Assembly (NCBI RefSeq): GCF_023525255.1
Contig: NZ_CP073355.1
Span: 372,001-436,000 of the forward strand
Origin: Thermospira aquatica
GTDB taxonomy: Bacteria; Spirochaetota; Brevinematia; Brevinematales; Thermospiraceae
Direction of reading: 5' to 3'
Length of the DNA stretch: 64,000 nucleotides
Part shown: positions 1 to 64,000 of the stretch, piece after piece
Position numbering within the stretch: the stretch's first letter is position 1
Layout: every line of letters starts with the position of its first letter
Translations under genes and position numbers: made by a program
The notes under the pieces: generated by a model
What the model was told of the DNA's origin: nothing
Databases searched by the model: none
Seen by the model: only the letters and a program-made list of their open reading frames with translations

Positions 1-2
1 AG

Positions 3-503
3 ATCGACAGAATGTACTTTGAGAAGTTTGAGAAGACTATCATCGAACATCCGCTACTCAAAGAGCAGGCCCAAGCCGGTAAATGGGATGAACTCATGGC
101 ATACCTTGAAGAGCATATTCTCAATAAACCCGAAGAATACTTTACCCTTGAAAAACTCCGCTCTTCCATCCAGATTGACCGCCGTGTGTCTATGCGAGAA
201 ATTATCGAAAAAATTTTCGGCATGATTCCGTATTTCAAGACAAAGAATGAACTGCTGGATGAAGAGTTTGACAAGTTTGACAGCAGATACTTGCCAAAAG
301 AAGAGTATTTTACCTACGCAAAAACTGTTTTCAAGGCATATATTCTTGATGCGGAATTCAGAGCCATTATAGATGATAAGAATTTTGCGTTATTAAATGT
401 TTCTCCTTACGGTGAGGCATTCAAGAAATTACCGCCCAAACTGCGGGACGCAATACCAGAATACATAAAAGACTTTGTGCCACTTAACAAATTCATAGCA
501 TAA
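3..503 (+). CDS. hsdR: Type I restriction enzyme R subunit, C-terminal end (partial)
   Basis: The reading frame is open from the window edge (codons I-D-R precede the first ATG at 12), so this is the 3' end of a longer gene. The roughly 166 visible residues are helical and charged, with no helicase or nuclease motif, and look like the C-terminal helical domain of HsdR, which contacts the methylase core. The call leans on context: a Fic gene 16 bp downstream and an hsdM gene after it, all on the plus strand. The nuclease and translocase domains would lie upstream of the window, so activity cannot be judged. Confidence 0.72.
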   Translation: MDRMYFEKFEKTIIEHPLLKEQAQAGKWDELMAYLEEHILNKPEEYFTLEKLRSSIQIDRRVSMREIIEKIFGMIPYFKTKNELLDEEFDKFDSRYLPKEEYFTYAKTVFKAYILDAEFRAIIDDKNFALLNVSPYGEAFKKLPPKLRDAIPEYIKDFVPLNKFIA

Positions 504-519
504 AAAGGAGGTAAGTAAA

Positions 520-1629
520 ATGCAGAATCATTATTTTTTAAAACCACTTCCTCCAAAAACAGATGTTGAAACAAAACAAGTTTTAAAACAGCTTGCGTAT
601 GCGCATCGCTTTTTAGCAGAATTGAAAGGTGTTGCAAAAACAATTCCAAATGAACTTATACTGATAAGTACTCTCCCTTTACTTGAAGCAAAAGATAGCT
701 CGGCTGTTGAAAATATTATTACAACTCATGATGAATTATATAAAGAGAATCTCTTTGGAAATTTTATGTCCAACCCTGCGGCAAAGGAAGTGCATCGTTA
801 TGCAGTTGCAATGAGAGAGGGTTTTAAATTGTTAAAAGAAAAAAATTTAATAACCAATGATTTGATTCTTAAATTGCAGGAAATAATTGTTGCAAATAAT
901 GCAGGATATAGAAAACTGCCGGGTACAGAACTAAAAAATCAAAATACAGGTGAGACCGTTTATATTCCACCTCAGGATTACAATAGTATAATCGAATTAA
1001 TGAATAATTTAATAGAATATATTAACGACGACAACATACACCATGTTGATCCTCTTATAAAAATGAGTATTATACATTTTCAATTTGAATCAATACATCC
1101 TTTTTACGATGGCAATGGCAGAACGGGAAGAATGATAAATATACTTTATCTTATATATAAAAAATTAATTGATTTGCCAGTGTTGTACCTCAGCAGTTAT
1201 ATTATCCGGACAAAATCCAATTACTATGAATTGTTGCAAAAGGTCAGAGACGAAGATAGCTGGGAAGAATGGATTATCTACATGTTAAAAGGTATAGAAC
1301 TCACTTCAAAAGGAACTATTGAACTTATTAAAAACATGCACACATTAATGATGGATTATAAACACAGAATCAGAGATAAATACAAATTTTATTCACAGGA
1401 TTTATTAAACAATCTATTCAAGCATCCCTATACAAAAATAGAATTTATACAAAATGATTTAAAAGTCCACAGGCAAACGGCATCCAGTTACCTTGAACAG
1501 TTAGTTGAGGGCGGTTTTTTGAAACTTGAAAAAATTGGCAGAGAAAATATCTACATAAATGAACCACTATTCAAACTATTTGCCGACTATGATTTGTTTT
1601 TATATGAGAATACTAAAGACCATATCTAA
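520..1629 (+). CDS. fic: Fic family protein (AMP-transferase) with N-terminal inhibitory motif and winged helix
   Basis: This 369-residue Fic protein has the catalytic core motif HPFYDGNGRTGR at about residues 192-203, with the histidine and phosphate-binding loop intact. SSAVEN near residue 60 fits the [S/T]xxxE[G/N] inhibitory helix of class II Fic proteins, so activity is probably self-restrained. A winged-helix segment near residues 305-360 (KVHRQTASSYLEQLVEGG) suggests DNA binding. The family transfers AMP from ATP to target proteins. AAAAGGAGG lies just before the ATG. The gene sits between hsdR and hsdM, so it is probably part of the restriction operon as an accessory or regulatory protein; its target is unknown. 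Confidence 0.93.
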   Translation: MQNHYFLKPLPPKTDVETKQVLKQLAYAHRFLAELKGVAKTIPNELILISTLPLLEAKDSSAVENIITTHDELYKENLFGNFMSNPAAKEVHRYAVAMREGFKLLKEKNLITNDLILKLQEIIVANNAGYRKLPGTELKNQNTGETVYIPPQDYNSIIELMNNLIEYINDDNIHHVDPLIKMSIIHFQFESIHPFYDGNGRTGRMINILYLIYKKLIDLPVLYLSSYIIRTKSNYYELLQKVRDEDSWEEWIIYMLKGIELTSKGTIELIKNMHTLMMDYKHRIRDKYKFYSQDLLNNLFKHPYTKIEFIQNDLKVHRQTASSYLEQLVEGGFLKLEKIGRENIYINEPLFKLFADYDLFLYENTKDHI

Positions 1630-1648
1630 ACAAAGGAGGAATTATAAA

Positions 1649-1688
1649 ATGGCAGATATGTCGAGAAAATAGATAAGTTTCGACATAT
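1649..1688 (+). promoter_or_regulatory. 7-codon mini-ORF overlapping a 9-bp inverted repeat between fic and hsdM
   Basis: An AAAGGAGG ribosome site at 1632-1639 precedes ATG at 1649, but the frame ends after seven codons (MADMSRK, stop at 1670-1672). The same DNA carries a perfect inverted repeat, ATATGTCGA (1656-1664) and TCGACATAT (1680-1688), with a 15-base loop. This could be an operator or attenuator in front of hsdM, or the start of a lost gene. The two readings cannot be separated from sequence alone. Confidence 0.4.
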
Positions 1689-1735
1689 ATTTAAAATATA
1701 TTGAAAAAAACAAAATTTTTCACAATGGAGGGATT

Positions 1736-3391
1736 ATGTTAGACAACGAAACCAAACGACGCATTGATACTGCCCGCGATATTCTTGTAGGCAAAGTGCC
1801 CGACCCTAAAAGTCAGGTGGAGCAGATAACCATTGCTCTTATATACAAGTTTATGGACGACATGAACAAGGAAGCAATTGAATTTGGCGGTAAACCAAGC
1901 TTTTTTGTCGGCGATTATGAACGCTACGCTTGGAGCAAAATATTTGACCCCCGCATTGGCGGTTATGAAATGCTGAATCTCTATGCAGAAGCCATTACAA
2001 AACTCAATCAAAACCCGAATCTTCCGCAGCTATTCCGTGATATTTTTAAAAACGCCTATCTGCCTTACCGCGACCCCGAAACCTTAAAACTTTTTTTGAA
2101 AACCATCAATGAATTTTCCTATGACCATTCCGAACGGCTGGGTGATGCTTTTGAATATCTCCTTTCTGTCCTTGGAAGTCAGGGCGATGCGGGACAGTTC
2201 AGAACTCCACGGCACATTATTGATTTTATGGTGCAGGTAGTCAATCCGCAGAAGCATGAAACGATTTTAGACCCTGCATGCGGTACTGCCGGGTTTCTCA
2301 TTTCATCGTACAAGCACATTCTCAAAGAAAACTGCAAAAAAATACCCGGTGATTTACTCACTCCAGAAGAGCGAAAAAAGCTCCTGACCAATTTTAAGGG
2401 GTATGATATTTCGCCTGATATGGTGAGGCTTTCTCTCGTGAATATGTATTTGCACGGTTTTGTGCAACCGCAGATTATCGAGTACGACACTCTCACCAGC
2501 GAAGACCGCTGGAATGAATACGCCGATGTCATTCTTGCCAATCCGCCGTTTATGACTCCGAAAGGTGGCATCAAACCCCATAAAAGGTTTAGCGTGCAAA
2601 GTAATAGAAGCGAGGTTCTATTTGTTGACTACATTGCCGAACATCTTACACCAAGAGGAAGAGCAGCTGTTATTGTGCCGGAAGGAATAATTTTTCAAAT
2701 TGGAACGGCTTACAAAACACTTCGGAAAATGCTAGTTGAAAATCATCTTTATGCGGTTGTATCGCTCCCAGCAGGAGTCTTTAATCCTTATTCTGGTGTC
2801 AAGACTTCGATTCTTTTGATGGACAAACAACTTGCGAAAAAAACAGATTCAATCCTTTTTGTAAAAATCGAGAATGACGGTTTTGATCTTGGAGCACAAA
2901 GGCGTAAAATAGATAAGAATGATTTACCCGATGCACTGAATGTAATTAATGAGTACACAACTGCCATTAGGAATGGAAAATCGGAATCATTTAACACGGA
3001 AGGAAAGCCCTGCAGCGCATTGCTGGTAAAGAAAGAGAAAATAGCAGAAAATGGGGAATATAATCTTACCGGCGATAGGTATAGAACAGTTGAAACAAGA
3101 AAACATCAGAAATGGCCAATGGTGAAGTTGGGAGATTTAGAAAAACAAGGAAAAATCACTTTTTTAAGAGGGCAAGGAATTTCGAAAAAAGATATTACTG
3201 ATACAGGCAAAAATAAATGTATTTGTCAAGTTTCACCACGTTGTATCAAATTATCGAGTTTTGCCCGAAATACATCCGGTGTCTCTTTAAACAACTCAGG
3301 CTTTATTTCATACCATTCTCTTACAGCTTCAATCGGTGTTTTTACTTTCAGTTCTCTCACTAATCCTGAATGCCTTTTTCTTAGTATATAG
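1736..3391 (+). CDS. hsdM: Type I N6-adenine DNA methylase with start of a fused specificity domain, truncated by an insertion
   Basis: GGAGG precedes ATG 1736. Residues 1-150 form the helical HsdM N-domain, followed by the SAM-binding motif LDPACGTAGFL (about residue 178) and the catalytic NPPF motif (about residue 268) of N6-adenine methylases. From about residue 460 the sequence WPMVKLGDLEKQGKITFLRG looks like the start of a type I specificity (target-recognition) domain, so this was a methylase-specificity fusion. Native coding ends near 3222. Beyond it the frame runs antisense through a transposase remnant and stops at 3391. The rest of the specificity domain is absent, so sequence-specific methylation is probably lost. 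Confidence 0.9.
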   Translation: MLDNETKRRIDTARDILVGKVPDPKSQVEQITIALIYKFMDDMNKEAIEFGGKPSFFVGDYERYAWSKIFDPRIGGYEMLNLYAEAITKLNQNPNLPQLFRDIFKNAYLPYRDPETLKLFLKTINEFSYDHSERLGDAFEYLLSVLGSQGDAGQFRTPRHIIDFMVQVVNPQKHETILDPACGTAGFLISSYKHILKENCKKIPGDLLTPEERKKLLTNFKGYDISPDMVRLSLVNMYLHGFVQPQIIEYDTLTSEDRWNEYADVILANPPFMTPKGGIKPHKRFSVQSNRSEVLFVDYIAEHLTPRGRAAVIVPEGIIFQIGTAYKTLRKMLVENHLYAVVSLPAGVFNPYSGVKTSILLMDKQLAKKTDSILFVKIENDGFDLGAQRRKIDKNDLPDALNVINEYTTAIRNGKSESFNTEGKPCSALLVKKEKIAENGEYNLTGDRYRTVETRKHQKWPMVKLGDLEKQGKITFLRGQGISKKDITDTGKNKCICQVSPRCIKLSSFARNTSGVSLNNSGFISYHSLTASIGVFTFSSLTNPECLFLSI

Positions 3392-3429
3392 TAAATCAGA
3401 AAATTTGTCAAGTCATCGAATTGCTTCAT
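3226..3429 (-). pseudogene. C-terminal fragment of an rve/IS481-like transposase
   Basis: The 67 residues include LTNFLIYYILRKRHSGLVRE and end LDNLIQRGET. This resembles the C-terminal arm of integrase-core transposases, where a YYNxxRPHxSL-type segment follows the catalytic glutamate. The upstream part, including all catalytic residues, was replaced by the neighbouring insertion sequence, whose tip supplies the first three codons. A near-identical fragment lies at 34248-34451. The sequence TTGTCAAGTTTCACCACG at its outer end is the shared breakpoint and may be this element's terminal repeat. Confidence 0.6.
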
Positions 3430-4835
3430 AATAAAAGTACTCGAAAAGGGAACGTTGCTTCAAAATAAAAAAGTACTTTAAATTTGTGTAAAATAATCCA
3501 GTTCAAAGAACTGGAGGTAAAAGGTGGAGTTAGCGATGTTTGAAAGGAGACCTATTTACAGGGAAACGGCGAAATGATATGCTGAGCTTGTCGAAGCAGA
3601 GTATCAAAAAGCCAGCAAAAAGGAAAAAATGGAGATACTGGATTATTTTGTGAGGATAACAGGTTTAAAAAACCGAAACTATGCCGCCAGGCTCTTGAGG
3701 CAGCACGGAAAAACCATCTATGTAGGCAAAAAAAATTACCTTAAAGCCGACATAGCCAAGAAGGGCAAAAGACCTGGCAGAAAGAAAAAATTCGGCGAAG
3801 AGGAACTAAAACTTCTAAAAAAGGTCTGGGAAATTGAAAACTACATGTGTGGCAAACGTTTAAAGCCGATTCTCAATGAAGTTTTAGATAATCTCTAACA
3901 AACGGACATCTCCACGGTTCTCCACAGGCTATAGAAAACTTCGCCATATAAGTGCTTCAAGTATTGACCGACTTTTGAAACATGAGCGTAAAAGCTTGAG
4001 ATAAAAGGACGAAAAGGTACAAAGCCTGGAACGTTGTTAAAGCAACAAATAGCTATACGCACGTGGGCAGAGTGGGATGAAAATTGCCCTGGTTTTATGG
4101 AGATTGATCTGGTTGCCCATGAGGGAGGAAATAGCCGGGGAGATTTTGCTCAAACATTAAATATGGTGGATGTTTGGAGCGGTTGGACAGAGCTTGTGGC
4201 AATCAAAAACAAGGCTTCAAAATGGGTAAGAGAAGCCATAGAAAAAGTCCAAAGAAGACTTCCTTTTGAGTTACGGGGAATTGATTCTGATACCGGTGCT
4301 GAATTTATTAATCATCCTCTACGCGATTGGTGTGAGAAGCACCAGATAAAATTTACAAGGGGGAGAAGCTCCCGTTCCAATGATAACTGCTACGTTGAGC
4401 AGAAAAACTATTCCATAGTCCGCCAGAATGTTGGATACTTCCGCTACGATACCGAGGAAGAAGTCTACTACTTGAACCGACTCTATGCGTATCTCAGGCT
4501 TTATGCCAACTTTTTCAACCGTTATGAAAATGACAGAGAAAAAGAGAATCGGGCAAGGTGCAAAGAAGCATGATGATATTAAAACTCCCTACCAGCGGCT
4601 TTTAGAAAGCTCTTATGTAAGTGAGGCACAAAAGGAACGCCTAACAAGGCTTTATAAGGCTCTCGATTTGTTTCACCTAAGACAAAAAATTACAGCTTGC
4701 CAGAGAAAACTTTTCAGCCTTCAAAAGAAAAAGAATGTAAAAAACAAAAATTTGGAGGAAACTGTATGGAATTTTTGAGTACTTTTTTTTATGAGGCAAT
4801 GATTCGAATTTCGAGTACTTTTTTATTTGACGCAA
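3421..4835 (+). mobile_element. DDE/rve-type insertion sequence, copy 1 (defective)
   Basis: The left end TTGCTTCATAATAAAAGTAC and the right end, whose complement reads TTGCGTCAAATAAAAAAGTA, form terminal inverted repeats. Each end carries a second, subterminal copy of the same TTGCNTCA...AAAAGTACT unit. The internal gene is frame-broken. The left flank is the transposase fragment at 3226-3429. The right flank is the cassette DNA also found after copy 3 (from 37362), so this copy was carried by a segmental duplication. No target-site duplication can be assigned. Confidence 0.82.
3629..4778 (+). pseudogene. Transposase of IS copy 1, frame-broken
   Basis: Three in-frame pieces can be read. 3629-3898 is an N-terminal helix-turn-helix region (YFVRITGLKNRNYAARLLRQ). 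4034-4573 is the integrase core, with catalytic acidic residues in MEIDLVAHEGG, RGIDSDTGAEF and NDNCYVEQKN. 4485-4778 is the C-terminal arm. A premature stop near 3898 and a frameshift near 4560 separate them. The family carries out DDE transposition, but this copy cannot encode the full protein, and copies 2-4 are also broken. Confidence 0.85.
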
Positions 4836-4889
4836 CGGGTAGACAGCCTCCTGCCTCGGTTACCCAAAAGAGCTTTGCATCCTCCATCT

Positions 4890-5667
4890 TTACTCTTCTG
4901 TACTCTCTTCGGCTGAAAAACTAAATTCAGCTATTTCCCATTTGTTCTTTTCTTTGTTGTACTTAAATGTCCCCAAGTCAGTGTATACTATATAACCATT
5001 ATCTAACACATAAATCTCTTCATTAGTTAACCATTTAAAAAAATATTCATAATCAAATTGCTTATCTAGTTCTTTTAGCTTGTCTATATTGGTAAGAGGA
5101 AATGATATATCTAAACTCCCATCAGAATAGATAACCCTATCAGCTATGTAATTTGTAATTGAAAATATACTTTTATGTTTTCTCATCGCCATCTCTATTT
5201 CTTTACAAATATTTATTATCTCCGCCTTAACCTTTTCCTTTTCATTCTCGTTTAATGGGATTTCAATTCGATCCATTTTCCACTTTTTATTTTTCTTGTC
5301 ATACTTAAATATACCAATTTTGGTGTATACATCACCCTCATCGTATGCCTCAATACGAAGATTAGCTATAAACCTCAAAAAGTCTTCATAGTCAAACTTC
5401 TTGTCAAGTTCTCTTAGCTTAACAATGTTCGTCAAAGGAAAAGTCATTTCTGTCTTCCCGTCAGAATAGACGACTATCTCAGACATATAGTTTGTAATCG
5501 AAAATATGCTTCTATTTCGTTTCATCGCTATTTCCATCTCTTTACAAACATTCGCTACCTCGGCTTCCATTTTTTCCCTTTCCTTCTCGGTTAACTCAAC
5601 CCCCTATCTCCTCCTTTACAACTTGAAAAAGTAACCGCTAAAGAGTTATCCATACAAATAATCTCAT
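4890..5667 (-). pseudogene. Two-domain immunity lipoprotein, signal peptide destroyed by frameshifts
   Basis: Residues encoded at 4890-5570 contain two tandem copies of a domain of about 105 residues, marked by KSIFSITNY, FPLTNI and LDKxFDYE. The same protein is intact at 37416-38192, where it starts with a lipoprotein signal. Here a 2-base insertion near 5602 and a 1-base deletion near 5645 break the signal region. It lies directly downstream of the MepA-like toxin remnant 5680-6461, as the intact copy does relative to its own toxin. The presumed role is protection from the murein peptidase. A single-domain relative lies at 13332-13802. Confidence 0.75.
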
Positions 5668-5679
5668 ACAACCTCCTCA

Positions 5680-6461
5680 TCAGTTTGAGATCTTTCTATA
5701 TTTAAGATGAATATGATTATCATGACCACTACTTCGCCTTAAGATATTTTCTCCAGAAGAATTCGTATATTTCCTTCCAAATCATTAACAATAATTATAT
5801 CATTAAAAAATCTCTGAAACTTCATACCCTTGAGGGCGTTCTTAATAGCAAAAATAATAAACTCTTCTGTCAGCTTCCGATCATAGTACGGATTGTTATA
5901 ATAGTTGGGATATTCCGGATGAAGTTTCCCATCCTTGGTAAAAAATTTAATGTCTACACTTTCTCCCGTTCTATGAGTTACATGTGGTGGAAACTCTCCA
6001 CCTCCAGGTCTGCTTATATCGTTTATGTACATGGGATAGTTAGGATATTTCCTATACCAACCCCAAATTACACGAGCAAGATAATCCGCAAAGTGTGGCG
6101 CAGCATATTTGTCGTCATTCTGCTCACCATAAGGTGCCCAGCCCTTGCCCTTGTCTAATCTGTTGTTTATATCTGCACTCTCACCTTCAGGTACATTAGT
6201 AATCGGCACTTTCGTAAAATAATCAGAGGTCTTCGGCCCAAAAAGACCACTCAGAAATTCATAACCTTTCTTTAGTGGTAAAAGGAAAAAGTTTCCTATA
6301 CTTTTCCCTACCCCTGCCCAATCTACCCCCTTCGCCTCCTCTTCTGTCATTACCTTACCATTCTTCAACACAAGCTTTTCACCTACCTTAAGGCCCTTTT
6401 TTATTTCGCTATCGCTCATGCCGTTGTAATTCCCAGTCCGCTTTGGGGCTTTAGATAGTCT
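5680..6461 (-). pseudogene. MepA-like murein endopeptidase toxin, frameshifted and 5'-truncated
   Basis: A LysM-like linker (SEIKKGLKVGEKLVLKNG) is followed by a LAS metallopeptidase domain with ISRPGGGEFPPHVTHRTGES and VDIKF, matching the HxxHQTGxxxDI zinc site of MepA. Compared with 38205-39140, base losses near 5780-5840 shift the frame, so the final HDNHIHL metal-binding segment is not translated. The 5' end stops matching its paralogue at 6461, a duplication border. It is probably non-functional. Confidence 0.78.
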
Positions 6462-6500
6462 ATTGTTATGCCTTTATCAACTAATATCATAACTACTACA

Positions 6501-7949
6501 CTAATCTTTTAACTTGTCTTCGACACAATAGATCTCTTTTCCTCTAAAGGCTATATAATGAAATCTTTTATTATCATCAAAAATAACATTCCCATTATTC
6601 TTTATCTCTCCCACAGAATAATATTTTTTATATTCTTTTTCATTTATTACAACAAAGTAATATTTCCCTTCACGAGCAATATAGACAAGAAATTTTCCAT
6701 CCGGACTAAATTGAGTAGAGCCCCTCCCAATATCATCATACCTTTTCTGCTCTTTACCATCGATTACTACAAATGACTTATTATCTTGACGAGCTGAATA
6801 AACAAGGTGACTCCCATCTGGAGAAAAAATAATAGAGTGTTCATCTATTAACTCATATCTTTTCCCTTCTTTTCCACTATCAACAACAAAATATTTATTA
6901 CTTTCTTTCACTAGATAGGCATACCTTGAGCAATCGAAATTAAAAATTACTCTACTTTCAACTTTCTCATATTTCTTTTCTATTTTTCCATTAATTACTA
7001 CAAATTGTTTTCCTCCTTCTCCTGCAACCCAAACAACTTTTTCTCCATGTGAGGTGAAATATGGCATAACCAGAATTTCTTCATATCCACCTGTTTCTTT
7101 CCCATTGACAACAACAAAGTACTTTTTCCCTTTTCTCACAGGATATACATAGCTTCTTCCATCAGGACTAAATACAATACTTCCTACTCCATCGTACTTT
7201 TTTTCTTCTTTCCCATTTATAACAGCAAACCACTTCCCAGCAACTTTATTTCCATCATTATTTATATTTTTAACAGTAGTCCCCGCTACATAAGCAAACT
7301 TTTTTCCATCATCATAGAGAGTTATTCTCGCAACACCATCATAGTATTTACCTTCTTCTCCATTAACAACTACAAACATTTTTTTGTCTCTCAAAGCTAC
7401 GTAAGCAAAAGTTATCCCATTATCGCTAAATGTAAGGGAGTTTGGCGATATATAATCGTACCTCTTTCCCTCTTTTTCATTCATCACTATGAAGTATTCT
7501 TCCTCCCTTGTATTTGAATTATATTCTTGAGCTGTATACACGAGCTGCCCTTTAGGACCATATAAAAGTTTCGCACTATACCCTCCAAAAGAAAAAGGAT
7601 CTTTCCCAATTCCATCATATTTTTTGCTCTCTTTTCTCATTTGGTCTCTCTCAACCACCACTAACCACTTGTCTCCTTCTTTTGCAATATAGGCAAGCTC
7701 CTTACTATCAGGACTAAAAACAAGAGACCCCTTCCTTATATCATCATATCTTTTACTTTCTTTCCCATTCAATACTACCGCATATTTATTGTTTCTTCTC
7801 ACTATAAAAGCCGTTTTTCTCCCATCAGGACTTATAACAAAAGTTCCAGGTACTATTTCTTTATCTATTCTCCCGATAAATACCTCCTTCGAAAACACCA
7901 TGCTGCTGCACACAAATATAATACTTATAAAAATTTTTCCCCTACACAT
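6501..7949 (-). CDS. Secreted beta-propeller (WD40/PD40-like) protein, probable immunity protein
   Basis: I chose ATG 7949 because AGGAGA precedes it and the residues after it (MCRGKIFISIIFVCSSMVFS) form a signal peptide; a longer upstream frame exists. About ten repeats of roughly 45 residues follow, each of the form SPDGxxxAYxA, then FVVxNGKE, then KxYDxI. This is typical of PD40/TolB-like propeller blades. It lies just downstream of the orphan toxin 7969-8940, whose stop falls 20 bp upstream, in the position immunity genes occupy throughout the array. Role as immunity is inferred from position. No similar propeller occurs elsewhere in the window. Confidence 0.78.
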   Translation of the reverse strand: MCRGKIFISIIFVCSSMVFSKEVFIGRIDKEIVPGTFVISPDGRKTAFIVRRNNKYAVVLNGKESKRYDDIRKGSLVFSPDSKELAYIAKEGDKWLVVVERDQMRKESKKYDGIGKDPFSFGGYSAKLLYGPKGQLVYTAQEYNSNTREEEYFIVMNEKEGKRYDYISPNSLTFSDNGITFAYVALRDKKMFVVVNGEEGKYYDGVARITLYDDGKKFAYVAGTTVKNINNDGNKVAGKWFAVINGKEEKKYDGVGSIVFSPDGRSYVYPVRKGKKYFVVVNGKETGGYEEILVMPYFTSHGEKVVWVAGEGGKQFVVINGKIEKKYEKVESRVIFNFDCSRYAYLVKESNKYFVVDSGKEGKRYELIDEHSIIFSPDGSHLVYSARQDNKSFVVIDGKEQKRYDDIGRGSTQFSPDGKFLVYIAREGKYYFVVINEKEYKKYYSVGEIKNNGNVIFDDNKRFHYIAFRGKEIYCVEDKLKD

Positions 7950-7968
7950 TGGTTTCTCTCCTAGTAAT

Positions 7969-8940
7969 TTATTGTTTTTTTTCCATCCCATTCTTCTGGC
8001 GCCATTTACTATATTTTTCATAATCAAAATGAATAAAACTCTCTGTGTTTACTTTATGAAAGTAGATACAGCTTGGGCTCTTTATTGAATTAAGATATTC
8101 ATCGACGATATAACTACCTAAGCTTTCCTCATATTTTAAAATGTATCTTCTTATATCATCAGACATTAAACTTTTTAATGCTGGTTTTCCCAATAAATCA
8201 AACAGAAAACTTCCTGCATTCTCCCAACTCTCACTGTTATCCACAAGCTTATCAAGCTCACTCCCTCCAAACCAATTATTACACAAACCTTCCATTATGC
8301 TGTCAATTTTCCGAATGGGATCAAATAAAGTACCTGGTGGAATATTCTCCTCAAGAGCCTTTATAAAAGGGTCAATTTCAATAGAACCTAATTCCACCTG
8401 GTTGTAAAGCATTCCATCCCATACCAAACCTTCTCCCTCATAACTAACATCCCAACTGTATAATTTACTGGGATCATCCTCACCTCCCGCCATCCCCTTT
8501 ACACCGGGAAGAGGCTGCTTAACAAAATCAAATGGAGCACTTACTAAATTCACGGCACTAGAAAAAAATCCATACACTACACCACTCATCACACTCAAAA
8601 AATCATCCCTTTTGACAACTCCTGTATCAACATAGTTTCTCACCTTTTTATCGCTAAAATTATATACCCTAAGAGGATCATAAATAAGCTCCAAAAGCCT
8701 ATCCTGTCCTTCTGGTCTAACTGTTGTTTCATCAAGATTAAGCACACTCTCATTTATTTTACTAATTATTCCCCCTCGCATTACATAAGGTTCTCCTTGT
8801 ATTAGTAATTTTTCAATCTCAATTCCATATTTATTCTTTATTACTTGTAGATCTTCTGCTCCTTTGACTATTAACAAACTCCTCCCGCTCATATCTAATC
8901 CATACGGATTACCCGTCATCGCAAACATCGCTCCAGCCAT
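7969..8940 (-). CDS. Orphan polymorphic-toxin C-terminus, payload of unknown family
   Basis: The N-terminus carries the end of the shared core, KYEDVAMAGAMFAMTG followed by the junction NPYGLDMSGRS. The frame is open upstream to about 8980 before a stop. The roughly 300 residues after the junction are unique in this window and contain no motif I recognise. They include a hydrophobic stretch (VYGFFSSAVNLVSAPFDFV) that might insert in or cross a membrane. The first ATG lies in the core remnant and there is no secretion signal, so this looks like a displaced C-terminal module. Its partner is the propeller protein downstream. Confidence 0.65.
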   Translation of the reverse strand: MAGAMFAMTGNPYGLDMSGRSLLIVKGAEDLQVIKNKYGIEIEKLLIQGEPYVMRGGIISKINESVLNLDETTVRPEGQDRLLELIYDPLRVYNFSDKKVRNYVDTGVVKRDDFLSVMSGVVYGFFSSAVNLVSAPFDFVKQPLPGVKGMAGGEDDPSKLYSWDVSYEGEGLVWDGMLYNQVELGSIEIDPFIKALEENIPPGTLFDPIRKIDSIMEGLCNNWFGGSELDKLVDNSESWENAGSFLFDLLGKPALKSLMSDDIRRYILKYEESLGSYIVDEYLNSIKSPSCIYFHKVNTESFIHFDYEKYSKWRQKNGMEKKQ

Positions 8941-9036
8941 CGCTACATCCTCATACTTACTCCCGCTGTTTCCCTTTCAATCCGCTTTTTGTCTTCTAAA
9001 TTATAGCTTCACTACTTCCAAATTGGTACTACTGAT

Positions 9037-9930
9037 TTATTCATACACAAACCTTATCTCCGTTATACACACGTTCTTACTCTTCGCACCGGGATATACT
9101 TCCTTAACTACTATCCTTGCGATTTTTCCACCGCGACCTATTATCCCGTCAACGGCTTCCTCATCCTCACCGTAAACCTTGGCCAGATTGGGGAAGTCCA
9201 ATTCCACCGCCTGATAGCCCGGTTTGTCCTCCAGCGTAAAATCCTTCCGGTACAGCAAGAGGGAGCGATTTGTGACATAACTCAAATTCTCAGCCACATA
9301 GTAATTCCCGTTGGATAACGTGGCAGAAACAACGCCCTGCAGAATATCATCGATGTCTTTCGTATTCTGCGGAATCACTTTCCTCTGAACGCCCTCGAAC
9401 ACCCCCGTCTCATATATTTCCAGCGTTATCACTTTCGGCCTTGAATATCCTTTGAAGTCCGAAGGGTTGCCGCTCCATATTTCCATCCGGTACGGCGCAC
9501 CGTCTATGCGCACTATCTGGTGGTCCTTATGGTTCTTAAATGGCCCGTAACACCATATATCCATAAGTATATAATCACTCTTATCAAATTCCCAATATGT
9601 GTTGGTATTTTTATCAAAAGCCTTTCTTACTCCTTCTGCTGGCAATTTATCCATTCTTTTTTCAATTTCTTTGTAATTGTAACGTTGTAATTCTGATTTT
9701 GAAGTTTGGGCAAATAATATACCATTTCCAAATATCATATTTGTATATTCGTTAAAGGAATATTCTCCGGAGGAATAATATTCTCCACTATCATTCCACT
9801 TAACGATAGCCCATTCAACTTCATTAGATGCTTTTTCTTTTAAAGCTTCTGAATATATACCTTTCATTCTTTGAGAGTTACCGCAATATGTTAAGCCAAG
9901 TATCAAAATAATTATCATAAAGTATTTCAT
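9037..9930 (-). CDS. Lipoprotein with discoidin-like domain, probable immunity for the C39-like toxin
   Basis: MKYFMIIILILGLTYCGNS is a lipoprotein signal with its lipobox cysteine. AFDKNTNTYWEF and the C-terminal VYPGAKSKNVCITEIRF match the outline of galactose-binding/discoidin-like, NADase-type glycan-binding domains (LFDGxxxTxW ... YPGxxxxxxCISEI). Its ATG overlaps the stop of the upstream toxin as ATGA (9927-9930), so the two are translationally coupled. A paralogue at 46989-47858 has the same C-terminal half and a divergent N-terminal half. Role as immunity is inferred from pairing. Confidence 0.8.
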   Translation of the reverse strand: MKYFMIIILILGLTYCGNSQRMKGIYSEALKEKASNEVEWAIVKWNDSGEYYSSGEYSFNEYTNMIFGNGILFAQTSKSELQRYNYKEIEKRMDKLPAEGVRKAFDKNTNTYWEFDKSDYILMDIWCYGPFKNHKDHQIVRIDGAPYRMEIWSGNPSDFKGYSRPKVITLEIYETGVFEGVQRKVIPQNTKDIDDILQGVVSATLSNGNYYVAENLSYVTNRSLLLYRKDFTLEDKPGYQAVELDFPNLAKVYGEDEEAVDGIIGRGGKIARIVVKEVYPGAKSKNVCITEIRFVYE

Positions 9931-11800
9931 TTTTTCTTACCTCCTTCTTTTGCCCTGAAATTAGATATCTTTTTCCAGAAATCTTCCAATTTTTCTTTCA
10001 AAGTGTATTCTTTGATATAAAGGTATGCCTTCCCCAACTGTATTTTCTGTACAGCCTCCCAGTTCAAGAAATATACTCCCTTCTTATCGTATTCCTTGCC
10101 TGCATCGTTGATATTGTATTTCCAGCCCTCTGCATCCGGCTTCTCATACTCGCCGAACGGGTCCTGAATAACTATTCCATCATCCCTTACTTCCAGTAAT
10201 TTAACGATATGCCCGAATGAATGAACATCCCCATTCGGCTTTAGCCTTTGAAATCTCCCGGAGAGAAGCACTTTGTCCTTATCATCCATATAGTTCCATA
10301 ACTTCTGATAATGCTTTTTAATCAGAGCGGTGTTAGTTCCGTGTATTCCCTGAATTTCACCAACGACTTTATTCAACTTATACTTTTTCTCATTTGTTAC
10401 TTGGCTAGGGTCATCGGTTTTTTCATAGTACCAGGTCGAGTAGTCATTCTCATTACCCTTAACATAAGGTTCAACCTTTCCGCTTAAAACAGCCAGCTTA
10501 TATAATGTGGCAAATGAGCCTCTATAGTCATTCTTATACATATTCTGCCGTGCCATTTCTATGTAATCCGCCGCAGTCATGTCCTCCCGTTTCGCTCCCT
10601 TCACCAAAGAAAGCTTTCCACCGCTCTTGCCGTTATAGACGTCCTTCACATTGATGCCCATCTCTACTAGCGCCATCGCAAGCGAGGTCTCATTGCACAT
10701 TACGCCGCCAAGCGCGCCTTTAGAACCATCTCCTTTAATACCATAAGACTTATTATATTTCTGGTTGATGTACTCAATATCAATTTCTTTTCCCTCTGCG
10801 TTTGTGTATTTTATCTTCAAATCACTCCCGCTTTCCCATTCAAAATCGCTTAAATCACCCGAACTGACCGCGTAAACAACTTAGATACAGACGAGTACTC
10901 GCTATCATTCTTATACAAATCTATTCCGACATTTTCTCTTATGCCTTCCAGTACTCTTGTCTGCATTCCGCTTGCGCCAAGTTCACGAATATATGCGATT
11001 AATCTATCATTTCCCGCTAAAGCTGTTCCTCCAAGGAAGCCTTCCCTTGCCAAAACAGAGGCGTAAAAAGCAATCTTTTCCGCTGAACCGCCGTCAAGTT
11101 TTAAAGCGTCTTTATTAAGCCTTATTGTATTTCCTTCTGACTGCCCATAGTGATTTTCATCATCCAGGTCAAAAGTTACATTCATTTCGCCATTGATTAC
11201 CTTCATCACCACTTCAGCGGCGGCTTTATCTCTACTCAGCATTGCCATATTTACATAGCTTATCCTCGATAAGCCCTCGTCTCCTCCGTGAACATTCTTA
11301 TACTGAAAACCTACATAGTTTAAACTACCTATCGCATCCACAAGGTTGACAAGCCCAATCCCTCCGCTCGTATCATTTACTATCTGCCCATTGGTTGTGA
11401 ATCCTATCCCTACACCGCCCCCAAGGCTTATCCTAAAATTTCCTCCCCACGCATAATGCACTGCTTCCCCTGCTATACTCCCTATCGTGTTCGCAAAGTT
11501 GTTAAGCTTCATCTCATAAAATAGTGATACATTGTTAGTCAACGCCTCGCTCGATATCCTGTCTATAAATGATAAATTGCCATCCGTGTATCTCCCTCCA
11601 AGTTCACCTCCAACCCATCCCCCAACAAAGCCACTCGCAAGTCCCATCGTCGTACTTTTCAGTAAATTATTCCAGTCATATGAATCCCATTGCCATTGCC
11701 CATTACTTATGCTATAGCACTTCGTAAACGCCATCAAACCTCCACTTATAAACCCTTCCGTCATCTTCTGCATACCAAATGCCGCAGCTGTACTGAACCA
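9927..11800 (-). pseudogene. Core plus C39-like peptidase toxin, split by a 4-base deletion
   Basis: 10850-11773 encodes the glycine-rich core (SLNYVGFQYKNVHGGDEGLS), and 9927-10820 the payload. Compared with the intact 47855-49711, four bases are missing near 10880 (CGTAAACAAC against CGTAAGCCAACAGC), which shifts the frame. The payload has VMCNETSLAMAL (candidate catalytic Cys) and GHIVKLLEVRDDGIVIQDPF (His and Asp), a C39/papain-like arrangement. The core has REGFL where other cores have HEGFH. The payload could still be made from an internal start and is coupled to the immunity gene at 9930. Confidence 0.75.
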
Positions 11801-11803
11801 GCC

Positions 11804-11930
11804 TAAAAATTATACAGCAAAATTTTGCTCCTGTAAAATAGATGATATAAAATCAACAGGCAAGGTCGCTCGGCCTCCTGCCTCGCTTGCTTCAGTGGAA
11901 TGCCTGTGAAAGTATGCTTCTTATGCTTCG
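11804..11930. repeat. R2 border repeat, copy 1
   Basis: This noncoding segment of about 125 bp starts where the core frame 10850-11800 is cut. It contains AAATTATACAGC, an AGCAAAATTTTGCT palindrome and the GC-rich stretch GGCCTCCTGCCTCGCTTGC. Closely similar copies follow cores at 22262-22376 and 49741-49884, always at the same core codon. I see no other feature in 11931-12118. Confidence 0.75.
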
Positions 11931-12118
11931 CTTCCTTATGGCTTGGTTGTACTTACAGGGGTTTTGTTCTTCCTTCTCCTTTCATCGTCTTACCCTTATT
12001 ACTGAATTTTCTCCTAAATTTCTTACCTTATTACCGCCTTCATTTATACTTTCTCTACCCTTAAAAAATTAAGTAGCCACTACGACTGGCCTATCTACAC
12101 AAAAAGATTTCTACTAAC

Positions 12119-12964
12119 TCATTCCTTCTTTAAAGACTTTATATAATTACTCACCTCTTCTGGATTTTCAGGATCAAAATTGACAGGATCAAATGCTATA
12201 CCTTTTGACTTATTCTTTCTGCATCCCTCTGTAGTTTTTTTCCGATTTTCATAGTACTTTTCTTCAGGCATAAAGTATAAACTCAGAGGAAGATATTCTA
12301 CTTTATCTGTCCTGACATCATAGTATTTTTTAATTATATTTGCTGATGCCATGTACTCTTCTTTCTTTGGAAGATTTGAGCCAGCTATCTGTAATTTTAA
12401 ATCTCTATCAAGATCGTCATAGTAAAGAGTACCAAGTTCTTCTCCGATCTTACCACTTTTCCTTATTTCTTCCCTTCTACTTTTTGTAAATATCATTTCC
12501 TTCTTGTAATACAAAAGCCTGATGCAACCTACTTCACCTTCCCTTATTCCTGCCCGCTTGAAATCTTCTATCATTTTCGTCGGTGTATAAAATCCCTTGT
12601 TCAGATCAATCATCATCTTTATCTCTCCATCTTCTCCTATCAATAAACCCTTCTTTATTCCCTTTACTATCTTCGGATGAAGCTCAACAAGAAGATAATC
12701 TATCTTATCATCTCCATCTGTATCCCATTTCCATATCGCTTTATATTCCCCACCTCCAAAAAAATTCTTTGCCTTCTCCTTCACTATCTCACTATCCACT
12801 GTGAAATACTCCCACTTCTCAAAATATCCTTCAGGAACCCCGGGAATCTCTGCCATTTCTCCCGAACCATCTCTACTTTTTGCCTCTTTCTGCCTCTCCT
12901 TCGAACAACTCACTATCTCTAACAAAAGTATCATAACCATCAAGATTTTAGCTATCTGCTTCAT
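12119..12964 (-). CDS. Lipoprotein, probable immunity for the amidase-like remnant
   Basis: MKQIAKILMVMILLLEIVSC is a lipoprotein signal. The mature part of about 260 residues contains an acidic segment, WKWDTDGDDKIDYLLVELHP, resembling a calcium-binding or VCBS-like loop, but I cannot name a family. It is the first gene downstream of the truncated toxin 12988-13302, matching the toxin-then-immunity order seen elsewhere. No second copy occurs in the window. Confidence 0.65.
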   Translation of the reverse strand: MKQIAKILMVMILLLEIVSCSKERQKEAKSRDGSGEMAEIPGVPEGYFEKWEYFTVDSEIVKEKAKNFFGGGEYKAIWKWDTDGDDKIDYLLVELHPKIVKGIKKGLLIGEDGEIKMMIDLNKGFYTPTKMIEDFKRAGIREGEVGCIRLLYYKKEMIFTKSRREEIRKSGKIGEELGTLYYDDLDRDLKLQIAGSNLPKKEEYMASANIIKKYYDVRTDKVEYLPLSLYFMPEEKYYENRKKTTEGCRKNKSKGIAFDPVNFDPENPEEVSNYIKSLKKE

Positions 12965-12987
12965 TATATAACTCCTCCAGAATATAT

Positions 12988-13302
12988 TTAAGGTTTATAT
13001 CTATATCTCTTAAACAGTTCTCGCCAGTCTATTTGCCTGTATTCATAAACTGGATTATAGGAAATCTCTGGATTCTTTTTATCAGGATGTAAAGCCCACT
13101 TTTCAAAGCTTTCTAACATTATTTCACGTGTTCCGTCTTCTCCTGCACTATACACGTAAACTTTACCATTGGCTATTTTCGAAACCATCATTACGTGATC
13201 CCAGTCATTAGGACTACTGTTACCATCCCAGTTGCTATCGTAGTTTACATATATTAGATTACCCGGTTGAAGTTGATCCTTTGTAATCTCCTTTTGTAAC
13301 AC
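12988..13302 (-). pseudogene. CHAP/amidase-like toxin C-terminus, catalytic cysteine region missing
   Basis: The 104 residues contain LQPGNLIYVNYDS, then DWDHVMMVSKIANGKVYVYS. These match the second half of CHAP, NlpC/P60 and amidase_6-type folds (GDLIxW ... HVxIV, with the catalytic His in DHVMMV). The first half with the nucleophilic Cys is absent because the frame begins right against the stop of the next cassette's immunity gene (13332). It is therefore a truncated payload, kept together with its likely partner 12119-12964. Confidence 0.6.
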
Positions 13303-13331
13303 ATATGGTAAAAATAGTTGAAATTTACCAC

Positions 13332-13802
13332 TTATTCTTCCATGCCTTCTTCTCCTACGAAGCTAAATTCATCTATTACCCATTTGCCCCTCTTCTTATC
13401 ATATCTATAGTAAACTCCATAGCCATTAACCCAGTCTTCAAAAACTAGGAGTTCCTGCTCCTGGAGGGCCCTTATAAAGTACTCATAATCAAACTTTTTA
13501 TCTAATTCTCTCAATTTATCAATATTTGTTATGGGGAAATACATCTCCGTTGTTCCATCAAAGTAAACTACTGTGTCACCCAGGTGGTTGGTAAAGGAAA
13601 ATAGGCTCTTTTTCTTCTTTAAAGCTTGAATAATATCCTTATTGATCTTTGTAATGGCAATCTTAATATTTTCTTCCTCCTCTTTTGTTAATTTCTTCTC
13701 TTCCGTTACCACCTTCTCTTCGGGAACTTTCTTCTTCGCCTCACAGGCAGTTAAACCAAAAGCATACAATATTACTCCCATAATCATAAGCATCCTCTTC
13801 AT
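13332..13802 (-). CDS. Single-domain immunity lipoprotein for MepA-like toxin
   Basis: I placed the start at ATG 13802 (TAAGGAGG upstream), which gives the lipoprotein signal MKRMLMIMGVILYAFGLTAC. A charged linker of E and K leads to one domain with KKKSLFSFTNH, FPITNIDKLRELDKKFDYE and a tryptophan-rich strand. The same domain occurs twice in tandem at 37416-38192. All three members lie directly downstream of MepA-like toxins, which supports a role as periplasmic inhibitor of that peptidase. Confidence 0.8.
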   Translation of the reverse strand: MKRMLMIMGVILYAFGLTACEAKKKVPEEKVVTEEKKLTKEEEENIKIAITKINKDIIQALKKKKSLFSFTNHLGDTVVYFDGTTEMYFPITNIDKLRELDKKFDYEYFIRALQEQELLVFEDWVNGYGVYYRYDKKRGKWVIDEFSFVGEEGMEE

Positions 13803-13818
13803 TGTTACCTCCTTAATA

Positions 13819-14688
13819 TTATTTTCTTCTATATTGAAAATCAATATGGTCATCATGACCAGGTGCGTATCTAATAATTGGTCTACCTAAAGAATTTGTA
13901 TAAATATTCTTATACTTTTCAATTATACTCTCATCATTAAAATTAACCTGTCTGAGCTCCCACCCTTCCGGCACACTCTGAATAGCAAGAATAAGAAATT
14001 CCTCAGTCTTTTGCCGATCATACGTCCTACACTCATAATAAGCCCCAGGAGCAGGAGCTTTCCCATCCGTCGTCATAAATTTTATATCCACACTTTCTCC
14101 CGTTTGATGAGTCTTATGAGGGGGAAACGGTCCACCCCCAGGTCGACTTATATCATTGATGCGTATTGGATCATTAGGATGTCTTTTATGCCAGTCGTCA
14201 ATTACTCTTGCTAGATAAGAGGCAAAAGGAAGAGTCGCCGCTTTATCATTATCCTGGACACCATACGGTTCCCACCCCTCTCCTTTGTTCAATATGTAAC
14301 AGATCTGGGGATTTCCATTAGTGACGGAGATTTTCGTAAAATAATGAAATGTCGTATCTCCCGAAAGTCCCTTCCACCACCCTTGAACACCTTCAGATAT
14401 AGACTTCCACAAATTCTTCCCTATCTCTCCCCAATCTATCCCCTTCGCCTCCTCTTCTGTCATTACCTTGCCATTCTTCAACACAAGTGTTTCACCTACC
14501 TTAAGGCTCTTCTTTATCTCACTATCACTCATGCCATTGTAATGCCCACTCCTCTTTAAGGCTCCTATAACATCCTGGACAGGTACACCTAGCGCCTGGG
14601 CTATGCCCTCCACAGTGTTCTTTTTACCTTCAGGCGTGTTTTGCCATTTCTCTACTACGGCTGTGATCTTGCTGCCGTTGGTTATCAA
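13819..14688 (-). CDS. MepA-like murein endopeptidase toxin module, one metal-site histidine replaced
   Basis: A LysM-like linker (GIAQALGVPVQDVIGALKR ... SLKVGETLVLKNG, residues 25-75) is followed by a LAS peptidase domain with ISRPGGGPFPPHKTHQTGES-VDI at about 165-190, close to the MepA HxxHQTGxxxDI motif. The C-terminal motif reads GHDDHIDFQY, where the family normally has HDDHxH, so the last histidine is aspartate. The only start is TTG, and the frame follows a stop shortly after the upstream immunity gene. This marks a module cut at its linker. It is paired with 13332-13802. Confidence 0.78.
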   Translation of the reverse strand: MITNGSKITAVVEKWQNTPEGKKNTVEGIAQALGVPVQDVIGALKRSGHYNGMSDSEIKKSLKVGETLVLKNGKVMTEEEAKGIDWGEIGKNLWKSISEGVQGWWKGLSGDTTFHYFTKISVTNGNPQICYILNKGEGWEPYGVQDNDKAATLPFASYLARVIDDWHKRHPNDPIRINDISRPGGGPFPPHKTHQTGESVDIKFMTTDGKAPAPGAYYECRTYDRQKTEEFLILAIQSVPEGWELRQVNFNDESIIEKYKNIYTNSLGRPIIRYAPGHDDHIDFQYRRK

Positions 14689-14706
14689 CTTTCAGGTTCC
14701 TAATAC

Positions 14707-15498
14707 TTACTTATACTTATTCCTCCGTGGACCTTCCATTTTAACAATGATATCATCCCCTTTTACAAAAAATAACTTCTCCTCTGCATTACTAAAAACC
14801 TTATTCAGTGTCTCTCTATCAAAGTCCCATTTCCCATTCTCTCCCTTCGAACCCAAAATTACATACCTCCCTTGCACCTTATAAAAATACTCCCTGCCGT
14901 AAGGATCAAATATGTCCTCTTTCTCTATAAAAAAGGGATAAGTGCTTTGAACAAGTTCTTTCAAGCTAGAAGGGGTTGAAGGAGCCTGTAGCAAAGCCCA
15001 GTCTATGGCCTGGAAATTAATCAGATTTTCTTTTGTTTTTTTATCAAAAACTACATCTCTGTATGGTTCATAATAATCCCTATCTAAAAGATAATCCCAC
15101 CAGTTACTGGCTATATTAGTAAAAAACTCATACTCAAGAAGATACACTAATAATAATTGACTGTAAGTAAGCTTACTTGACCCTCTCAGACTTTCAAAAT
15201 ATTTATCCTTACCTTCAAATAACACTTCAATTTTCTTTTTCCTTTCTTTGGGGATATACGCCATAGCCCGCACTGCACCCTTCCACGGTTCTATGGAAGG
15301 CGCCTCATAAATGAGATATCCATTACTCTCTCCTACAAAACGAGGAGGGAATTCAAAGTAGCGATGGGGAATATCATAATCAATAAGCTTAAAGGTGATT
15401 TCACTCTCTGCTCTTTCCAAAGGATCAAATCTAAAATAATCTACAACCAAAAATACCACAAATAAAAAGAGTAAAAATACTAACACAAATCGTAGCAT
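14707..15498 (-). CDS. Membrane-anchored immunity protein with pseudopilin-like C-terminus
   Basis: An N-terminal membrane segment (FVLVFLLFLFVVFLVVDYF) lacks a lipobox, so the protein is probably anchored by this helix with its body in the periplasm. The C-terminal part, DIFDPYGREYFYKVQGRYVI followed by LGSKGENGKWD, resembles the DPWGxxYxY...SxGxDG segment of type II secretion pseudopilins (GspG), although the order of genes argues for immunity. Homologues at 39149-39940 and 45418-46203 also sit after the same toxin type or its remnant. Confidence 0.72.
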   Translation of the reverse strand: MLRFVLVFLLFLFVVFLVVDYFRFDPLERAESEITFKLIDYDIPHRYFEFPPRFVGESNGYLIYEAPSIEPWKGAVRAMAYIPKERKKKIEVLFEGKDKYFESLRGSSKLTYSQLLLVYLLEYEFFTNIASNWWDYLLDRDYYEPYRDVVFDKKTKENLINFQAIDWALLQAPSTPSSLKELVQSTYPFFIEKEDIFDPYGREYFYKVQGRYVILGSKGENGKWDFDRETLNKVFSNAEEKLFFVKGDDIIVKMEGPRRNKYK

Positions 15499-15515
15499 AC
15501 TTTCCTCCTATTCCT

Positions 15516-17222
15516 TTATTCACCTATAGTATTGGTACCATTAAAGTTAATATAGTAAGACTTTCCACCAAAAAACGGCGTATGAATTAATCTAGCAGCA
15601 GCGGTTGCTACATTCCTCATCAATACTCTCATCCTCTCATCCCATCCCTTTCCATTGAGAATATTATGCATCTCAAAATCGTACTTATCTGGCCTCACTT
15701 TATATTGATTGGAACCAACAAGTTCCAATGTGATAGTACCATATACCAATGCCTGGTCAAGGCCCCACCATGGATGCGACTCCAAATGAATCTCGGCTTT
15801 TCCTTCTTTATTGAAGTCAGATAGCTTTACCCTGTCCAAGTTTAGACTCTTAATATCTACCTCCAACTTCTCTCCTTTTCCGTTTTTAAACCAGTAAAAT
15901 GCTTCTCTTAAAGTAAGTTTCCCATCTTCATCTGGGCGCCAATCAGGCTCATCTTTCTCTGGAAACATCCACTTCACGGTTTCCACAAGGAAAAATTCAG
16001 CAAGATCAAGAGGGCTTTTAACCTCCTTGCTAAGATAGAGTCGGTTTTCATATATTTTTCTCATCTCTTGCTCATTCGTAGTTCTGGACTCATTTTTCAT
16101 CCCAACACTATTGTCTTTTTTAAAACTCCTCCCGCTCATATCTAATCCATACGGATCACCCGTCCTCGCAAACTCCGCTCCAGCTATGGCTACATCCTCA
16201 TACTTACTCCCACCAACATTAAGCCCAAACCTTAAGTTAAGCAATGCCAGCGTCTTCGTGCTCTGTTCATATGCCATCCTCTCCAGCGTTATATCGTCCA
16301 TCTCATATCCATTCTTTGCAAGCCACTCGTGCTGATCTATATGGAACCCCTCGTGCATCGTCGTAGCTGTATAATGCGCAAGCTTCGCTCGAAGCTCGGC
16401 ATCATCGTCCGCTAATATCGCTTCCCTGTTTAGATGTATCGTCCTGTTATCCTCTCCTGCATAGCCATACTCCCCCTCTCCTTCAAGGTCAAACTCTATC
16501 CTCTTCTTATCATTTATTACATCCATCGCTGTCTTCATATTCTGCATGTCCCCACTTAAATATCCCATATTTACATAGCTTATCCTCGATAAGCCCTCGT
16601 CTCCTCCGTTAACATTCCTGTATTGAAAACCTACATAGTTTAAACTTCCTATCGCATCCACAAGGTTGACAAGCCCTACACCTCCTGTCGCATCACTTAC
16701 TAAATTCCCATCATGGGTTATCCCTATACCATAACCACCACCAAGGTTTATACGGAAATTGCCACCAAACCCAAAGTGTACAGCCTCACCTGCTACATCC
16801 CCCATGGTGTACGCAAAGTTGTTAAGCTTGTCTCCATAGAAAAGATAAACCTCCTTCCCAAGAGCTTTGCTCGACTTCTTGTCTAAGAATACAAAACTCC
16901 CATTGGTGTATGTCCCACCAATGGCACTACCTATCATACCTGTTGTAAACCCACTAACAAGACCTATCATCCCACTTTCAAGAATACTCTTGCCAATAAA
17001 ACTAGCCCAGTCATCCCTCAGTTTGCCAGCTTTAAAGTCATACACCTTCGCCCCAACCATAAAAGAGCTCTCTACTACGCCCTCTGTCATCCTCTGCACA
17101 CCCATCTCTATACCTACAGTAAACCAGTTGTTCCCACCAAATATATTCCCAGCCCAGCTACCAGCCCAGCTGCCTACCATCTTACCAACACCAAGGTCGG
17201 TATTAAGGTAGGCGGCGGTCAC
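15516..17222 (-). CDS. Core with zincin-like motif plus payload of unknown type (FKKD class)
   Basis: The protein starts inside the glycine-rich core; the frame is closed by TAG at the edge of repeat R1. The zincin-like motif MHEGFHIDQHEWLAKNGYE lies near residue 287, with a candidate third ligand in LERMAYEQ. The junction GDPYGLDMSGRSFKKD is near residue 360. The payload of about 200 residues contains LESHPWWGLDQALVYGTITL, DKYDFEMHNILNGKGWDE and HTPFFGGKSYYI. I do not recognise its activity. The same payload is at 46221-46925 and a scrap is at 39958-40160, each next to a pseudopilin-like immunity gene. Confidence 0.75.
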   Translation of the reverse strand: MTAAYLNTDLGVGKMVGSWAGSWAGNIFGGNNWFTVGIEMGVQRMTEGVVESSFMVGAKVYDFKAGKLRDDWASFIGKSILESGMIGLVSGFTTGMIGSAIGGTYTNGSFVFLDKKSSKALGKEVYLFYGDKLNNFAYTMGDVAGEAVHFGFGGNFRINLGGGYGIGITHDGNLVSDATGGVGLVNLVDAIGSLNYVGFQYRNVNGGDEGLSRISYVNMGYLSGDMQNMKTAMDVINDKKRIEFDLEGEGEYGYAGEDNRTIHLNREAILADDDAELRAKLAHYTATTMHEGFHIDQHEWLAKNGYEMDDITLERMAYEQSTKTLALLNLRFGLNVGGSKYEDVAIAGAEFARTGDPYGLDMSGRSFKKDNSVGMKNESRTTNEQEMRKIYENRLYLSKEVKSPLDLAEFFLVETVKWMFPEKDEPDWRPDEDGKLTLREAFYWFKNGKGEKLEVDIKSLNLDRVKLSDFNKEGKAEIHLESHPWWGLDQALVYGTITLELVGSNQYKVRPDKYDFEMHNILNGKGWDERMRVLMRNVATAAARLIHTPFFGGKSYYINFNGTNTIGE

Positions 17223-17246
17223 GCTAGCAAGGGTGGTAGTCTAACC

Positions 17247-17542
17247 CTCCTCCCTCAAGGGAGACTGAAGCTAGTCCCCCTTGAAACCCCCACTCCGCCC
17301 CTTGCGCGGTTTCTTCTACCCATTTTTTTCTTACACCCTGTGAGCTTGGAGTTTTTCTTTTAGCTTTGTTTTTTCCTCTACCGTCACGGCGAATACATCC
17401 TTGTATTAGCCGTGACTTTCTCGCCACATCCTGTGGCTCGGATATTGGTCTTACCATACCTTTTTTCTTCCACCCAGCTCACGGCTGGTTCTCTAAGAGC
17501 ACCTTTCTCTCTAACGGAAGCACCGCAAGCAAGGGGCGGAAA
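17247..17542. repeat. R1 border repeat, copy 1, with hairpin
   Basis: This noncoding repeat of about 300 bp begins CCTCCCTCAAGGGAGACTG and ends CGCAAGCAAGGGGCGG. It contains a strong hairpin, GTCACGGC (17383-17390) pairing with GCCGTGAC (17409-17416) and extended inward by AATAC/GTATT. Related copies lie at 27132-27428, 29911-30200 and 32201-32490. Each abuts the 5' end of a truncated core or toxin module on its left and an immunity gene on its right. Frames crossing it are not conserved between copies, so I do not call genes here. Confidence 0.8.
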
Positions 17543-17574
17543 GTAGAGAAAACCCTATAACTCTCTTCGCACTT

Positions 17575-18585
17575 TCACTCCTCACCCTCACAGGACTCCC
17601 CACACTCATCCCAGTCGCTTAATACTAAACCCTCAAGATCTGTGCCTTTGAAGGTCATATAGTAATCTAGGAGCTCTTTCTTCCATGGATTGTTCCCAAT
17701 TTTTATCCATAGTGAACCATTCTCATCAATCTTCCAGTAACCAGCTACACCCCTCGGATGTTTGCGAAGATCTTCACTATCCTTCATCGCCCACTCTAAA
17801 ATTATCTCACCATTCTCCGCAAACTCAACCACAAATGTCCTCTTTTCACGATCCTTCTCTACCTCCCACCCCACAGCCTTCATAAGCTTCTCATAGTTCT
17901 CCTCCGATAAGGTGGAAAGTTCACTATTATATAAGCCTTTAGAGCCTTTCCGCATTTCCTCAATATAACGGCGCAAATACTCCCTCTTCGCCTCTTCAAG
18001 ATTGGCTATCTCGTACTTCTCCCCCTTATACCAGAACTCTATCTCACTTATACAGGTGTCATTATAATGCGTCCCAGGATAAGTAGAAAAGATGTGAAAA
18101 ATAAATGTATTGCCTACTACCTCACCAACTGGAATAACCTGTTTGTTCCAACTATCTTCTAATATCAAATTTGTAGTGAAAGTATTGCTTTTATAAATTC
18201 CCTCTCTATTTCCTTTTGTAATAATATTTGAAACCACTCGCACATATACTTTAATTTCTTTTGCCCGATTATTCTTCTTAAACCTCTCCTCATCACGTTG
18301 AAAACCATTATAAAAAACTAACTGATCAATTTTTATATTTTCCTTAAAAACTATCCTGAAATACTCATTTGTTGCCATAGAGGTAATGTTCTTCTTATTT
18401 AAAGCTAAAGTAGTTTTTGGATTCCCATCCAGCAAATTAAAGATAGAATACTTCATAATATTCCCATCTTCCCCAAAAACAATGGGTTGATTATAGTGCA
18501 ATTCATTTGACCCATCAATGTAAATCTTCAATGAATAGCCTATCTCACAACCAAACAAAAATAGTACCAATAAAATGTATTTCAT
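17575..18585 (-). CDS. Secreted discoidin-like protein, probable immunity for L,D-transpeptidase-like toxin
   Basis: I chose ATG 18585, preceded by AGGAGGAGG, over an upstream start that overlaps the toxin gene. MKYILLVLFLFGCEIGYS is a signal peptide, possibly a lipobox. The N-terminal half has LLDGNPKTTLAL, VFYNGFQ, KKNNRAKEIKVYV and STYPGTHYNDTCISEIEFWY, the pattern of NADase-type glycan-binding/discoidin-like domains. The C-terminal half contains FAENGEIILEW and FKGTDLEGL. It follows toxin 18615-22232, and a relative at 27460-28515 follows the same payload. Confidence 0.82.
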   Translation of the reverse strand: MKYILLVLFLFGCEIGYSLKIYIDGSNELHYNQPIVFGEDGNIMKYSIFNLLDGNPKTTLALNKKNITSMATNEYFRIVFKENIKIDQLVFYNGFQRDEERFKKNNRAKEIKVYVRVVSNIITKGNREGIYKSNTFTTNLILEDSWNKQVIPVGEVVGNTFIFHIFSTYPGTHYNDTCISEIEFWYKGEKYEIANLEEAKREYLRRYIEEMRKGSKGLYNSELSTLSEENYEKLMKAVGWEVEKDREKRTFVVEFAENGEIILEWAMKDSEDLRKHPRGVAGYWKIDENGSLWIKIGNNPWKKELLDYYMTFKGTDLEGLVLSDWDECGESCEGEE

Positions 18586-18614
18586 CTCTCGCCTCCTCCT
18601 ATAATATATTTTCC

Positions 18615-21600
18615 CTATTGACTTAGTAAATAGTATGTCCCAATCAAAGTATAGTCCATGTACCATCGGTCATCCTCACTGTCGTACGTCCCAAACAAGC
18701 CCATAAAATAGGTGTAGTCTCCACCATCAAGTTGGTAACCACCGTCCATTTTCTTTCCTGTGTATCGGCCACCGTATATTGTTTGACAACCTTTAGACCA
18801 GGTATTATCAGGACCACCTATGTGAATAAGAATCTCATATTTCACTTTCTGGGAACCACCTTCTACAGCAGGTACTGCACCACCATTTGCTATCAGAATG
18901 GTAAATTGTCTATTTTCCCTCATTTTACTCTTAGAAGCTCTATAAAACGTTCTCGCCTCATAAACACCCGGTGCTATAGAACTATATGGTATTCCCTTCT
19001 TAATTTCGTAATGTCGAGAGGCATCCACATTTCCTCGGTAAAACTCTACTATCTTGCCCCCTCTTATCACCGTTATCCTATCGTTGTAGGTGTCCTTCCC
19101 ACACCTTTCACCCTTACCCATGCCTTCCTCACCAAAAATCACAAAGTCTTTTTTCATCGACTTCTCAAAGCTCCCATACCCACCTCGTAGATCCGCAAAG
19201 TAGCTATACATCTCAAGAAGTTTTCTACCTTCGTTCGTTTTGGTATCAAACTCAGCTACATTCTCGTCCTGGGTTAAAGCAGTATGCTGAAGATTGAACT
19301 CAAACATACTGCTAAATTTCTCCCTCCCGCTTTCCATCATTTCATCAGATATATCCTCATCCGATAACCCTAACCGTGTCTTCTCATAGTTCCGAATGGC
19401 AGCATCACCACCATACTTATCGTATGCTATGTCCGTCGCTACCCCTACAGCATAACTGTATATTTGATTCGTGTTGTCTAAAAGCTCATAGATGTTTTCT
19501 GACCTTGCCAACAACTGCTCCAACGTTACATTGCCTGTTGCATTGCCACCTGCATACTCATTGGCTTTGTTGCTCACCTTGAGTATAAGAGATACTATCT
19601 CATTGATCTTCTCAGTGTTAGCATTGCCATCATCCGATACTCGGCTATCATATACTTTTCTTTTAGTGGCTATCATATTCCTAAGCTTTTCTTTTAGTGG
19701 CCCCTCCTCTATGTTTTTTATCTTTTCAAAAAGTATTCTTCGATGATAAAGGGTGGTACTCTCTTTAAATTTTCTCCTCCTCTCCTCTTCTGTCGCTGCC
19801 AGGCTTTCTTTTTCGGCCTTTTCCCTCTCTTGTGTACGATTGTCCTGGCTCACAGGAGAAGAAAAGACATTCCACCCGCTGGAAGCAAGATAGGCAAGAC
19901 CAGTTGTTAACCCTTGGAAGGTATTGGCTGTCAACTGACCTATGTCTTTGAAATTACTCATCATTGTGTTCCACGTGTCCACACCCTGCCAGCTCAGACC
20001 ATTGGAATTAAGGACAAACCCAAACCCTCCAAACTCTCCTGCTCCACTGTGTAATTCCATACCAGTAGATAATATCCTTAAACCTACCGCTCCACTCATC
20101 GACCTTTCTCCTTCCTTCCAATTTCTCGTCAGTATCGTAAGGTCTATCCCTCCCGCAAGGTCAAAGGCATTCTGGCCAGCGTATTTATCCTGTAATGCTC
20201 TTCCAAATGTTCCCTGTTGATATAATTGATATTTATATATATCCATCCCTTTGCCAAGGGCAAACGCTATTAAACTCTCCTTCTGCTTTGCTCCATAGCC
20301 TGTATAGTTCCCTTCAAACACAAAGCTTAATCCACTCTTTAGCGTTCCTATCCCTAAATCCATCCATGCTTCCGTTACCTCTCCTTCATTTGTAAGTCCC
20401 CAGTATAACCTTCCACTCTCGTCCATCTTCCATCCTTTGTTGATGAATGATACAGTAGAATTTATAGCCCAGTTCATCCCTGCATATCCTGCAGCTTCCC
20501 AGGTCGTCGCCGTGCTCGGATTATACCCACTATTAACACCCGCAAGCACCATACTCCCTATAGTGGATACCCCCCACGTTGCAAGCTGTACACTGTCCAT
20601 ACGCCAATCAAGCCCACCATACTCATTAACCTTAAGCCCACTTACGGCAAGATTCCCCAGTCCCTGTATCCCTGCCCCTGCAACAGCTTCCACTGCTCCT
20701 GCAACAGCTCCCCCCATTCCACTTATCATTCCTTGAACAGCTCCCCCAAGGGCTCCTGTTCCCGACGAAATCCCAGAGGCAAATATGTTTACCCCCATCT
20801 GCCCACCGCCCTTATAATATGGCTTACCTACAACATCTCTAAGTAATGTACTGACTAGCTTTGAAGCTAGATCCTGAGTCTTTCCATTTCCTTTAAGCAA
20901 TTCATACCCCATCCTTACTAATCCTATTGTTCCTACTGTCATCTGCCCCTGTGGTGTAGATAAGATTAAAAACTTTCCTACAGTTTTCCCTACTCCTGCC
21001 CAATCTACCCCCTTCGCCTCCTCTTCCGTCATTACCTTGCCATTCTTCAACACAAGTGTTTCACCTACCTTAAGGCTCTTCGCTATCTGTTCATCACTCA
21101 TCCCGTTATAATGTCCCGTCCTCTTTAACGCTTCTAACACTTTATCAGAAGTTACTCCTAGCGCCTTAGCCATTCCTTCTATGCAGTTACTTCTTCCTTT
21201 CGCTGTATTTGTCCAATCCTCCACCGTAACATTCGTAGTCTTCCCGTCCACCTTTACCTTCAAACTTCTTCCACTCATATCCAGCGTATCCGAATCTCCA
21301 GTGAGTGCAAAATATGCCCCCTGTCTCGCTACTTCCTCATACTTACTCCCGATAACATCAAGCCCAAACCTTGCGCTAAGCAATGCAAGCGTCTTCGTAC
21401 TCTGTTCATACGCCATCCTCTCCAGTATTACATCGTCCATCTCATATCCATTCTTCGCAAGCCATTCGTGCTGATCTATATGGAACCCCTCGTGCATCAC
21501 CGTCGCTGTATAATGCGCAAGCTTCGCTCTTAAATCGGCATCATCGTCCGCTAATATCGCTTCCCTGTTTAGATGTATCGTCCTGTTATCCTCTCCTGCA

Positions 21601-22258
21601 TACCCATACTCCCCCTCTCCTTCAAGGTCAAACTCTATCCTCTTCTTATCGTTTATTACATCCATCGCTGTCTTCATATTCTGCAGGTCCCCACTTAAAT
21701 ATCCCATATTTACATAGCTTATCCTCGATAAGCCCTCGTCTCCTCCGTGAACATTCTTATACTGAAAACCTACATAGTTTAAACTACCTATCGCATCCAC
21801 AAGGTTGACAAGCCCAATCCCTCCGCTCGTATCATTTACTATCTGCCCATTGGTTGTGAATCCTATCCCTACACCGCCCCCAAGGCTTATCCTAAAATTT
21901 CCTCCCCACGCATAATGCACTGCTTCTCCCGCTATACTCCCTATCGTGTTCGCAAAGTTGTTAAGCTTCATCTCATAAAATAGTGATACATTGTTAGTCA
22001 ACGCCTTGCTCGATATCCTGTCTATAAATGATAAATTGCCATCCGTGTATCTCCCTCCAAGTTCGCCTCCAACCCATCCCCCAACAAAGCCACTCGCAAG
22101 TCCCATCGTCGTACTTTTCAGTAAATTATTCCAGTCATATGAATCCCATTGCCATTGCCCATTACTTATGCTATAGCACTTCGTAAACGCCATCAAACCT
22201 CCACTTATTAACCCTTCCGTCATCTTCTGCATACCAAATGCCGCAGCTGTACTGAACC
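18615..22258 (-). CDS. Large core protein with zincin-like motif, LysM-like linker and L,D-transpeptidase-like payload
   Basis: From the ATG at 22232 the protein has 1205 residues; the frame stays open to 22258, where R2 begins. In order it has a glycine-rich core (1-200), MHEGFHIDQHEW (about 246), the junction LDMSGRSLKVKV (about 318), a LysM-like linker (GMAKALGVTSDKVLEALKR ... SLKVGETLVLKNG, 340-400), a second glycine- and alanine-rich region (430-770), a charged coiled region (800-1000) and a C-terminal domain. That domain has EILIHIGGPDNTWSKGCQTI near residue 1140, like the HxxG...SxGC active site of YkuD-type enzymes. No N-terminal export signal is present. Confidence 0.82.
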
Positions 22259-22261
22259 AGC

Positions 22262-22376
22262 TTCTACCTTAATCACTATAAAAATTATACAGCAAAACCT
22301 TGCTCTTGTAAAATAGATGATATAAAATCAACAGGCAAGGTCGCTCGGCCTCCTGCCTCGCTTGCTTCAGTGGAAT
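22262..22376. repeat. R2 border repeat, copy 2
   Basis: This repeat begins just where the core reading frame of 18615-22258 is lost, with TCTACCTTAATCACTATAAA, and continues through the same AAATTATACAGC and GGCCTCCTGCCTCGCTTGC segments as 11804-11930 and 49741-49884. It separates the 5'-truncated core from the SH3-type immunity gene on its right. Nothing else is evident in 22377-22437. Confidence 0.75.
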
Positions 22377-22437
22377 ATATGGGAAGTAGGCTTTATTTGC
22401 TTCAATGCTTTATGGCTTTGGTGTGCTTACAGGGGGT

Positions 22438-23247
22438 TTATTCTTCCCCTAAATATAAATCTAGTACCCAGCCCTTTATTGTATTGCCCTTCTTATCCTT
22501 TATGCCCGTGTCTATATATAACCAATAGCCTGTCTTGTCTCCAATGGTTAACGTAGTCTCCGACCCCTCCAAAAATTTTACCCTTGCACCCTTCTTTAGC
22601 CTACATAACACTGCTGAGTTGGTAGATGGTTCGGTACGCACGTTTACATTGTCACCAGTGAGGATGTAGTATACAATTTCACGCGTTCCTCCGATTTCAT
22701 CCCCCCATATAAGACCTCTCCATTCCCAGCCGGCTCCTTCTCCGTAATTGTAGAAAGACATACTGTATGTTGGACCTTTTACCTCCTCCCAAGCTGGGAA
22801 ATAATATGATTTCATAATACGCCCATCTTCTAATTTGGTCTCTCGATAACTACCCTTACTTTTCAACAACTCTTCTATTATGGAAAAATCAACATGTTCT
22901 ATTCCTGTTTTTTTCCAATTATCTCGGTTATCACTCATTCCCCAGCTATTAGTTACTTCATTTTTCTCTTTATCAACTTCATCAAATACAATATCAAAAT
23001 GGGTAAGTTTTTTCAATAGTTCTCTATCTCTATCTTTTACAGCTCTCAAAAATATTTTGTAATACGTCCTCCAATCTTCAATCAGATATTCACCAAACTT
23101 ATTAGTATTTATAGTACCAAACTCCGTTTTCTCTATTCCTACCGCTGTTCTAATATCTTCATGAGACTTTTTTACTTCTCTTTGTTCACAAGATATAATC
23201 ACAATTCCAAAAAAAGTTACTAAAAGTAATATTATTATTCGCCTCAT
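22438..23247 (-). CDS. Lipoprotein with C-terminal SH3 domain, probable immunity for MepA-like toxin
   Basis: MRRIIILLLVTFFGIVIISCE is a lipoprotein signal. The C-terminal 75 residues form a bacterial SH3 domain: YYILTGDNVNVRTEPSTNSA, then CRLKKGARVKFLEGSE, GYWLYIDTGIKD and KGWVLDLYL. Such domains often bind peptidoglycan peptides or mask the substrate. Closely related SH3 units occur at 49976-50899 and 59773-60933, both also next to LAS metallopeptidases. The upstream gene is the MepA-like toxin 23265-24497, and AGGAGG lies before the ATG. Confidence 0.85.
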   Translation of the reverse strand: MRRIIILLLVTFFGIVIISCEQREVKKSHEDIRTAVGIEKTEFGTINTNKFGEYLIEDWRTYYKIFLRAVKDRDRELLKKLTHFDIVFDEVDKEKNEVTNSWGMSDNRDNWKKTGIEHVDFSIIEELLKSKGSYRETKLEDGRIMKSYYFPAWEEVKGPTYSMSFYNYGEGAGWEWRGLIWGDEIGGTREIVYYILTGDNVNVRTEPSTNSAVLCRLKKGARVKFLEGSETTLTIGDKTGYWLYIDTGIKDKKGNTIKGWVLDLYLGEE

Positions 23248-23264
23248 GTGAACCTCCTACTCTT

Positions 23265-24497
23265 CTATCTACTTTTTTGTTTTAGGAGTTTAAACCTGAT
23301 ATGCAGATGACTGTCGTGACCACGGAAGTATTGAACCTTACCTTCGTAACCATTTTTATCGAAATAATTTATGAGTACCTCATCATTAAAGAAAATCTTT
23401 TCCACTATGACAGTTTTTGGCATTCCCAACCATTTTTGTATAAAGTTTCTATTATCATAATCAAGGAACATTTGGATTAATTCTCTTGTAGCATCTCTAT
23501 CATATAAAGTCCACTTATCATTATAATTCCCTGGATGACTCTTGCCATCAGTTGAGACAAACTTTACATCTACATCCATACCGTGTTTATGAGAAGTATG
23601 GGCAGGGTCGCTGTCTCCAAGATACCTACTTAAGTCTCCGTAGTAAATCGGTTGGTCAGGATACTTCTTATTCCATGCTGCGGCTATCTGTTTTAAAGCC
23701 TTTACAACTTCAGGTCTCCCCCACTTGTCAATATCTCCATCAGCAGAGTAGTTTCTGTATCCCTTGCCTTCTAACCCAAGATATGCAACCACCTTCGAGG
23801 CATATTCTGGATCTAACCCCTCTGGAGTTATTACCTCTTCTTGTAATACCTCTTTCTTCCCCCAACTCAGCAATTCATAGCCCTTCTTTAGTGGTAAAAG
23901 CAAAAACTTCCCTACAGTTTGTCCTACCCCTGCCCAATCTATTCCTTTGGCTTCCTCTTCCGTCATTACTCTCCCATCTCTCACTACAAGCGTCTCACCT
24001 ACCTTAAGACTCTTCGCTATCTGTTTATCACTCATCCCGTTATAATGTCCCGTCCTCTTTAACGCTTCTAACACTTTATCAGGAGTTACTCCTAGCGCCT
24101 TAGCCATTCCTTCTATGCAGTTACTTCTTCCTTTCGCTGTATTTGTCCAATCCTCCATCGTAACATTCGTAGTCTTCCCGTCCACCTTTACCTTCAAACT
24201 TCTTCCACTCATATCCAGCGTATCCGAATCTCCAGTGAGTGCAAAATATGCCCCCTGTCTCGCTACATCCTCATACTTACTCCCACCAACACCAAGCCCA
24301 AAATTCGCCTGTAGGAGCGCAAGTGTCATCGTGCTCTGTTCATATGCCATCCTCTCCAGCGTTATATCGTCCGCTTCAAGACCACTTGCAGCAAGCCATG
24401 CGTGCTGATCTATATGGAACCCCTCGTGCATCACCGTCGCTGTATAATGCGCAAGCTTCGCTCTTAAATCGGCATCGCCCTCTGCTAATTTCGCTTC
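23265..24497 (-). CDS. Core tail with zincin-like motif, LysM-like linker and MepA-like peptidase toxin
   Basis: The frame opens at 24497 right after a TAG, inside a core segment (EAKLAEGDADLRAKLAHYTA). MHEGFHIDQHAWLAASG is followed by the junction GDSDTLDMSGRSLKVKV and the LysM-like linker. The payload of about 190 residues has LSRYLGDSDPAHTSHKHGMD and VDVKF, then GHDSHLHIRF at the end. Both halves of a LAS metallopeptidase zinc site are therefore intact. A murein endopeptidase is the best reading, though the substrate bond cannot be told. Its partner is the SH3 lipoprotein 22438-23247. Confidence 0.83.
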   Translation of the reverse strand, partial: EAKLAEGDADLRAKLAHYTATVMHEGFHIDQHAWLAASGLEADDITLERMAYEQSTMTLALLQANFGLGVGGSKYEDVARQGAYFALTGDSDTLDMSGRSLKVKVDGKTTNVTMEDWTNTAKGRSNCIEGMAKALGVTPDKVLEALKRTGHYNGMSDKQIAKSLKVGETLVVRDGRVMTEEEAKGIDWAGVGQTVGKFLLLPLKKGYELLSWGKKEVLQEEVITPEGLDPEYASKVVAYLGLEGKGYRNYSADGDIDKWGRPEVVKALKQIAAAWNKKYPDQPIYYGDLSRYLGDSDPAHTSHKHGMDVDVKFVSTDGKSHPGNYNDKWTLYDRDATRELIQMFLDYDNRNFIQKWLGMPKTVIVEKIFFNDEVLINYFDKNGYEGKVQYFRGHDSHLHIRFKLLKQKSR

Positions 24498-24544
24498 CTA
24501 CTGTAAAAGAAGAGGTTAGTTTTTCAGTACTATAGTATCACTCT

Positions 24545-25267
24545 TTATTCCTCTTCTTTCTCCCTATAAACAAATCGTATCATAGATATAGCTGTATGAT
24601 TGGTTATACCAGGATAAATATCCTCTATAACTAAACGACCAGCCATTCTTTCTCCCAAATATTCTTCGCTGTCTTCTATATTGATTCTTATTCTTTGCCA
24701 TGCAAGCTCATCTGTTAACTCTGCAATAACTACATATATCAATCTAATCTCGTCTTCCAACACATAGCTGTCGTCATCCAGACTCTTAGCATAATGAAAA
24801 GGAATATGATATAACTCTAATCTTATCCTTTTAGGCCTGTTATATACTTTATATTTTCTTACTCTTTGCCCACCCGGTAATATATCTATCGCATATGGTA
24901 AATGATCTTTCCGCTTTATATCATAACCAGCCAAGTGATAGATACGACACCCTGAATAGTCAGTCAAACCATCATCACGACTTATCCAGGCTGTTGCTGG
25001 ATCCTCATCAGCTAACTCCATTATATCTTTTCCATGAGTGATCTCCCAGGAATTGTATGCATCAACGGCGGGTATCCTGAGAGTAACTACGCTTATAGCC
25101 ATTCGCATAATTCCATCCAAAAACTCCTTTTTGGGTTTCGTATTAGGCTCACTTTCGCTTACTATTTTTGTTTCTACTATCTTAAGTTCATCTACCTTAA
25201 GCTTACTCTCCCCACAGGTTGTAAGATTTAATATTATCATTATCCCTAATATAAACCTTATCTTCAT
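24545..25267 (-). CDS. Lipoprotein with discoidin-like domain, probable immunity for C39-like toxin
   Basis: MKIRFILGIMIILNLTTCGES is a lipoprotein signal. The mature protein has DEDPATAWISRDDGL, RPKRIRLELYHI and the C-terminal IEDIYPGITNHTAISMIRFV, a compact version of the discoidin-like pattern in 9037-9930. It follows the decayed C39-like toxin 25292-27119. A nearly identical gene at 42013-42723 follows an intact toxin of the same type. The ribosome site is GGAGGGAAAGG just before the ATG. Confidence 0.8.
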   Translation of the reverse strand: MKIRFILGIMIILNLTTCGESKLKVDELKIVETKIVSESEPNTKPKKEFLDGIMRMAISVVTLRIPAVDAYNSWEITHGKDIMELADEDPATAWISRDDGLTDYSGCRIYHLAGYDIKRKDHLPYAIDILPGGQRVRKYKVYNRPKRIRLELYHIPFHYAKSLDDDSYVLEDEIRLIYVVIAELTDELAWQRIRINIEDSEEYLGERMAGRLVIEDIYPGITNHTAISMIRFVYREKEEE

Positions 25268-25291
25268 CTTACCTTTCCCTCCTTTCTGAAC

Positions 25292-27119
25292 TTACTTCCC
25301 AAAAAACCACTTTTTCCACAATTGACGAGAAAAATTATCAGCTATATCCATATTTGGCCTCAGTAAAAGAAATACCCTTCTTCCTACCTCATGTTCATAT
25401 ACCTTATCCCATGGCAGAAAATAGTACGAGGTAAATTCTCGAGTAAACTCATTTATCTTATCATTCCGCCTGTACAAATTATCCTCTATATTGTTATATT
25501 TGAAATTACCATAGTTCTGCATTGCATACTTAATATACCCTCCGTATGGATCAACTATTATTAAGCCATTCTCTGTTATCTCCTTGATATATACCATATG
25601 CTGTAATCTCTTCTTCATATTATTATCTTCATAAACAAAGTTGAATCTTCCTCCCGCTATGAGTTGATCACCAGGCTTCATTATTTTATTTTTCAAATAG
25701 AGGTAAAATTTTTTTACATCATCAACAGTTGGGTTTCCATTGTTTTTACCATCCCAACTATGAGAAACTTCCGTTCCATCCTTATAGAACCACTGTCCCT
25801 TTTTATAATCCACAGGCTCAATACTTCCACTCGCTAGAGCAAGTTCCACAAGAGTTGAAGGAAATGTCCTTTCATCTACCCCATACTTACTTTTCAAATA
25901 TGAACTCATCTCTCTCCTTCTCTCCTCAAGTTCATCCTCTATTTGTCTTTCCTCATTGAAGAACCAACTACCTTCCTTAAGTCCTTTTATTATTCATTCA
26001 CGTTAATGCTGGATTACACTTCCATCATTCTTCCGTTTTCTTTACATTATTCCTCTGATTCCTTATATCTCTTTAATCCATAAATCATTTCCACTTTCCC
26101 AGTTAAACAAGCTTAAATCCCTGTCTCAGTCATAGGCAATTAAATTTGCAACCTTCGAATACTCACTGCTTCCATCATATACAAATTTCCTTATCTGTAT
26201 CAAACCATAGCTCCGCTGCATAGCTGTCATCAACAAGACCAGAATCAATCAATACACCTTACTACTGTGAAAGTATAAAATAGAAGACCTTCTGCTGTAT
26301 TCTCCGTAATTGCTTTCTTATTTAGATGTATGGTATCTTCCCCAGCCTCTCCATAATGCCCTTCCTCTTCAAGGTCAAATAATAAACTTTTCTTCCCATT
26401 AATAATATCCATAGAAGTCTTCATACCAAAATCATCCCCACTTAAATATCCCATATTTACATAGCTTATCCTGCTTAAGCCTTTATCCCCTCCGTTAACA
26501 TTGGCTGCCTGGAAACCCACATAGTTTAAACTTCCCATCGCATCCACAAGGTTAACAAGCCCAATACCTCCGCTCGTGTCATTCACTATCTGCCCATCGT
26601 GCGTGAATGCCATCCCTACATCACTCGCAAGGCTTATCCTGAAATTCCCTCCCCACGCATAATGCACTGCTTCTCCCGCTATACTCCCTATAGTGTTAGC
26701 AAAGTTGTTAAGCTTGTCTCCATAGAAAAGATAAACCTCCTTCCCAAGAGCTTTGCTCGACTTCTTGTCTAAGAATACAAAACTCCCATTGGTGTATGTC
26801 CCACCAAGGGCACTACCTATCATACCTGTTGTAAACCCACTAACAAAACCTATCATCCCACTTTCAAGAATACTCTTGCCAATAAAACTAGCCCAGTCAT
26901 CCCTCAGTTTGCCAGTTTTCAAATCATACACCTTCGCCCCAACCATAAGAGAGCTCTCTACTACACTCTCTGTCATCCTCTGCACACCCATCTCTATACC
27001 TACAGTAAACCAGTTGTTCCCACCAAATATATTCCCAGCCCAGCTACCAGCCCAGCTACCTACCATCTTACCAACACCAAGGTCGGTATTAAGGTAGGCG
27101 GCGGTCATGCTAGCAAGGG
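25292..27119 (-). pseudogene. Decayed core plus C39-like peptidase toxin
   Basis: 26245-27108 is a core of the MTAAYLNTDLGVGKM type, fused to the RExxL-type core tail. 25292-25909 encodes the C-terminal half of the payload (LQHMVYIKEITENGLIIVDP). Between them (25910-26250) many small deletions relative to 42748-45297 destroy the frame, including the junction and the MCNLT cysteine motif. A fragment could be translated from ATG 25909, but without the candidate nucleophile it should be inactive. The immunity gene downstream is intact. Confidence 0.8.
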
Positions 27120-27131
27120 TGGTAGTCTAAC

Positions 27132-27428
27132 CCTCCTCCCCCAAGGGAGACTGAAGCTAGTCCCCCTTGAAACCCCCACTCCGCCCCTTGCGCGGTTTCT
27201 CCTACCAACTTTTCTCTTGCCCCTTGTGAGCCGGAGGTTTTTCTTTTAGCTTTCCTTTTTCCTCTATCGTCACACAAGTACATCCTTGTATTAGCCGTGA
27301 CTTTCTCGCCACATCCTGTGGCTCGGATATTGGTTTTACCACACCTTTTTTCTTCCACCCAGCTCACGGCTAGTTCTCTGAGAGTTCTTCCCTCTCTAAC
27401 GGAAGCACCGCAAGCAAGGGGCGGGAAG
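27132..27428. repeat. R1 border repeat, copy 2
   Basis: This matches R1 at 17247-17542 over nearly its full length, from CCTCCTCCC to GGGGCGGGAA. The hairpin is damaged here on its left arm (CGTCACACAAGTAC) while the right arm TTAGCCGTGAC is kept. It abuts the same core codon (MTAAYLNTDLG, frame closed by TAG) as copy 1, and a discoidin-type immunity gene on its right. Minus-strand frames running through it differ between copies and are not called. Confidence 0.78.
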
Positions 27429-27459
27429 AAGAGAAAAACCCTAAACCTTCTTCGCACTT

Positions 27460-28515
27460 TTACTCCTCACCCTCCCAGGACTCCCCACACTCATCCCAGT
27501 CGCTTAACGCTAAACCCTCAAGATCTGTGCCTTTTAAGATTGTATAATCATTTAGCATCTCTTTCTTCCATGGATTGTCCCCAATTTTTATCCATAATGA
27601 ACCATTCTCATCAATCTTCCAGTAACCAGCTACACCCCTCGGATGTTTGCGAAAAGCTTCACTACCCTCCCCCGCCCAGTTTAACCACTCTAAAATTATC
27701 TCTCCATTCTCCGCAAACTCAACCAAAAATGTCCTCTTTTCACGATCCTTCTCTACCTCCCACCCCACAGCCTTCATAAGCTTCTCATAATTCTCCTCCG
27801 ATAAGGTCGAAAGTTCACTATTATATAAGCCTTTATGGCCTTTCCGCCTTTCCTCAATATAACGACGCAAATACTCCCTCTTCGCCTCCTCAAGATTGGC
27901 TATCTCATACTTCTTGCCCTTGTACCAGAACTCTATCTCACTTATACAGGTGTCATTATAATGCGTCCCAGGATATGTGGAGAGAATAGTAAACTTTACA
28001 GCATCTATATTTGTAGGATTGACCTTCAGCTCGTGTAAACTGATCTCATTCCACCCAGAGTCTGATAACAAAACCTCTCTATTAGTCGTTATAACATTTG
28101 TCTCATTATTCTTAACTACCAAATAGAGAAACAGAAGGGATAACCCTTTCACCCGGTTATTTTTCTTCCATATCTCCTCACTCTTCCCATAACCATTGTA
28201 TATCCTTATAGTATCAATCAGAAACGGACTTGACTTTGGGTTAAAACCTACATTTACATATTCCCCAGCCCCATTCCTATCTATAACAAAAAGACCGCTA
28301 TTATCCCATGTCATTGGCCTCTCTGGGCCACTTCCATCACCTTCTACATTTTCTGCCCAACACGTCTTAATGTCACCATCAAATAGGGAAAACACACTGT
28401 ACCTTATATCACCGTTTAAGTAAGAAGAAGCTCTGGAAACAATAGATACCTTTAGAGACCCAGCATACAAACCAACAAATGACAAAACCATAATCCCTAA
28501 TACCTTTTTCGTCAT
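27460..28515 (-). CDS. Secreted discoidin-like protein, probable immunity for L,D-transpeptidase-like toxin
   Basis: ATG 28515 is preceded by GAGGAGGGG and begins the signal peptide MTKKVLGIMVLSFVGLYAGS. The discoidin-like half has LFDGDIKTCWAEN, IYNGYGKSEEIWKKNNRVKG and LSTYPGTHYNDTCISEIEFW. The C-terminal half (from YEIANLEEAKREYLRRYIEE) is nearly identical to 17575-18585, while the N-terminal half has diverged. That pattern suggests selection or exchange acting on one half only. It lies 17 bp downstream of the toxin 28533-29921. Confidence 0.83.
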   Translation of the reverse strand: MTKKVLGIMVLSFVGLYAGSLKVSIVSRASSYLNGDIRYSVFSLFDGDIKTCWAENVEGDGSGPERPMTWDNSGLFVIDRNGAGEYVNVGFNPKSSPFLIDTIRIYNGYGKSEEIWKKNNRVKGLSLLFLYLVVKNNETNVITTNREVLLSDSGWNEISLHELKVNPTNIDAVKFTILSTYPGTHYNDTCISEIEFWYKGKKYEIANLEEAKREYLRRYIEERRKGHKGLYNSELSTLSEENYEKLMKAVGWEVEKDREKRTFLVEFAENGEIILEWLNWAGEGSEAFRKHPRGVAGYWKIDENGSLWIKIGDNPWKKEMLNDYTILKGTDLEGLALSDWDECGESWEGEE

Positions 28516-28532
28516 ATCTCCCCTCCTCATCA

Positions 28533-29921
28533 TTATTGGCTTAACAAATAGTATGTACCTTCAAGTGTATAATCCATGTACCATTTGGGTTCATATGCCT
28601 TTTCAACCGGATTATACACCATTTTAACTGTCCCAAACAAGCCCATAAAATAGGTGTAGTCTCCACCATCAAGTTGGTAACTACCGTCCATTTTCTTTCC
28701 TGTGTATCGGCCACCGTATATTGTTTGACAACCTTTAGACCAGGTATTATCAGGACCACCTATGTGAATAAGAATCTCATATTTCACTTTCTGGGAACCA
28801 CCTTCTACAGCAGGTACTGCACCACCATTTGCTATCAGAATGGTAAATTGTCTGTTTTCCCTCATTTTACTCTTAGAAGCTCTATAAAACGTTCTCGCCT
28901 CATAAACACCAGGTGCTATAGAACTATATGGTATTCCCTTCTTAATTTCGTAATGTCGAGAGGCATCCACATTTCCTCGGTAAAACTCTACTATCTTGCC
29001 CCCTCTTACCACCGTTATCCTATCATTGTAGGTGTCCTTGCCACATCTTTCACCTTTACCCATGCCTTCCTCACCAAGAATCACAAAGTCCTTTTTCATC
29101 GACTTCTCAAAGCTCCCATAGCCACCTCGTAGATCCGCAAAGTAGCTATACATCTCGAGAAGTTTTCTACCTTCGTTCGTCTTGGTATCAAACTCAGCTA
29201 CATTCTTGTCCTGGTTTAAAGCAGTATGCTGAAGATTGAACTCAAACATACTGCTAAATTTCTCCCTCCCGCTTTCCATCATTTCATCAGATATATCCTC
29301 ATCCGATAACCCTAACCGTGTCTTCTCATAGTTCCGAATGGCAGCATCACCACCATACTTATCGTATGCTATGTCCGTCGCTACCCCTACAGCATAACTG
29401 TATATTTGATTCGTGTTGTCTAAAAGCTCATAGATGTTTTCTGACCTTGCCAACAACTGCTCCAACGTTACATTGCCTGTTACATTGCCCCCTGCATACT
29501 CATTGGCTTTGTTGCTTACCTTGAGTAGAAGAGATACTATCTCATTGATCTTCTCTGTGTTAGCATTGCCATCATCTGACTCATACTCGGCTATCATATT
29601 CCTAAGCTTTTCTTTTAGTGGCCCCTCCTCTATGTTTTTTATCTTTTCAAAAAGTATTCTTTGATGATAAAGAGTCATACTCTCTTTAAATTTTCTCCTC
29701 CTCTCCCCCTCCGTTGCTACCATGCTTTCTTTTTCGGCCTTTTCCCTCTCTTGTGTACGATTGTCCTGGCTCACAGGAGAAGAAAAGACATTCCACCCGC
29801 TGGAAGCAAGATAGGCAAGACCAGTTGTTAACCCTTGGAAGGTATTGGCTGTCAACTGACCCAAGGTGCTAAAGTTAGTAATGAGGGTGTTCCACGTCTC
29901 CACTTTCTCCTCCTCCCCCAA
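28533..29921 (-). CDS. L,D-transpeptidase-like toxin module with coiled region, 5'-truncated
   Basis: The first residues come from the R1 border, and native similarity to 18615-22258 begins at WNTLITNFSTLGQLTANTFQ. A charged coiled segment rich in E, K and R follows, then the same C-terminal domain with ILIHIGGPDNTWSKGCQTIY. The payload is almost identical to that of the large protein upstream in the array, but with an insertion near the end (TVKMVYNPVEKAYEPK). It lacks core, zincin motif and junction, so it is an orphan module that might not be exported. Confidence 0.78.
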   Translation of the reverse strand: MGEEEKVETWNTLITNFSTLGQLTANTFQGLTTGLAYLASSGWNVFSSPVSQDNRTQEREKAEKESMVATEGERRRKFKESMTLYHQRILFEKIKNIEEGPLKEKLRNMIAEYESDDGNANTEKINEIVSLLLKVSNKANEYAGGNVTGNVTLEQLLARSENIYELLDNTNQIYSYAVGVATDIAYDKYGGDAAIRNYEKTRLGLSDEDISDEMMESGREKFSSMFEFNLQHTALNQDKNVAEFDTKTNEGRKLLEMYSYFADLRGGYGSFEKSMKKDFVILGEEGMGKGERCGKDTYNDRITVVRGGKIVEFYRGNVDASRHYEIKKGIPYSSIAPGVYEARTFYRASKSKMRENRQFTILIANGGAVPAVEGGSQKVKYEILIHIGGPDNTWSKGCQTIYGGRYTGKKMDGSYQLDGGDYTYFMGLFGTVKMVYNPVEKAYEPKWYMDYTLEGTYYLLSQ

Positions 29922-30200
29922 GGGGGACTGAAGCTAGTCCCCCTTGAAACCCCCTCGCTTGCCCCTTGCGCGGTTTCTTTTACTTTTTTTCTTGCCCCTT
30001 GTGAGCTGGAAGTTTTTCTTTTAGCTTTGTTTTTTCCTCTACCGTCACGGCGAATACATCCTTGTATTAGCCGTGACCTACCCCACATCCTGTGGCTCGG
30101 AATTTGTTTTACCGCACCTTTTTTCTTCCACCCAGCTCACGGCTGGTTCTCTGAGAGTACTTTCTCTGTAATGGAAGCACCGCAAGCAAGGGGCGGAAAC
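29911..30200. repeat. R1 border repeat, copy 3
   Basis: Sequence runs from TCCTCCCCCAAGGGGGACTG to AAGGGGCGGAAACC. The full hairpin GTCACGGC/GCCGTGAC is present near 30043-30076. On its left it abuts the orphan module 28533-29921, to which it contributes the first codons. On its right, after about 60 bp without features, lies a lipoprotein gene ending at 30260. Confidence 0.78.
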
Positions 30201-30259
30201 CACCACGCGTGTTGCACACACAACCTTTTGGTAGGAAAACCACAGTGGCCTATCTATGT

Positions 30260-30904
30260 CTATCCAGGAGTTGCATACTCTTCAACCTCATACTCACCCT
30301 TAAACCAGTCGCATTCAAGATAAAGTATCATATATACAGCATATTTCCCCAGCGAAGGATTCTCAGGATCAATATCATAGTAAGTTACTTTGTCACTTAC
30401 AACCCTCATCTTTAATTTGCTCCAATTCGTCTTATCCTTGCTCAAATACATCGCTTGATTCGAAATTCGATAAAATAATCCATGCTGTTGAAAATATAAT
30501 TCAGGATCTAGAGTGGGTTCAAAAAGCATATCGACCCAATTACCATTAGTATCGTATATCTCTTTTGTGAGAACAATAGCTTGTATGTTATCAAGAAAAC
30601 CAACTTCAGTTGTTACAACAATATTTGTCGGACTTTTTGAACATTCCCTTTTAATATATTCATACGAAAGATACAATTCCAAATCTACCTCTGCTTCTTC
30701 CATTTTCACTGGACTAAAATAAGCAGGTTTACCTTTTATAAACGCAACACCATACCTCCACTCCACACCCGGTAAGTCTGTGGTTAATTCCTTTTGAAAT
30801 TCCTCACGTTCCTCTACCTTTCCTTTACCTTCCTTCTCACAGCTAGATAGACTAAAAAGGTACATCAAAAAAAGAAGTGTTGTCGTTATTCTCCTTATTA
30901 ACAT
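30260..30904 (-). CDS. Lipoprotein, probable immunity for second L,D-transpeptidase-like toxin
   Basis: TTTLLFLMYLFSLSSCEKEG is a lipobox signal. The roughly 190-residue mature part begins with a charged linker and has no fold I can name. It occurs once in this window. It lies directly downstream of 30925-32211, with a GGAGGC ribosome site upstream of its ATG, and by position it should protect against that payload. Confidence 0.62.
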   Translation of the reverse strand: MLIRRITTTLLFLMYLFSLSSCEKEGKGKVEEREEFQKELTTDLPGVEWRYGVAFIKGKPAYFSPVKMEEAEVDLELYLSYEYIKRECSKSPTNIVVTTEVGFLDNIQAIVLTKEIYDTNGNWVDMLFEPTLDPELYFQQHGLFYRISNQAMYLSKDKTNWSKLKMRVVSDKVTYYDIDPENPSLGKYAVYMILYLECDWFKGEYEVEEYATPG

Positions 30905-30924
30905 CTTTGCCTCCTTCTAAAGAT

Positions 30925-32211
30925 TTAAAAAATAGAAGATTTCCAAGGAAGGGGTCTCCACCGTCTTTCCTCAAGACTACGTAGATCACGATTTCCTACC
31001 CTGAGTTCTATTATTGCATCCTGTTTTACAAGTTTTAGTAAAGTTTCATAAATGGAGCGGGATAACTTCTCATCTCCTAGTACTATACACCCTTCTGAAG
31101 TATACCCTCGATGCACAAAAACACCATTCTCATAATTACCCGTATCTCTATAGACCTCTACCTGATATTTAGATTTAGGATCCGTTGTTGGCCGATATCT
31201 TAACTTATATTTACCATCCTGTAGGGGATGTTCGTAGTCCCTGCCTCCCTGCCCATCTTCTATAGTCGAATCTTCACCCCATACAACACCATTCACCCTC
31301 ATTTTCACTACTTCTCTACCAGTCTGTAATTTTATTATTGAGTAGCCAGTCATGCCTTTCCTTTTAGTTCCATCGTAGTTCTCTTCTATCACATTCTTTA
31401 CAGTCAATACGTTCTTGGAACCAGAAAGAAAAGCTTCTACCCTGTCCAGAAAACTTGGCTCCAAAACTTCAACTGATTGAGTTGGGTTAGACACTGATGG
31501 AGTGGAAGTAGAGGGAGAATCCTTCTTGTTCCTCTCCTTTATTATGGCATTGTATCTTAGCCATTCCTTGATGAACTCTTTCTTCCTGGGATCACTATCA
31601 GAAAGATCACCAATCTTCTTACCTTTCATCTCTGGATGGTTCTTATAAAATAGTTCATCAGCATTTTTTGCCCTTTCAAAGTCTTCCCGCGTAAGCCTAA
31701 ATGTGTCTTCTTCTCGCGTCCCTCCATAAACATTTGGCATAGAATTTTCATCTCCCCTCTGTCTCCTCTCCGCATAAGCTCTCTCCTGAGATTGAATCTC
31801 TTCCACCCGCCTCTGGGCACAACTAGTGGCATACTGATGAGCTTCCTCCTCACTCATGCCGTTTCTTATGGCCTCAATATAAACTTTCTTGTACTCCTCC
31901 ATCCCACTCTCCCACGCTGGGTCTGTGCCCCACATCCTACGAAGCCTGTAACCCTGCTCCCTCTTGACACGTTCCTCTTCCCTTCTCCTCCTCTCCCCCT
32001 CCGTTGCTACCATGCTTTCTTTTTCGGCCTTTTCCCTCTCTTGTGTACGATTGTCCTGGCTCACAGGAGAAGGAAAGACATTCCACCCGCTGGAAGCAAG
32101 ATAGGCAAGACCAGTTGTTAACCCTTGGAAGGTATTGGCTGTCAACTGACCCAAGGTGCTAAAGTTAGTAATGAGGGTGTTCCACGTCTCCACTTTCTCC
32201 TCCTCCCTCAA
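30925..32211 (-). CDS. Orphan toxin module with HxGxTSEGC motif (L,D-transpeptidase/DUF5675-like)
   Basis: The N-terminal 75 residues match the WNTLITNFSTLGQLTANTFQ module and coiled region of 28533-29921. A different payload then follows. After a proline- and serine-rich linker (DSPSTSTPSVSNPTQSVEVL), the domain shows GKYKLRYRPT and NGVFVHRGYTSEGCIVLGD, reminiscent of the HxG...SxGC active site of YkuD-like and DUF5675 proteins. A shared front and a swapped back illustrate cassette exchange. Which bond it cuts or makes is unknown. The partner is the lipoprotein 30260-30904. Confidence 0.72.
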   Translation of the reverse strand: MREEEKVETWNTLITNFSTLGQLTANTFQGLTTGLAYLASSGWNVFPSPVSQDNRTQEREKAEKESMVATEGERRRREEERVKREQGYRLRRMWGTDPAWESGMEEYKKVYIEAIRNGMSEEEAHQYATSCAQRRVEEIQSQERAYAERRQRGDENSMPNVYGGTREEDTFRLTREDFERAKNADELFYKNHPEMKGKKIGDLSDSDPRKKEFIKEWLRYNAIIKERNKKDSPSTSTPSVSNPTQSVEVLEPSFLDRVEAFLSGSKNVLTVKNVIEENYDGTKRKGMTGYSIIKLQTGREVVKMRVNGVVWGEDSTIEDGQGGRDYEHPLQDGKYKLRYRPTTDPKSKYQVEVYRDTGNYENGVFVHRGYTSEGCIVLGDEKLSRSIYETLLKLVKQDAIIELRVGNRDLRSLEERRWRPLPWKSSIF

Positions 32212-32490
32212 GGGAGACTGAAGCTAGTCCCCCTTGAAACCCCCTCCCTTGCCCCTTGCGCGGTTTCTTCTACTTTTTTTCTTGCCCCTTGTGAGCTGGA
32301 GGTTTTTCTTTTAGCTTTCTTTTTTCCTCTACCGTCACGGCGAATACATCCTTGTATTAGCCGTGACCTACCCTACATCCTGTGGCTCGGAATTTGTTTT
32401 ACCGCACCTTTTTTCTTCCACCCAGCTCATGGCTGGTTCTCTGAGAGTTCTTCCCTCTCTCACGGAAGCACCGCAAGCAAGGGGCGGAAA
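32201..32490. repeat. R1 border repeat, copy 4
   Basis: Sequence runs from TCCTCCCTCAAGGGAGACTG to AAGGGGCGGAAACC, with the GTCACGGC/GCCGTGAC hairpin intact near 32334-32367. It forms the 5' border of the module 30925-32211 and is followed 20 bp later by the lipoprotein gene 32510-33184. Its arrangement is the same as copy 3. Confidence 0.78.
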
Positions 32491-32509
32491 CCATAAGTAA
32501 GTCTCCTCC

Positions 32510-33184
32510 TTAATAAAAAGTGAAAGCCACATCTGGTATAAACTCATTAGAAAAAGGACCTCCTACAGAAGCAAAACAACCTATCGTATTCCTTAACGAT
32601 TGTCTTTCTGACTCCCTCTGAGCCTCAGGAATATTTGTCTCCATAAGTTCTTTATAGTATCCACGATCAAATCCATCATCAAAATAGCTTCTAACAATCT
32701 CACCTTCTAAAAGTATAAAGTTTGATGGACTTAAAAACTTTATACTAAGTATATGACGCCCATCAGCCTTGTAAAAACTTATCATGTTCTCCTCTGGAAA
32801 TACACGATAGCTCTCCCACACTATCCCACCATATTGAAAGTCATGAATGCAGAGCTCCGGATCATTAGGGAGAACATAATTAAAGTGTATCCACTTCTGA
32901 TTAAAATATTTGGGATCTTCTTTACCACGAATCCAAATACTGTAAAATATACCTGTCCTTGGATCCTCATAATCCCCACCAACAGTGATTCCTTTATTCA
33001 TACCTCTCACAAATCTTTCTACCGAGCTTATACTTCCACTATTAGTCATAACATCATTATCAGAGAAATTCGTCGTACTTTTAGATACCTCACCACCCTT
33101 CTGAGAACGAGCTGTACACCCGTTCCAACAACCACTTATACCTATGACTGATATCACTACAAAAATTAAATATATCCTATTCAT
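32510..33184 (-). CDS. Lipoprotein, probable immunity for cysteine-peptidase-like toxin
   Basis: MNRIYLIFVVISVIGISGCW is a lipoprotein signal with its lipobox cysteine. The mature part, about 205 residues, has aromatic-rich strands (KWIHFNYVLPNDPELCIHDF) and no motif I recognise. It is single copy in the window. It lies 20 bp downstream of the truncated toxin 33205-34245, the usual immunity position. GGAGG is present before its ATG. Confidence 0.62.
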   Translation of the reverse strand: MNRIYLIFVVISVIGISGCWNGCTARSQKGGEVSKSTTNFSDNDVMTNSGSISSVERFVRGMNKGITVGGDYEDPRTGIFYSIWIRGKEDPKYFNQKWIHFNYVLPNDPELCIHDFQYGGIVWESYRVFPEENMISFYKADGRHILSIKFLSPSNFILLEGEIVRSYFDDGFDRGYYKELMETNIPEAQRESERQSLRNTIGCFASVGGPFSNEFIPDVAFTFY

Positions 33185-33204
33185 AAACTAACCTCCCATT
33201 GTGT

Positions 33205-34245
33205 TTAATACCAAAAGTAATTCACAATATAATCTTCCCTGTCACAAATATCATCCCACTTCCCCCAAGGATTATGGTCATAGAGCCTAAGCGTGCCACC
33301 AACATACATCCCGAGCATGAAATGGGTATCACCCTCATTACTTTTCCTCTGAACCATAAAAAACCGAGGAGAAGCATCATACAACCTACGAAGATTGGCA
33401 AAAATAGCTTGAGAGGAATCTAATATGTCCTTATATCCTTTCAGTGCATTACGAGTATCTCGAATTTTTTTAAGAATATCGCTCTGACGAGAATTTTCAT
33501 AATCGCCCATTAAAGTATTTAACCGATTGCTCAGCTCTTGCATGCGTGCCTTCACCTTCTCAAGTGACCACCCGCCACTAAACTCAAGAGAAAGATTCGT
33601 GCTCTTCCCTATCATATCCGCACGGACATACCAATACATGTGATGCTTTACACCATCATCCTCTATATCCATAACTCCGTATAATTTCGCCCGCTGTATG
33701 CCACCATTAAGCTCATTTATCTTCATGTTATCACTCCACCCATGAGCCCATACATACACAGGAGCACCACTTCTCCTATTGTAGCTTCCACTATTAAAGT
33801 AGGAAAGAGACATATTCTCTAGCTTACTATAGCCCACAAGCCCCTTGTTAAACATCTCTACAAAATAGTCCTCAAAGGCAAACTCGGTGGGATCTAATAT
33901 GCCATTTGCACCAGCAAGAGTATAGTTCGCTATCATGCAACAGGCTCGTTTTGCTATACCTACAGCTGCAACATCCCTAAAATCATAGATATACTTTAGC
34001 CCATTGAGATAGTTGAGAAGCTTCGTTCTTTCTAACATATCTTTTGAATCACCATCTTTGTAATAGTTTGTTGCTAGCCTATCCCTTATCGCTACAAAGT
34101 TGCTGTTATTTTCTTTGGTATTACCACCCTTGAGTACATCCTTAAGAAGCCGGTCAAGAAGCACACGATCCCCATCATTCGTTATCCTCGCCCTTAGGTT
34201 TTCTATCACCTCCCCAAACTTACCCTTATTCTCTATATCAGAAAT
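33205..34245 (-). CDS. Cysteine-peptidase-like toxin payload, 5' end cut by transposase composite
   Basis: The native frame is interrupted at 34245, where the sequence TTGTCAAGTTTC of the transposase fragment joins, and only a TTG codon there could start translation. The roughly 345 residues contain a candidate catalytic cysteine in KRACCMIANYTLAGANGILD and, near the C-terminus, GDTHFMLGMYVGGTLRLYDH followed by NPWGKW. This Cys ... His ... (D/N)P pattern is the one seen in C39-like payloads here, but overall the sequence is different. The core and junction are missing. Confidence 0.62.
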   Translation of the reverse strand: MSDIENKGKFGEVIENLRARITNDGDRVLLDRLLKDVLKGGNTKENNSNFVAIRDRLATNYYKDGDSKDMLERTKLLNYLNGLKYIYDFRDVAAVGIAKRACCMIANYTLAGANGILDPTEFAFEDYFVEMFNKGLVGYSKLENMSLSYFNSGSYNRRSGAPVYVWAHGWSDNMKINELNGGIQRAKLYGVMDIEDDGVKHHMYWYVRADMIGKSTNLSLEFSGGWSLEKVKARMQELSNRLNTLMGDYENSRQSDILKKIRDTRNALKGYKDILDSSQAIFANLRRLYDASPRFFMVQRKSNEGDTHFMLGMYVGGTLRLYDHNPWGKWDDICDREDYIVNYFWY

Positions 34246-34247
34246 TG

Positions 34248-34451
34248 TCAAGTTTCACCACGTTGTATCAAATTATCGAGTTTTGCCCGAAATACATCCG
34301 GTGTCTCTTTAAACAACTCAGGCTTTATTTTATACCATTCTCTTACAGCTTCAATCGGTGTTTTTACTTTCAGTTCTCTCACTAATCCTGAATGCCTTTT
34401 TCTTAGTATATAGTAAATCAGAAAATTTGTCAAGTCATCGAATTGCTTCAT
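34248..34451 (-). pseudogene. C-terminal fragment of rve/IS481-like transposase, second copy
   Basis: It is identical to 3226-3429 except for one residue (EWYKIKPE against EWYEIKPE). Again it is cut by the left tip of the insertion sequence, and its outer end lies exactly at a gene-disrupting breakpoint (34245). Fragment and IS therefore moved or were duplicated together. Confidence 0.6.
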
Positions 34452-35880
34452 AATAAAAGTACTCGAAAAGGGAACGTTGCTTCAAAATAAAAAAGTACTT
34501 TAAATTTGTGTAAAATAATCCAGTTCATGGCTCGACAAGCTCGCCAACCGTGGCTCGACAAGCTCGCCAACCGTGGCTCGACAGGCTCGCCAACCGGAAT
34601 TGGGTTGGCGATGTTTGAAAGGAGACCTATTTACAGGTAAACGGCGAAATGATATGCTGAGCTTGTCGAAGCAGAGTATCAAAAAGCCAGCAAAAAGGAG
34701 AAAAAGGAGATACTGGATTACTTTGTGAGGATAACAGGTTTAAAAAACCGAAACTATGCCGCCAGGCTCTTGAGGCAGCACGGAAAAACCATCTATGTAG
34801 GCAAGAAAAATTACCTTAAAAGCCGACATAGCCAAGAAGAACAAAGACCTGGCAGAAAAAAAATTCGGCGAAGAGGAACTAAAACTTCTAAAAAGGTCTG
34901 GGAAATTGAAAACTACATGTGGCAAGCGCTTAAAACCGATTCTCAATGAAGTTTTAGATAATCTCTTAGCAAACGGGCATCTCCACGGTTCTCCACAGGC
35001 TATAGAAAACTTGCGCCATATAAGTGCCTCAAGTATTGACCGACTTTTGAAACATGAGCGTAAAAGCTTGAGATAAAAGGACGAAAAGGCACAAAACCTG
35101 GAGCTATTAAAGCAACAAATAGCTATACGCACGTGGGCAGAGTGGGATGAAAATTGCCCTGGGTTCATGGAGATTGATCTGGTAGCCATGAGGGAGGAAA
35201 TAGCGGGAGATTTTGCTCAAACATTAAATATGGTGGATGTTTGGAGCGGTTGGACAGAACTTGTGGCAATCAAAACAAAGCTTCAAAATGGGTAAGAGAA
35301 GCCATAGAAAAAGTCAAAAACTTCCTTTTGATTTACGGGGAATTGATTCTGATACGGTGCTGAATTTATTAATCATCCTCTACGCGATTGGTGTGAGAAG
35401 AACCAGATAAAATTTACAAGGGAGAAGCTCCCGTTCCAATGATAACTGCTACGTTGAGCAGAAAAACTATTCCATAGTCCGCCAGAATGTTGGATACTTC
35501 CGCTACGATACCGAGGAAGAAGTCTACTACTTGAACCGACTCTATGCGTATCTCGGGCTTTATGCCAACTTTTTCAACCGGTTATGAAAATGACAGAGAA
35601 AAGAGAATCGGGCAAGGTGCAAAAGAAGCATGATGATATTAAAACTCCCTACCAGCGGCTTTTAGAAAGCTCTTATGTAAGTGTGGAACAAAAGAGCACC
35701 TAACAAGGCTTTATAAGGCTCTCGATTTGTTTCACCTAAGACAAAAAATTACAGCTTGCCAGAAAAACTTTTCAGCCTTCAAAAGAAAAAGAATGTAAAA
35801 CAAAAATTTGGAGGAAAGGAATTTTTGAGTACTTTTTATGAGGCAATGATTCAATTTCGAGTACTTTTTATTTGGCGCAA
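34443..35880 (+). mobile_element. DDE/rve-type insertion sequence, copy 2 (heavily frameshifted)
   Basis: It starts at TTGCTTCATAATAAAAGTAC and ends at the TTTGGCGCAA tip. The whole transposase coding stretch (about 34690-35820) is recognisable at DNA level, but many 1-base losses leave no long frame. A three-unit minisatellite lies in its left leader. It is followed after only 14 bp by copy 3 in the same orientation. Confidence 0.82.
34527..34600. repeat. 23-bp minisatellite in IS copy 2, three units
   Basis: The unit TGGCTCGACAAGCTCGCCAAC-CG is repeated three times, with A/G variation at one site, between the IS left end and its transposase region. The same unit is present four times in copy 3 (35974-36065), once in copy 4 (61713-61737) and not at all in copy 1. 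Confidence 0.85.
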
Positions 35881-35973
35881 CGGGGTCATCAGAATTGCTT
35901 CATAATAAAAGTACTCGAAAAGGAACGTTGCTTCAAAATAAAAAGTACTACTTTAATGTAAAATAATCCAGTT

Positions 35974-36065
35974 CATGGCTCGACAAGCTCGCCAACCGTG
36001 GCTCGACAGGCTCGCCAACCGTGGCTCGACAGGCTCGCCAACCGTGGCTCGACAGGCTCGCCAGC
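35974..36065. repeat. 23-bp minisatellite in IS copy 3, four units
   Basis: There are four tandem units of the TGGCTCGACAGGCTCGCCAAC type, the last one decayed (GCCAGCGG). The position within the element equals that in copy 2. The number of units differs in every IS copy (0, 3, 4, 1). Confidence 0.85.
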
Positions 36066-36125
36066 GGAATTGGGGTGGCGATGTTTGAAGGAGACCTATT
36101 TACAGGGAAACGGCAAAACAATATC

Positions 36126-37304
36126 AAAAAGCCAGCAAAAGGAGAAAAAGGAGATGCTGGATTACTTTGTGAGGATAACAGGCCTAAAAATCGAAACTAT
36201 GCCGCCAGGCTCTTGAGAGCAACACGGAAAAACCATATATGTAGGCAAAAAAATTACCTTAAAACCGATATAGCCAAAAGGGCAAAAGACCTGGCAGAAA
36301 GAAAAAATTCGGCGAAGAGGAACTAAAACTTCTAAAAGGTCTGGGGAAATTGAAAAACTACATGTGTTAAGCAAGCGCTTAAAGCCGATTCTCAATGAAG
36401 TTTTAGATAATCTCTTAACAAACAGGACATTTCAGGGTTTTCAACAGGCCATAGAGAGTTTCCCATACATATAAGTGCTTCAAGTATTGACCGACTTTTG
36501 AAACATGAGCGTAAAAAACTTGAGATAAAAAGGACAGAAAAACAAAAAACCTGGAACGTTGTTAAAGCAACAAATAGCTATACGCACGTGGGCAGAGTGG
36601 GATGAAAATTGCCCTGGTTTTATGGAGATTGATCTGGTTGCCCATGAGGGAGGAAATGGCCGGGAGATTTTGCTCAAACATTAAATATGGTGGATGTTTG
36701 GAGCGGTTGGACAGAACTTGTGGCAATCAAAAACAAGGCTTCAAAATGGGTAAGAGAAGCCATAGAAAAAGTCAAAGGAAGACTTCCTTTTGAGTTACGG
36801 GGAATTGATTCTGATACCGGTGCTGAATTTATTAATCATCCTCTACGCGATTGGTGTGAGAAGCACCAGATAAAATTTACAAGGGGAAGAAGCTCCCGTT
36901 CCAATGATAACTGCTACGTTGAGCAGAAAAACTATTCCATAGTCCGCCAGAATGTTGGATACTTCCGCTACGATACCGAGGAAGAAGTCTACTACTTGAA
37001 CCGACTCTATGCGTATCTCAGGCTTTATGCCAACTTTTTTCAACCGGTTATGAAAATGACAGAGAAAAAGAGAATCGGAAGCAAGGTGCAAAAGAAGCAT
37101 GATGATATTAAAACTCCCTACCAACGGCTTTTAGAAAGCTCTTATGTAAGTGAGGCACAAAGGCGCCTAACAAGGCTTTATAAGGCTCTCGATTTGTTTC
37201 ACCTAAGACAAAAAATTACGGCTTGCCAGAGAAAACTTTTCAGCCTTCAAAAGAAAAAGAATGTAAAAAACAAAAATTTGGAGGAAACTGTATGGAATTT
37301 TTGA
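36126..37304 (+). pseudogene. Transposase of IS copy 3, C-terminal two thirds in frame
   Basis: From 36687 to 37304 one frame runs from MVDVWSGWTELVAIKN to the natural end, including the second catalytic aspartate (RGIDSDTGAEFINH), the glutamate (NDNCYVEQKN) and the C-terminal arm that is split in copy 1. The helix-turn-helix part and the segment with the first aspartate are broken by several indels at 36190-36670. It is the best-preserved catalytic region of the four copies but still inactive as read. Confidence 0.82.
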
Positions 37305-37415
37305 GTACTTTTTTTTATGAGGCAATGATTCGAATTTCGAGTACTTTTTTATTTGACGCAACGGGTAGACAGCCTCCTGCCTCGGTTACCCAAAAGAGCT
37401 TTGCATCCTCCATCT

Positions 37416-38192
37416 TTACTCTTCTGTACTCTCTTCGGCTGAAAAACTAAATTCAGCTATTTCCCATTTGTTCTTTTCTTTGTTGTACTTAAATGTCCCC
37501 AAGTCAGTGTATACTATATAACCATTATCTAACACATAAATCTCTTCATTAGTTAACCATTTAAAAAAATATTCATAATCAAATTGCTTATCTAGTTCTT
37601 TTAGCTTGTCTATATTGGTAAGAGGAAATGATATATCTAAACTCCCATCAGAATAGATAACCCTATCAGCTATGTAATTTGTAATTGAAAATATACTTTT
37701 ATGTTTTCTCATCGCCATCTCTATTTCTTTACAAATATTTATTATCTCCGCCTTAACCTTTTCCTTTTCATTCTCGTTTAATGGGATTTCAATTCGATCC
37801 ATTTTCCACTTTTTATTTTTCTTGTCATACTTAAATATACCAATTTTGGTGTATACATCACCCTCATCGTATGCCTTAATACGAAGATTAGCTATAAACC
37901 TCAAAAAGTCTTCATAGTCAAACTTCTTGTCAAGTTCTCTTAGCTTAACAATGTTCGTCAAAGGAAAAGTCATTTCTGTCTTCCCGTCAGAATAGACGAC
38001 TATCTCAGACATATAGTTTGTAATCGAAAATATGCTTCTATTTCGTTTCATCGCTATTTCCATCTCTTTACAAACATTCGCTACCTCGGCTTCCATTTTT
38101 TCCCTTTCCTTCTCGGTTAACTCAACCCTATCTCCTCCTTTACAACTTGAAAAAGTAACCGCTAAAAGAGTTATCCATACAAATAATCTCAT
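37416..38192 (-). CDS. Immunity lipoprotein with two tandem copies of the inhibitor domain
   Basis: MRLFVWITLLAVTFSSCKGG is a lipoprotein signal, so the protein is likely tethered in the periplasm. Two domains of about 105 residues follow (about 35-145 and 150-255), each with SIFSITNY, SDG, FPLTNI-KL-ELDK and FDYE. It lies 12 bp downstream of the MepA-like toxin 38205-39140. The homologue at 13332-13802 has one such domain, and the decayed twin is at 4890-5667. Internal duplication may give two binding sites or two specificities. Confidence 0.82.
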   Translation of the reverse strand: MRLFVWITLLAVTFSSCKGGDRVELTEKEREKMEAEVANVCKEMEIAMKRNRSIFSITNYMSEIVVYSDGKTEMTFPLTNIVKLRELDKKFDYEDFLRFIANLRIKAYDEGDVYTKIGIFKYDKKNKKWKMDRIEIPLNENEKEKVKAEIINICKEIEMAMRKHKSIFSITNYIADRVIYSDGSLDISFPLTNIDKLKELDKQFDYEYFFKWLTNEEIYVLDNGYIVYTDLGTFKYNKEKNKWEIAEFSFSAEESTEE

Positions 38193-38204
38193 ACAACCTC
38201 CTCA

Positions 38205-39140
38205 TCAGTTTGAGATCTTTCTATATTTAAGATGAATATGATTATCATGACCACTACTTCGCCTTAAGATATTTTCTCCAGAAGAATTCGTATATTTCCC
38301 TTCCAAATCATTAACAATAATTATATCATTAAAAAAAATCTCTGAAACTTCATACCCTTGAGGGGCGTTCTTAATAGCAAAAATAATAAACTCTTCTGTC
38401 AGCTTCCGATCATAGTACGGATTGTTATAATAGTTGGGATATTCCGGATGAAGTTTCCCATCCTTGGTAAAAAATTTAATGTCTACACTTTCTCCCGTTC
38501 TATGAGTTACATGTGGTGGAAACTCTCCACCTCCAGGTCTGCTTATATCGTTTATGTACATGGGATAGTTAGGATATTTCCTATACCAACCCCAAATTAC
38601 ACGAGCAAGATAATCCGCAAAGTGTGGCGCAGCATATTTGTCGTCATTCTGCTCACCATAAGGTGCCCAGCCCTTGCCCTTGTCTAATCTGTTGTTTATA
38701 TCTGCACTCCCACCTTCAGGTACATTAGTAATCGGCACTTTCGTAAAATAATCAGAGGTCTTCGGCCCAAAAAGACCACTCAGAAATTCATAACCTTTCT
38801 TTAGTGGTAAAAGGAAAAAGTTTCCTATACTTTTCCCTACCCTTGCCCAATCTACCCCCTTCGCCTCCTCTTCTGTCATTACCTTACCATTCTTCAACAC
38901 AAGCTTTTCACCTACCTTAAGGCCCTTTTTTATTTCGCTATCGCTCATGCCGTTGTAATTCCCAGTCCGCTTTGGGGCTTCTATGACGTCCTTGACAGGT
39001 ACACCAAGTGCCCGGGCTATGCCCTCCACAGTGTTCTTTTTACCTTCAGGCGTGTTTTGCCATTTCTCTACTATCGCTGTGATCTTGCCGCCGTTGGTTT
39101 GAAGCTTCAGATCACGCCACTTGTATCGAGATCAATAGAA
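38205..39140 (-). CDS. MepA-like murein endopeptidase toxin module with LysM-like linker
   Basis: The LysM-like linker (GIARALGVPVKDVIEAPKR ... LKVGEKLVLKNG) begins the module, then GKSIGNFFLLPLKKGYEFLS. The peptidase domain has ISRPGGGEFPPHVTHRTGES-VDIKF and ends GHDNHIHLKYRK, with all expected zinc-site residues. The longest frame begins at a GTG near 39029. The DNA continues as linker to 39148 with one lost base (CACGCCACTT against CACGCCCACTT at 45385), immediately after the upstream immunity gene. It is the intact version of 5680-6461. Confidence 0.82.
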
Positions 39141-39148
39141 CTTTTCGC

Positions 39149-39940
39149 TTATTCACGAGGAAGTATCTTCACAATGATATCATCCCCTTTTACAAAAAAT
39201 AACTTCTCCTCTGTATTACTAAAAACCTTATTTAGTGTCTCTCTATCAAAATCCCACTTGCCATTCTCTCCCTTCGAACCCAAAATTACATACCTCCCTT
39301 GAACCTTATAAAAATACTCCCTGCCGTAAGGATCAAATATGTCCTCTTTCGTCACAAATATTGTAACAGACCGCACAAGCTCTTTCAAAGTTTGAAAATT
39401 TTTTCCGCTATATAGTAAGGCAAGTTTTATAGCACCAAAATTAATCAAATTCTCTTTTGTTTTTTCATCAAAAACTACATCTCTATACGGGATATAATAA
39501 CCTGTTCCCCAAAGTCTATCCCACCACGTGCCTCTATAAGTGAAAAACCCATACCAAAAAAGGTGGTATAATAATAATTGACTGTAAGTAAATTTACATG
39601 GTCCCCTCAGACTGTCAACATATTTATCCTTACCTTCAAATACCACTTCAATTTTCTTTTTCCTTTCTTTAGGGATATATACCATAGCCCACACTGCACC
39701 CCACCACGGTTCTATAGAAGGCATTCCATAGATGAGATATCCATTACTATCTCCTACAAAACGAGGAGGGTCTTCAAAGTAGTCAGGACAAATCTCATAA
39801 CCGTGAAAATCCCAAAGCTCATCCATGATTGCCTCTCGCGCTCTACGTACAGGATCATTTTCAAATCTAAAATAATCTACAACCAAAAATACCACAAATA
39901 ACAATAACAAGAGTAGAAATCCTAACACAAATCGTTGCAT
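39149..39940 (-). CDS. Membrane-anchored immunity protein with pseudopilin-like C-terminus
   Basis: The hydrophobic N-terminus FVLGFLLLLLLFVVFLVVDY serves as an anchor. The conserved C-terminus DIFDPYGREYFYKVQGRYVI is shared with 14707-15498 and 45418-46203. The middle portion around FTYRGTWWDRLWGTGYYIPY differs between the three, which may mark a specificity region. The toxin upstream is reduced to the scrap 39958-40160. Its stop (TAA, 39149-39151) is followed in the same frame by the linker of the next toxin. Confidence 0.72.
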   Translation of the reverse strand: MQRFVLGFLLLLLLFVVFLVVDYFRFENDPVRRAREAIMDELWDFHGYEICPDYFEDPPRFVGDSNGYLIYGMPSIEPWWGAVWAMVYIPKERKKKIEVVFEGKDKYVDSLRGPCKFTYSQLLLYHLFWYGFFTYRGTWWDRLWGTGYYIPYRDVVFDEKTKENLINFGAIKLALLYSGKNFQTLKELVRSVTIFVTKEDIFDPYGREYFYKVQGRYVILGSKGENGKWDFDRETLNKVFSNTEEKLFFVKGDDIIVKILPRE

Positions 39941-39957
39941 ACTTTCCTCCTATTCCT

Positions 39958-40160
39958 CTACTCACCTATGGTGTTGGTACCATCAAATTTAATATAGTAA
40001 GACTTTCCACCAAAAAACGGCGTATGAATTAATCTAGCAGCAGCGGTTGCTACATTCCTCATCAATACTCTCATCATCCCACCAAATCCTCTTCCAAAGT
40101 ACCAGTCTGAATTAATCAGACAAGCTTTTGATTTATCACTCCTTCTTCCAGTTGTTCTAT
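39958..40160 (-). pseudogene. Remnant of FKKD-class toxin payload
   Basis: In-frame codons give MMRVLMRNVATAAARLIHTP and FFGGKSYYIKFDGTNTIGE, the last 40 residues of the payload seen at 15516-17222 and 46221-46925, ending in TAG at 39958-39960. Upstream of this the frame stays open for about 30 unrelated codons (including SDWYFGRGFGG) as far as the stop of the next gene. The module was therefore cut and joined to foreign DNA, leaving an immunity gene without its toxin. Confidence 0.7.
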
Positions 40161-40167
40161 TGTCATA

Positions 40168-40677
40168 TTAACTATTCTTATCCCTTTTGAATATACTCCT
40201 AATCTTATATAAAAAAGACGTTCTTTTTTGGTACTCTTTATAAAAATCTTTACCAGGTAAGCACCTAAAATTTATCCCATGAAAAAGATCAAAAAAATAA
40301 TTTGCCTTGTACAAATAAAAGTTTCTGATATTATTTAGAAATTCTTCTTTATCTAATAACTTCTTTGATTCAAAAAAAACAGGTTTATCAACTTCTATCG
40401 GAGCTAGCTTTTCATTAACCAGTCTCAAAACTAGATAACATAATTCCAAACTTTCATCATAGCACGCAAAACAACCCTCTAAGGAAAACCCTTGAATAAC
40501 TTCATTCTCAAAGTTAAATTGTAATTTCAAAATAGCATTAATAGTATACGAAGAGAAGTTGTCACTAATACTATGATCAACAGTATAATCATTGGCTCTT
40601 AATAACATAATGACATCCGCGGGAACTATCTGAGTACCAACAAACCTTGCGTGAACAAAATAACTTTCCACGCCCAT
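40168..40677 (-). CDS. Probable cytoplasmic immunity protein for the ParB-like toxin
   Basis: The 169-residue protein lacks any signal peptide, membrane segment or lipobox, unlike nearly all other immunity candidates in this array. I do not recognise the fold. It lies 19 bp downstream of the ParB-like toxin 40697-41950. A partner that stays in the cytoplasm suits a payload that would act on nucleic acid or nucleotides. GGAGG precedes its ATG. Confidence 0.7.
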   Translation of the reverse strand: MGVESYFVHARFVGTQIVPADVIMLLRANDYTVDHSISDNFSSYTINAILKLQFNFENEVIQGFSLEGCFACYDESLELCYLVLRLVNEKLAPIEVDKPVFFESKKLLDKEEFLNNIRNFYLYKANYFFDLFHGINFRCLPGKDFYKEYQKRTSFLYKIRSIFKRDKNS

Positions 40678-40696
40678 TGCACTTTTCCTCCTTAAA

Positions 40697-41950
40697 TTAT
40701 TTAATTATTTTAATCGGAACTTTTTTTAACCCCATCTGTCGAGCAGCCCACCATCTATGATGACCATCCAAAATTTCATATTTACCTGATGGTAATTTTC
40801 TTACAAAAATAGGATTAGCAAAATCTAAACCTCCATGCATTCTAATATAATCTCTATATCTTGATAAAGCTTCTGAATTCACATTTTCAGGATACCTAAA
40901 TGGGTCTTGTAAATTAGGTGTTATTTCACTGATGTTTGCTTTTCTTTTGAACAACTTCTCAAAGAATCCAACGTTAACCGGTGTAGGAACAATCTCTTCA
41001 TCAAAAATTTTACTCGGTTCACAACCACCACTAATCGTCGTGGCAAAGTTTGCAATACCCACCACACTCAAAGTGGTAAAGAAAAATGTCTCTCCAGTAT
41101 ACCATATTGTATCATAGATTTTCTCACTTGTCCATTCTCCCTCTCGTATTGTACTAATGGCCTTTTGTGCCGAGATCCCTGCTAAGTATGCACTGATAAC
41201 AGTTCCTCCTACCGTAGTACCTACCTCTACCCCAGCGGCTAGCTCAGAAGGAAGATATGTAGCTATCGTACTCCACCCTAACGCTAAACCCTCACCTAAC
41301 ACAGGAGCCACCACTGCCATCATAGCCGCTACGCTGGCTCTCTCACTATCCTTCTCCGTAAGGTTCTCATACATTCGACCAAGCTCCTTTAGCTCACCAC
41401 CCAAAAACTCTCCAAGATCTTTCTTTTCCCCAGTCTTTGACTCGAAAAATGCCCTATTATTAAACGCATTTGCTATCTCCTCTGCCTCTTCATCTGTAAG
41501 TGAAACGCCATTAGCTTCTAATCTCTTCTTGACACTCTGAGGATCTAAAGAAACAACTGTGTTAAAGTAGCCCATGTATTCTTTCCAATCTTTTATCGTC
41601 TCAACTACACCAGGATTGTACGCTACCGTGGCTTCATCAATGACCCACTCACTTCTACCATCTATACCAAGCCCAAAAGCTAGCCCCGTGGAGGCAAATA
41701 TCTCACCAAGAATGGCAGGAGCTTCATACTTGCTCCCACCAACGCTTAACCCAAACCTCTGGTTTAACAACCCAAGCGTCTTCGTACTCTGTTCATACGC
41801 CATCCTCTCCAGTGTTACATCGTCCATCTCATATCCATTCTTCGCAAGCCACTCGTGCTGGTCTAAGTGTAGTCCTTCATGCATTGTCGTCGCTGTATAA
41901 TGCGCAAGCTTCGCCCGAAGATCGGGGGCGTCGTCTGCTAATTTCGCTTC
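40697..41950 (-). CDS. Core tail with zincin-like motif plus ParB-like nuclease toxin
   Basis: The frame opens at 41950 after TAG within the core (EAKLADDAPDLRAKLAHYTA). MHEGLHLDQHEWLAKNGYE is the zincin-like motif, and FGLGIDGRSEWVIDEATV replaces the usual LDMSGRS junction. A long alanine- and glycine-rich middle region (about 150-290) may help membrane passage. The C-terminal 60 residues, IFVRKLPSGKYEILDGHHRW-WAARQMGLKKVPI, match ParB/Srx-like domains (DGHHRxxAA ... G...VP), a known class of polymorphic-toxin effector. The partner is 40168-40677. Confidence 0.82.
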   Translation of the reverse strand, partial: EAKLADDAPDLRAKLAHYTATTMHEGLHLDQHEWLAKNGYEMDDVTLERMAYEQSTKTLGLLNQRFGLSVGGSKYEAPAILGEIFASTGLAFGLGIDGRSEWVIDEATVAYNPGVVETIKDWKEYMGYFNTVVSLDPQSVKKRLEANGVSLTDEEAEEIANAFNNRAFFESKTGEKKDLGEFLGGELKELGRMYENLTEKDSERASVAAMMAVVAPVLGEGLALGWSTIATYLPSELAAGVEVGTTVGGTVISAYLAGISAQKAISTIREGEWTSEKIYDTIWYTGETFFFTTLSVVGIANFATTISGGCEPSKIFDEEIVPTPVNVGFFEKLFKRKANISEITPNLQDPFRYPENVNSEALSRYRDYIRMHGGLDFANPIFVRKLPSGKYEILDGHHRWWAARQMGLKKVPIKIIK

Positions 41951-42012
41951 CTACTGTAAAAGAAGAGGTTAGTTTTTCAGTACTATAGTATCACTTTTTA
42001 TTCCTCTTCCTC

Positions 42013-42723
42013 CTACTTATAAACAAATCGTATCATAGATATAGCTGTATGATTGGTTATACCAGGATAAATATCCTCTATAACTAAACGACCAGCCATT
42101 CTTTCTCCCAAATATTCTTCGCTGTCTTCTATATTGATTCTTATTCTTTGCCATGCAAGCTCATCTGTTAACTCTGCAATAACTACATATATCAATCTAA
42201 TCTCGTCTTCCAACACATAGCTGTCGTCATCCAGACTCTTAGCATAATGAAAAGGAATATGATATAACTCTAATCTTATCCTTTTAGGCCTGTTATATAC
42301 TTTATATGTTTTCTTACTCTTTGCCCACCCCGGTAATATATCTATCGCATATGGTAAATGATCTTTCCGCTTTATATCATAACCAGCCAAGTGATAGATA
42401 CGACACCACAGATAGTCAGTCAAACCATCATCACGACTTATCCAGGCTGTTGCTGGATCCTCATCAGCTAACTCCATTATATCTTTTCCATGAGTGATCT
42501 CCCAGGAATTGTATGCATCAACGGCGGGTATCCTGAGAGTAACTACGCTTATAGCCATTCGCATAATTCCATCCAAAAACTCCTTTTTGGGTTTCGTATT
42601 AGGCTCACTTTCGCTTACTATTTTTGTTTCTACTATCTTAAGTTCATCTACCTTAAGCTTACTCTCCCCACAGGTTGTAAGATTTAATATTATCATTATC
42701 CCTAATATAAACCTTATCTTCAT
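42013..42723 (-). CDS. Lipoprotein with discoidin-like domain, probable immunity for C39-like toxin
   Basis: It has the same signal (MKIRFILGIMIILNLTTCGE) and nearly the same protein as 24545-25267. Small changes are GWAKSKKTYKVYNRP against GGQRVRKYKVYNRP, and a shorter C-terminal tail. It lies directly downstream of the intact toxin 42748-45414. The gene pair, together with its flanks, is a duplicate of 24470-25980, in which the toxin has decayed. Confidence 0.8.
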   Translation of the reverse strand: MKIRFILGIMIILNLTTCGESKLKVDELKIVETKIVSESEPNTKPKKEFLDGIMRMAISVVTLRIPAVDAYNSWEITHGKDIMELADEDPATAWISRDDGLTDYLWCRIYHLAGYDIKRKDHLPYAIDILPGWAKSKKTYKVYNRPKRIRLELYHIPFHYAKSLDDDSYVLEDEIRLIYVVIAELTDELAWQRIRINIEDSEEYLGERMAGRLVIEDIYPGITNHTAISMIRFVYK

Positions 42724-42747
42724 CTTACCTTTCCCTCCTTTCTGAAC

Positions 42748-45414
42748 TTACTTCCCAAAAAACCACTTTTTCCACAATTGACGAGAAAAATTATCAGCTA
42801 TATCCATATTTGGCCTCAGTAAAAGAAATACCCTTCTTCCTACCTCATGTTCATATACCTTATCCCATGGCAGAAAATAGTACGAGGTAAATTCTCGAGT
42901 AAACTCATTTATCTTATCATTCCTCCTGTACAAATTATCCTCTATATTGTTATATTTGAAATTACCATAGTTCTGCATTGCATACTTAATATACCCTCCG
43001 TATGGATCAACTATTATTAAGCCATTCTCTGTTATCTCCTTGATATATACCATATGCTGTAATCTCTTCTTCATATTATTATCTTCATAAACAAAGTTGA
43101 ATCTTCCTCCCGCTATGAGTTGATCACCAGGCTTCATTATTTTATTTTTCAAATAGAGGTAAAATTTTTTTACATCATCAACAGTTGACTTCCCCTTGTT
43201 TTTACCACCCCAATTATGCAAAGCTTCCATTCCATCCTTATACCACCACTGGGCGCAGCCATTTGTATAGACTTTATAATCCACAGGCGGCTCAATACTT
43301 CCACTCGCTAGAGCAAGTTCAAAAAGAGTTGAATACCATGTCCTTCCATCTACCCCATACTTAATTTTCAAATATGAACTCATCTCTCTCCTTCTCTCCT
43401 CAAGTTCATCCTCTATTTGTCTTTCCTCATTGAAGAACCAAACCGGATCATTTATGCTTACCTCCTTCCTTAAGTCCTTATTATTCGGCATACTCACAAG
43501 TGCTATCGTTAATGCTGTAAGATTACACATTCCATCTCCAATCCTCCTTCTTCCTTCCCTACTTACATTATTCCTCTGATTCCTTATATCAACCCCCAAC
43601 TCTTTAATCCATAAATCATTTCCACTTTCCCAGTTAAACAAGCTTAAATCCCCTGTCTCAGTCGCATAGGCAATTAAATTTGCAACCTTCGAATACTCAC
43701 TGCTTCCATCATATACATCTACTCCAAAATTCCTTGCTAGATTATCCAGTACCATTTTCTGTATCCCCGTAGCTCCAAGCTCCCTCGCATACGCTGTCAT
43801 CCTATCCTTCCCTACAAGACCAGAATCAATCAATACACCTTCCCTCACTACTGTAGAAGTATAAAATAGAAGACCTTCTGCTGTATTCTCCGTAATTGCT
43901 TTCTTATTTAGATGTATGGTATCTTCCCCAGCCTCTCCATAATGCCCTTCCTCTTCAAGGTCAAATAATAAACTTTTCTTCCCATTAATGATATCCATAG
44001 AAGTCTTCATACCAAAATCATCCCCACTTAAATATCCCATATTTACATAACTTATCCTCGATAAGCCCTCGTCTCCTCCGTGAACATTCTTATACTGAAA
44101 ACCTACATAGTTTAAACTACCTATCGCATCCACAAGGTTGACAAGCCCAATACCTCCGCTCGTGTTATTCACTATCTGCCCATCGTGCGTGAATGCCATC
44201 CCTACATCACTCGCAAGGCTTATCCTGAAATTCCCTCCCCACGCATAATGCACTGCTTCTCCCGCTATACTCCCTATAGTGTTAGCAAAGTTGTTAAGCT
44301 TCATCTCATAAAATAGTGATACATTGTTAGTCAACGCCTCGCTCGATATCCTGTCTATAAATGATAAATTGCCATCCGTGTATCTCCCTCCAAGTTCGCC
44401 TCCAACCCACCCCCCAACAAAGCCACTTGCAAGTCCCATCGTCGTACTTTTCAGTAGATTATCCCAGTCATATGCATTCCATTGCCATTGCCATTGCCCA
44501 TTACTTATGCTATAGCACTTCGTAAACGCCATCAAACCTCCACTTATAAACCCTTCCGTCATCTTCTGCATACCAAATGCCGCAGCTGTACTGAACCAGC
44601 CTCCCTTATCTCCTCCCATTAAATTGTATGTCCAGCCTCCTATGCCTTTACCAATCCCTAAATCCATATTGAGATATGCCGTCCCAACATTTGCTACACT
44701 ACTTAATGCCCAGGTCCCAAGCTCCTCAGTGCTCATATACCAATCAACCTGCCCTTTATCATTAACCTTAAGCCCACTTACGGCAAGATTCCCCAGTCCC
44801 TGTATCCCTGCCCCTGCAACAGCTCCCCCCATTCCACTTATCATTCCTTGAACAGCTCCCCCAAGGGCTCCTGTTCCCGACGAAATCCCAGAGGCAAATA
44901 TGTTTACCCCCATCTGCCCACCGCCCTTATAATATGGCTTACCTACAACATCTCTAAGTAATGTACTGACTAGCTTTGAAGCTAGATCCTGAGTCTTTCC
45001 ATTTCCTTTAAGCAATTCATACCCCATCCTTACTAATCCTATTGTTCCTACTGTCATCTGCCCCTGTGGTGTAGATAAGATTAAAAACTTTCCTACAGTT
45101 TTTCCTACCCCTGCCCAATCTACCCCCTTCGCCTCCTCTTCTGTCATTACCTTACCATTCTTCAACACAAGCGTTTCGCCAACCTTAAGGCTCTTCGCTA
45201 TCTCGCTGTCACTCTTCCCTTTATAATGCCCACTCCTCTTTAAGGCTTCTATGATAGCCTGGACAGGTACACCCAGTGTCCGGGCTATGCCCTCCACTGT
45301 GTTCTTTTTACCTTCAGGCGTGTTTTGCCATTTTTCTACTACGGCTGTGATCTTGCCGCCATTAGTTTGAAGCTTCAGATCACGCCCACTTGTATCGAGA
45401 TCAATAGAACTTTT
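42748..45414 (-). CDS. LysM-like linker, glycine-rich core and C39-like cysteine-peptidase toxin
   Basis: From a GTG at 45297 the protein has 849 residues. The frame continues upstream through DLDTSGRDLKLQTNGGKITA to 45414 without an ATG. The order is LysM-like linker (1-45), glycine-rich segment (80-200), core (230-470), VVREGVLIDSGLVGKDR where other cores have HEGFH (about 480), the junction LFNWESGNDLWIKELG (about 550), then the payload. The payload shows GMCNLTALTIAL (candidate Cys) and HMVYIKEITENGLIIVDPYG (His/Asp), as in C39-like peptidases. The partner is 42013-42723. Confidence 0.82.
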   Translation of the reverse strand, partial: KSSIDLDTSGRDLKLQTNGGKITAVVEKWQNTPEGKKNTVEGIARTLGVPVQAIIEALKRSGHYKGKSDSEIAKSLKVGETLVLKNGKVMTEEEAKGVDWAGVGKTVGKFLILSTPQGQMTVGTIGLVRMGYELLKGNGKTQDLASKLVSTLLRDVVGKPYYKGGGQMGVNIFASGISSGTGALGGAVQGMISGMGGAVAGAGIQGLGNLAVSGLKVNDKGQVDWYMSTEELGTWALSSVANVGTAYLNMDLGIGKGIGGWTYNLMGGDKGGWFSTAAAFGMQKMTEGFISGGLMAFTKCYSISNGQWQWQWNAYDWDNLLKSTTMGLASGFVGGWVGGELGGRYTDGNLSFIDRISSEALTNNVSLFYEMKLNNFANTIGSIAGEAVHYAWGGNFRISLASDVGMAFTHDGQIVNNTSGGIGLVNLVDAIGSLNYVGFQYKNVHGGDEGLSRISYVNMGYLSGDDFGMKTSMDIINGKKSLLFDLEEEGHYGEAGEDTIHLNKKAITENTAEGLLFYTSTVVREGVLIDSGLVGKDRMTAYARELGATGIQKMVLDNLARNFGVDVYDGSSEYSKVANLIAYATETGDLSLFNWESGNDLWIKELGVDIRNQRNNVSREGRRRIGDGMCNLTALTIALVSMPNNKDLRKEVSINDPVWFFNEERQIEDELEERRREMSSYLKIKYGVDGRTWYSTLFELALASGSIEPPVDYKVYTNGCAQWWYKDGMEALHNWGGKNKGKSTVDDVKKFYLYLKNKIMKPGDQLIAGGRFNFVYEDNNMKKRLQHMVYIKEITENGLIIVDPYGGYIKYAMQNYGNFKYNNIEDNLYRRNDKINEFTREFTSYYFLPWDKVYEHEVGRRVFLLLRPNMDIADNFSRQLWKKWFFGK

Positions 45415-45417
45415 CGC

Positions 45418-46203
45418 TTATTCACGAGGAAGTATCTTCACAATGATATCATCCCCTTTTACAAAAAATAACTTCTCCTCTGCATTACTAAAAACCTTAT
45501 TCAGTGTCTCTCTATCAAAGTCCCACTTGCCATTCTCTCCCTTCGAACCCAAAATTACATACCTCCCTTGAACCTTATAAAAATACTCCCTGCCGTAAGG
45601 ATCAAATATGTCCTCTTTCGTCACAAATATTGTAACAGACCGCACAAGCTCTTTCAAAGTTTGAAAATTTTTTCCGCTATATAGTAAGGCAAGTTTTATA
45701 GCACCAAAATTAATCAAATTCTCTTTTGTTTTTTCATCAAAAACTACATCTCTGTATGGTGTATAATATTTTCTCCCCAAAAGAGAATCCCACCAGCTAC
45801 CTGTATAGGTAAAAAAATTATAATCAAAAAGGTGTAATAATAATAATTGACTGTAAGTGAATGCACATTCTCCCCTCAGACTGTCAACATATTTATCCTT
45901 ACCTTCAAATACCACTTCAATTTTCTTTTTCCTTTCTTTAGGGATATATACCATAGCCCACACTGCACCCTTCCACGGTTCTATAGAAGGCATTCCATAG
46001 ATGAGATATCCATTGCTCTCCCCTACAAAACGTGGAGGGTCTTCAAAGTAGTCAGGACAAATCTCATAACCGTGAAAATCCCAAAGCTCCTCCATGATTG
46101 CCTCTCGCGCTCTACATACAGGGTCATTTTCAAATCTAAAATAATCTACAACCAAAAATACTACAAATAAGAAGAGTAAAAATGCTAACACAAATCGTAA
46201 CAT
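45418..46203 (-). CDS. Membrane-anchored immunity protein with pseudopilin-like C-terminus
   Basis: FVLAFLLFLFVVFLVVDYF forms the anchor, and the body is closest to 39149-39940. The variable middle (FTYTGSWWDSLLGRKYYTPY) differs from both homologues, while DIFDPYGREYFYKVQGRYVI is identical. It follows the FKKD-class toxin 46221-46925. Its stop codon TAA (45418-45420) is followed at once and in the same frame by GCG-AAA-AGT, the start of the next toxin's linker. Only one stop codon therefore separates the two. Confidence 0.74.
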   Translation of the reverse strand: MLRFVLAFLLFLFVVFLVVDYFRFENDPVCRAREAIMEELWDFHGYEICPDYFEDPPRFVGESNGYLIYGMPSIEPWKGAVWAMVYIPKERKKKIEVVFEGKDKYVDSLRGECAFTYSQLLLLHLFDYNFFTYTGSWWDSLLGRKYYTPYRDVVFDEKTKENLINFGAIKLALLYSGKNFQTLKELVRSVTIFVTKEDIFDPYGREYFYKVQGRYVILGSKGENGKWDFDRETLNKVFSNAEEKLFFVKGDDIIVKILPRE

Positions 46204-46220
46204 AAGTTCCTCCTATTCCT

Positions 46221-46925
46221 CTACTCACCTATAGTATTGGTACCATTAAAGTTAATATAGTAAGACTTCCCACCAAAAAACGGCGTATGAATTAGCAAAG
46301 CACCAGCGGTTGCTACATTCCTCATCAATACTCTCATCATCTCATCCCATCCCTTTCCATTGAGAATATTATGCATCTCAAAATCGTACTTATCTGGCCT
46401 CACTTTATATTGATTGGAACCAACAAGTTCCAATGTGATAGTACCATATACCAATGCCTGGTCAAGGCCCCACCATGGATGCGACTCCAAATGAATCTCG
46501 GCTTTTCCTTCTTTATTGAAGTCAGATAGCTTTACCCTGTCCAAGTTTAGACTCTTAATATCTACCTCCAACTTCTCTCCTTTTCCGTTTTTAAACCAGT
46601 AAAATGCTTCTCTTAAAGTAAGTTTCCCATCTTCATCTGGGCGCCAATCAGGCTCATCTTTCTTTGGAAACATCCACTTCACGGTTTCCACAAGGAAAAA
46701 TTCAGCAAGATCAAGAGGGCTTTTAACCTCCTTGCTAAGATAGAGTCGGCTCTCATATATTTTTTTCATCTTTTGCTCATTCGTAGTTCTGGACTCATTT
46801 TTCATCCCAACACTATTGTCTTTTTTAAAACTCCTCCCGCTCATATCTAATCCATGCGGATTACCCGTCATCGCAAACATCGCTCCAGCTATGGCTACAT
46901 CCTCATACTTACTCCCGCTGTTTCC
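46221..46925 (-). CDS. Orphan FKKD-class toxin module
   Basis: It starts in a core scrap (GSKYEDVAIAGAMFAMTG), has the junction NPHGLDMSGRSFKKDNS and then the same payload as 15516-17222 (HPWWGLDQALVYGTITLELV, DKYDFEMHNILNGKGWDE). The usable ATG lies at 46880 and there is no export signal. Upstream, 46926-46988 is the spacer also present at 8970-9036. This shows that two different payload modules were joined at the same border. Confidence 0.75.
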   Translation of the reverse strand, partial: GNSGSKYEDVAIAGAMFAMTGNPHGLDMSGRSFKKDNSVGMKNESRTTNEQKMKKIYESRLYLSKEVKSPLDLAEFFLVETVKWMFPKKDEPDWRPDEDGKLTLREAFYWFKNGKGEKLEVDIKSLNLDRVKLSDFNKEGKAEIHLESHPWWGLDQALVYGTITLELVGSNQYKVRPDKYDFEMHNILNGKGWDEMMRVLMRNVATAGALLIHTPFFGGKSYYINFNGTNTIGE

Positions 46926-46988
46926 CTTTCAATCCGCTTTTTGTCTTCTAAATTATAGCTTCACTACTTCCAAATTGGTACTGCTGAT

Positions 46989-47858
46989 TTATTCATACAC
47001 AAACCTTATCTCCGTTATACACACGTTCTTACTCTTCGCATCGGGATATACTTCCTTAACTACTATCCTTGCGATTTTTCCACCGCGACCTATTATCCCG
47101 TCAACGGCTTCCTCATCCTCACCGTAAACCTTGGCCAGATTGGGGAAGTCCAATTCCACCGCCTGATAGCCCGGTTTGTCCTCCAGCGTAAAATCCTTCC
47201 GGTACAGCAAGAGGGAGCGATTTGTGACATAACTCAAATTCTCAGCCACATAGTAATTTCCGTTGGATAACGTGGCAGAAACAACGCCCTGCAGAATATC
47301 ATCGATGTCTTTCGTATTCTGCGGAATCACTTTCCTCTGAACGCCCTCGAACACCCCCGTCTCATATATTTCCAGCGTTATCACTTTCGGCCTTGAATAT
47401 CCTTTGAAGTCCGAAGGGTTGCCAGTCCATATCTCCATGAGGTAGGGAGCACCGTCACCCCTTACTATCTTATGCTCTTTATGCTTTTTAAATGGCCCAA
47501 ATGGCCAGATGTAAAACAAAGCATAATCACCTTTCCCTCCCTTACTTACCCAACACGTATTTTCATCTTTATCAAAGGCGCAACGAACACCTTCCGCTGA
47601 AATTTTATTATTTTTAAGTTCTTCGTAGGAAATTTGACCAAACGGAACTCCTTTCCCTAAGATCCAATTGGTATACTCTGTAAAAAGAGAATCATCACTA
47701 CCAAAGTATACGCCTCTTTCTTGCCACTTCACAACGGCCCATTCAACTTCATCAGATGCTTTTTCTTTTAAAGCTTCTGAATATATACCTTTCATTCTTT
47801 GAGAGTTACCGCAATATGTTAAGCCAAGTATCAAAATAATTATCATAAAGTATTTCAT
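46989..47858 (-). CDS. Lipoprotein with discoidin-like domain, probable immunity for C39-like toxin
   Basis: It shares signal and C-terminal half with 9037-9930 (IDDILQGVVSATLSNGNYYV, VYPDAKSKNVCITEIRFVYE). Residues 45-140 differ strongly (AFDKDENTCWVSKGGKGDYA against AFDKNTNTYWEFDKSDYILM). The matching toxins at 47855 and 9927 also differ mainly in one internal segment. Start ATG and toxin stop TGA overlap as ATGA (47855-47858), giving translational coupling. Confidence 0.82.
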   Translation of the reverse strand: MKYFMIIILILGLTYCGNSQRMKGIYSEALKEKASDEVEWAVVKWQERGVYFGSDDSLFTEYTNWILGKGVPFGQISYEELKNNKISAEGVRCAFDKDENTCWVSKGGKGDYALFYIWPFGPFKKHKEHKIVRGDGAPYLMEIWTGNPSDFKGYSRPKVITLEIYETGVFEGVQRKVIPQNTKDIDDILQGVVSATLSNGNYYVAENLSYVTNRSLLLYRKDFTLEDKPGYQAVELDFPNLAKVYGEDEEAVDGIIGRGGKIARIVVKEVYPDAKSKNVCITEIRFVYE

Positions 47859-49738
47859 TTTTTCTTACCTCCTTCTTTTGCCCTGAAATTAGATATCTTT
47901 TTCCAGAAATCTTCCAATTTTTCTTTCAAAGTGTATTCTTTGATATAAAGGTATGCCTTCCCTAACTGTATTTTCTGTACAGCCTCCCAGTTCAAGAAAT
48001 ATACTCCCTTCTTATCGTATTCCTTGTCTCTACTGTTGATATTGTATTTCCAACCCTCCGCGTCCGGCTCCTCATACTCACCGAACGGGTCCTGAACAAC
48101 TATTCCATCATCCCTTACTTCCAGTAATTTAACAATATGCCCCATATAATGAACCGTTCCATCCCACTTTAGCCGTCGGAAGCTGCCCAAGAGAAGCACT
48201 TTGTCCTTATCACCCATATAGTTCCATAATTCCTTATAATGCGTTTTAATTAATTCCATTGAATGACTGTTAGTTCCGTATATCCCCTGAATTTCACCAA
48301 TGACTTTATTGAGATCATACTCTTTTTCTTTATCTTTCAAAGCTGGATCATCGGTATTTTTATAGAACCAGCTCCAGAAATCCTTGCCGCCCTTAACATA
48401 GGGTTCAACCTTTCCGCTTAAAACAGCCAGCTTATATAATGTGGCAAATGAGCCTCTATAGTCATTCTTATACATATTCTGCCGTGCCATTTCTATGTAA
48501 TCCGCCGCAGTCATGTCCTCCCGTTTCGCTCCCTTCACCAAAGAAAGCTTTCCACCGCTCTTGCCGTTATAGACGTCCTTCACATTGATGCCCATCTCTA
48601 CTAGCGCCATCGCAAGCGAGGTCTCATTGCACATTACGCCGCCAAGCGCGCCTTTAGAACCATCTCCTTTAATACCATAAGACTTATTATATTTCTGGTT
48701 GATGTACTCAATATCAATTTCTTTTCCCTCTGCGTTTGTGTATTTTATCTTCAAATCACTCCCGCTTTCCCATTCAAAATCGCTTAAATCACCCGAACTG
48801 ACCGCGTAAGCCAACAGCTTAGATACAGACGAGTACTCGCTATCATTCTTATACAAATCTATTCCGACATTTTCTCTTATGCCTTCCAGTACTCTTGTCT
48901 GCATTCCGCTTGCGCCAAGTTCACGAATATATGCGATTAATCTATCATTTCCCGCTAAAGCTGTTCCTCCAAGGAAGCCTTCCCTTGCCAAAACAGAGGC
49001 GTAAAAAGCAATCTTTTCCGCTGAACCGCCGTCAAGTTTTAAAGCGTCTTTATTAAGCCTTATTGTATTTCCTTCTGACTGCCCATAGTGATTTTCATCA
49101 TCCAGGTCAAAAGTTACATTCATTTCGCCATTGATTACCTTCATCACCACTTCAGCAGCGGCTTTATCTCTACTCAGCATTGCCATATTTACATAGCTTA
49201 TCCTCGATAAGCCCTCGTCTCCTCCGTGAACATTCTTATACTGAAAACCTACATAGTTTAAACTACCTATCGCATCCACAAGGTTGACAAGCCCAATCCC
49301 TCCGCTCGTATCATTTACTATCTGCCCCTCGTGGGTGAATCCTATCCCTACATCACTCGCAAGGCTTATCCTGAAATTCCCTCCCCACGCATAATGCACT
49401 GCTTCCCCTGCTATACTCCCTATCGTGTTCGCAAAGTTGTTAAGCTTCATCTCATAAAATAGTGATACATTGTTAGTCAACGCCTCGCTCGATATCCTGT
49501 CTATAAATGATAAATTGCCATCCGTGTATCTCCCTCCAAGTTCACCTCCAACCCACCCGGCAACAAAGCCACTCGCAAATCCCATCGTCGTACTTTTCAG
49601 TAAATTATTCCAGTCATATGAATCCCATTGCCATTGCCCATTACTTATGCTATAGCACTTCGTAAACGCCATCAAACCTCCACTTATAAACCCTTCCGTC
49701 ATCTTCTGCATACCAAATGCCGCAGCTGTACTGAACCA
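47855..49738 (-). CDS. Core plus C39-like cysteine-peptidase toxin, intact frame
   Basis: The first ATG is at 49711, and the frame is open to 49738, where R2 begins. The core ends with VLAREGFLGGTALAGNDRLI at about residue 240, where other cores have HEGFH. The junction is FEWESGSDLKIKYTNAEGKE (about 325). The payload has VMCNETSLAMALVEMGINVK (about 360) and GHIVKLLEVRDDGIVVQDPF (about 525), a Cys-His-Asp arrangement of C39/papain-like type. It is coupled to the lipoprotein gene 46989-47858. The frameshifted twin is 9927-11800. Confidence 0.82.
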   Translation of the reverse strand, partial: WFSTAAAFGMQKMTEGFISGGLMAFTKCYSISNGQWQWDSYDWNNLLKSTTMGFASGFVAGWVGGELGGRYTDGNLSFIDRISSEALTNNVSLFYEMKLNNFANTIGSIAGEAVHYAWGGNFRISLASDVGIGFTHEGQIVNDTSGGIGLVNLVDAIGSLNYVGFQYKNVHGGDEGLSRISYVNMAMLSRDKAAAEVVMKVINGEMNVTFDLDDENHYGQSEGNTIRLNKDALKLDGGSAEKIAFYASVLAREGFLGGTALAGNDRLIAYIRELGASGMQTRVLEGIRENVGIDLYKNDSEYSSVSKLLAYAVSSGDLSDFEWESGSDLKIKYTNAEGKEIDIEYINQKYNKSYGIKGDGSKGALGGVMCNETSLAMALVEMGINVKDVYNGKSGGKLSLVKGAKREDMTAADYIEMARQNMYKNDYRGSFATLYKLAVLSGKVEPYVKGGKDFWSWFYKNTDDPALKDKEKEYDLNKVIGEIQGIYGTNSHSMELIKTHYKELWNYMGDKDKVLLLGSFRRLKWDGTVHYMGHIVKLLEVRDDGIVVQDPFGEYEEPDAEGWKYNINSRDKEYDKKGVYFLNWEAVQKIQLGKAYLYIKEYTLKEKLEDFWKKISNFRAKEGGKKK

Positions 49739-49740
49739 GC

Positions 49741-49884
49741 CTCTACCTTAATCACTATAAAAATTATACAGCAAAACCTTGCTCTTGTAAAATAGATGAT
49801 ATAAAATCAACAGGCAAGGTCGCTCGGCCTCCTGCCTCGCTTGCTTCAGTGGAATGCCTGTGAAAGTATGCTTCTTATGCTTCG
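49741..49884. repeat. R2 border repeat, copy 3
   Basis: It starts TCTACCTTAATCACTATAAA at the point where the core frame is lost and ends near GTGAAAGTATGCTTCTTATG, as in copy 1. The 90 bp after it (49885-49975) hold no gene I can support. Confidence 0.75.
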
Positions 49885-49975
49885 TTGCTTTATGGCTTTG
49901 TTCTTACACATAAGCACTATGTTAACAATTTCATAAATCCATCGCTTAGAATTATCGTAGAAGTGGATGAGGAGT

Positions 49976-50899
49976 TTAATACTCCTCCTCTAAATACACA
50001 TCCATTACCCAGCCTTTTATTGTATCTCCTTTTTTATCCTTTATCCCTGTATCTACATAAAGCCAGTATCCCTTCCTTCTTACACCATCTGAATTTTCTA
50101 TTTCATACCCAACAACTAACCAATCACTTATCTTTACCCTTGTCCCTCTCTTTAATTGAATTATCACTGCTGAATTAGTATCCGGCTTTTCAAGAAGATT
50201 AACATCGTCACCATATATATAGTAGTATCCCTCACGCTGTACCGGATTCTCATACTCCGCCCATTTCGGAAATTTATTCTTGTCGGTTATTACCTTTGTA
50301 CTATAAGCAAATGGAACTCGTAGTTTACCTTTTTCATCGTAATAGAATATATCAACATTATTACCTAACATGATTATATTTTTGAATTTATAAATTTTCC
50401 CTTTCAAACTTTTATTATCAACATTGTATACAAGATTTTTAGTTATTATCCTATAGGTACCATTTGAGTATATCCGATAATAAACAACTCCTCCTTCTTC
50501 ATCAAAGGCTTCTATGAACATTTCCTGTATCTTTTTTACCGGTTTAAAATCGTTCTTACCAGCTAAATGCCTTCTCTCAGTCCAACCTTGGATTGTTAAA
50601 ACTTTCCAACCATTATCAGTTAGAACCATCTCCTGATTACTACTCATTCCAGAATCAATATAGAACCACTCAGTAACATTTGAATTACTTGCCATTATAA
50701 TATTCGTCTTACCTAAAATATTAACACATTGAAGATAAGGTAACTGCATTAGTTTCATTGAGTTAGCACTTGGCTGTTCAAATAATTCCACTTCTCTATC
50801 TATAACATAAACCGAATTACTTCCAAAAGGTTTTATTTCAATTGAATAAACACCATTAGAAATGACACATATTACCAGTATGAATAATAAAGAGCGCAT
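49976..50899 (-). CDS. Secreted protein with two SH3-like domains, probable immunity for M15-like toxin
   Basis: MRSLLFILVICVISNGVYS is a signal peptide without a lipobox. An N-terminal SH3-like unit (YVIDREVELFEQPSANSMKL ... IQGWTERRHLAG) and a C-terminal one (YIYGDDVNLLEKPDTNSAVI ... GYWLYVDTGIKDKKG, KGWVMDVYL) flank a beta-rich middle. It follows the LAS peptidase 50905-51285 with only a few bases between. The relative at 59773-60933 adds one more SH3 unit. Confidence 0.83.
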   Translation of the reverse strand: MRSLLFILVICVISNGVYSIEIKPFGSNSVYVIDREVELFEQPSANSMKLMQLPYLQCVNILGKTNIIMASNSNVTEWFYIDSGMSSNQEMVLTDNGWKVLTIQGWTERRHLAGKNDFKPVKKIQEMFIEAFDEEGGVVYYRIYSNGTYRIITKNLVYNVDNKSLKGKIYKFKNIIMLGNNVDIFYYDEKGKLRVPFAYSTKVITDKNKFPKWAEYENPVQREGYYYIYGDDVNLLEKPDTNSAVIIQLKRGTRVKISDWLVVGYEIENSDGVRRKGYWLYVDTGIKDKKGDTIKGWVMDVYLEEEY

Positions 50900-50904
50900 T
50901 TAAA

Positions 50905-51285
50905 TTACCTCCTAATAGTTAAGTGTAGATGATGTCTATGTTTATACATAAAATTATACCTCTTTTTAGACAAATTTCCGTTTGGATATCCTTGTTGCCA
51001 AACATTTGGTTGATTATATGTGTTACCTGGTATTTTACTTTTCACCCACCACGGATCCAGCGCCTGACTTACTCTTTGGTCATTTACCATACTGTTGTAC
51101 ACTTCATTTCTTAACGCCATCGCAGCTTGTGATTGTGGCCCTACAGTCGAATTATTAAACCTTACTGTTAAATTACCCCTTGTTACAGCTACAATATCTA
51201 TCCCTCTTCCCGACCCATGTGGGCTTGTGGTGCTATTCCTCCACAGGCTTGATACCTGAATACTATCCACATTCACGCTCCTCAC
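50905..51285 (-). CDS. Small M15/LAS-like metallopeptidase, probable cell-wall toxin
   Basis: The 126 residues include SLWRNSTTSPHGSGRGIDI and the terminal HRHHLHLTI. This H-x-G-x-G-x-D plus H-x-H layout is that of M15/VanY-like LAS peptidases, in a minimal domain. The likely start is the GTG at 51285, which overlaps the stop of the upstream small gene (GTGA), giving coupling. With promoter 51551-51579 and the SH3 gene downstream it forms a three-gene operon. A paralogue lies at 60943-61326. Confidence 0.78.
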   Translation of the reverse strand: MRSVNVDSIQVSSLWRNSTTSPHGSGRGIDIVAVTRGNLTVRFNNSTVGPQSQAAMALRNEVYNSMVNDQRVSQALDPWWVKSKIPGNTYNQPNVWQQGYPNGNLSKKRYNFMYKHRHHLHLTIRR

Positions 51286-51494
51286 TGACTACTTCTATCC
51301 AGAACCATCCCCATCCAACCTACGTCATGCATAACACCCTCCAGAAATGTCCCACTAAAGTCTTTAAAATACGGCGTCTTTTCCCACTCTTTACTCCCTC
51401 GTGGTCTTACCATAAGCCCATACACCACACCTCCAGCTACTGCAAACTTTCTCACACCCTTCTTCAAGGCTTCTTCATACTCTTTCCACATCAT
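51282..51494 (-). CDS. Small leader protein of the M15-toxin operon, related to the tail of discoidin-type immunity proteins
   Basis: The 70 residues have a mildly hydrophobic stretch (VRKFAVAGGVVYGLMV), then SKEWEKTPYFKDFSGTFLEG. The second half resembles the C-terminal tail of 58569-59582 (KQWEKTTDFRHFSGTFLEG). GGAGG precedes ATG 51494, and a consensus promoter lies 57 bp further upstream. The stop overlaps the next start. It may be an immunity remnant captured at the operon head, or a genuine small protein. A near-identical copy is at 61323-61535. Confidence 0.6.
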   Translation of the reverse strand: MMWKEYEEALKKGVRKFAVAGGVVYGLMVRPRGSKEWEKTPYFKDFSGTFLEGVMHDVGWMGMVLDRSSQ

Positions 51495-51550
51495 AGAGAC
51501 CTCCTCGTTTTTTTTATATTGTAGCTTTGTCTTATGACTTTCTCGAACGT

Positions 51551-51579
51551 ATTATACCACCAGTTGAAATTTTTGTCAA
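51551..51579 (-). promoter_or_regulatory. Consensus sigma-70-type promoter for the M15-toxin operon
   Basis: On the minus strand TTGACA (51574-51579) and TATAAT (51551-51556) are separated by exactly 17 bases. The ATG of 51282-51494 follows with a GAGGAGGT ribosome site. The same promoter precedes the paralogous operon (61592-61620). Confidence 0.85.
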
Positions 51580-51600
51580 TGGGCATTTGTCACAATTTTT

Positions 51601-52769
51601 GCTGTTTCCTTGTTGCAGTGTAAGAAGGGACGCTTGTTGCTATTACCTTATCGCAGTACAAAAAACTCCAGCTATTACCATATTGCAGTTAATGCGTGAA
51701 ACCCGAAAGTTATTCCCTTGTTGCAGTGGAAAACAGCAATGCTCTTACCTTTTCACAGTCAAAACGAGAAAATTTATTCCCTTATCGCAGTTGGTCTTTC
51801 CCCGGTAGCTCTTTCTTTATTGCAGTTGAGAAGCAGGAAATTTTTTAGCTATTACCCTGTCGCAGTCGGAAGAGGAACCTCTGGCTATTACCTTGTTGCA
51901 GTGAACTGGAGGGAATTAAGAGCTCTTCCCGTGTTGCAGGAGAAAAAAAATCTTTTGCTATTACCATGTTGCAGTTTGGAGTTCAAGACTTAAAAGCTTT
52001 TTCACTATTGCAGTGGTGGATGAAGAGGAGTCTTTTTGCTCTTCCCATATTGCAGTCAAAACGTACACCGTGAAAGCCCTTCCCTTGTTGCAGTGGCAAT
52101 CGAGGGAGAAGCTCTTACCCTATCACAGTTTTACACTCCGCGCTCACACTGCAAAAAAGTAATAGCTCATGTTGAAAATTCCAGAGTCACCATCTCCCCG
52201 GATTTTGCTTATCCTCCTCAAAACTTGCTATTCCCTTATCACAGTCTAAGATGAAGGGGCACCCGAAAAGTTCAACAAAGAAAAAAGATCTTCCTTTATC
52301 ACAGCCACAACAAAAATATCCTTGCCCTCTTTCTCTGTCACAGCTAAAAACGCTTCCGGTACTCTTCCCATGTCGCAGTAAAAAGTACAGGATCGCTCGT
52401 TTTTCCTTGTTACGGGAAAAATTCTAGCTATTACCTTGTTGCAGTACAAAAAACTCTAGCTCTTACCTTGTTGCAGTTAAAAATCACCAGTGTGATGGCT
52501 ATTCCCTTATCGCAGTTAAAAAGACTGCCATGCTCTTCCCTTGTTACAGTGTGTCTGTCATGCGGGCTATTACCATGTTGCAGCGAATATGTGGGTTTTC
52601 ATAGCTATTTCTTTGTTACAGTGAATGACTGGATTTTGATAGCTCTTACCGTGTCGCAGGAGAAATAGGGGAATGGGTAGGCTCTTACCCTATCGCAGTG
52701 AAAAATTCTCCCCTGCTATTCCCTTACCGCAGTAAAAACTTCAGACCAAAACTGCAACAAAGGAAGAGC
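51601..52769. repeat. Degenerate 19-bp repeat array 1 (about 30 units)
   Basis: The unit is GCTMTTMCCNTRTYGCAGT. Clear units start at 51601, 51639, 51671, 51709, 51741, 51773, 51808, 51848, 51884, 51922, 51957, 51996, 52038, 52076, 52111, 52227, 52287, 52361, 52427, 52459, 52498, 52532, 52566, 52604, 52642, 52681 and 52715. Inverted units are at 52148 and 52751. Start-to-start spacing is usually 32-42 bp. Intervening sequences are dissimilar. Most variation falls at fixed positions: 4 and 7 (A/C), 10 (any base), 12 (A/G), 14 (T/C) and 15 (G/A). No gene is supported in this stretch. Confidence 0.9.
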
Positions 52770-52804
52770 ATTTTTCTCTCCCCCCGGGATACCCCAAAAA
52801 GTCC

Positions 52805-53101
52805 CTACCCTTCCCCTTCCTTCCGCACCACCTGGGGTGGCAGATGTATCTCCCCAAACTGCTCTTCATACTTCTTCACTCTTTCCATAAGCCCCATCAT
52901 AAATAACTTCGCATTCCTCGGACTTAATGCAATACGACTAAATATCTCTATCCCCTCCTTCCCCGGCGTTATGTTCCCAAAGTCAAACAAAAACTCCTCA
53001 CTACTGCTATGGAAAAACACCACATTCGCATAGGCAAGTCCAACTACCGAGGAAGCAAACACTACCCTCTCCACTTCCTCTCCCGATTTTCTTCTCATCA
53101 C
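52805..53101 (-). CDS. DUF3467 family protein
   Basis: YANVVFFHSSSEEFLFDFGN followed by ITPGKEGIEIFSRIALSPRN and VKKYEEQFGEI is the characteristic run of DUF3467, a small widespread bacterial family of unknown function. Length (98 residues) fits the family. Its ATG overlaps the stop of the upstream gene (53098-53101), so the two are probably co-translated. It lies just outside repeat array 1 and does not look like a toxin or immunity protein. Confidence 0.8.
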   Translation of the reverse strand: MMRRKSGEEVERVVFASSVVGLAYANVVFFHSSSEEFLFDFGNITPGKEGIEIFSRIALSPRNAKLFMMGLMERVKKYEEQFGEIHLPPQVVRKEGEG

Positions 53102-53967
53102 TCTCCTCCATCCATCGAAATATCAAAATACGCCTTCAAAAACCGTCGTATCACCGAATGGTTGGTCCCATTCACAGGCTCATAGGTGTAAACTAAGTAC
53201 AGATCCTCCGGCCTTTCTTTCAGCTGGATAATCGCTATCTCTATCTCTTTCGGAGAAGAGGCGTTAAAAAACGCAAACCTCATCAGCTCATACTCCTTAT
53301 AAAGTTGTTCAAGAAAGCGCATAAGAGAGGGGAGGGAAAAATTCCCGTTTTGGATAAGGGCGAGTTTGCCTCCGCTTATAATAAACTCATCCATTTTCCC
53401 ATACACAAACCTCATACGGTAGTGCTTCCCCTCCCTTGTCCAATCCTCTATCACCACCGCCTCCGAAAAACCTACATCTAATTTCCTCGCCTTAACAGGA
53501 TAAATGGAAGGATTCCTTTCTACAAAATAGCTCCCCCAATCACTTTTAACAGTACGAGAAAAAGCAAAAGCTAACCCTTTGCCGGCATCTCCTATCTCCG
53601 TCATGAGAATATCAGGATGAAAACTCCTCGGAAAGCACAACCACTCTACAAACCCCTCTCTTTGAGGGTCATGTAAGAGAAGGGCATAATACCCACCTTT
53701 TAGCGCAGCTCCACTAAAAACTTTGGTAAAATTAGTGACCCTATCGAAATCTATCCCCACCTCCCTCAATACTGCCTCTTCCATTTGCCCTATTTTCCCA
53801 TCATAGGTTCCGTATCTATAAAATCTTGAACCTATCGTAAAAGCACCATAAACAAGAGGGAGAAACTCATAGACCACTATTATCACTATTAAAAGAAAGA
53901 ATACCTTTAACGTTGTTACTACACACTTCCCTGCTTTTCTGAGTTTTTGTCTCGTCTCCCATCGCAT
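53098..53967 (-). CDS. Membrane-anchored protein of unknown function
   Basis: One N-terminal membrane helix (VFFLLIVIIVVYEFLPLVYG, about residues 23-45) is followed by a soluble domain of about 240 residues with no motif I can name. The topology suggests a periplasmic body. It is co-translated with the DUF3467 gene. It could be another anchored immunity protein, but there is no neighbouring payload that would support this. Confidence 0.65.
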   Translation of the reverse strand: MRWETRQKLRKAGKCVVTTLKVFFLLIVIIVVYEFLPLVYGAFTIGSRFYRYGTYDGKIGQMEEAVLREVGIDFDRVTNFTKVFSGAALKGGYYALLLHDPQREGFVEWLCFPRSFHPDILMTEIGDAGKGLAFAFSRTVKSDWGSYFVERNPSIYPVKARKLDVGFSEAVVIEDWTREGKHYRMRFVYGKMDEFIISGGKLALIQNGNFSLPSLMRFLEQLYKEYELMRFAFFNASSPKEIEIAIIQLKERPEDLYLVYTYEPVNGTNHSVIRRFLKAYFDISMDGGE

Positions 53968-53982
53968 AGTCTCTTTTCCTCC

Positions 53983-54288
53983 CTATTGACTAAGATCGTA
54001 GAGACCATATTTGTAGCCATTTTGCAAATAATCCCGATAACTCACTATCCCACCCCCTATCATAAGTACGCCAGCATAGGTACATGCAACACCAGGCTTT
54101 GCCAGTACACCACTCCCAGACATAGCTACACCTGCTCCTACCAACAATACTCCTGCCCCAACGGTTCCTACCACTATCCCAGTTCTTTTCATCGTTTCAG
54201 GATTCAAAGAGTATCCAACACGTATCCCATCTGTAACCTCCAGTTTGCCATCTTTACTTTCCACTTTCCAACACTTCTGCCAAGCCAT
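53983..54288 (-). CDS. Small protein with glycine-rich hydrophobic segment
   Basis: The 101 residues have a charged start (MAWQKCWKVESKDGKLEVTD) and a glycine/valine-rich hydrophobic centre (RTGIVVGTVGAGVLLVGAGV ... GVLMIGGGIV) that could span a membrane as a hairpin. No ribosome site better than weak is seen. It follows the immunity-like gene 54298-54585. I do not recognise it; a hydrophobic toxin fragment or a structural piece of the cassette are both possible. Confidence 0.5.
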   Translation of the reverse strand: MAWQKCWKVESKDGKLEVTDGIRVGYSLNPETMKRTGIVVGTVGAGVLLVGAGVAMSGSGVLAKPGVACTYAGVLMIGGGIVSYRDYLQNGYKYGLYDLSQ

Positions 54289-54297
54289 TTTAAGCTT

Positions 54298-54585
54298 TTA
54301 CCTACACGGCTTTGTTGGTAAAATAAAAATATCACCTTCTATCAGCAACCCTTTTTCTAATAATAAATTAAATTGTTCTCTTTCCATCGTTAATACTAAA
54401 TACTTTTGGTCAATCCCTTCTTTTTTTCTCGCTGTACCAAAACCAACAATTTTAATACTAAATGTTCTTTTGTCAACTTCCAGAATATACTGACCCAACT
54501 CTATTTTCTCATTGAAACTATAATTAGCAAGCACTTGATTCTTTTCCCTAATTATAAATAAACTATCAATTCTTAATCTTTTCAT
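54298..54585 (-). CDS. Small cytoplasmic protein, probable immunity for zincin toxin
   Basis: The 95-residue protein without signal peptide has alternating strands (QYILEVDKRTFSIKIVGFGT). It lies 11 bp downstream of the HEYMH-containing toxin 54597-55148, in immunity position, with a GGGGAAGAG ribosome site. The family is not recognised. Its lack of an export signal suggests that the partner toxin would act in the cytoplasm. Confidence 0.6.
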   Translation of the reverse strand: MKRLRIDSLFIIREKNQVLANYSFNEKIELGQYILEVDKRTFSIKIVGFGTARKKEGIDQKYLVLTMEREQFNLLLEKGLLIEGDIFILPTKPCR

Positions 54586-54596
54586 CTCTTCCCCTT

Positions 54597-55148
54597 CTAC
54601 TTTGGAGTTATATTAAACAACTTCTGATGCCTATTTAAGAAAGATTCAATTATAGTATCTTCTCCTATCCTTGGATTTTTCCACTTGTTCTGGAACATAT
54701 AATGCATATATTCGTGCATAATATCCCATTTGGTAGCATCTTTTGTGTAAGTAATTACTGATTTTCCATTTTCCATCAGTATATGAGAGGCTCGTGCACC
54801 TTGATAATTAAGATATGTAAGCATATCCCCCGATGCTTCTTCAACAATTAAGTTAGGACGTAATTTTAACATGAAAATAATTTCATCTCTTGTAGCCACT
54901 TTACCAACTGTCGATGCTGTTTTAACTAACCTCGTAGGAGACTTCACCCCCGAGACTACCTTCATGCTCTTTACAACACCAATACCAATCGTTGCCAATA
55001 CAAATACCTCTTCTCCAGCCCTCTCCCAATCCACACCACCTCTCTGAGTTCCCCACACGTATCGAATGGCAGCTGGTAGACCATGCTCATAGCTATATTC
55101 AAGCTCCTTAGGCCTTTTAATCATGATTCTTTTCTCCAACTTTCTCAA
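54597..55148 (-). CDS. Zincin-like metallopeptidase toxin with short pre-toxin region
   Basis: Residues 30-90 (TQRGGVDWERAGEEVFVLAT ... VKSMKVVSGVKSPTRLVKTA) match the pre-toxin part of 57339-57890. The C-terminal domain has TKDATKWDIMHEYMHYMFQN, an HExxH zinc site near residue 143, as in zincin-like polymorphic-toxin domains. The N-terminus (MRKLEKRIMIKRPKELEYSY) lacks the lipoprotein signal that its relative has, so export is uncertain. It is paired with 54298-54585. Confidence 0.75.
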   Translation of the reverse strand: MRKLEKRIMIKRPKELEYSYEHGLPAAIRYVWGTQRGGVDWERAGEEVFVLATIGIGVVKSMKVVSGVKSPTRLVKTASTVGKVATRDEIIFMLKLRPNLIVEEASGDMLTYLNYQGARASHILMENGKSVITYTKDATKWDIMHEYMHYMFQNKWKNPRIGEDTIIESFLNRHQKLFNITPK

Positions 55149-55253
55149 GGTACCCCAAACTCTTCTAAAGCTAATTCCTTAGCAATTAATAAGGTGGGTT
55201 CTAAATAATTTTTAACACATTTCCTCTCCTTAAATAAACATATAAATTGAAGC

Positions 55254-55325
55254 CTATTCCGGCTTGTCTTCTTCGATAACAAATACCATCCCATTAAAAT
55301 TAATTATTAACTTTCTATATTTCAT
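55254..55325 (-). pseudogene. 23-codon remnant of an immunity gene
   Basis: After the decayed toxin, AAGGAGAATG precedes ATG 55325 and the frame reads MKYRKLIINFNGMVFVIEED-KPE before a stop at 55254. The position and ribosome site are those of an immunity gene start. The rest of 55149-55253 shows no continued frame, so the gene appears truncated. Confidence 0.4.
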
Positions 55326-55341
55326 AAACATTCTCCTTATG

Positions 55342-55660
55342 TTAATATTCTGGGTAAATTCTATGAACATCTGTAACATTTTTCCACTTCCCATTTTTTC
55401 AAAATGAATATACGCTTTATCTCCATGCAGATTTTCAACATTAAACCGTACTCCTATATTGTCTGCCTTCTCAGATTCATATCACCACTTTTATTGTAAT
55501 ATATTTGAGCATCTTTTTCAACCCCCTTTCCTAAATTATCTGTAATGTTGTCAACTCTACTCCCCCTCCGTGCGGAGAACGCCTGCTCACCGTTTTGACC
55601 ATCCATTGTATTATATAACAAGCGTAGGGCTTCGGTAGTCAACTTGAAAAAAGCCCTCAA
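55342..55660 (-). pseudogene. Decayed toxin C-terminus with HxH motif
   Basis: Reading across two frameshifts (near 55461 and 55385) gives KGVEKDAQIYYNKSGDMNLR, then NIGVRFNVENLHGDKAYIHF-EKMGSGK and a tail NVTDVHRIYPEY ending at 55342. The HGDKAYIHFEK segment recalls small polymorphic-toxin domains with an HxH motif, but I cannot name the family. The 5' part (MDGQNGEQAFSARRGSRVDN) is linker-like. It is followed by the immunity remnant 55254-55325. Confidence 0.5.
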
Positions 55661-55685
55661 TATGCGAAGGAAGTGTACCCTCCAA

Positions 55686-55745
55686 GAAGCTTTGTTTTCC
55701 TCTTTTTAACCTTCAAGACTAAAGAAAAGAGGAAAGAAGCTTTCT
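55686..55745. terminator. Imperfect A/T-rich hairpin between cassettes
   Basis: AAGCTTTGTTTTCCTCTTT on the left and AAAGAAAAGAGGAAAGAAGC on the right are near-complementary with a loop of about 15 bases. It lies between an immunity gene (55825-56145, transcribed leftward) and the decayed toxin, so it may act as a terminator on either strand. The stem is imperfect and no U-tract decides the direction. Confidence 0.35.
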
Positions 55746-55824
55746 TTAGCCTATGGACTTTCAAATTGTCTGCTCACTAAGTAGCCAACAAAAGCCCCTT
55801 AGTTTTATTCTACAGGGCTTTGAT

Positions 55825-56145
55825 TTAATCACCAACTGCTATTATTAACTTTCCTTGCGATAACGCTGATTCACATAGTTTTTTTAACTCTAACATAAAT
55901 TTTCCTATTTCATTACCTTTATCAATCGCTTTAAATTCTAAAGTAAGACCAAGTAAATCCTTAATTTCCTGCTCTGAATATATTTTATCATTATAAGGAT
56001 CTAGTTCAGTAATTAGGTTTATTGCTTCTGGAAAATTATTCTTGTTCTTCACAAGATAGTTAAATATCTCTTCTGTAATTTCAATATACTCCTTTGATTT
56101 TGCAGCCTCATTTAAGTCATTCGCTACGTATAAATTTATTCCCAT
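55825..56145 (-). CDS. Small cytoplasmic immunity-like protein
   Basis: The 106 residues begin MGINLYVANDLNEAAKSKEY-IEITEEIFNYLV and lack a signal peptide. They look like small acidic immunity proteins of polymorphic toxins. The gene lies directly downstream of the payload remnant 56159-56389, with GGAGGATAGGG before its ATG. Family not named. Confidence 0.68.
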   Translation of the reverse strand: MGINLYVANDLNEAAKSKEYIEITEEIFNYLVKNKNNFPEAINLITELDPYNDKIYSEQEIKDLLGLTLEFKAIDKGNEIGKFMLELKKLCESALSQGKLIIAVGD

Positions 56146-56158
56146 TTTCCCTATCCTC

Positions 56159-56389
56159 CTACTTTAGAAATGCTGTTATAACATTACCATTTTCATCTAT
56201 TACAACCCTCATCGTTTTCAGAGGACTTCCCTTCCCGTCAATGCCTATGACACTATCAAAAGTTTTCTCAAATATATAGCCACTTCTACCAAGAGTATTC
56301 GGTAATACCAATGAATCAGCACTTTTCAATGCCGTATCAATACCCTTCTTGATATCAAAACCATCAACAAACTTGCTTTTTCCAACTTA
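56159..56389 (-). pseudogene. C-terminal remnant of a polymorphic toxin (RNase-type, BECR-like pattern)
   Basis: No start codon is available; the frame is open from 56389 (after TAA) to the stop at 56159-56161. The 76 residues include GFDIKKGIDTALKSADSLVL, PNTLGRSGYIFEKTFDSVIG and MRVVIDENGNVITAFLK. The last part resembles the end of many Rhs/CDI RNase toxins (xVVxDENGxVITAFP). The domain is truncated at its 5' end, which joins unrelated DNA at 56390. Its immunity gene 55825-56145 is intact. Confidence 0.6.
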
Positions 56390-56428
56390 GCGCCGCGGGT
56401 TATTTACCAGCAAAAGGTTTATATGGTC

Positions 56429-56803
56429 TTATTTTGATAAATATGTTATCAACTCACTTTCAATCTTGCTAAGCAACTTAGAATTATCATCAAATATTGC
56501 ATATAAAAGATCAGGTTTGCTGCCAGACAAAAATATGAAGTATTCACTTACTTCAGTTATACTCTCTTCTTTAAACCAGGTTGTTACAATATCCCATAAC
56601 TCCTTTTCAATTATAAGGTCATCAGTATAATCATGAGCTAACTCTGAAAACTCACCAACAAAACAAATTTCTTTACAATTAGGAGTTAATAAAATATTGA
56701 TAATCCGTTTATCATTTGTTTCTTCGATGCTAATATTAGATTCGTATAAAACAGTATAAGGTTCCGTGCTTAAAATTGTTCTTTCATCAAAATCAAAGTC
56801 TCT
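56429..56803 (-). pseudogene. Immunity-like gene lacking its start codon
   Basis: A clean 124-codon frame ends at 56429-56431 and reads DFDERTILSTEPYTVLYESN ... NILLTPNCKEICFVGEFSEL ... IFDDNSKLLSKIESELITYL. Its acidic composition and length suit an immunity protein. In-frame TAG lies at 56804-56806 with no ATG, GTG or TTG near the natural start, so the 5' end has probably mutated. No partner toxin remains upstream, only the core relic 56850-57065. Confidence 0.5.
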
Positions 56804-56849
56804 CTATTTTTTGCCTATATTATTCCCCTTTTCTTATTTTTTCAATGTT

Positions 56850-57065
56850 ATTCTTAAAGTATTTTTTCTTTTTTAATTCCAATTTATTCTTTTGTTACTT
56901 GTAGATTCTTCCTTCTCCTTTGTCTATTATTCTTACCTACTCTTCCCCTCAAATCTTAATCACTTACCCATTTACCCCTTCTTTTTAAACCACTCTTGAT
57001 ATTGTTTCCAATCATCTCATACTTATTCCCCTTTTTCTTTTTCAAATCCGCTTTTGTCTTCCCTG
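56850..57065 (-). pseudogene. Eroded relic of a core/junction segment
   Basis: The DNA is a much decayed version of 8826-9004. Matching pieces in the same order are TTGTTACTTGTAGAT, CTCATACTTATTCCC and AAATCCGCTTTTGTCTTC. No frame survives, and the LDMSGRS region is reduced to scattered matches. It shows that a cassette border like those at 8.9 and 46.9 kb once existed here. Confidence 0.45.
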
Positions 57066-57068
57066 AAA

Positions 57069-57326
57069 TTATATTTTTCTATATTCTGCTAATGAAATAA
57101 TATTTCTGTAATCATTATTAGCCTCATTAACATATTTCTTTAGTAAATCTATATTTCCATTTGCCAGTTTTAAAATACTAGCATATAAGCGATATTTGCC
57201 TCTTTCCGATTCTGAATTATACCCTTCTAAGATACTAAGTATGCATTCAATATCGTAATCCTTAAATTCTCTCTTTATAATTCTTATAATATCAGATTTA
57301 GTGATATGAGGGATTTTTTGTTTCAT
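57069..57326 (-). CDS. Small cytoplasmic immunity-like protein
   Basis: The 85-residue, helix-rich protein (ITKSDIIRIIKREFKDYDIE, LYASILKLANGNIDLLKKYV) has no signal peptide. It lies 12 bp downstream of the lipoprotein-type toxin 57339-57890, the immunity position. I do not recognise the family. Confidence 0.62.
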   Translation of the reverse strand: MKQKIPHITKSDIIRIIKREFKDYDIECILSILEGYNSESERGKYRLYASILKLANGNIDLLKKYVNEANNDYRNIISLAEYRKI

Positions 57327-57338
57327 ATACCAATAACC

Positions 57339-57890
57339 TCATTTATGTAATTGTTTTACCATTTTAGTAAAATCAGATGTCCACCTATACCCATGACTTT
57401 CCAAATAATATATTTCTTTCGCCAATACAGAACTTGGGTCTAGTAAACTAGGATCATACTTACCTGCAAAAATCACTTCATCTCCACGCTTTACTATTTC
57501 CTGAAGATGCCTCTCATTTTTAGCCCATGTCCAAGCTTCATCTGTTACATCTAAAAATTCTGCCCCTATATTCTTTGCAAATTCTCTATATGTACTTCTT
57601 GGCCCAATAACTGATTTACCCTCCGTCGATGCGGCTTTAACTACCCTCGTAATAGACTTCCCACCCGAAACTACCTTCGTGCCTTTTACAGCCCCAATAC
57701 CAATGGTTGCCACTCCAAATGCCTCTTCTCCAGCCCTCTCCCAATCCACAGGACCTCTCTGAGTTCCCAATACGGTTCGAATGGCATAATGGCTAAAGCC
57801 TAATCTCCCTCGCTGCTCTGGAACTATCACAGCAGTCCTTGCCACACAACCTACTACTAAAAAACACAATACCCAAACCCCTTTCTTCAT
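57339..57890 (-). CDS. Lipoprotein-anchored short polymorphic toxin
   Basis: MKKGVWVLCFLVVGCVARTA is a lipoprotein signal. Residues 40-95 (LGTQRGPVDWERAGEEAFGV ... VKGTKVVSGGKSITRVVKAA) are the pre-toxin region shared with 54597-55148. The C-terminal 85 residues (YREFAKNIGAEFLDVTDEAW ... DEVIFAGKYDPSLLDPSSVL) are the payload, with no motif I can assign. A complete small toxin with its own export signal contrasts with the long core proteins. The partner is 57069-57326. Confidence 0.7.
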   Translation of the reverse strand: MKKGVWVLCFLVVGCVARTAVIVPEQRGRLGFSHYAIRTVLGTQRGPVDWERAGEEAFGVATIGIGAVKGTKVVSGGKSITRVVKAASTEGKSVIGPRSTYREFAKNIGAEFLDVTDEAWTWAKNERHLQEIVKRGDEVIFAGKYDPSLLDPSSVLAKEIYYLESHGYRWTSDFTKMVKQLHK

Positions 57891-57955
57891 TTCCCCATCC
57901 TTTTCTAAAATTTTCTCCCTCTCCCCGGATATTTCCAGGGAGAGGGGAATGGTAT

Positions 57956-58513
57956 TTAATCTTCGAGTTTAAACTTCCAGGCTGCGTTTACCACCTTGAG
58001 ATCCTTTGCCTCGGGAATATCCCGATACAACATATCCAGATCCTCTTTCATCGTGTCAGTCGAAACGATGTCGTAGGTTATCCAGTAAGAATCATCCTTG
58101 GTATAACCACTTTGATGAAATCGAACATAGCCAAGATAGGTGATCGTATTCTCCTTCACCTCAAACTCGTAACCAACAGGGAAAGACCGAGCCCCGCTAT
58201 CTCCCCCACTCACACCCCATTCCTCGATAGCGTACGTCCCTGGTTTCACCCGATAGAAATAGTACCCCTTGGTCGACGATGTAGCTCCTATCGAAAAAGG
58301 CTTTTCACCGTTTGCTGACAGCGGTAAAATCTGGAGATTCATCATCAGGTTAAACGAGGTGTTTTCCCTGATAAGCTCACGCGTCCCATAAAGATAGCCC
58401 CAGGGACCACCAGCCTCTTGTTTCAAAAAGGTCTCCCGTGTCAGGCTCTCCTTACACCCCATCGTCACCAACACAAACAACACCATACTTACCCATGCGA
58501 TACATCTCTTCAT
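57956..58513 (-). CDS. Lipoprotein of unknown function, possibly orphan immunity
   Basis: ATG 58513 (GGAGG upstream) starts the lipobox signal MKRCIAWVSMVLFVLVTMGC. The mature part of about 165 residues is beta-rich (GYYFYRVKPGTYAIEEWGVS, YEFEVKENTITYLGYVRF), like a DUF2846-type or carboxypeptidase-regulatory-like fold that formats a G-x-Y strand. No toxin precedes it; the upstream gene is another immunity-type protein, so if it is immunity it is an orphan. Confidence 0.6.
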   Translation of the reverse strand: MKRCIAWVSMVLFVLVTMGCKESLTRETFLKQEAGGPWGYLYGTRELIRENTSFNLMMNLQILPLSANGEKPFSIGATSSTKGYYFYRVKPGTYAIEEWGVSGGDSGARSFPVGYEFEVKENTITYLGYVRFHQSGYTKDDSYWITYDIVSTDTMKEDLDMLYRDIPEAKDLKVVNAAWKFKLED

Positions 58514-58568
58514 CTTTTCCTCCATTTTTTATATATTTTATGGTCTTATCTCTTTTTGTGCCTCATCA

Positions 58569-59582
58569 TCAATGCCCTGGATGACCCATTTCCAGTATCT
58601 CGTCCATCCCATCCTCCTCATCATACTCAATACCCTCCAGAAAGGTACCAGAAAAGTGCCTGAAATCGGTCGTTTTCTCCCACTGTTTCCCCCCCAGAGG
58701 CTTCACCATGAGTTCAGAAAACTCTGAAAGCTTCCAGTCACCTATCCTGTTCGCTACCGCTCTATTCATCTTTACTCTGCCTGTTTTGGGATCTCGTATC
58801 GTGAAATCCTCCCCACTGTAGTCTTTTCTTGTCTTGCGGTAGACGTAGATCCCCCCATCCCTCCTATCAAACTCAATGATATCCACATCATGGGTGATCC
58901 CCATCTTCTTGAGACTCCCGGCAAACCGACTGCTGGGATCATAAGAGATAAAATGGGGCACGTAGGCAGGGATTCGGGCAAGAAAACGATCTTTGTACAC
59001 CTCGAGAAAATTCTTCTTATCCTCTTCGAGAACAACTACATCGTATTTTTTACCCTGGTAAAAGAATTCTATCTCACTTATACACGTATCATCATATCGG
59101 GTTCCAGGATAGGTGGAGAGCACTTCAAAAAAGAGCCACTGAATCTTTACAGCTCTTCCCAACTTTATTTCTTGAGGTCCCCACTCATCTTTTAATGGAA
59201 ACACTTCTTCCTTGATCACATATTCATCCTCATTTTCTCCCTCCTTTTCTACATAGAAAGCTCCTGTTATACCAATGTTTTTTACCCTGTTGTTAGCCAG
59301 ATACACATTTGTATTCTTTTGATACCCATTGTAAATCACTATAGTGTCAATAAAAAAGGGTTCTCTAAATACTATTCGAAAATAAGGAGGGACATCAGGC
59401 GTTGTGTAGTTGGTGTTTACAGCTACACAGGTAGAGAGGTTTTTGTCTAACGCCAGATAAGGAAAATAGGGGGGTACCACCGCCTGCCAGGCATTCTCTC
59501 TATTCGTTCCATCTAGGCGTATCTGCCCATACGCTACCGTCATCCCCAAGATGAACCATACTATCACAAGAAACCGTTTCAT
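58569..59582 (-). CDS. Secreted discoidin-like protein, probable immunity for L,D-transpeptidase-like toxin
   Basis: MKRFLVIVWFILGMTVAYG is a signal peptide. The discoidin-like half has ALDKNLSTCVAVN, IVIYNGYQKNTNVYLANNRV and LSTYPGTRYDDTCISEIEFF, as in 17575-18585 and 27460-28515. The C-terminal half differs, apart from the WEKTTDFRHFSGTFLEG tail. AAAGGAGGAAG precedes its ATG. The upstream neighbour is the scrap 59596-59766, which keeps the HGCQTI motif of the same payload type, so the pairing is preserved even though the toxin is almost gone. Confidence 0.82.
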   Translation of the reverse strand: MKRFLVIVWFILGMTVAYGQIRLDGTNRENAWQAVVPPYFPYLALDKNLSTCVAVNTNYTTPDVPPYFRIVFREPFFIDTIVIYNGYQKNTNVYLANNRVKNIGITGAFYVEKEGENEDEYVIKEEVFPLKDEWGPQEIKLGRAVKIQWLFFEVLSTYPGTRYDDTCISEIEFFYQGKKYDVVVLEEDKKNFLEVYKDRFLARIPAYVPHFISYDPSSRFAGSLKKMGITHDVDIIEFDRRDGGIYVYRKTRKDYSGEDFTIRDPKTGRVKMNRAVANRIGDWKLSEFSELMVKPLGGKQWEKTTDFRHFSGTFLEGIEYDEEDGMDEILEMGHPGH

Positions 59583-59595
59583 ATTCTTCCTCCTT

Positions 59596-59766
59596 TTATT
59601 GGGTTACTATGAAACTGCGCCCTTCTTTACCATACACATCTTGAGCAAACCTCCAATCATTCCCTGACTCCTCCGCCCCAAACAGCTCGGCGAATTCTTC
59701 AAAGTCGGGGAAGTAAATGGTCTGACAGCCGTGAGACCAGTTCCACTGGGAGGTATGAGAAACCAT
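59596..59766 (-). pseudogene. 56-residue remnant of an L,D-transpeptidase-like toxin
   Basis: This short frame starts at ATG 59766, seven bases after the previous stop, and reads SHTSQWNWSHGCQTIYFPDF, then EEFAELFGAEESGNDWRF and a tail RSFIVTQ ending at 59596. WSHGCQTIYF matches WSKGCQTIYG of 18615-22258 and 28533-29921, the candidate catalytic cysteine segment. The rest of the domain, including the upstream histidine, is missing. Confidence 0.7.
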
Positions 59767-59772
59767 CGCTTG

Positions 59773-60933
59773 CTACTCCTCCTCATCCAGATATATATCC
59801 ACCATCCAGCCTTTAATAGGTTTACCCTTCTTATCCTTAACGCCAGTGTCTATGTATACCCAATTACCCGTCCTGTCCCCAATCGTAAAAGTAACGTCCG
59901 ACCGTTCGAGTAGCTTTACCCTTGCGCCCTTCTTTAGCTTTAGCAATACAGCCGAGTTTGTAGAAGCTTCGGAACGCACGTTTACATTGTCGCCGGTGAG
60001 AATGTAATATATTTCAGGACTTAAATATAAATCTAGTACCCAGCCCTTTATGGTATTACCCTCCTTATCCTTTACGCCCGTGTCTATATATACCCAATAG
60101 CCTGTCCTGTCTCCAATGATTGTAATCTCCGTCCTCTCCAGAAATTTTACCCTTGTACCCTTCTTTAGCTTGAATAGTACAGCTGAGTTTGTAGATGCTT
60201 TGGTACGTACGTTTACATTGTCGCCGGTGAGAATGTAGTATGTTTCAAGTACAGGCGCTTTATCCGATTGTGCCCATTTGGGGAATTTGGATTTGTCTGT
60301 GAGGACTTCAGTTTCCCAAGTGCTACCACCTTTTAATTGTTCTTCATCATCATAGTAAAATAAATTTGCCACCTCTCCTGTTTTTCCCGTTAATAGTATC
60401 ACATTTCTATATCTATAAATGTTGCCCGTTAAGTGAATTCTTACTAGTTCACTGTAATAAAATTTTTCTTCTGTTCTAATTTTATATGTTCCGTTCGAGT
60501 AAATACGATAATAGACAGGCGGACCATCTACTTCATGGCAGGTAATAAACATTTCCTGTATCTTTTTTACTGGTTTAAAATCTCCCCATCCCGCAAGATC
60601 CTCCCTCTGAACCCAGCCTTTGAGAGTGGGATACTCCCACCCTCTTTCAGTTTTAATCATCTTTGCTTCGTGAGGAATTCTTCTTGAATCCACATAATAC
60701 CATATCTGATTTGTTCCTGAATAATTGATATTGGTCTTTGTAATAATAGCTACATCCTGAAGAAAGGGTAAGATTTCAATTAAACCTGAATCTATATTTG
60801 GTTCTTTATACAATATTGCTCCCTCAGTTATTACTATAGCACCATTGGTTCCAAAAAATTGTAATTCACTCGGTTCTGAATAAACTTTCTGTATATTTAA
60901 TATTATCATTATCAATATAATAAAATATTTCAT
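59773..60933 (-). CDS. Secreted protein with three SH3-like domains, probable immunity for M15-like toxin
   Basis: A signal peptide (MKYFIILIMIILNIQKVYS) is followed by an N-terminal SH3-like unit and a beta-rich middle homologous to 49976-50899. Two nearly identical C-terminal SH3 units follow, at about 240-305 and 308-384, each with YYILTGDNVNVR, STNSAVL, LKKG and YIDTGVKDK. The tandem copies are recent, differing by a few residues. It follows the LAS peptidase 60943-61326. The extra unit suggests that SH3 number can change. Confidence 0.84.
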   Translation of the reverse strand: MKYFIILIMIILNIQKVYSEPSELQFFGTNGAIVITEGAILYKEPNIDSGLIEILPFLQDVAIITKTNINYSGTNQIWYYVDSRRIPHEAKMIKTERGWEYPTLKGWVQREDLAGWGDFKPVKKIQEMFITCHEVDGPPVYYRIYSNGTYKIRTEEKFYYSELVRIHLTGNIYRYRNVILLTGKTGEVANLFYYDDEEQLKGGSTWETEVLTDKSKFPKWAQSDKAPVLETYYILTGDNVNVRTKASTNSAVLFKLKKGTRVKFLERTEITIIGDRTGYWVYIDTGVKDKEGNTIKGWVLDLYLSPEIYYILTGDNVNVRSEASTNSAVLLKLKKGARVKLLERSDVTFTIGDRTGNWVYIDTGVKDKKGKPIKGWMVDIYLDEEE

Positions 60934-60942
60934 TTTATCCTC

Positions 60943-61326
60943 CTATTGCCTCCATATAGTAATATGAAGGTGATTGTTATGTGCAATCATCAGTCGGTAG
61001 AATTTTGAATTCACATTTTGTTGCTTAGGTTGATTCCAGATATTTGGTTCATCGTAATAATTATTAGGGTCTCTGCTAAGCATTCTTGAAGGATTCAACA
61101 CTTGCGATACTCTTGGGTCATTATAGAAAGCGGTATAAACTTCTTCTATAAATTCAGTATTTTGATCATACTGATTGGCATATGCCGGAGTGTTATTAAA
61201 CCTTACCGTTACACCATCCCTTGTTGCAGCCACAATATCTATCCCTCTTCCCGACCCATGAGGGCTTGTGGTGCTATTCCTCCACAGGCTTGATACCTGA
61301 ATACTATCCACATTCACGCTCCTCAC
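60943..61326 (-). CDS. Small M15/LAS-like metallopeptidase, probable cell-wall toxin
   Basis: The first 33 residues (RSVNVDSIQVSSLWRNSTTS-PHGSGRGIDI) are identical to 50905-51285 apart from one change. The middle (NNTPAYANQYDQNTEFIEEV) diverges, and the C-terminus has HNNHLHITI. H, D and HxH of the LAS zinc site are present. The start is the GTG at 61326, overlapping the stop of 61323-61535. The operon layout equals that at 49976-51494. Confidence 0.78.
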   Translation of the reverse strand: MRSVNVDSIQVSSLWRNSTTSPHGSGRGIDIVAATRDGVTVRFNNTPAYANQYDQNTEFIEEVYTAFYNDPRVSQVLNPSRMLSRDPNNYYDEPNIWNQPKQQNVNSKFYRLMIAHNNHLHITIWRQ

Positions 61327-61535
61327 TGACTACTTCTATCCAGAACCATCCCCATCCAACCTACGTCATGCATAACACCCTCCAGAAATGTCCCACTAAA
61401 GTCTTTAAAATACGGCGTCTTTTCCCACTCTTTACTCTCTCGTGGTCTTACCATAAGCCCATACACCACACCTCCAGCTACTGCAAACTTTCTCACACCA
61501 CGCTTCAGTGCTTCTTCATACTCTTTCCACTTCAT
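61323..61535 (-). CDS. Small leader protein of the second M15-toxin operon
   Basis: The 70 residues are almost identical to 51282-51494 (KEYEEALKRGVRKFAVAGGV ... FKDFSGTFLEG), with the same GGAGG and the same overlap with the next start. High conservation between two otherwise diverging operons suggests either recent duplication of this end or a retained function. Confidence 0.6.
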   Translation of the reverse strand: MKWKEYEEALKRGVRKFAVAGGVVYGLMVRPRESKEWEKTPYFKDFSGTFLEGVMHDVGWMGMVLDRSSQ

Positions 61536-61591
61536 AGAGACCTCCTCGTTTTTTTTATATTGTAGCTTTGTCTTATGACTTTCTCGAACGT

Positions 61592-61620
61592 ATTATACCA
61601 CCAGTTGAAATTTTTGTCAA
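61592..61620 (-). promoter_or_regulatory. Consensus sigma-70-type promoter, second M15-toxin operon
   Basis: TTGACA (61615-61620) and TATAAT (61592-61597), with 17 bases between, on the minus strand. The sequence is the same as at 51551-51579 up to CAATGGGC. Beyond that point this copy continues into an IS fragment, while the other continues toward repeat array 1. Confidence 0.85.
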
Positions 61621-61629
61621 TGGGCCGAA

Positions 61630-61898
61630 TTGCTTCATAATAAAAGTACTCGAAAAGGGAACGTTGCTTCAAAATAAAAAAGTACTTTAAATTTGTGTAA
61701 AATAATCCAGTTCATGGCTCGACAAGCTCGCCAACCGGAATTGGGTTGGCGATGTTTGAAAGGAGACCTATTTACAGGGAAACGGCGAAATGATATGCTG
61801 AGCTTGTCGAAGCAGAGTATCAAAAAACCAGCAAAAAGGAGAAAAAGGAGATACTGGATTACTTTGTGAGGATAACAGGTTTAAAAAATCGAAACTAT
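61630..61898 (+). mobile_element. DDE/rve-type insertion sequence, copy 4 (left end only)
   Basis: It starts TTGCTTCATAATAAAAGTAC, carries one 23-bp minisatellite unit (61713-61737) and the first codons of the transposase (YFVRITGLKNRNYAA), then stops matching at about 61898. More than 1.1 kb of the element is missing. It lies immediately upstream (minus-strand sense) of the promoter 61592-61620. Confidence 0.82.
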
Positions 61899-61989
61899 GC
61901 CGCGACATTCCTCAAAAATAATCTACGTGAAAGTATGTTGTTTCCTTATAAGTGAAAAAAGGTTGAATACTGGTGTGAGATAGACAGTT

Positions 61990-62537
61990 GCTATTACCTT
62001 TCCGCGGTGAGAAAAAACGGAGGGGGCTATTACCATGTCACAGTAAAAAGTAAAGGGTCGCTCGTTTTTCCTTGTTAAGGAGAAAACTTTAGCTATTACC
62101 TTTTTGCAATGAGAATCAAAAATACAAAAGCTATTTCCTTATCACAGGAAAAAAACTTGCTCTTCCCTTATTGCAGTATGGACTCGGGAGACAAAAGCTC
62201 TTCCCTTATTGCAGGGAAAAAGGAGAGGGTATATGAGCTATTCCCTTATCGCAGTGAGAACACTTGCTATTACCGTGTTGCAGTCTGGAAACCTGGCAGC
62301 TATTCCCATATTGCAGTGAAAGCGTAAAACATAAAAGCTCTTCCCTTTTTCCAGCGGAAACGAAATGCCCATGAGCTATTACCTTTTCGCAGTCTGAAAA
62401 CAATTTTAGCTCTTACCATAGTACAGTTAATGCGAGGGACATAAAAGCTCTTTCCCTGTTACAGTGGCAACCAAGGGACAAGCTCTTCCCGTATCACAGT
62501 TTTATACTCTGCGTTCACACTGCAACAAGGTAAGAGC
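61990..62537. repeat. Degenerate 19-bp repeat array 2 (about 15 units)
   Basis: Units start at 61990, 62026, 62092, 62130, 62159, 62197, 62237, 62266, 62299, 62337, 62374, 62409, 62447 and 62482 on the plus strand, with an inverted unit at 62519. Start-to-start spacing is mostly 29-41 bp. Parts are homologous to array 1 including the spacers: the GTCGCTCGTTTTTCCTTGTT stretch near 62058, and the end with TGCGTTCACACTGCAACAAG against CGCGCTCACACTGCAAAAAA. The same positions vary as in array 1. Confidence 0.9.
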
Positions 62538-62665
62538 ATTTTTCTCAACCCCCAAAATCTCCCCATCGATCTTACTTTTAAAATATATAAAACATCTTTT
62601 TTAACAACTATAACAAAAAATTTTCGATATATATAGTATGAAAAAATTTCTCTAAGGAGAAAACC

Positions 62666-63451
62666 ATGGAAAAGGATTTTTTCACACTCTCAGAAAACAG
62701 GGCCTACCAGATCCTCGAAAAAGCCCTCTGGCCAGAGGGACCTATTGCCGGTGTAAGGCAAAGGCTCACCTTCTCGTGCCGGCTCGTGTATCAGTGTCCC
62801 AAGTGTGGCAGACAATTTTCCTTAAAAAGCCAGTCCATCATGCGAAAAAGTCACCTCTCGCCAAAAATCTGGCTTTCTGCCATGTTTCTTGTCTGCCAGG
62901 ATGGTGGCATAAACGCCGTCAAACTCTCGAAACTTCTTCATATTAGCTACAAGGCAAGCTGGCTTCTTCTTCAGAAGCTACGAAGCCTTATGCGGCCACT
63001 CGCCATCACACGAAATCCCTCCGAAAGCTTGTCAAAACCTTTTTCTTTCTCTCCGGCATCAAACGCCGCCAAAGAAAAAACTTTTCTCCCATGCAGGTTG
63101 TCGAAATTGATGCGGATGATACCCCTTCTAAACTTCACATTCATCTTGTGGATGATGTGAGTATTGGCTTTCAGACTTTTTGGCAAGCTTTTCCGCCACA
63201 CGCCCGTAGAAAAAAGAACGCCGTGGCTTTCCCACCTTAACGATGGGTTGAAAAACCTTCTTGAAGACGTCTATCACTATGGTTGTCGAAAGCACATGCA
63301 GCGCTATCTTGATGAATTCTGTTTTCGGTTTAACATCGAGGGGGTTTCTTCCAGGCTTGAAGAGCTTTTAAGAAGGCTTGGCAAACGTCGCCAGCTTCTC
63401 CCGTGGAAAAAGCTTGTTGCTGAAGGGCTTATTCTTCCCATCTGGGCGTAG
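62666..63451 (+). pseudogene. IS1595/ISXO2-like transposase, frame-broken
   Basis: 62666-63160 begins at ATG after TAAGGAG and has a zinc ribbon (YQCPKCGRQFSLKSQSIM), then LSPKIWLSAMFLVCQDGGIN and ASWLLLQKLR, typical of the IS1595 N-terminus. The core continues in another frame (MQVVEIDADDTPSKLHIHLV, candidate first catalytic Asp). 63164-63451 has the C-terminal HMQRYLDEFCFRFN segment of this family. Frameshifts and an apparent loss of core sequence make it inactive. No terminal repeats were identified. It sits between repeat arrays 2 and 3. Confidence 0.75.
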
Positions 63452-63629
63452 GTTTTCGTTTTTTCTTTCTCAACACATTTCCTGCGTCTGTCAAATAGAA
63501 AACTAAAAGTTTTTGTTTCATTTTGTTTTTTTGAATTTTTTTCATCCTTTTGAAAGAAAAGGACAGGAAAAACTCGAAAATTCATGGTGAAAACGTTTTT
63601 TTCGTGAGGTAAAAGATGAAAAAACATAT

Positions 63630-63867
63630 GCTATTACCTTGTTGCAGTTTTTAGCACCTTATACCCCATAGTATGGTGACGGCTTTCCTGCGATAAGGTA
63701 AGAGCAATTTTGGCAAATCTCGCGTTAAACGTTTAACTTGAGTTTCTCTTCCACACTCTTGAGTGAAAAGACATTTGATCTTACCTTCTTACAGCTAAAA
63801 ACTGTTTTTTTAGCTCTTCCCTTGTTATAGTGAAAAACCTGGCCGGAAACTGCAAAAAGGAAATAGC
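63630..63867. repeat. Degenerate 19-bp repeat array 3 (five units)
   Basis: Units occur at 63630 (plus), 63687 (minus), 63777 (plus), 63813 (plus) and 63849 (minus). They are wider apart than in arrays 1 and 2 and of mixed orientation. The array may continue past the window. Nothing else is recognisable in 63452-64000. Confidence 0.75.
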
Positions 63868-64000
63868 TCCCACTCTCCGCGCACGATATACAAGTCACTC
63901 ACAAAGCGAAAAGAGTATGGAGTGGGAGATTCTTCTCTCCACCCACAAAAGCTCAAACCAAAAATTCCCCTTCAAAAAATTCCCCTTTAAAAGCAAAAAG

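What the first reader, a model, noticed from the sequence alone, without database searches (positions are those of the whole stretch)
4890..61535. A long array of orphan toxin/immunity cassettes built on one core protein
At least 18 recognisable toxin or toxin-remnant genes, nearly all followed on the minus strand by a distinct exported or small protein, occupy about 50 kb. Most toxins start abruptly within a shared glycine-rich core or at its junction and lack export signals. Different payloads follow identical fronts (28533 and 30925; 7969 and 46221), and identical payloads follow different fronts. Polymorphic-toxin arrays (Rhs, CdiA-CT orphans) are known. One of this size and payload diversity around a spirochaete-type core is, as far as I know, little described. 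Sequence shows the modules; the toxin role is inferred.
Basis: partly seen in the sequence, partly recalled or inferred. Interest (0 to 1): 0.88.

Follow-up and report, generated by a model that had tools for sequence, protein, structure and literature searches.

The report
Array of orphan wall-attacking toxin-immunity cassettes
A deep-branching spirochaete carries dozens of detached "warheads", mostly enzymes predicted to attack bacterial cell walls, each beside its likely antidote gene, built on a core protein that matches no toxin family I could test it against.

Summary
Between 4890 and 61326 lie 23 toxin or remnant ORFs in about 21 cassettes; about 15 more lie in four other clusters of the genome. 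They look like orphan polymorphic-toxin modules. Eleven core tails are about 71% identical up to a "GRS" motif; beyond it 46 of 55 pairs are at shuffled level. Of 23 toxin ORFs, 22 lack an export signal and 1 has a good ribosome site; of 25 immunity ORFs, 21 and 16 have them. Payloads look mostly wall-directed (L,D-transpeptidase-, M74-, NlpC/P60-, C39-, M15-type), plus one ParB-type nuclease; immunity compartment mostly fits. Payload-immunity pairing recurs in other species. The core was found only in this order (4 of 392 spirochaete genomes); it failed tests for Rhs, T6SS, TIGR04388 and, less firmly, CDI. The one parental-like gene with a signal peptide is in a sister species and is cut at a structured repeat that also caps seven cassettes in this genome; none was found here. 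Toxicity, delivery and swapping are inferred. New variant of a known kind.

The parts
60943..61326 (-). M15-like (H..D..HxH) peptidase payload fragment
   Evidence: A9, invariant H, G, D, H over 4 sequences; class by recalled motif; no Pfam hit for its relative 50905
59773..60933 (-). exported immunity candidate; SH3-like by DNA match to the SH3 part of 22438
   Evidence: signal; 22450-22672 vs 60022-60241, 87%
57956..59582 (-). two immunity-type genes without toxin; in L033 the same pair follows a full YkuD-type toxin
   Evidence: 96% DNA match 57886-59751 to L033
57339..57890 (-). toxin of a second front type, with lipobox
57069..57326 (-). immunity candidate without export signal
54597..55148 (-). 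second-front toxin with HEYMH motif
54298..54585 (-). immunity candidate without export signal
50905..51285 (-). M15-like payload fragment
49976..50899 (-). exported SH3_3 immunity candidate
   Evidence: PF08239 E 1.3e-8; signal
47855..49711 (-). core A + degenerate zincin + C39-like payload
46989..47858 (-). exported immunity candidate
46221..46880 (-). core tail to GRS + payload with DxYDF motif (colicin M-like? recalled motif only)
45418..46203 (-). N-terminally membrane-anchored immunity candidate
42748..45297 (-). linker + core B start + core A + degenerate zincin + C39-like payload
42013..42723 (-). lipoprotein immunity candidate; its L034 copy shows excess amino-acid change
40697..41884 (-). 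zincin tail + ParB-type nuclease payload
   Evidence: PF02195 E 7.9e-10, over cut-off
40168..40677 (-). immunity candidate without export signal
39149..39940 (-). membrane-anchored immunity-type gene without toxin
38205..39029 (-). LysM-like linker + M74-type payload (46% to 23268-24233; not scanned by Pfam itself)
37416..38192 (-). lipoprotein immunity candidate
33205..34251 (-). papain-like payload (C, H, D by eye)
   Evidence: A7
32510..33184 (-). lipoprotein immunity candidate
32199..32490 (-). structured repeat at cassette front
30925..32211 (-). core B tail + diverged YkuD-type payload
   Evidence: PF03734 E 0.005, below Pfam cut-off
30260..30904 (-). lipoprotein immunity candidate
29909..30199 (-). 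structured repeat at cassette front
   Evidence: RNA fold z -5.9 for 29895-30205
28533..29921 (-). core B tail + L,D-transpeptidase-type payload
27460..28533 (-). exported F5/8-type (NADase_transloc) immunity candidate
   Evidence: PF25302 E 4.3e-24
27132..27427 (-). structured repeat at cassette front
26245..27108 (-). core A remnant (cassette broken before its payload)
25292..25909 (-). C39-like payload remnant
24545..25267 (-). lipoprotein immunity candidate
23265..24434 (-). zincin + LysM-like linker + M74 murein endopeptidase payload
   Evidence: PF03411 E 5.1e-11, over cut-off
22438..23247 (-). lipoprotein immunity candidate with SH3_3
   Evidence: PF08239 E 1.3e-9
18615..22232 (-). longest ORF: core A + HExxH zincin-like + linker + core B + L,D-transpeptidase-type payload
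17575..18666 (-). exported F5/8-type immunity candidate
   Evidence: PF25302 E 6e-12
17246..17542 (-). structured repeat at cassette front
15516..17222 (-). core A + zincin + DxYDF payload (colicin M-like? not confirmed)
14707..15498 (-). membrane-anchored immunity candidate
13819..14688 (-). linker + M74-type payload
   Evidence: PF03411 E 1.4e-4, below cut-off
13332..13856 (-). lipoprotein immunity candidate
12988..13302 (-). NlpC/P60-type payload fragment
   Evidence: 66% to the G002 payload L021, whose PF00877 match is E 3.3e-4, below cut-off
12119..12964 (-). lipoprotein immunity candidate; 53% to that of G002
10850..11773 (-). core A remnant
9927..10820 (-). C39-like payload
   Evidence: PF13529 E 0.003, below cut-off
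9037..9930 (-). exported immunity candidate
7969..8940 (-). core tail to GRS + unknown payload
   Evidence: no Pfam match
6501..8027 (-). exported PD40 propeller immunity candidate
   Evidence: PF07676 E 1e-12
5739..6419 (-). shortened M74-type cassette copy
   Evidence: 96% DNA match 3533-6451 to 36078-38980
4890..5570 (-). copy of immunity gene 37416 that lacks its signal

Best explanation
A reservoir of orphan polymorphic-toxin/immunity cassettes. Shown: toxin C-terminal modules, cut off from any export domain, end their shared part at a fixed junction (GRS) and carry interchangeable, mostly enzyme-like domains; nearly each is followed by an immunity-type gene with its own start signals. 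Inferred: the payloads, if joined to an exported parental protein, harm other bacteria, mostly by attacking peptidoglycan or its precursor in the periplasm, where the exported immunity proteins would guard the producer. Inferred: the cassettes serve as a bank of immunity (immunity genes look translatable on their own) and as a bank of spare warheads that can be joined to a parental gene by recombination through the core or through the structured repeat at cassette fronts. In this genome no exported parental gene of this core was found, so at present perhaps only the immunity half is active.
For: Junction: 11 core tails about 71% identical up to GRS; 46 of 55 pairs 17.7% after it, equal to shuffled. 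Translation, first start codon only: ribosome site of 5 nt or more in 1 of 23 toxins vs 16 of 25 immunity ORFs; non-ATG starts 13 of 23 vs 1 of 25. Export: 1 of 23 toxins, 21 of 25 immunity ORFs. Payload enzymes: M74 and ParB_N over the Pfam cut-off, LysM over it in a relative, NlpC/P60 and YkuD below it; H, S and C invariant over 10 YkuD-type payloads; these payloads also match a single 166-aa enzyme in a phage-like region of G002 (E down to 1e-9 against that one locus). Compartment fit: the immunity ORF is exported for the wall-type payloads except 4890, a copy that has lost its start, and not exported for ParB. Pairing: 8 of 10 YkuD-type payloads are followed by one F5/8-type family, both in G006 included; 3 of 3 NlpC payloads by one lipoprotein family, G002 included. 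Selection: 26 of 37 payload and immunity comparisons with defined w give 0.07-0.54. Parental gene in G002. Homology between clusters changes at the repeat's 3' edge in two places (window 32199 vs L034; window 27132 vs L037 4553).
Against: No toxicity or protection was measured. No parental gene in this genome at E 1e-6, and the G002 one has no payload now, so a warhead bank lacks a present user. 14 of 23 toxin ORFs have some 4-nt or longer ribosome-site motif within the first 20 codons, so some may be translated as they stand. Several payload classes rest on sub-threshold matches or motifs, and PDB sequence searches gave nothing useful. 30925 breaks the YkuD/F5-8 pairing. Evidence for toxin-immunity co-change is weak: in the C39-type pair with 42013 one immunity copy has w 6.3 and 3.5 (P 0.013 and 0.029, two of 15 groups looked at), but the payload excess is not significant (P 0.18-0.54), and the payloads of 42748 and L036 differ at 24.7 non-silent sites while their immunity genes differ at 2.8.
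Confidence: 0.85

Rival explanations
1. A graveyard: remains of toxin genes broken up by IS elements and repeat-driven rearrangement, with no present function.
For: Broken or shortened cassettes (26245/25292; 10850/9927; 5739), IS copies at 3404-4839 and 34430-37365, no parental gene found here, G002 parental gene cut at the repeat.
Against: 26 of 37 payload and immunity comparisons with defined w give 0.07-0.54; immunity genes keep ribosome sites and signals; pairings are kept across the order.
Confidence: 0.3
2. Only an immunity bank: the toxin fragments are passengers and are never used; the value lies in protection against relatives.
For: Immunity genes have start signals, toxins mostly do not; three immunity-type genes stand without a toxin (57956, 58569, 39149).
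Against: Toxin parts are kept beside immunity genes, and payload comparisons outside the C39b group give w 0.18-0.49.
Confidence: 0.35
3. Own cell-wall enzymes or structural proteins, not toxins.
For: Most payload types also occur as housekeeping wall enzymes (recalled).
Against: No export signal in 22 of 23, a ParB-type nuclease behind the same core tail, abrupt junction, paired next gene.
Confidence: 0.04
4. Phage-derived lysin genes rather than a toxin system; or, more mildly, payload enzymes that came from phage lysins.
For: A 166-aa YkuD-type ORF related to the payloads lies in G002 (L091 6246-6746) beside a small membrane-type ORF and near phage-like genes, by eye.
Against: The core itself matches nothing in 50,697 phage records or in the viral contigs scanned; I saw no phage gene in the window ORF lists (by eye); junctions and immunity genes. 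The milder form is compatible with the best explanation.
Confidence: 0.05

Closest known systems
Orphan cdiA-CT/cdiI modules of CDI systems (Poole et al. 2011, PMC3150448; passages read)
   Same: Fragments mostly without translation start that keep a junction motif (VENN there, GRS here), each with an immunity gene able to be expressed; arrays; IS insertions.
   Different: No main cdiBAI gene set seen: TpsB (ShlB) gives only a sub-threshold 17.5-bit match in this genome. Eleven orphan pairs in E. coli EC869 there; about 21 in this window. Payloads here mostly wall-directed.
Rhs silent cassettes (named in the same passages of PMC3150448)
   Same: Orphan tips with immunity genes beside a conserved core with a junction motif.
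   Different: No RHS repeat (PF05593) match in this genome.
MafB/MafI of Neisseria (PMC5349182, whole text read)
   Same: Signal-peptide N-terminal domain confined to one genus, variable C-termini, several islands, alternative C-terminus cassettes.
   Different: Different N-terminal domain; here the N-terminal part is about 2400 aa and was found only in a sister species.
TIGR04388 (Lepto_longest) proteins
   Same: Spirochaete, signal peptide, very long N-terminal region, variable C-terminus; six of the nine long copies fetched carry a Hint-like domain before it, by eye.
   Different: No HMM match in this genome and no profile-profile similarity to core or parental protein.
Tlde1 T6SS effectors (PMC9638812, abstract and passages read)
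   Same: L,D-transpeptidase-type site with H and (S/T)xGC used as a toxin, with an immunity partner; H to C spacing 12 here, 10 in Tlde1a (H121, C131).
   Different: No T6SS sheath gene (VipB) in the 3 genomes searched; no sequence match in the PDB.

Membership tests
Polymorphic toxin systems (as described in PMC3482391; abstract start and passages seen) | Variable C-terminal toxin domains behind a conserved part, sharp junction | tested here: met
Polymorphic toxin systems (as described in PMC3482391; abstract start and passages seen) | Adjacent immunity gene tied to the payload | tested here: met
   adjacency and pairing, one exception (30925); neutralisation not testable here
Polymorphic toxin systems (as described in PMC3482391; abstract start and passages seen) | Standalone cassettes that recombine | tested here: met
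   cassettes; switched homology; mechanism inferred
Polymorphic toxin systems (as described in PMC3482391; abstract start and passages seen) | Export domain on a full-length protein | tested here: inconclusive
   found in G002 without payload; not in this genome
Polymorphic toxin systems (as described in PMC3482391; abstract start and passages seen) | Toxic activity | not testable with these tools
   needs bench work
CDI (CdiA/CdiB) | TpsB-type outer membrane partner | tested here: inconclusive
   PF03865: 17.5 bits against a cut-off of 22.7 in this genome, none in G002 and G006; no control genome passed the cut-off either
CDI (CdiA/CdiB) | Haemagglutinin repeats and DUF638/VENN | tested here: not met
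   no such Pfam match in core ORFs or in the G002 parental protein
Rhs | RHS repeats | tested here: not met
   0 of 1 genome; controls rang in 2 of 14
T6SS effectors | T6SS sheath genes in the genome | tested here: not met
   PF05943 0 of 3 genomes; control E. coli rang
TIGR04388 (Lepto_longest) | HMM or profile match of the core or parental protein | tested here: not met
MafB | DUF1020 N-terminal domain | tested here: not met
   no such match in Pfam scans of core ORFs and of the G002 parental protein
L,D-transpeptidase (YkuD) payload | H...SxGC site; HMM match | tested here: inconclusive
   H, S, C invariant in 10; PF03734 E 6e-4 (L033) and 0.005 (30925), both below cut-off; the commonest subtype (18618-19295) gave no YkuD hit
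M74 murein endopeptidase | PF03411 over cut-off | tested here: met
   23265 ORF 43.1 bits, cut-off 25; 13819 ORF 22 bits, below it
Colicin M | Catalytic domain match | tested here: inconclusive
   no Pfam or PDB match, AF2 model failed; only a recalled DxYDF motif and a membrane-anchored immunity gene

The most novel reading that the evidence does not exclude
Cassette exchange is organised by a dedicated hinge: a ~280-nt structured repeat, with compensatory changes, that caps the front of toxin cassettes and also the broken end of the exported parental gene, so that repeat-to-repeat recombination can join warheads to the secreted front in a polymorphic-toxin system peculiar to one spirochaete order and aimed mainly at the cell wall.
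Probability: 0.2. Interest if true: 0.8.

Novelty: new variant of a known kind. Interest (0 to 1): 0.62.

Why it matters
It adds what looks like a polymorphic-toxin family of its own, with its own core, junction motif and long exported front, in the spirochaete order Brevinematales. By title, none of the papers listed (15 of 287 shown; 13; 6) is about such a system there; only open-licence papers are held, so this is no proof of absence. The number of cassettes (about 36 in one 2.5-Mb genome), the bias to wall enzymes and the match between immunity compartment and payload make it a good place to test how orphan arrays arise, are kept and are used.

Tried and rejected
Rhs, TIGR04388 and T6SS as homes for the core: rejected; CDI unlikely. 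Core A and B as paralogues: a 99.8% profile match was caused by one sequence shared by both alignments; without it there is no similarity. Diversity-generating retroelement for the C39-type pair: no excess of changes at A. Strong positive selection on a toxin-immunity pair: my first P values used an assumed silent-site share; with the measured share they are weaker, and the payload is not significant. Rfam for the repeat: nothing at gathering score, one chance match in the stretch. PDB sequence searches for payloads and core: no match of note, at best a C39 peptidase at E 0.55 for A5. AlphaFold of the DxYDF payload (pLDDT 42) and of the zincin region (pLDDT 47): too poor, so no fold search was run. 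Four payloads against plasmids: none, save one chance match at E 3. Named genome contigs: first scan nothing, second one locus, a Brevinematales MAG. only printed a word.
Full report
WHAT IS THERE. The window is bases 372001-436000 of a single-contig 2,515,453-base genome. So this is a spirochaete of that order; no call shows the species name. From 61326 down to 4890 on the minus strand I read 23 toxin or remnant ORFs in about 21 cassettes and 25 candidate immunity ORFs. The core query matches 30 places in the genome: this array and clusters at 467.7, 779.6, 1632-1646 and 2162-2178 kb, where I read 15 more cassettes by eye (1, 1, 7 and 6), so about 36 in all. tblastn finds core or linker pieces in 15 of the 23 window ORFs.

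THE CORE. In the longest ORF (18615-22232) the order is core A, a zincin-like stretch (HEGFH...ERMAYE in one branch, degenerate REGVLID in another), a LysM-like linker, core B, payload. No Pfam or NCBIfam match at E 0.01 was found for this ORF. A core profile matches 4 of 392 spirochaete genomes, this one included, all in this order; the core protein matches nothing in phages or plasmids, and a core B profile nothing in viral contigs. Core A and B are not detectably related.

THE JUNCTION. Eleven core tails (six here, four elsewhere in this genome, one in G002) were lined up on their GRS motif; they were chosen for carrying this tail. The stretch of up to 63 residues that ends with GRS is about 71% identical on average; in 46 of 55 pairs the next 60 residues are 17.7% identical, the level of shuffled sequence (17.8 +/- 4.5); the other nine pairs share a payload or linker. 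In the degenerate branch the same place reads SGNDL or SGSDL.

PAYLOADS. Over the Pfam cut-off: M74 murein endopeptidase (23265) and ParB_N (40697). Below it: M74 (13819), C39_2 (9927), NlpC/P60 in the G002 relative of 12988, YkuD in L033 and in 30925 (E 0.005). Ten YkuD-type payloads (the other nine 20-94% identical to the first) keep H, S and C of the site. A separate 166-aa YkuD-type ORF in G002 (L091 6246-6746), beside a small membrane-type ORF and near phage-like genes by eye, matches six of seven payloads tried, E 1e-9 to 5e-4 against that one locus; it looks like a lysis enzyme, which fits a wall target and may show where the payload came from. C39-like and papain-like payloads keep C, H, D by eye; M15-like ones keep H, D, H. 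15516 and 46221 carry a DxYDF motif that I recall from colicin M; no test confirmed it. 7969 is unknown. A relative at 1637 kb also carries a LysM over the cut-off (E 3.5e-8).

IMMUNITY. By a simple hydropathy scan, 21 of 25 immunity candidates and 1 of 23 toxins begin with an export-type segment. The four without one are the first genes after the ParB nuclease and after the two second-front toxins, and 4890, a copy that lacks the start its full copy 37416 (with lipobox) has. With first start codons only, a ribosome site of at least 5 nt at 4-12 nt spacing occurs in 1 of 23 toxins and 16 of 25 immunity ORFs; starts are non-ATG in 13 of 23 and 1 of 25. If any start in the first 20 codons and 4-nt motifs are allowed, 14 of 23 toxins and 22 of 25 immunity ORFs qualify, so the contrast is one of degree. 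Eight of ten YkuD-type payloads are followed by one F5/8-type family (26-99.7% identical, both G006 cassettes included); 30925 has another partner, and the tenth (L037 5950) is followed by a truncated copy that I did not put into the comparison. Three of three NlpC-type payloads share one lipoprotein family.

SELECTION. I compared copies in 15 groups. Of 37 payload or immunity comparisons with defined w, 26 give 0.07-0.54; the other 11, all in the C39-type group of 42748/42013, give 0.58-6.3; two comparisons had no silent change. The core comparisons give 0.28-0.52. In the C39-type group the L034 immunity copy differs from 42016 at 25.8 non-silent and 1.2 silent sites (w 6.3, P 0.013) and from L036 with w 3.5 (P 0.029); the payload excess is not significant (P 0.18-0.54). 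Against paired change: payloads of 42748 and L036 differ at 24.7 non-silent sites while their immunity genes differ at only 2.8. I take this as a hint, no more.

PARENTAL GENE. A query with the extra N-terminal part of a G006 cassette found a 2887-aa ORF in G002 that begins, by eye, with a signal peptide, MKKAVIGLVFFVMQGWVSG. It aligns with the G006 protein into the start of core B (E 5e-20), weakly with core B here (E 0.001), and carries VREGVLIDS like the degenerate zincin here (E 0.004). It has no homologue in this genome at E 1e-6. Its coding sequence runs into a 54-bp stretch identical to an inner part of one copy of the repeat described next, and another piece of the repeat follows; no ORF of 250 aa or more follows before the next gene, so no payload is attached. 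A different full-length toxin with its own N-terminus and a YkuD-type payload stands at 779.6 kb (L033 7533-10625).

THE REPEAT. Seven copies of a ~290-bp element were found in this genome, and all seven stand directly before a toxin fragment. In G002 it gave at least 48 full or partial matches (40 of 74 candidates scored); 22 were long enough for an alignment, most between ordinary genes by eye. One copy folds better than shuffles (z -5.9); in 21 copies, 11 of 34 predicted pairs have compensatory changes, though the covariation term is small (-2.8 kcal/mol). No Rfam family at gathering score. In two places homology between clusters runs through immunity gene and element and changes at its 3' edge (32199-37365 vs L034; 27132-29903 vs L037). 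This fits the element as a recombination hinge; it also fits plain repeat-driven rearrangement.

VERDICT. The anatomy is that of orphan polymorphic-toxin modules: fragments behind a junction motif with competent immunity genes, as described for CDI, where an array of 11 orphan pairs in E. coli EC869 is called extensive (PMC3150448, passages). It fails defining features of Rhs, T6SS effectors and TIGR04388; for CDI the partner gene is below threshold and the CdiA domains are not found. I file it as a new variant of a known kind. Function, delivery route and swapping are inferred.

Noticed in passing
window 17246-17542, 27132-27427, 29909-30199, 32199-32490; G002 copies L049-L071: Structured ~290-bp repeat with some compensatory changes and no Rfam family; dispersed, mostly between ordinary genes, in G002 (at least 48 matches), but only at toxin cassettes in this genome (7 copies).
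   Followed up: partly
L091 6246-6746 (G002:C55 about 42246-42745): A 166-aa YkuD-type enzyme with the payload motif (HQGGTTWDWSHGC), beside a small membrane-type ORF and near terminase-, portal- and tape-measure-like genes by eye: a likely phage lysis enzyme related to the payloads.
   Followed up: partly
window 51600-52740 and about 62130-62320; L033 about 12008-12379; G002 around the repeat: Irregular array of a degenerate ~20-nt motif (GCTMTTMCC.TGTTGCAGT) spaced 32-116 nt, too irregular for CRISPR; a similar motif (GCTGAAACATGGTAATAGC) surrounds the repeat in G002.
   Followed up: no
window 3404-4839, 34430-35884, 35885-37365: About 1.44-kb IS, DDE-type by eye, with copies in or beside the other toxin clusters; a second, ISXO2-like one at 62516-63648 recurs in L033.
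   Followed up: no
window 1736-3391 and L030 17933-20000: Type I restriction-modification genes (HsdM- and HsdR-like by eye) and a Fic-like gene (520-1629, by eye) flank the array on the left.
   Followed up: no
L116-L124 (unnamed spirochaete genomes): TIGR04388 'Lepto_longest' proteins look like polymorphic toxins by eye: signal peptide, long region, a Hint-like domain in six of nine, variable C-termini (one with LysM-like and lysozyme-like parts). No paper in the library holds the accession.
   Followed up: partly
L034 12537-13244 vs window 42016-42723: Immunity copies that differ almost only at amino-acid-changing sites (25.8 vs 1.2), identical between them over long stretches.
   Followed up: partly

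Follow-up and report, generated by a model that had tools for sequence, protein, structure and literature searches.

In REP/RAYT systems, short, mostly intergenic repeats that often form inverted pairs are dispersed through the genome and are cognate to a transposase-derived protein, the gene of which they border; these systems have been described as the first prokaryotic domesticated transposase tied to dispersed repeats (PMC8266576). The RAYTs are active HUH nucleases, and there is usually one such gene per genome. The insertion sequences of the IS1595 family, which with eukaryotic Merlin are another close counterpart, are described as characterized by a DDE motif and 8-bp target duplications (PMC8101967). 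The window analyzed here, a 64,000-nucleotide stretch of the Thermospira aquatica genome, contains two arrays of a short repeat unit that show likeness to both systems. From the sequence evidence presented below, we consider it probable that these are arrays of terminal inverted repeats (TIRs) which, together with a disarmed IS1595-derived protein that binds them, constitute a REP/RAYT-like partnership that would have originated from a DDE rather than from an HUH transposase.

Array 2 (61990-62537) consists of 15 PWM-scored 19-nt units (GCTMTTMCCNTRTYRCAGT), 14 forward and one reverse. The units of its left part follow one another with a period of 29-40 nt, with a single 66-nt gap. This array adjoins a gene core of ~1.1 kb, the right end of which is another unit that is followed by a right-hand array. 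The features of the locus and of array 1 are as follows.

51601-52769, forward strand: array 1, with 30 units, 28 of these forward and two reverse (52148-52166 and 52751-52769), from the PWM scan.
61990-62500, forward strand: left array of the array-2 element, with 14 forward 19-nt units starting at 61990, 62026, 62092, 62130, 62159, 62197, 62237, 62266, 62299, 62337, 62375, 62409, 62447 and 62482, from the PWM scan and a repeat search.
62516-63648, forward strand: the core, present in 16 genomic copies (88-100% identical), which extends from the leader, beginning at ATTTTTCTCAACCCCC, through the transposase-like ORF and the 3' region to the first right-hand unit.
62519-62537, reverse strand: inverted border unit ACTGCAACAAGGTAAGAGC, a match to IS1595-type TIRs, from the PWM scan, the end-signature search and the comparison with canonical TIRs.
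62666-63451, forward strand: gene for the IS1595-derived protein (Pfam), frameshifted in the window copy (ORFs 62666-63160 and 63164-63451).
63630-63867, forward strand: right array, with units at 63630 (forward), 63687 (reverse), 63777 (forward), 63813 (forward) and 63849 (reverse), from the PWM scan.

The outermost unit of the right array faces inward. Arrays flank the core on both sides in all 16 genomic copies; in the copy at 1558-1562 kb, a 2.1-kb insertion separates the core from the left array. Thirteen other copies of the gene in this genome are intact (about 266 aa).

The original prediction held that the two arrays are partly homologous, that both finish with one inverted unit followed by a common sequence, and that this asymmetric end suggests a structure with a definite layout, not a scatter of repeats. 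The shared spacers are readily identified (label 63, at 52380-52426 and 62045-62091; label 25, at 52130-52147 and 62501-62518). The homology of the 62450-62537 segment to array 1 also holds, although its counterpart, 52081-52166, lies at an internal inverted unit of array 1, not at the terminal one. Similarly, the inverted unit and the common sequence that follows it are real, but the array does not terminate there: with ATTTTTCTC begins the leader of the transposase-like gene core, and the 'GC' of GCATTTTTCTC is part of the inverted unit. The end signature (the inverted last unit plus ATTTTTCTC, with at most 3 mismatches) was found at 18 places in the genome, compared to none for the control; the structure is indeed a defined one. 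At 15 of these places, it is immediately followed by a conserved leader (mostly AACCCCCAAAATCTCC) and then by the ~266-aa ORF, intact or broken, whereas the remaining three, at 424751 (array 1), 576670 and 637881, lack the gene. The asymmetric end is recurrent, but what it marks is the border between an array and the IS1595-derived gene, beyond which lies the second array. Array 1 represents a gene-less relic that retains ~35 nt of the core border at its end. Arrays without an inverted terminal unit were to count against the original prediction, and several such arrays were found, for example, the one at 887814-888219, with its ten units all in the forward orientation; the inverted end is thus not universal.

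Exact matches to the unit consensus number 264 across the genome (2.5 Mb), compared to 0 for the same pattern read backwards. The PWM, applied to 592 kb of stretches around arrays, identified 761 units (14 in the reversed control), which form about 80 clusters of at least two units. In addition to the 16 core copies, there are about 45 gene-less arrays, array 1 included. The units are located mostly outside ORFs (138 of 708 inside, against an ORF coverage of 81%). Replication-oriented sites were ruled out as an identity for the units, which occur on both strands throughout, and a plasmid or phage origin was rejected, with no match found. A known RNA was likewise dismissed, given that Rfam returned no match. 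Database scans with a two-unit pattern yielded no match outside this genome because the sequence of the unit differs between species.

When the arrays are aligned unit by unit, as the original prediction proposed, shared blocks appear in preserved order, with gains, losses and joins at unit boundaries, so that the arrays are mosaics. The 666 inter-unit gaps cluster into 343 types; the gene-proximal block is largely alike in about nine elements, and the outer units vary. Neighboring spacers are alike in 0 of 337 cases, and therefore, the arrays in this genome have not grown by slippage or local tandem duplication. Array 2 and its gene belong to a ~5-kb duplication, the other copy of which is at 1341-1346 kb (97.7%), and a portion appears again at 101-103 kb. 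Eukaryotic Foldback elements have inverted ends that consist of long arrays of short repeats, and the bacterial arrays described here may be likened to these.

Other repeats occur in the same surroundings. A fragment (61626-61903) of a different insertion sequence of ~1.44 kb, which is present in many copies, lies to the left of array 2 and is truncated at 61903; full copies adjoin several arrays (genome positions 437062-438530, 36075-37515 and others). Two arrays are split by copies of a 2.1-kb sequence (at 1241.7-1243.9 kb and 1558.6-1560.8 kb), which are 98-100% identical where their ends were compared; in one case, the split falls within the inverted border unit. In window segments 42748-51494 and 52805-61535, clusters of large genes with a secreted look recur, and segments near the arrays are duplicated, among them the ~5-kb duplication with array 2; by impression, these clusters resemble polymorphic-toxin cassettes. 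A 23-bp tandem repeat, TGGCTCGACARGCTCGCCAACCG, is found at window positions 34528-34596 and 35976-36063, and a similar sequence appears once near 61713-61750.

The protein encoded in the core is homologous to the IS1595 transposases. Pfam detects the zinc ribbon (Zn_ribbon_IS1595, PF12760) above the cut-off, with E = 3.5e-10, and a partial match to the end of the transposase domain (DDE_Tnp_IS1595, PF12762) just below it, with 7e-5; the NCBIfam IS1595 model (NF033547) gives 2e-17, below the curated cut-off. Thus, both the zinc ribbon and the transposase homology typical of the family are present. However, all three positions of the catalytic DDE/N triad are lost: in an alignment with canonical relatives, which show VDDxF, TDG and ISNAK, the protein has no catalytic D, D or N at the expected places. 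The protein retains the zinc ribbon, a helix-turn-helix region (YKxAWLLLxK) and a C-terminal KHxQRYxDEF motif. A fold search of the PDB with the AF2 model, which is confident (pLDDT 86.6), yielded nothing stronger than a faint similarity to retroviral integrases, the best with E = 0.24. The closest Brevinematales proteins (L055:5056-5856 and the homologs in Brevinematales bacterium Ch60 and SKW221) share an E...HxH motif (IEC...FHIHL), absent from canonical members, within what is left of the catalytic domain. Among the 13 intact copies in this genome, dN/dS is 0.11 at a mean dS of 0.25, and 0.06 in the helix-turn-helix region; these values indicate that the gene copies are old and that the protein they encode is preserved by purifying selection.

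The repeat unit, too, points to the IS1595 family. Canonical relatives carry a single pair of TIRs, such as CGTGGCTATCCCCTTAAC, with a motif that in several cases matches the array unit, and three of them (L102, L103 and L108) have in common a fuller motif, such as GCCTATCCCCTTAGCTCAGC; compared by eye, GCTATTACCTTRTTTCAGC of Ch60 and GCTMTTMCCYTRTYRCAGT of the present arrays represent variants of this motif. Judged by this similarity, the array units are copies of an IS1595-family TIR. The arrangement is different: instead of one TIR per end, the motif recurs many times on both sides of the gene, with arrays that reach 14 or more units per side.

The catalytic residues are missing in groups of related proteins from Brevinematales, Paenibacillus and Desulfobulbaceae; in the tree, each of the three disarmed groups is a supported clade, with Brevinematales apart from Paenibacillus and Desulfobulbaceae. 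In Ch60, a sister species from the same genus, the proteins are 41-45% identical and the unit is changed, ending in CAGC; the layout around the genes is > 65 > 67 > 35 < gene > 65 > 34 <, and 339 units with at most 2 mismatches are dispersed in the genome (control, 0), many of these as > 34 < pairs. SKW221, another sister species of that genus, has one copy of the gene with a single pair of units on each side. Its second paralog, 36% identical, is flanked by > 70 < pairs of a unit of its own, ATGYTCTCTCCTTTTYTCA; this unit is present in 33 copies in the genome (control, 0). The disarmed genes of Paenibacillus are bounded on both sides by CACTMTCCCNTTNNNTCAG ends in inverted orientation (25 matches, compared to 4.3 expected). 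There are 299 dispersed units in P. profundus (control, 1) and 118 in Paenibacillus sp. MAHUQ-63 (control, 0), but just 10 in a Paenibacillus alvei genome. MAHUQ-63 also contains gene-less head-to-head TIR-like arrays (L176-L183), such as >>>>>>>>>>>><<<<<<<, with up to 21 units at regular periods of 41-53 bp; unlike in the Thermospira arrays, the spacers are alike, as read directly in one array. The disarmed genes of Desulfobulbaceae are seemingly single-copy and located downstream of a conserved regulator-like gene. In 7 of 12 cases, a near-perfect hairpin is located between the upstream gene and the disarmed gene (L168:2658-2710, L131:2572-2617, L141:2576-2617, L142:2573-2618, L130, L160 and L164), in a nearly constant place and with a sequence that differs in each genome. 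The possibility that this hairpin is a dispersed repeat was rejected in the one genome tested; from this and the seemingly single-copy state, the association with arrays is not universal among the catalytically dead relatives.

Signs of conventional transposition were sought at the array borders. In this genome, Ch60 and Paenibacillus, no consistent target duplication was detected above random pairing, and in particular no 8-bp duplication at the arrays, whereas a similar scan of canonical relatives recovered exact 8-bp duplications in four. The search for empty sites in the fetched regions recovered segmental duplications and other insertion sequences, but not the unoccupied site of a single array.

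These observations bear directly on an alternative that we regard as unlikely but worth weighing closely, namely, that the locus is left over from ordinary MITEs, non-autonomous elements of the IS1595 family, which were mobilized in conventional DDE transposition by an active transposase that was later lost, leaving the proteins as decaying passengers and the arrays without a present function. This scenario is compatible with the identity of the unit as an IS1595 TIR, with the frameshifts in some gene copies, including the one in the window, and with the outcome of a search of the genus, which yielded no canonical IS1595 DDE domain and no DDE_Tnp_IS1595 match beyond disarmed-type proteins, and so no active partner. 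However, the low dN/dS of the intact copies is not the signature of decay, the same catalytic losses go together with intact ORFs across several species, Paenibacillus included, and target duplications, which a similar scan recovers in canonical relatives, were not found here. The gene-less copies, with inward-facing ends shared with gene-bearing copies, resemble MITEs; they differ in that each end is a series of TIR-length units, with mosaic spacers that arrays have in common.

It is considerably less probable that the IS1595-like gene simply inserts into arrays that were already chromosomal sites with an independent role, as nucleoid or regulatory binding sites. The many arrays without the gene, the other insertion sequences in or beside arrays and the avoidance of ORFs by the units would all fit such sites, but the unit is itself the TIR found in this transposase family and changes together with the protein between species, and the pairing of gene and unit recurs in another phylum. 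An identity as a CRISPR-like array or as a common minisatellite, suggested by regular short repeats with differing spacers, is hardly credible: in place of near-identical repeats with unique spacers of one length, there are degenerate repeats that face in either direction, the spacers are mostly 8-25 nt long and recur in order between arrays, there is no Rfam match, and the dissimilarity of adjacent spacers speaks against minisatellite slippage.

The arrays and the protein are best explained, as far as their sequences can tell, as working like REP/RAYT systems without belonging to them. As in those systems, dispersed, paired, cognate repeats border an associated transposase-derived gene, which is one of the features by which a REPtron is recognized; the protein, though, is IS1595-derived and not an HUH (Y1) nuclease related to IS200/IS605, so that disarmed DDE ancestry and 16 gene copies stand in place of an active nuclease that is usually encoded once. 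Under this REP/RAYT-like scenario, tandem TIR copies of an IS1595-family element would flank the gene for the disarmed protein or spread without it; the protein would bind its cognate units, several at once, and the two would persist jointly. The past dispersal could have involved an active IS1595 transposase acting in trans or some activity of the disarmed protein, and the later reshuffling of the arrays may have occurred by recombination at the 19-nt units. What counts against this explanation is that a catalytically dead protein does not account for 16 copies and ~45 further arrays at different sites. The failure to find an empty site or a target duplication, the situation in Desulfobulbaceae and the small number of units in P. 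alvei count against it as well. A bolder version, which we put forward only tentatively and consider somewhat doubtful, is that the disarmed IS1595-type clades of two or more phyla are a second kind of REPtron, in which a non-cleaving DDE-derived protein maintains, and perhaps disseminates, its own TIR arrays without target duplication or the DDE triad.

If the REP/RAYT-like interpretation is true, a DDE-derived case in two phyla, with protein-specific repeats, would imply that the REP/RAYT type of partnership evolved more than once, and the function of such repeats would become testable in culturable Paenibacillus. It would also account for a type of repeat array that is conspicuous in genomes yet carries no label.
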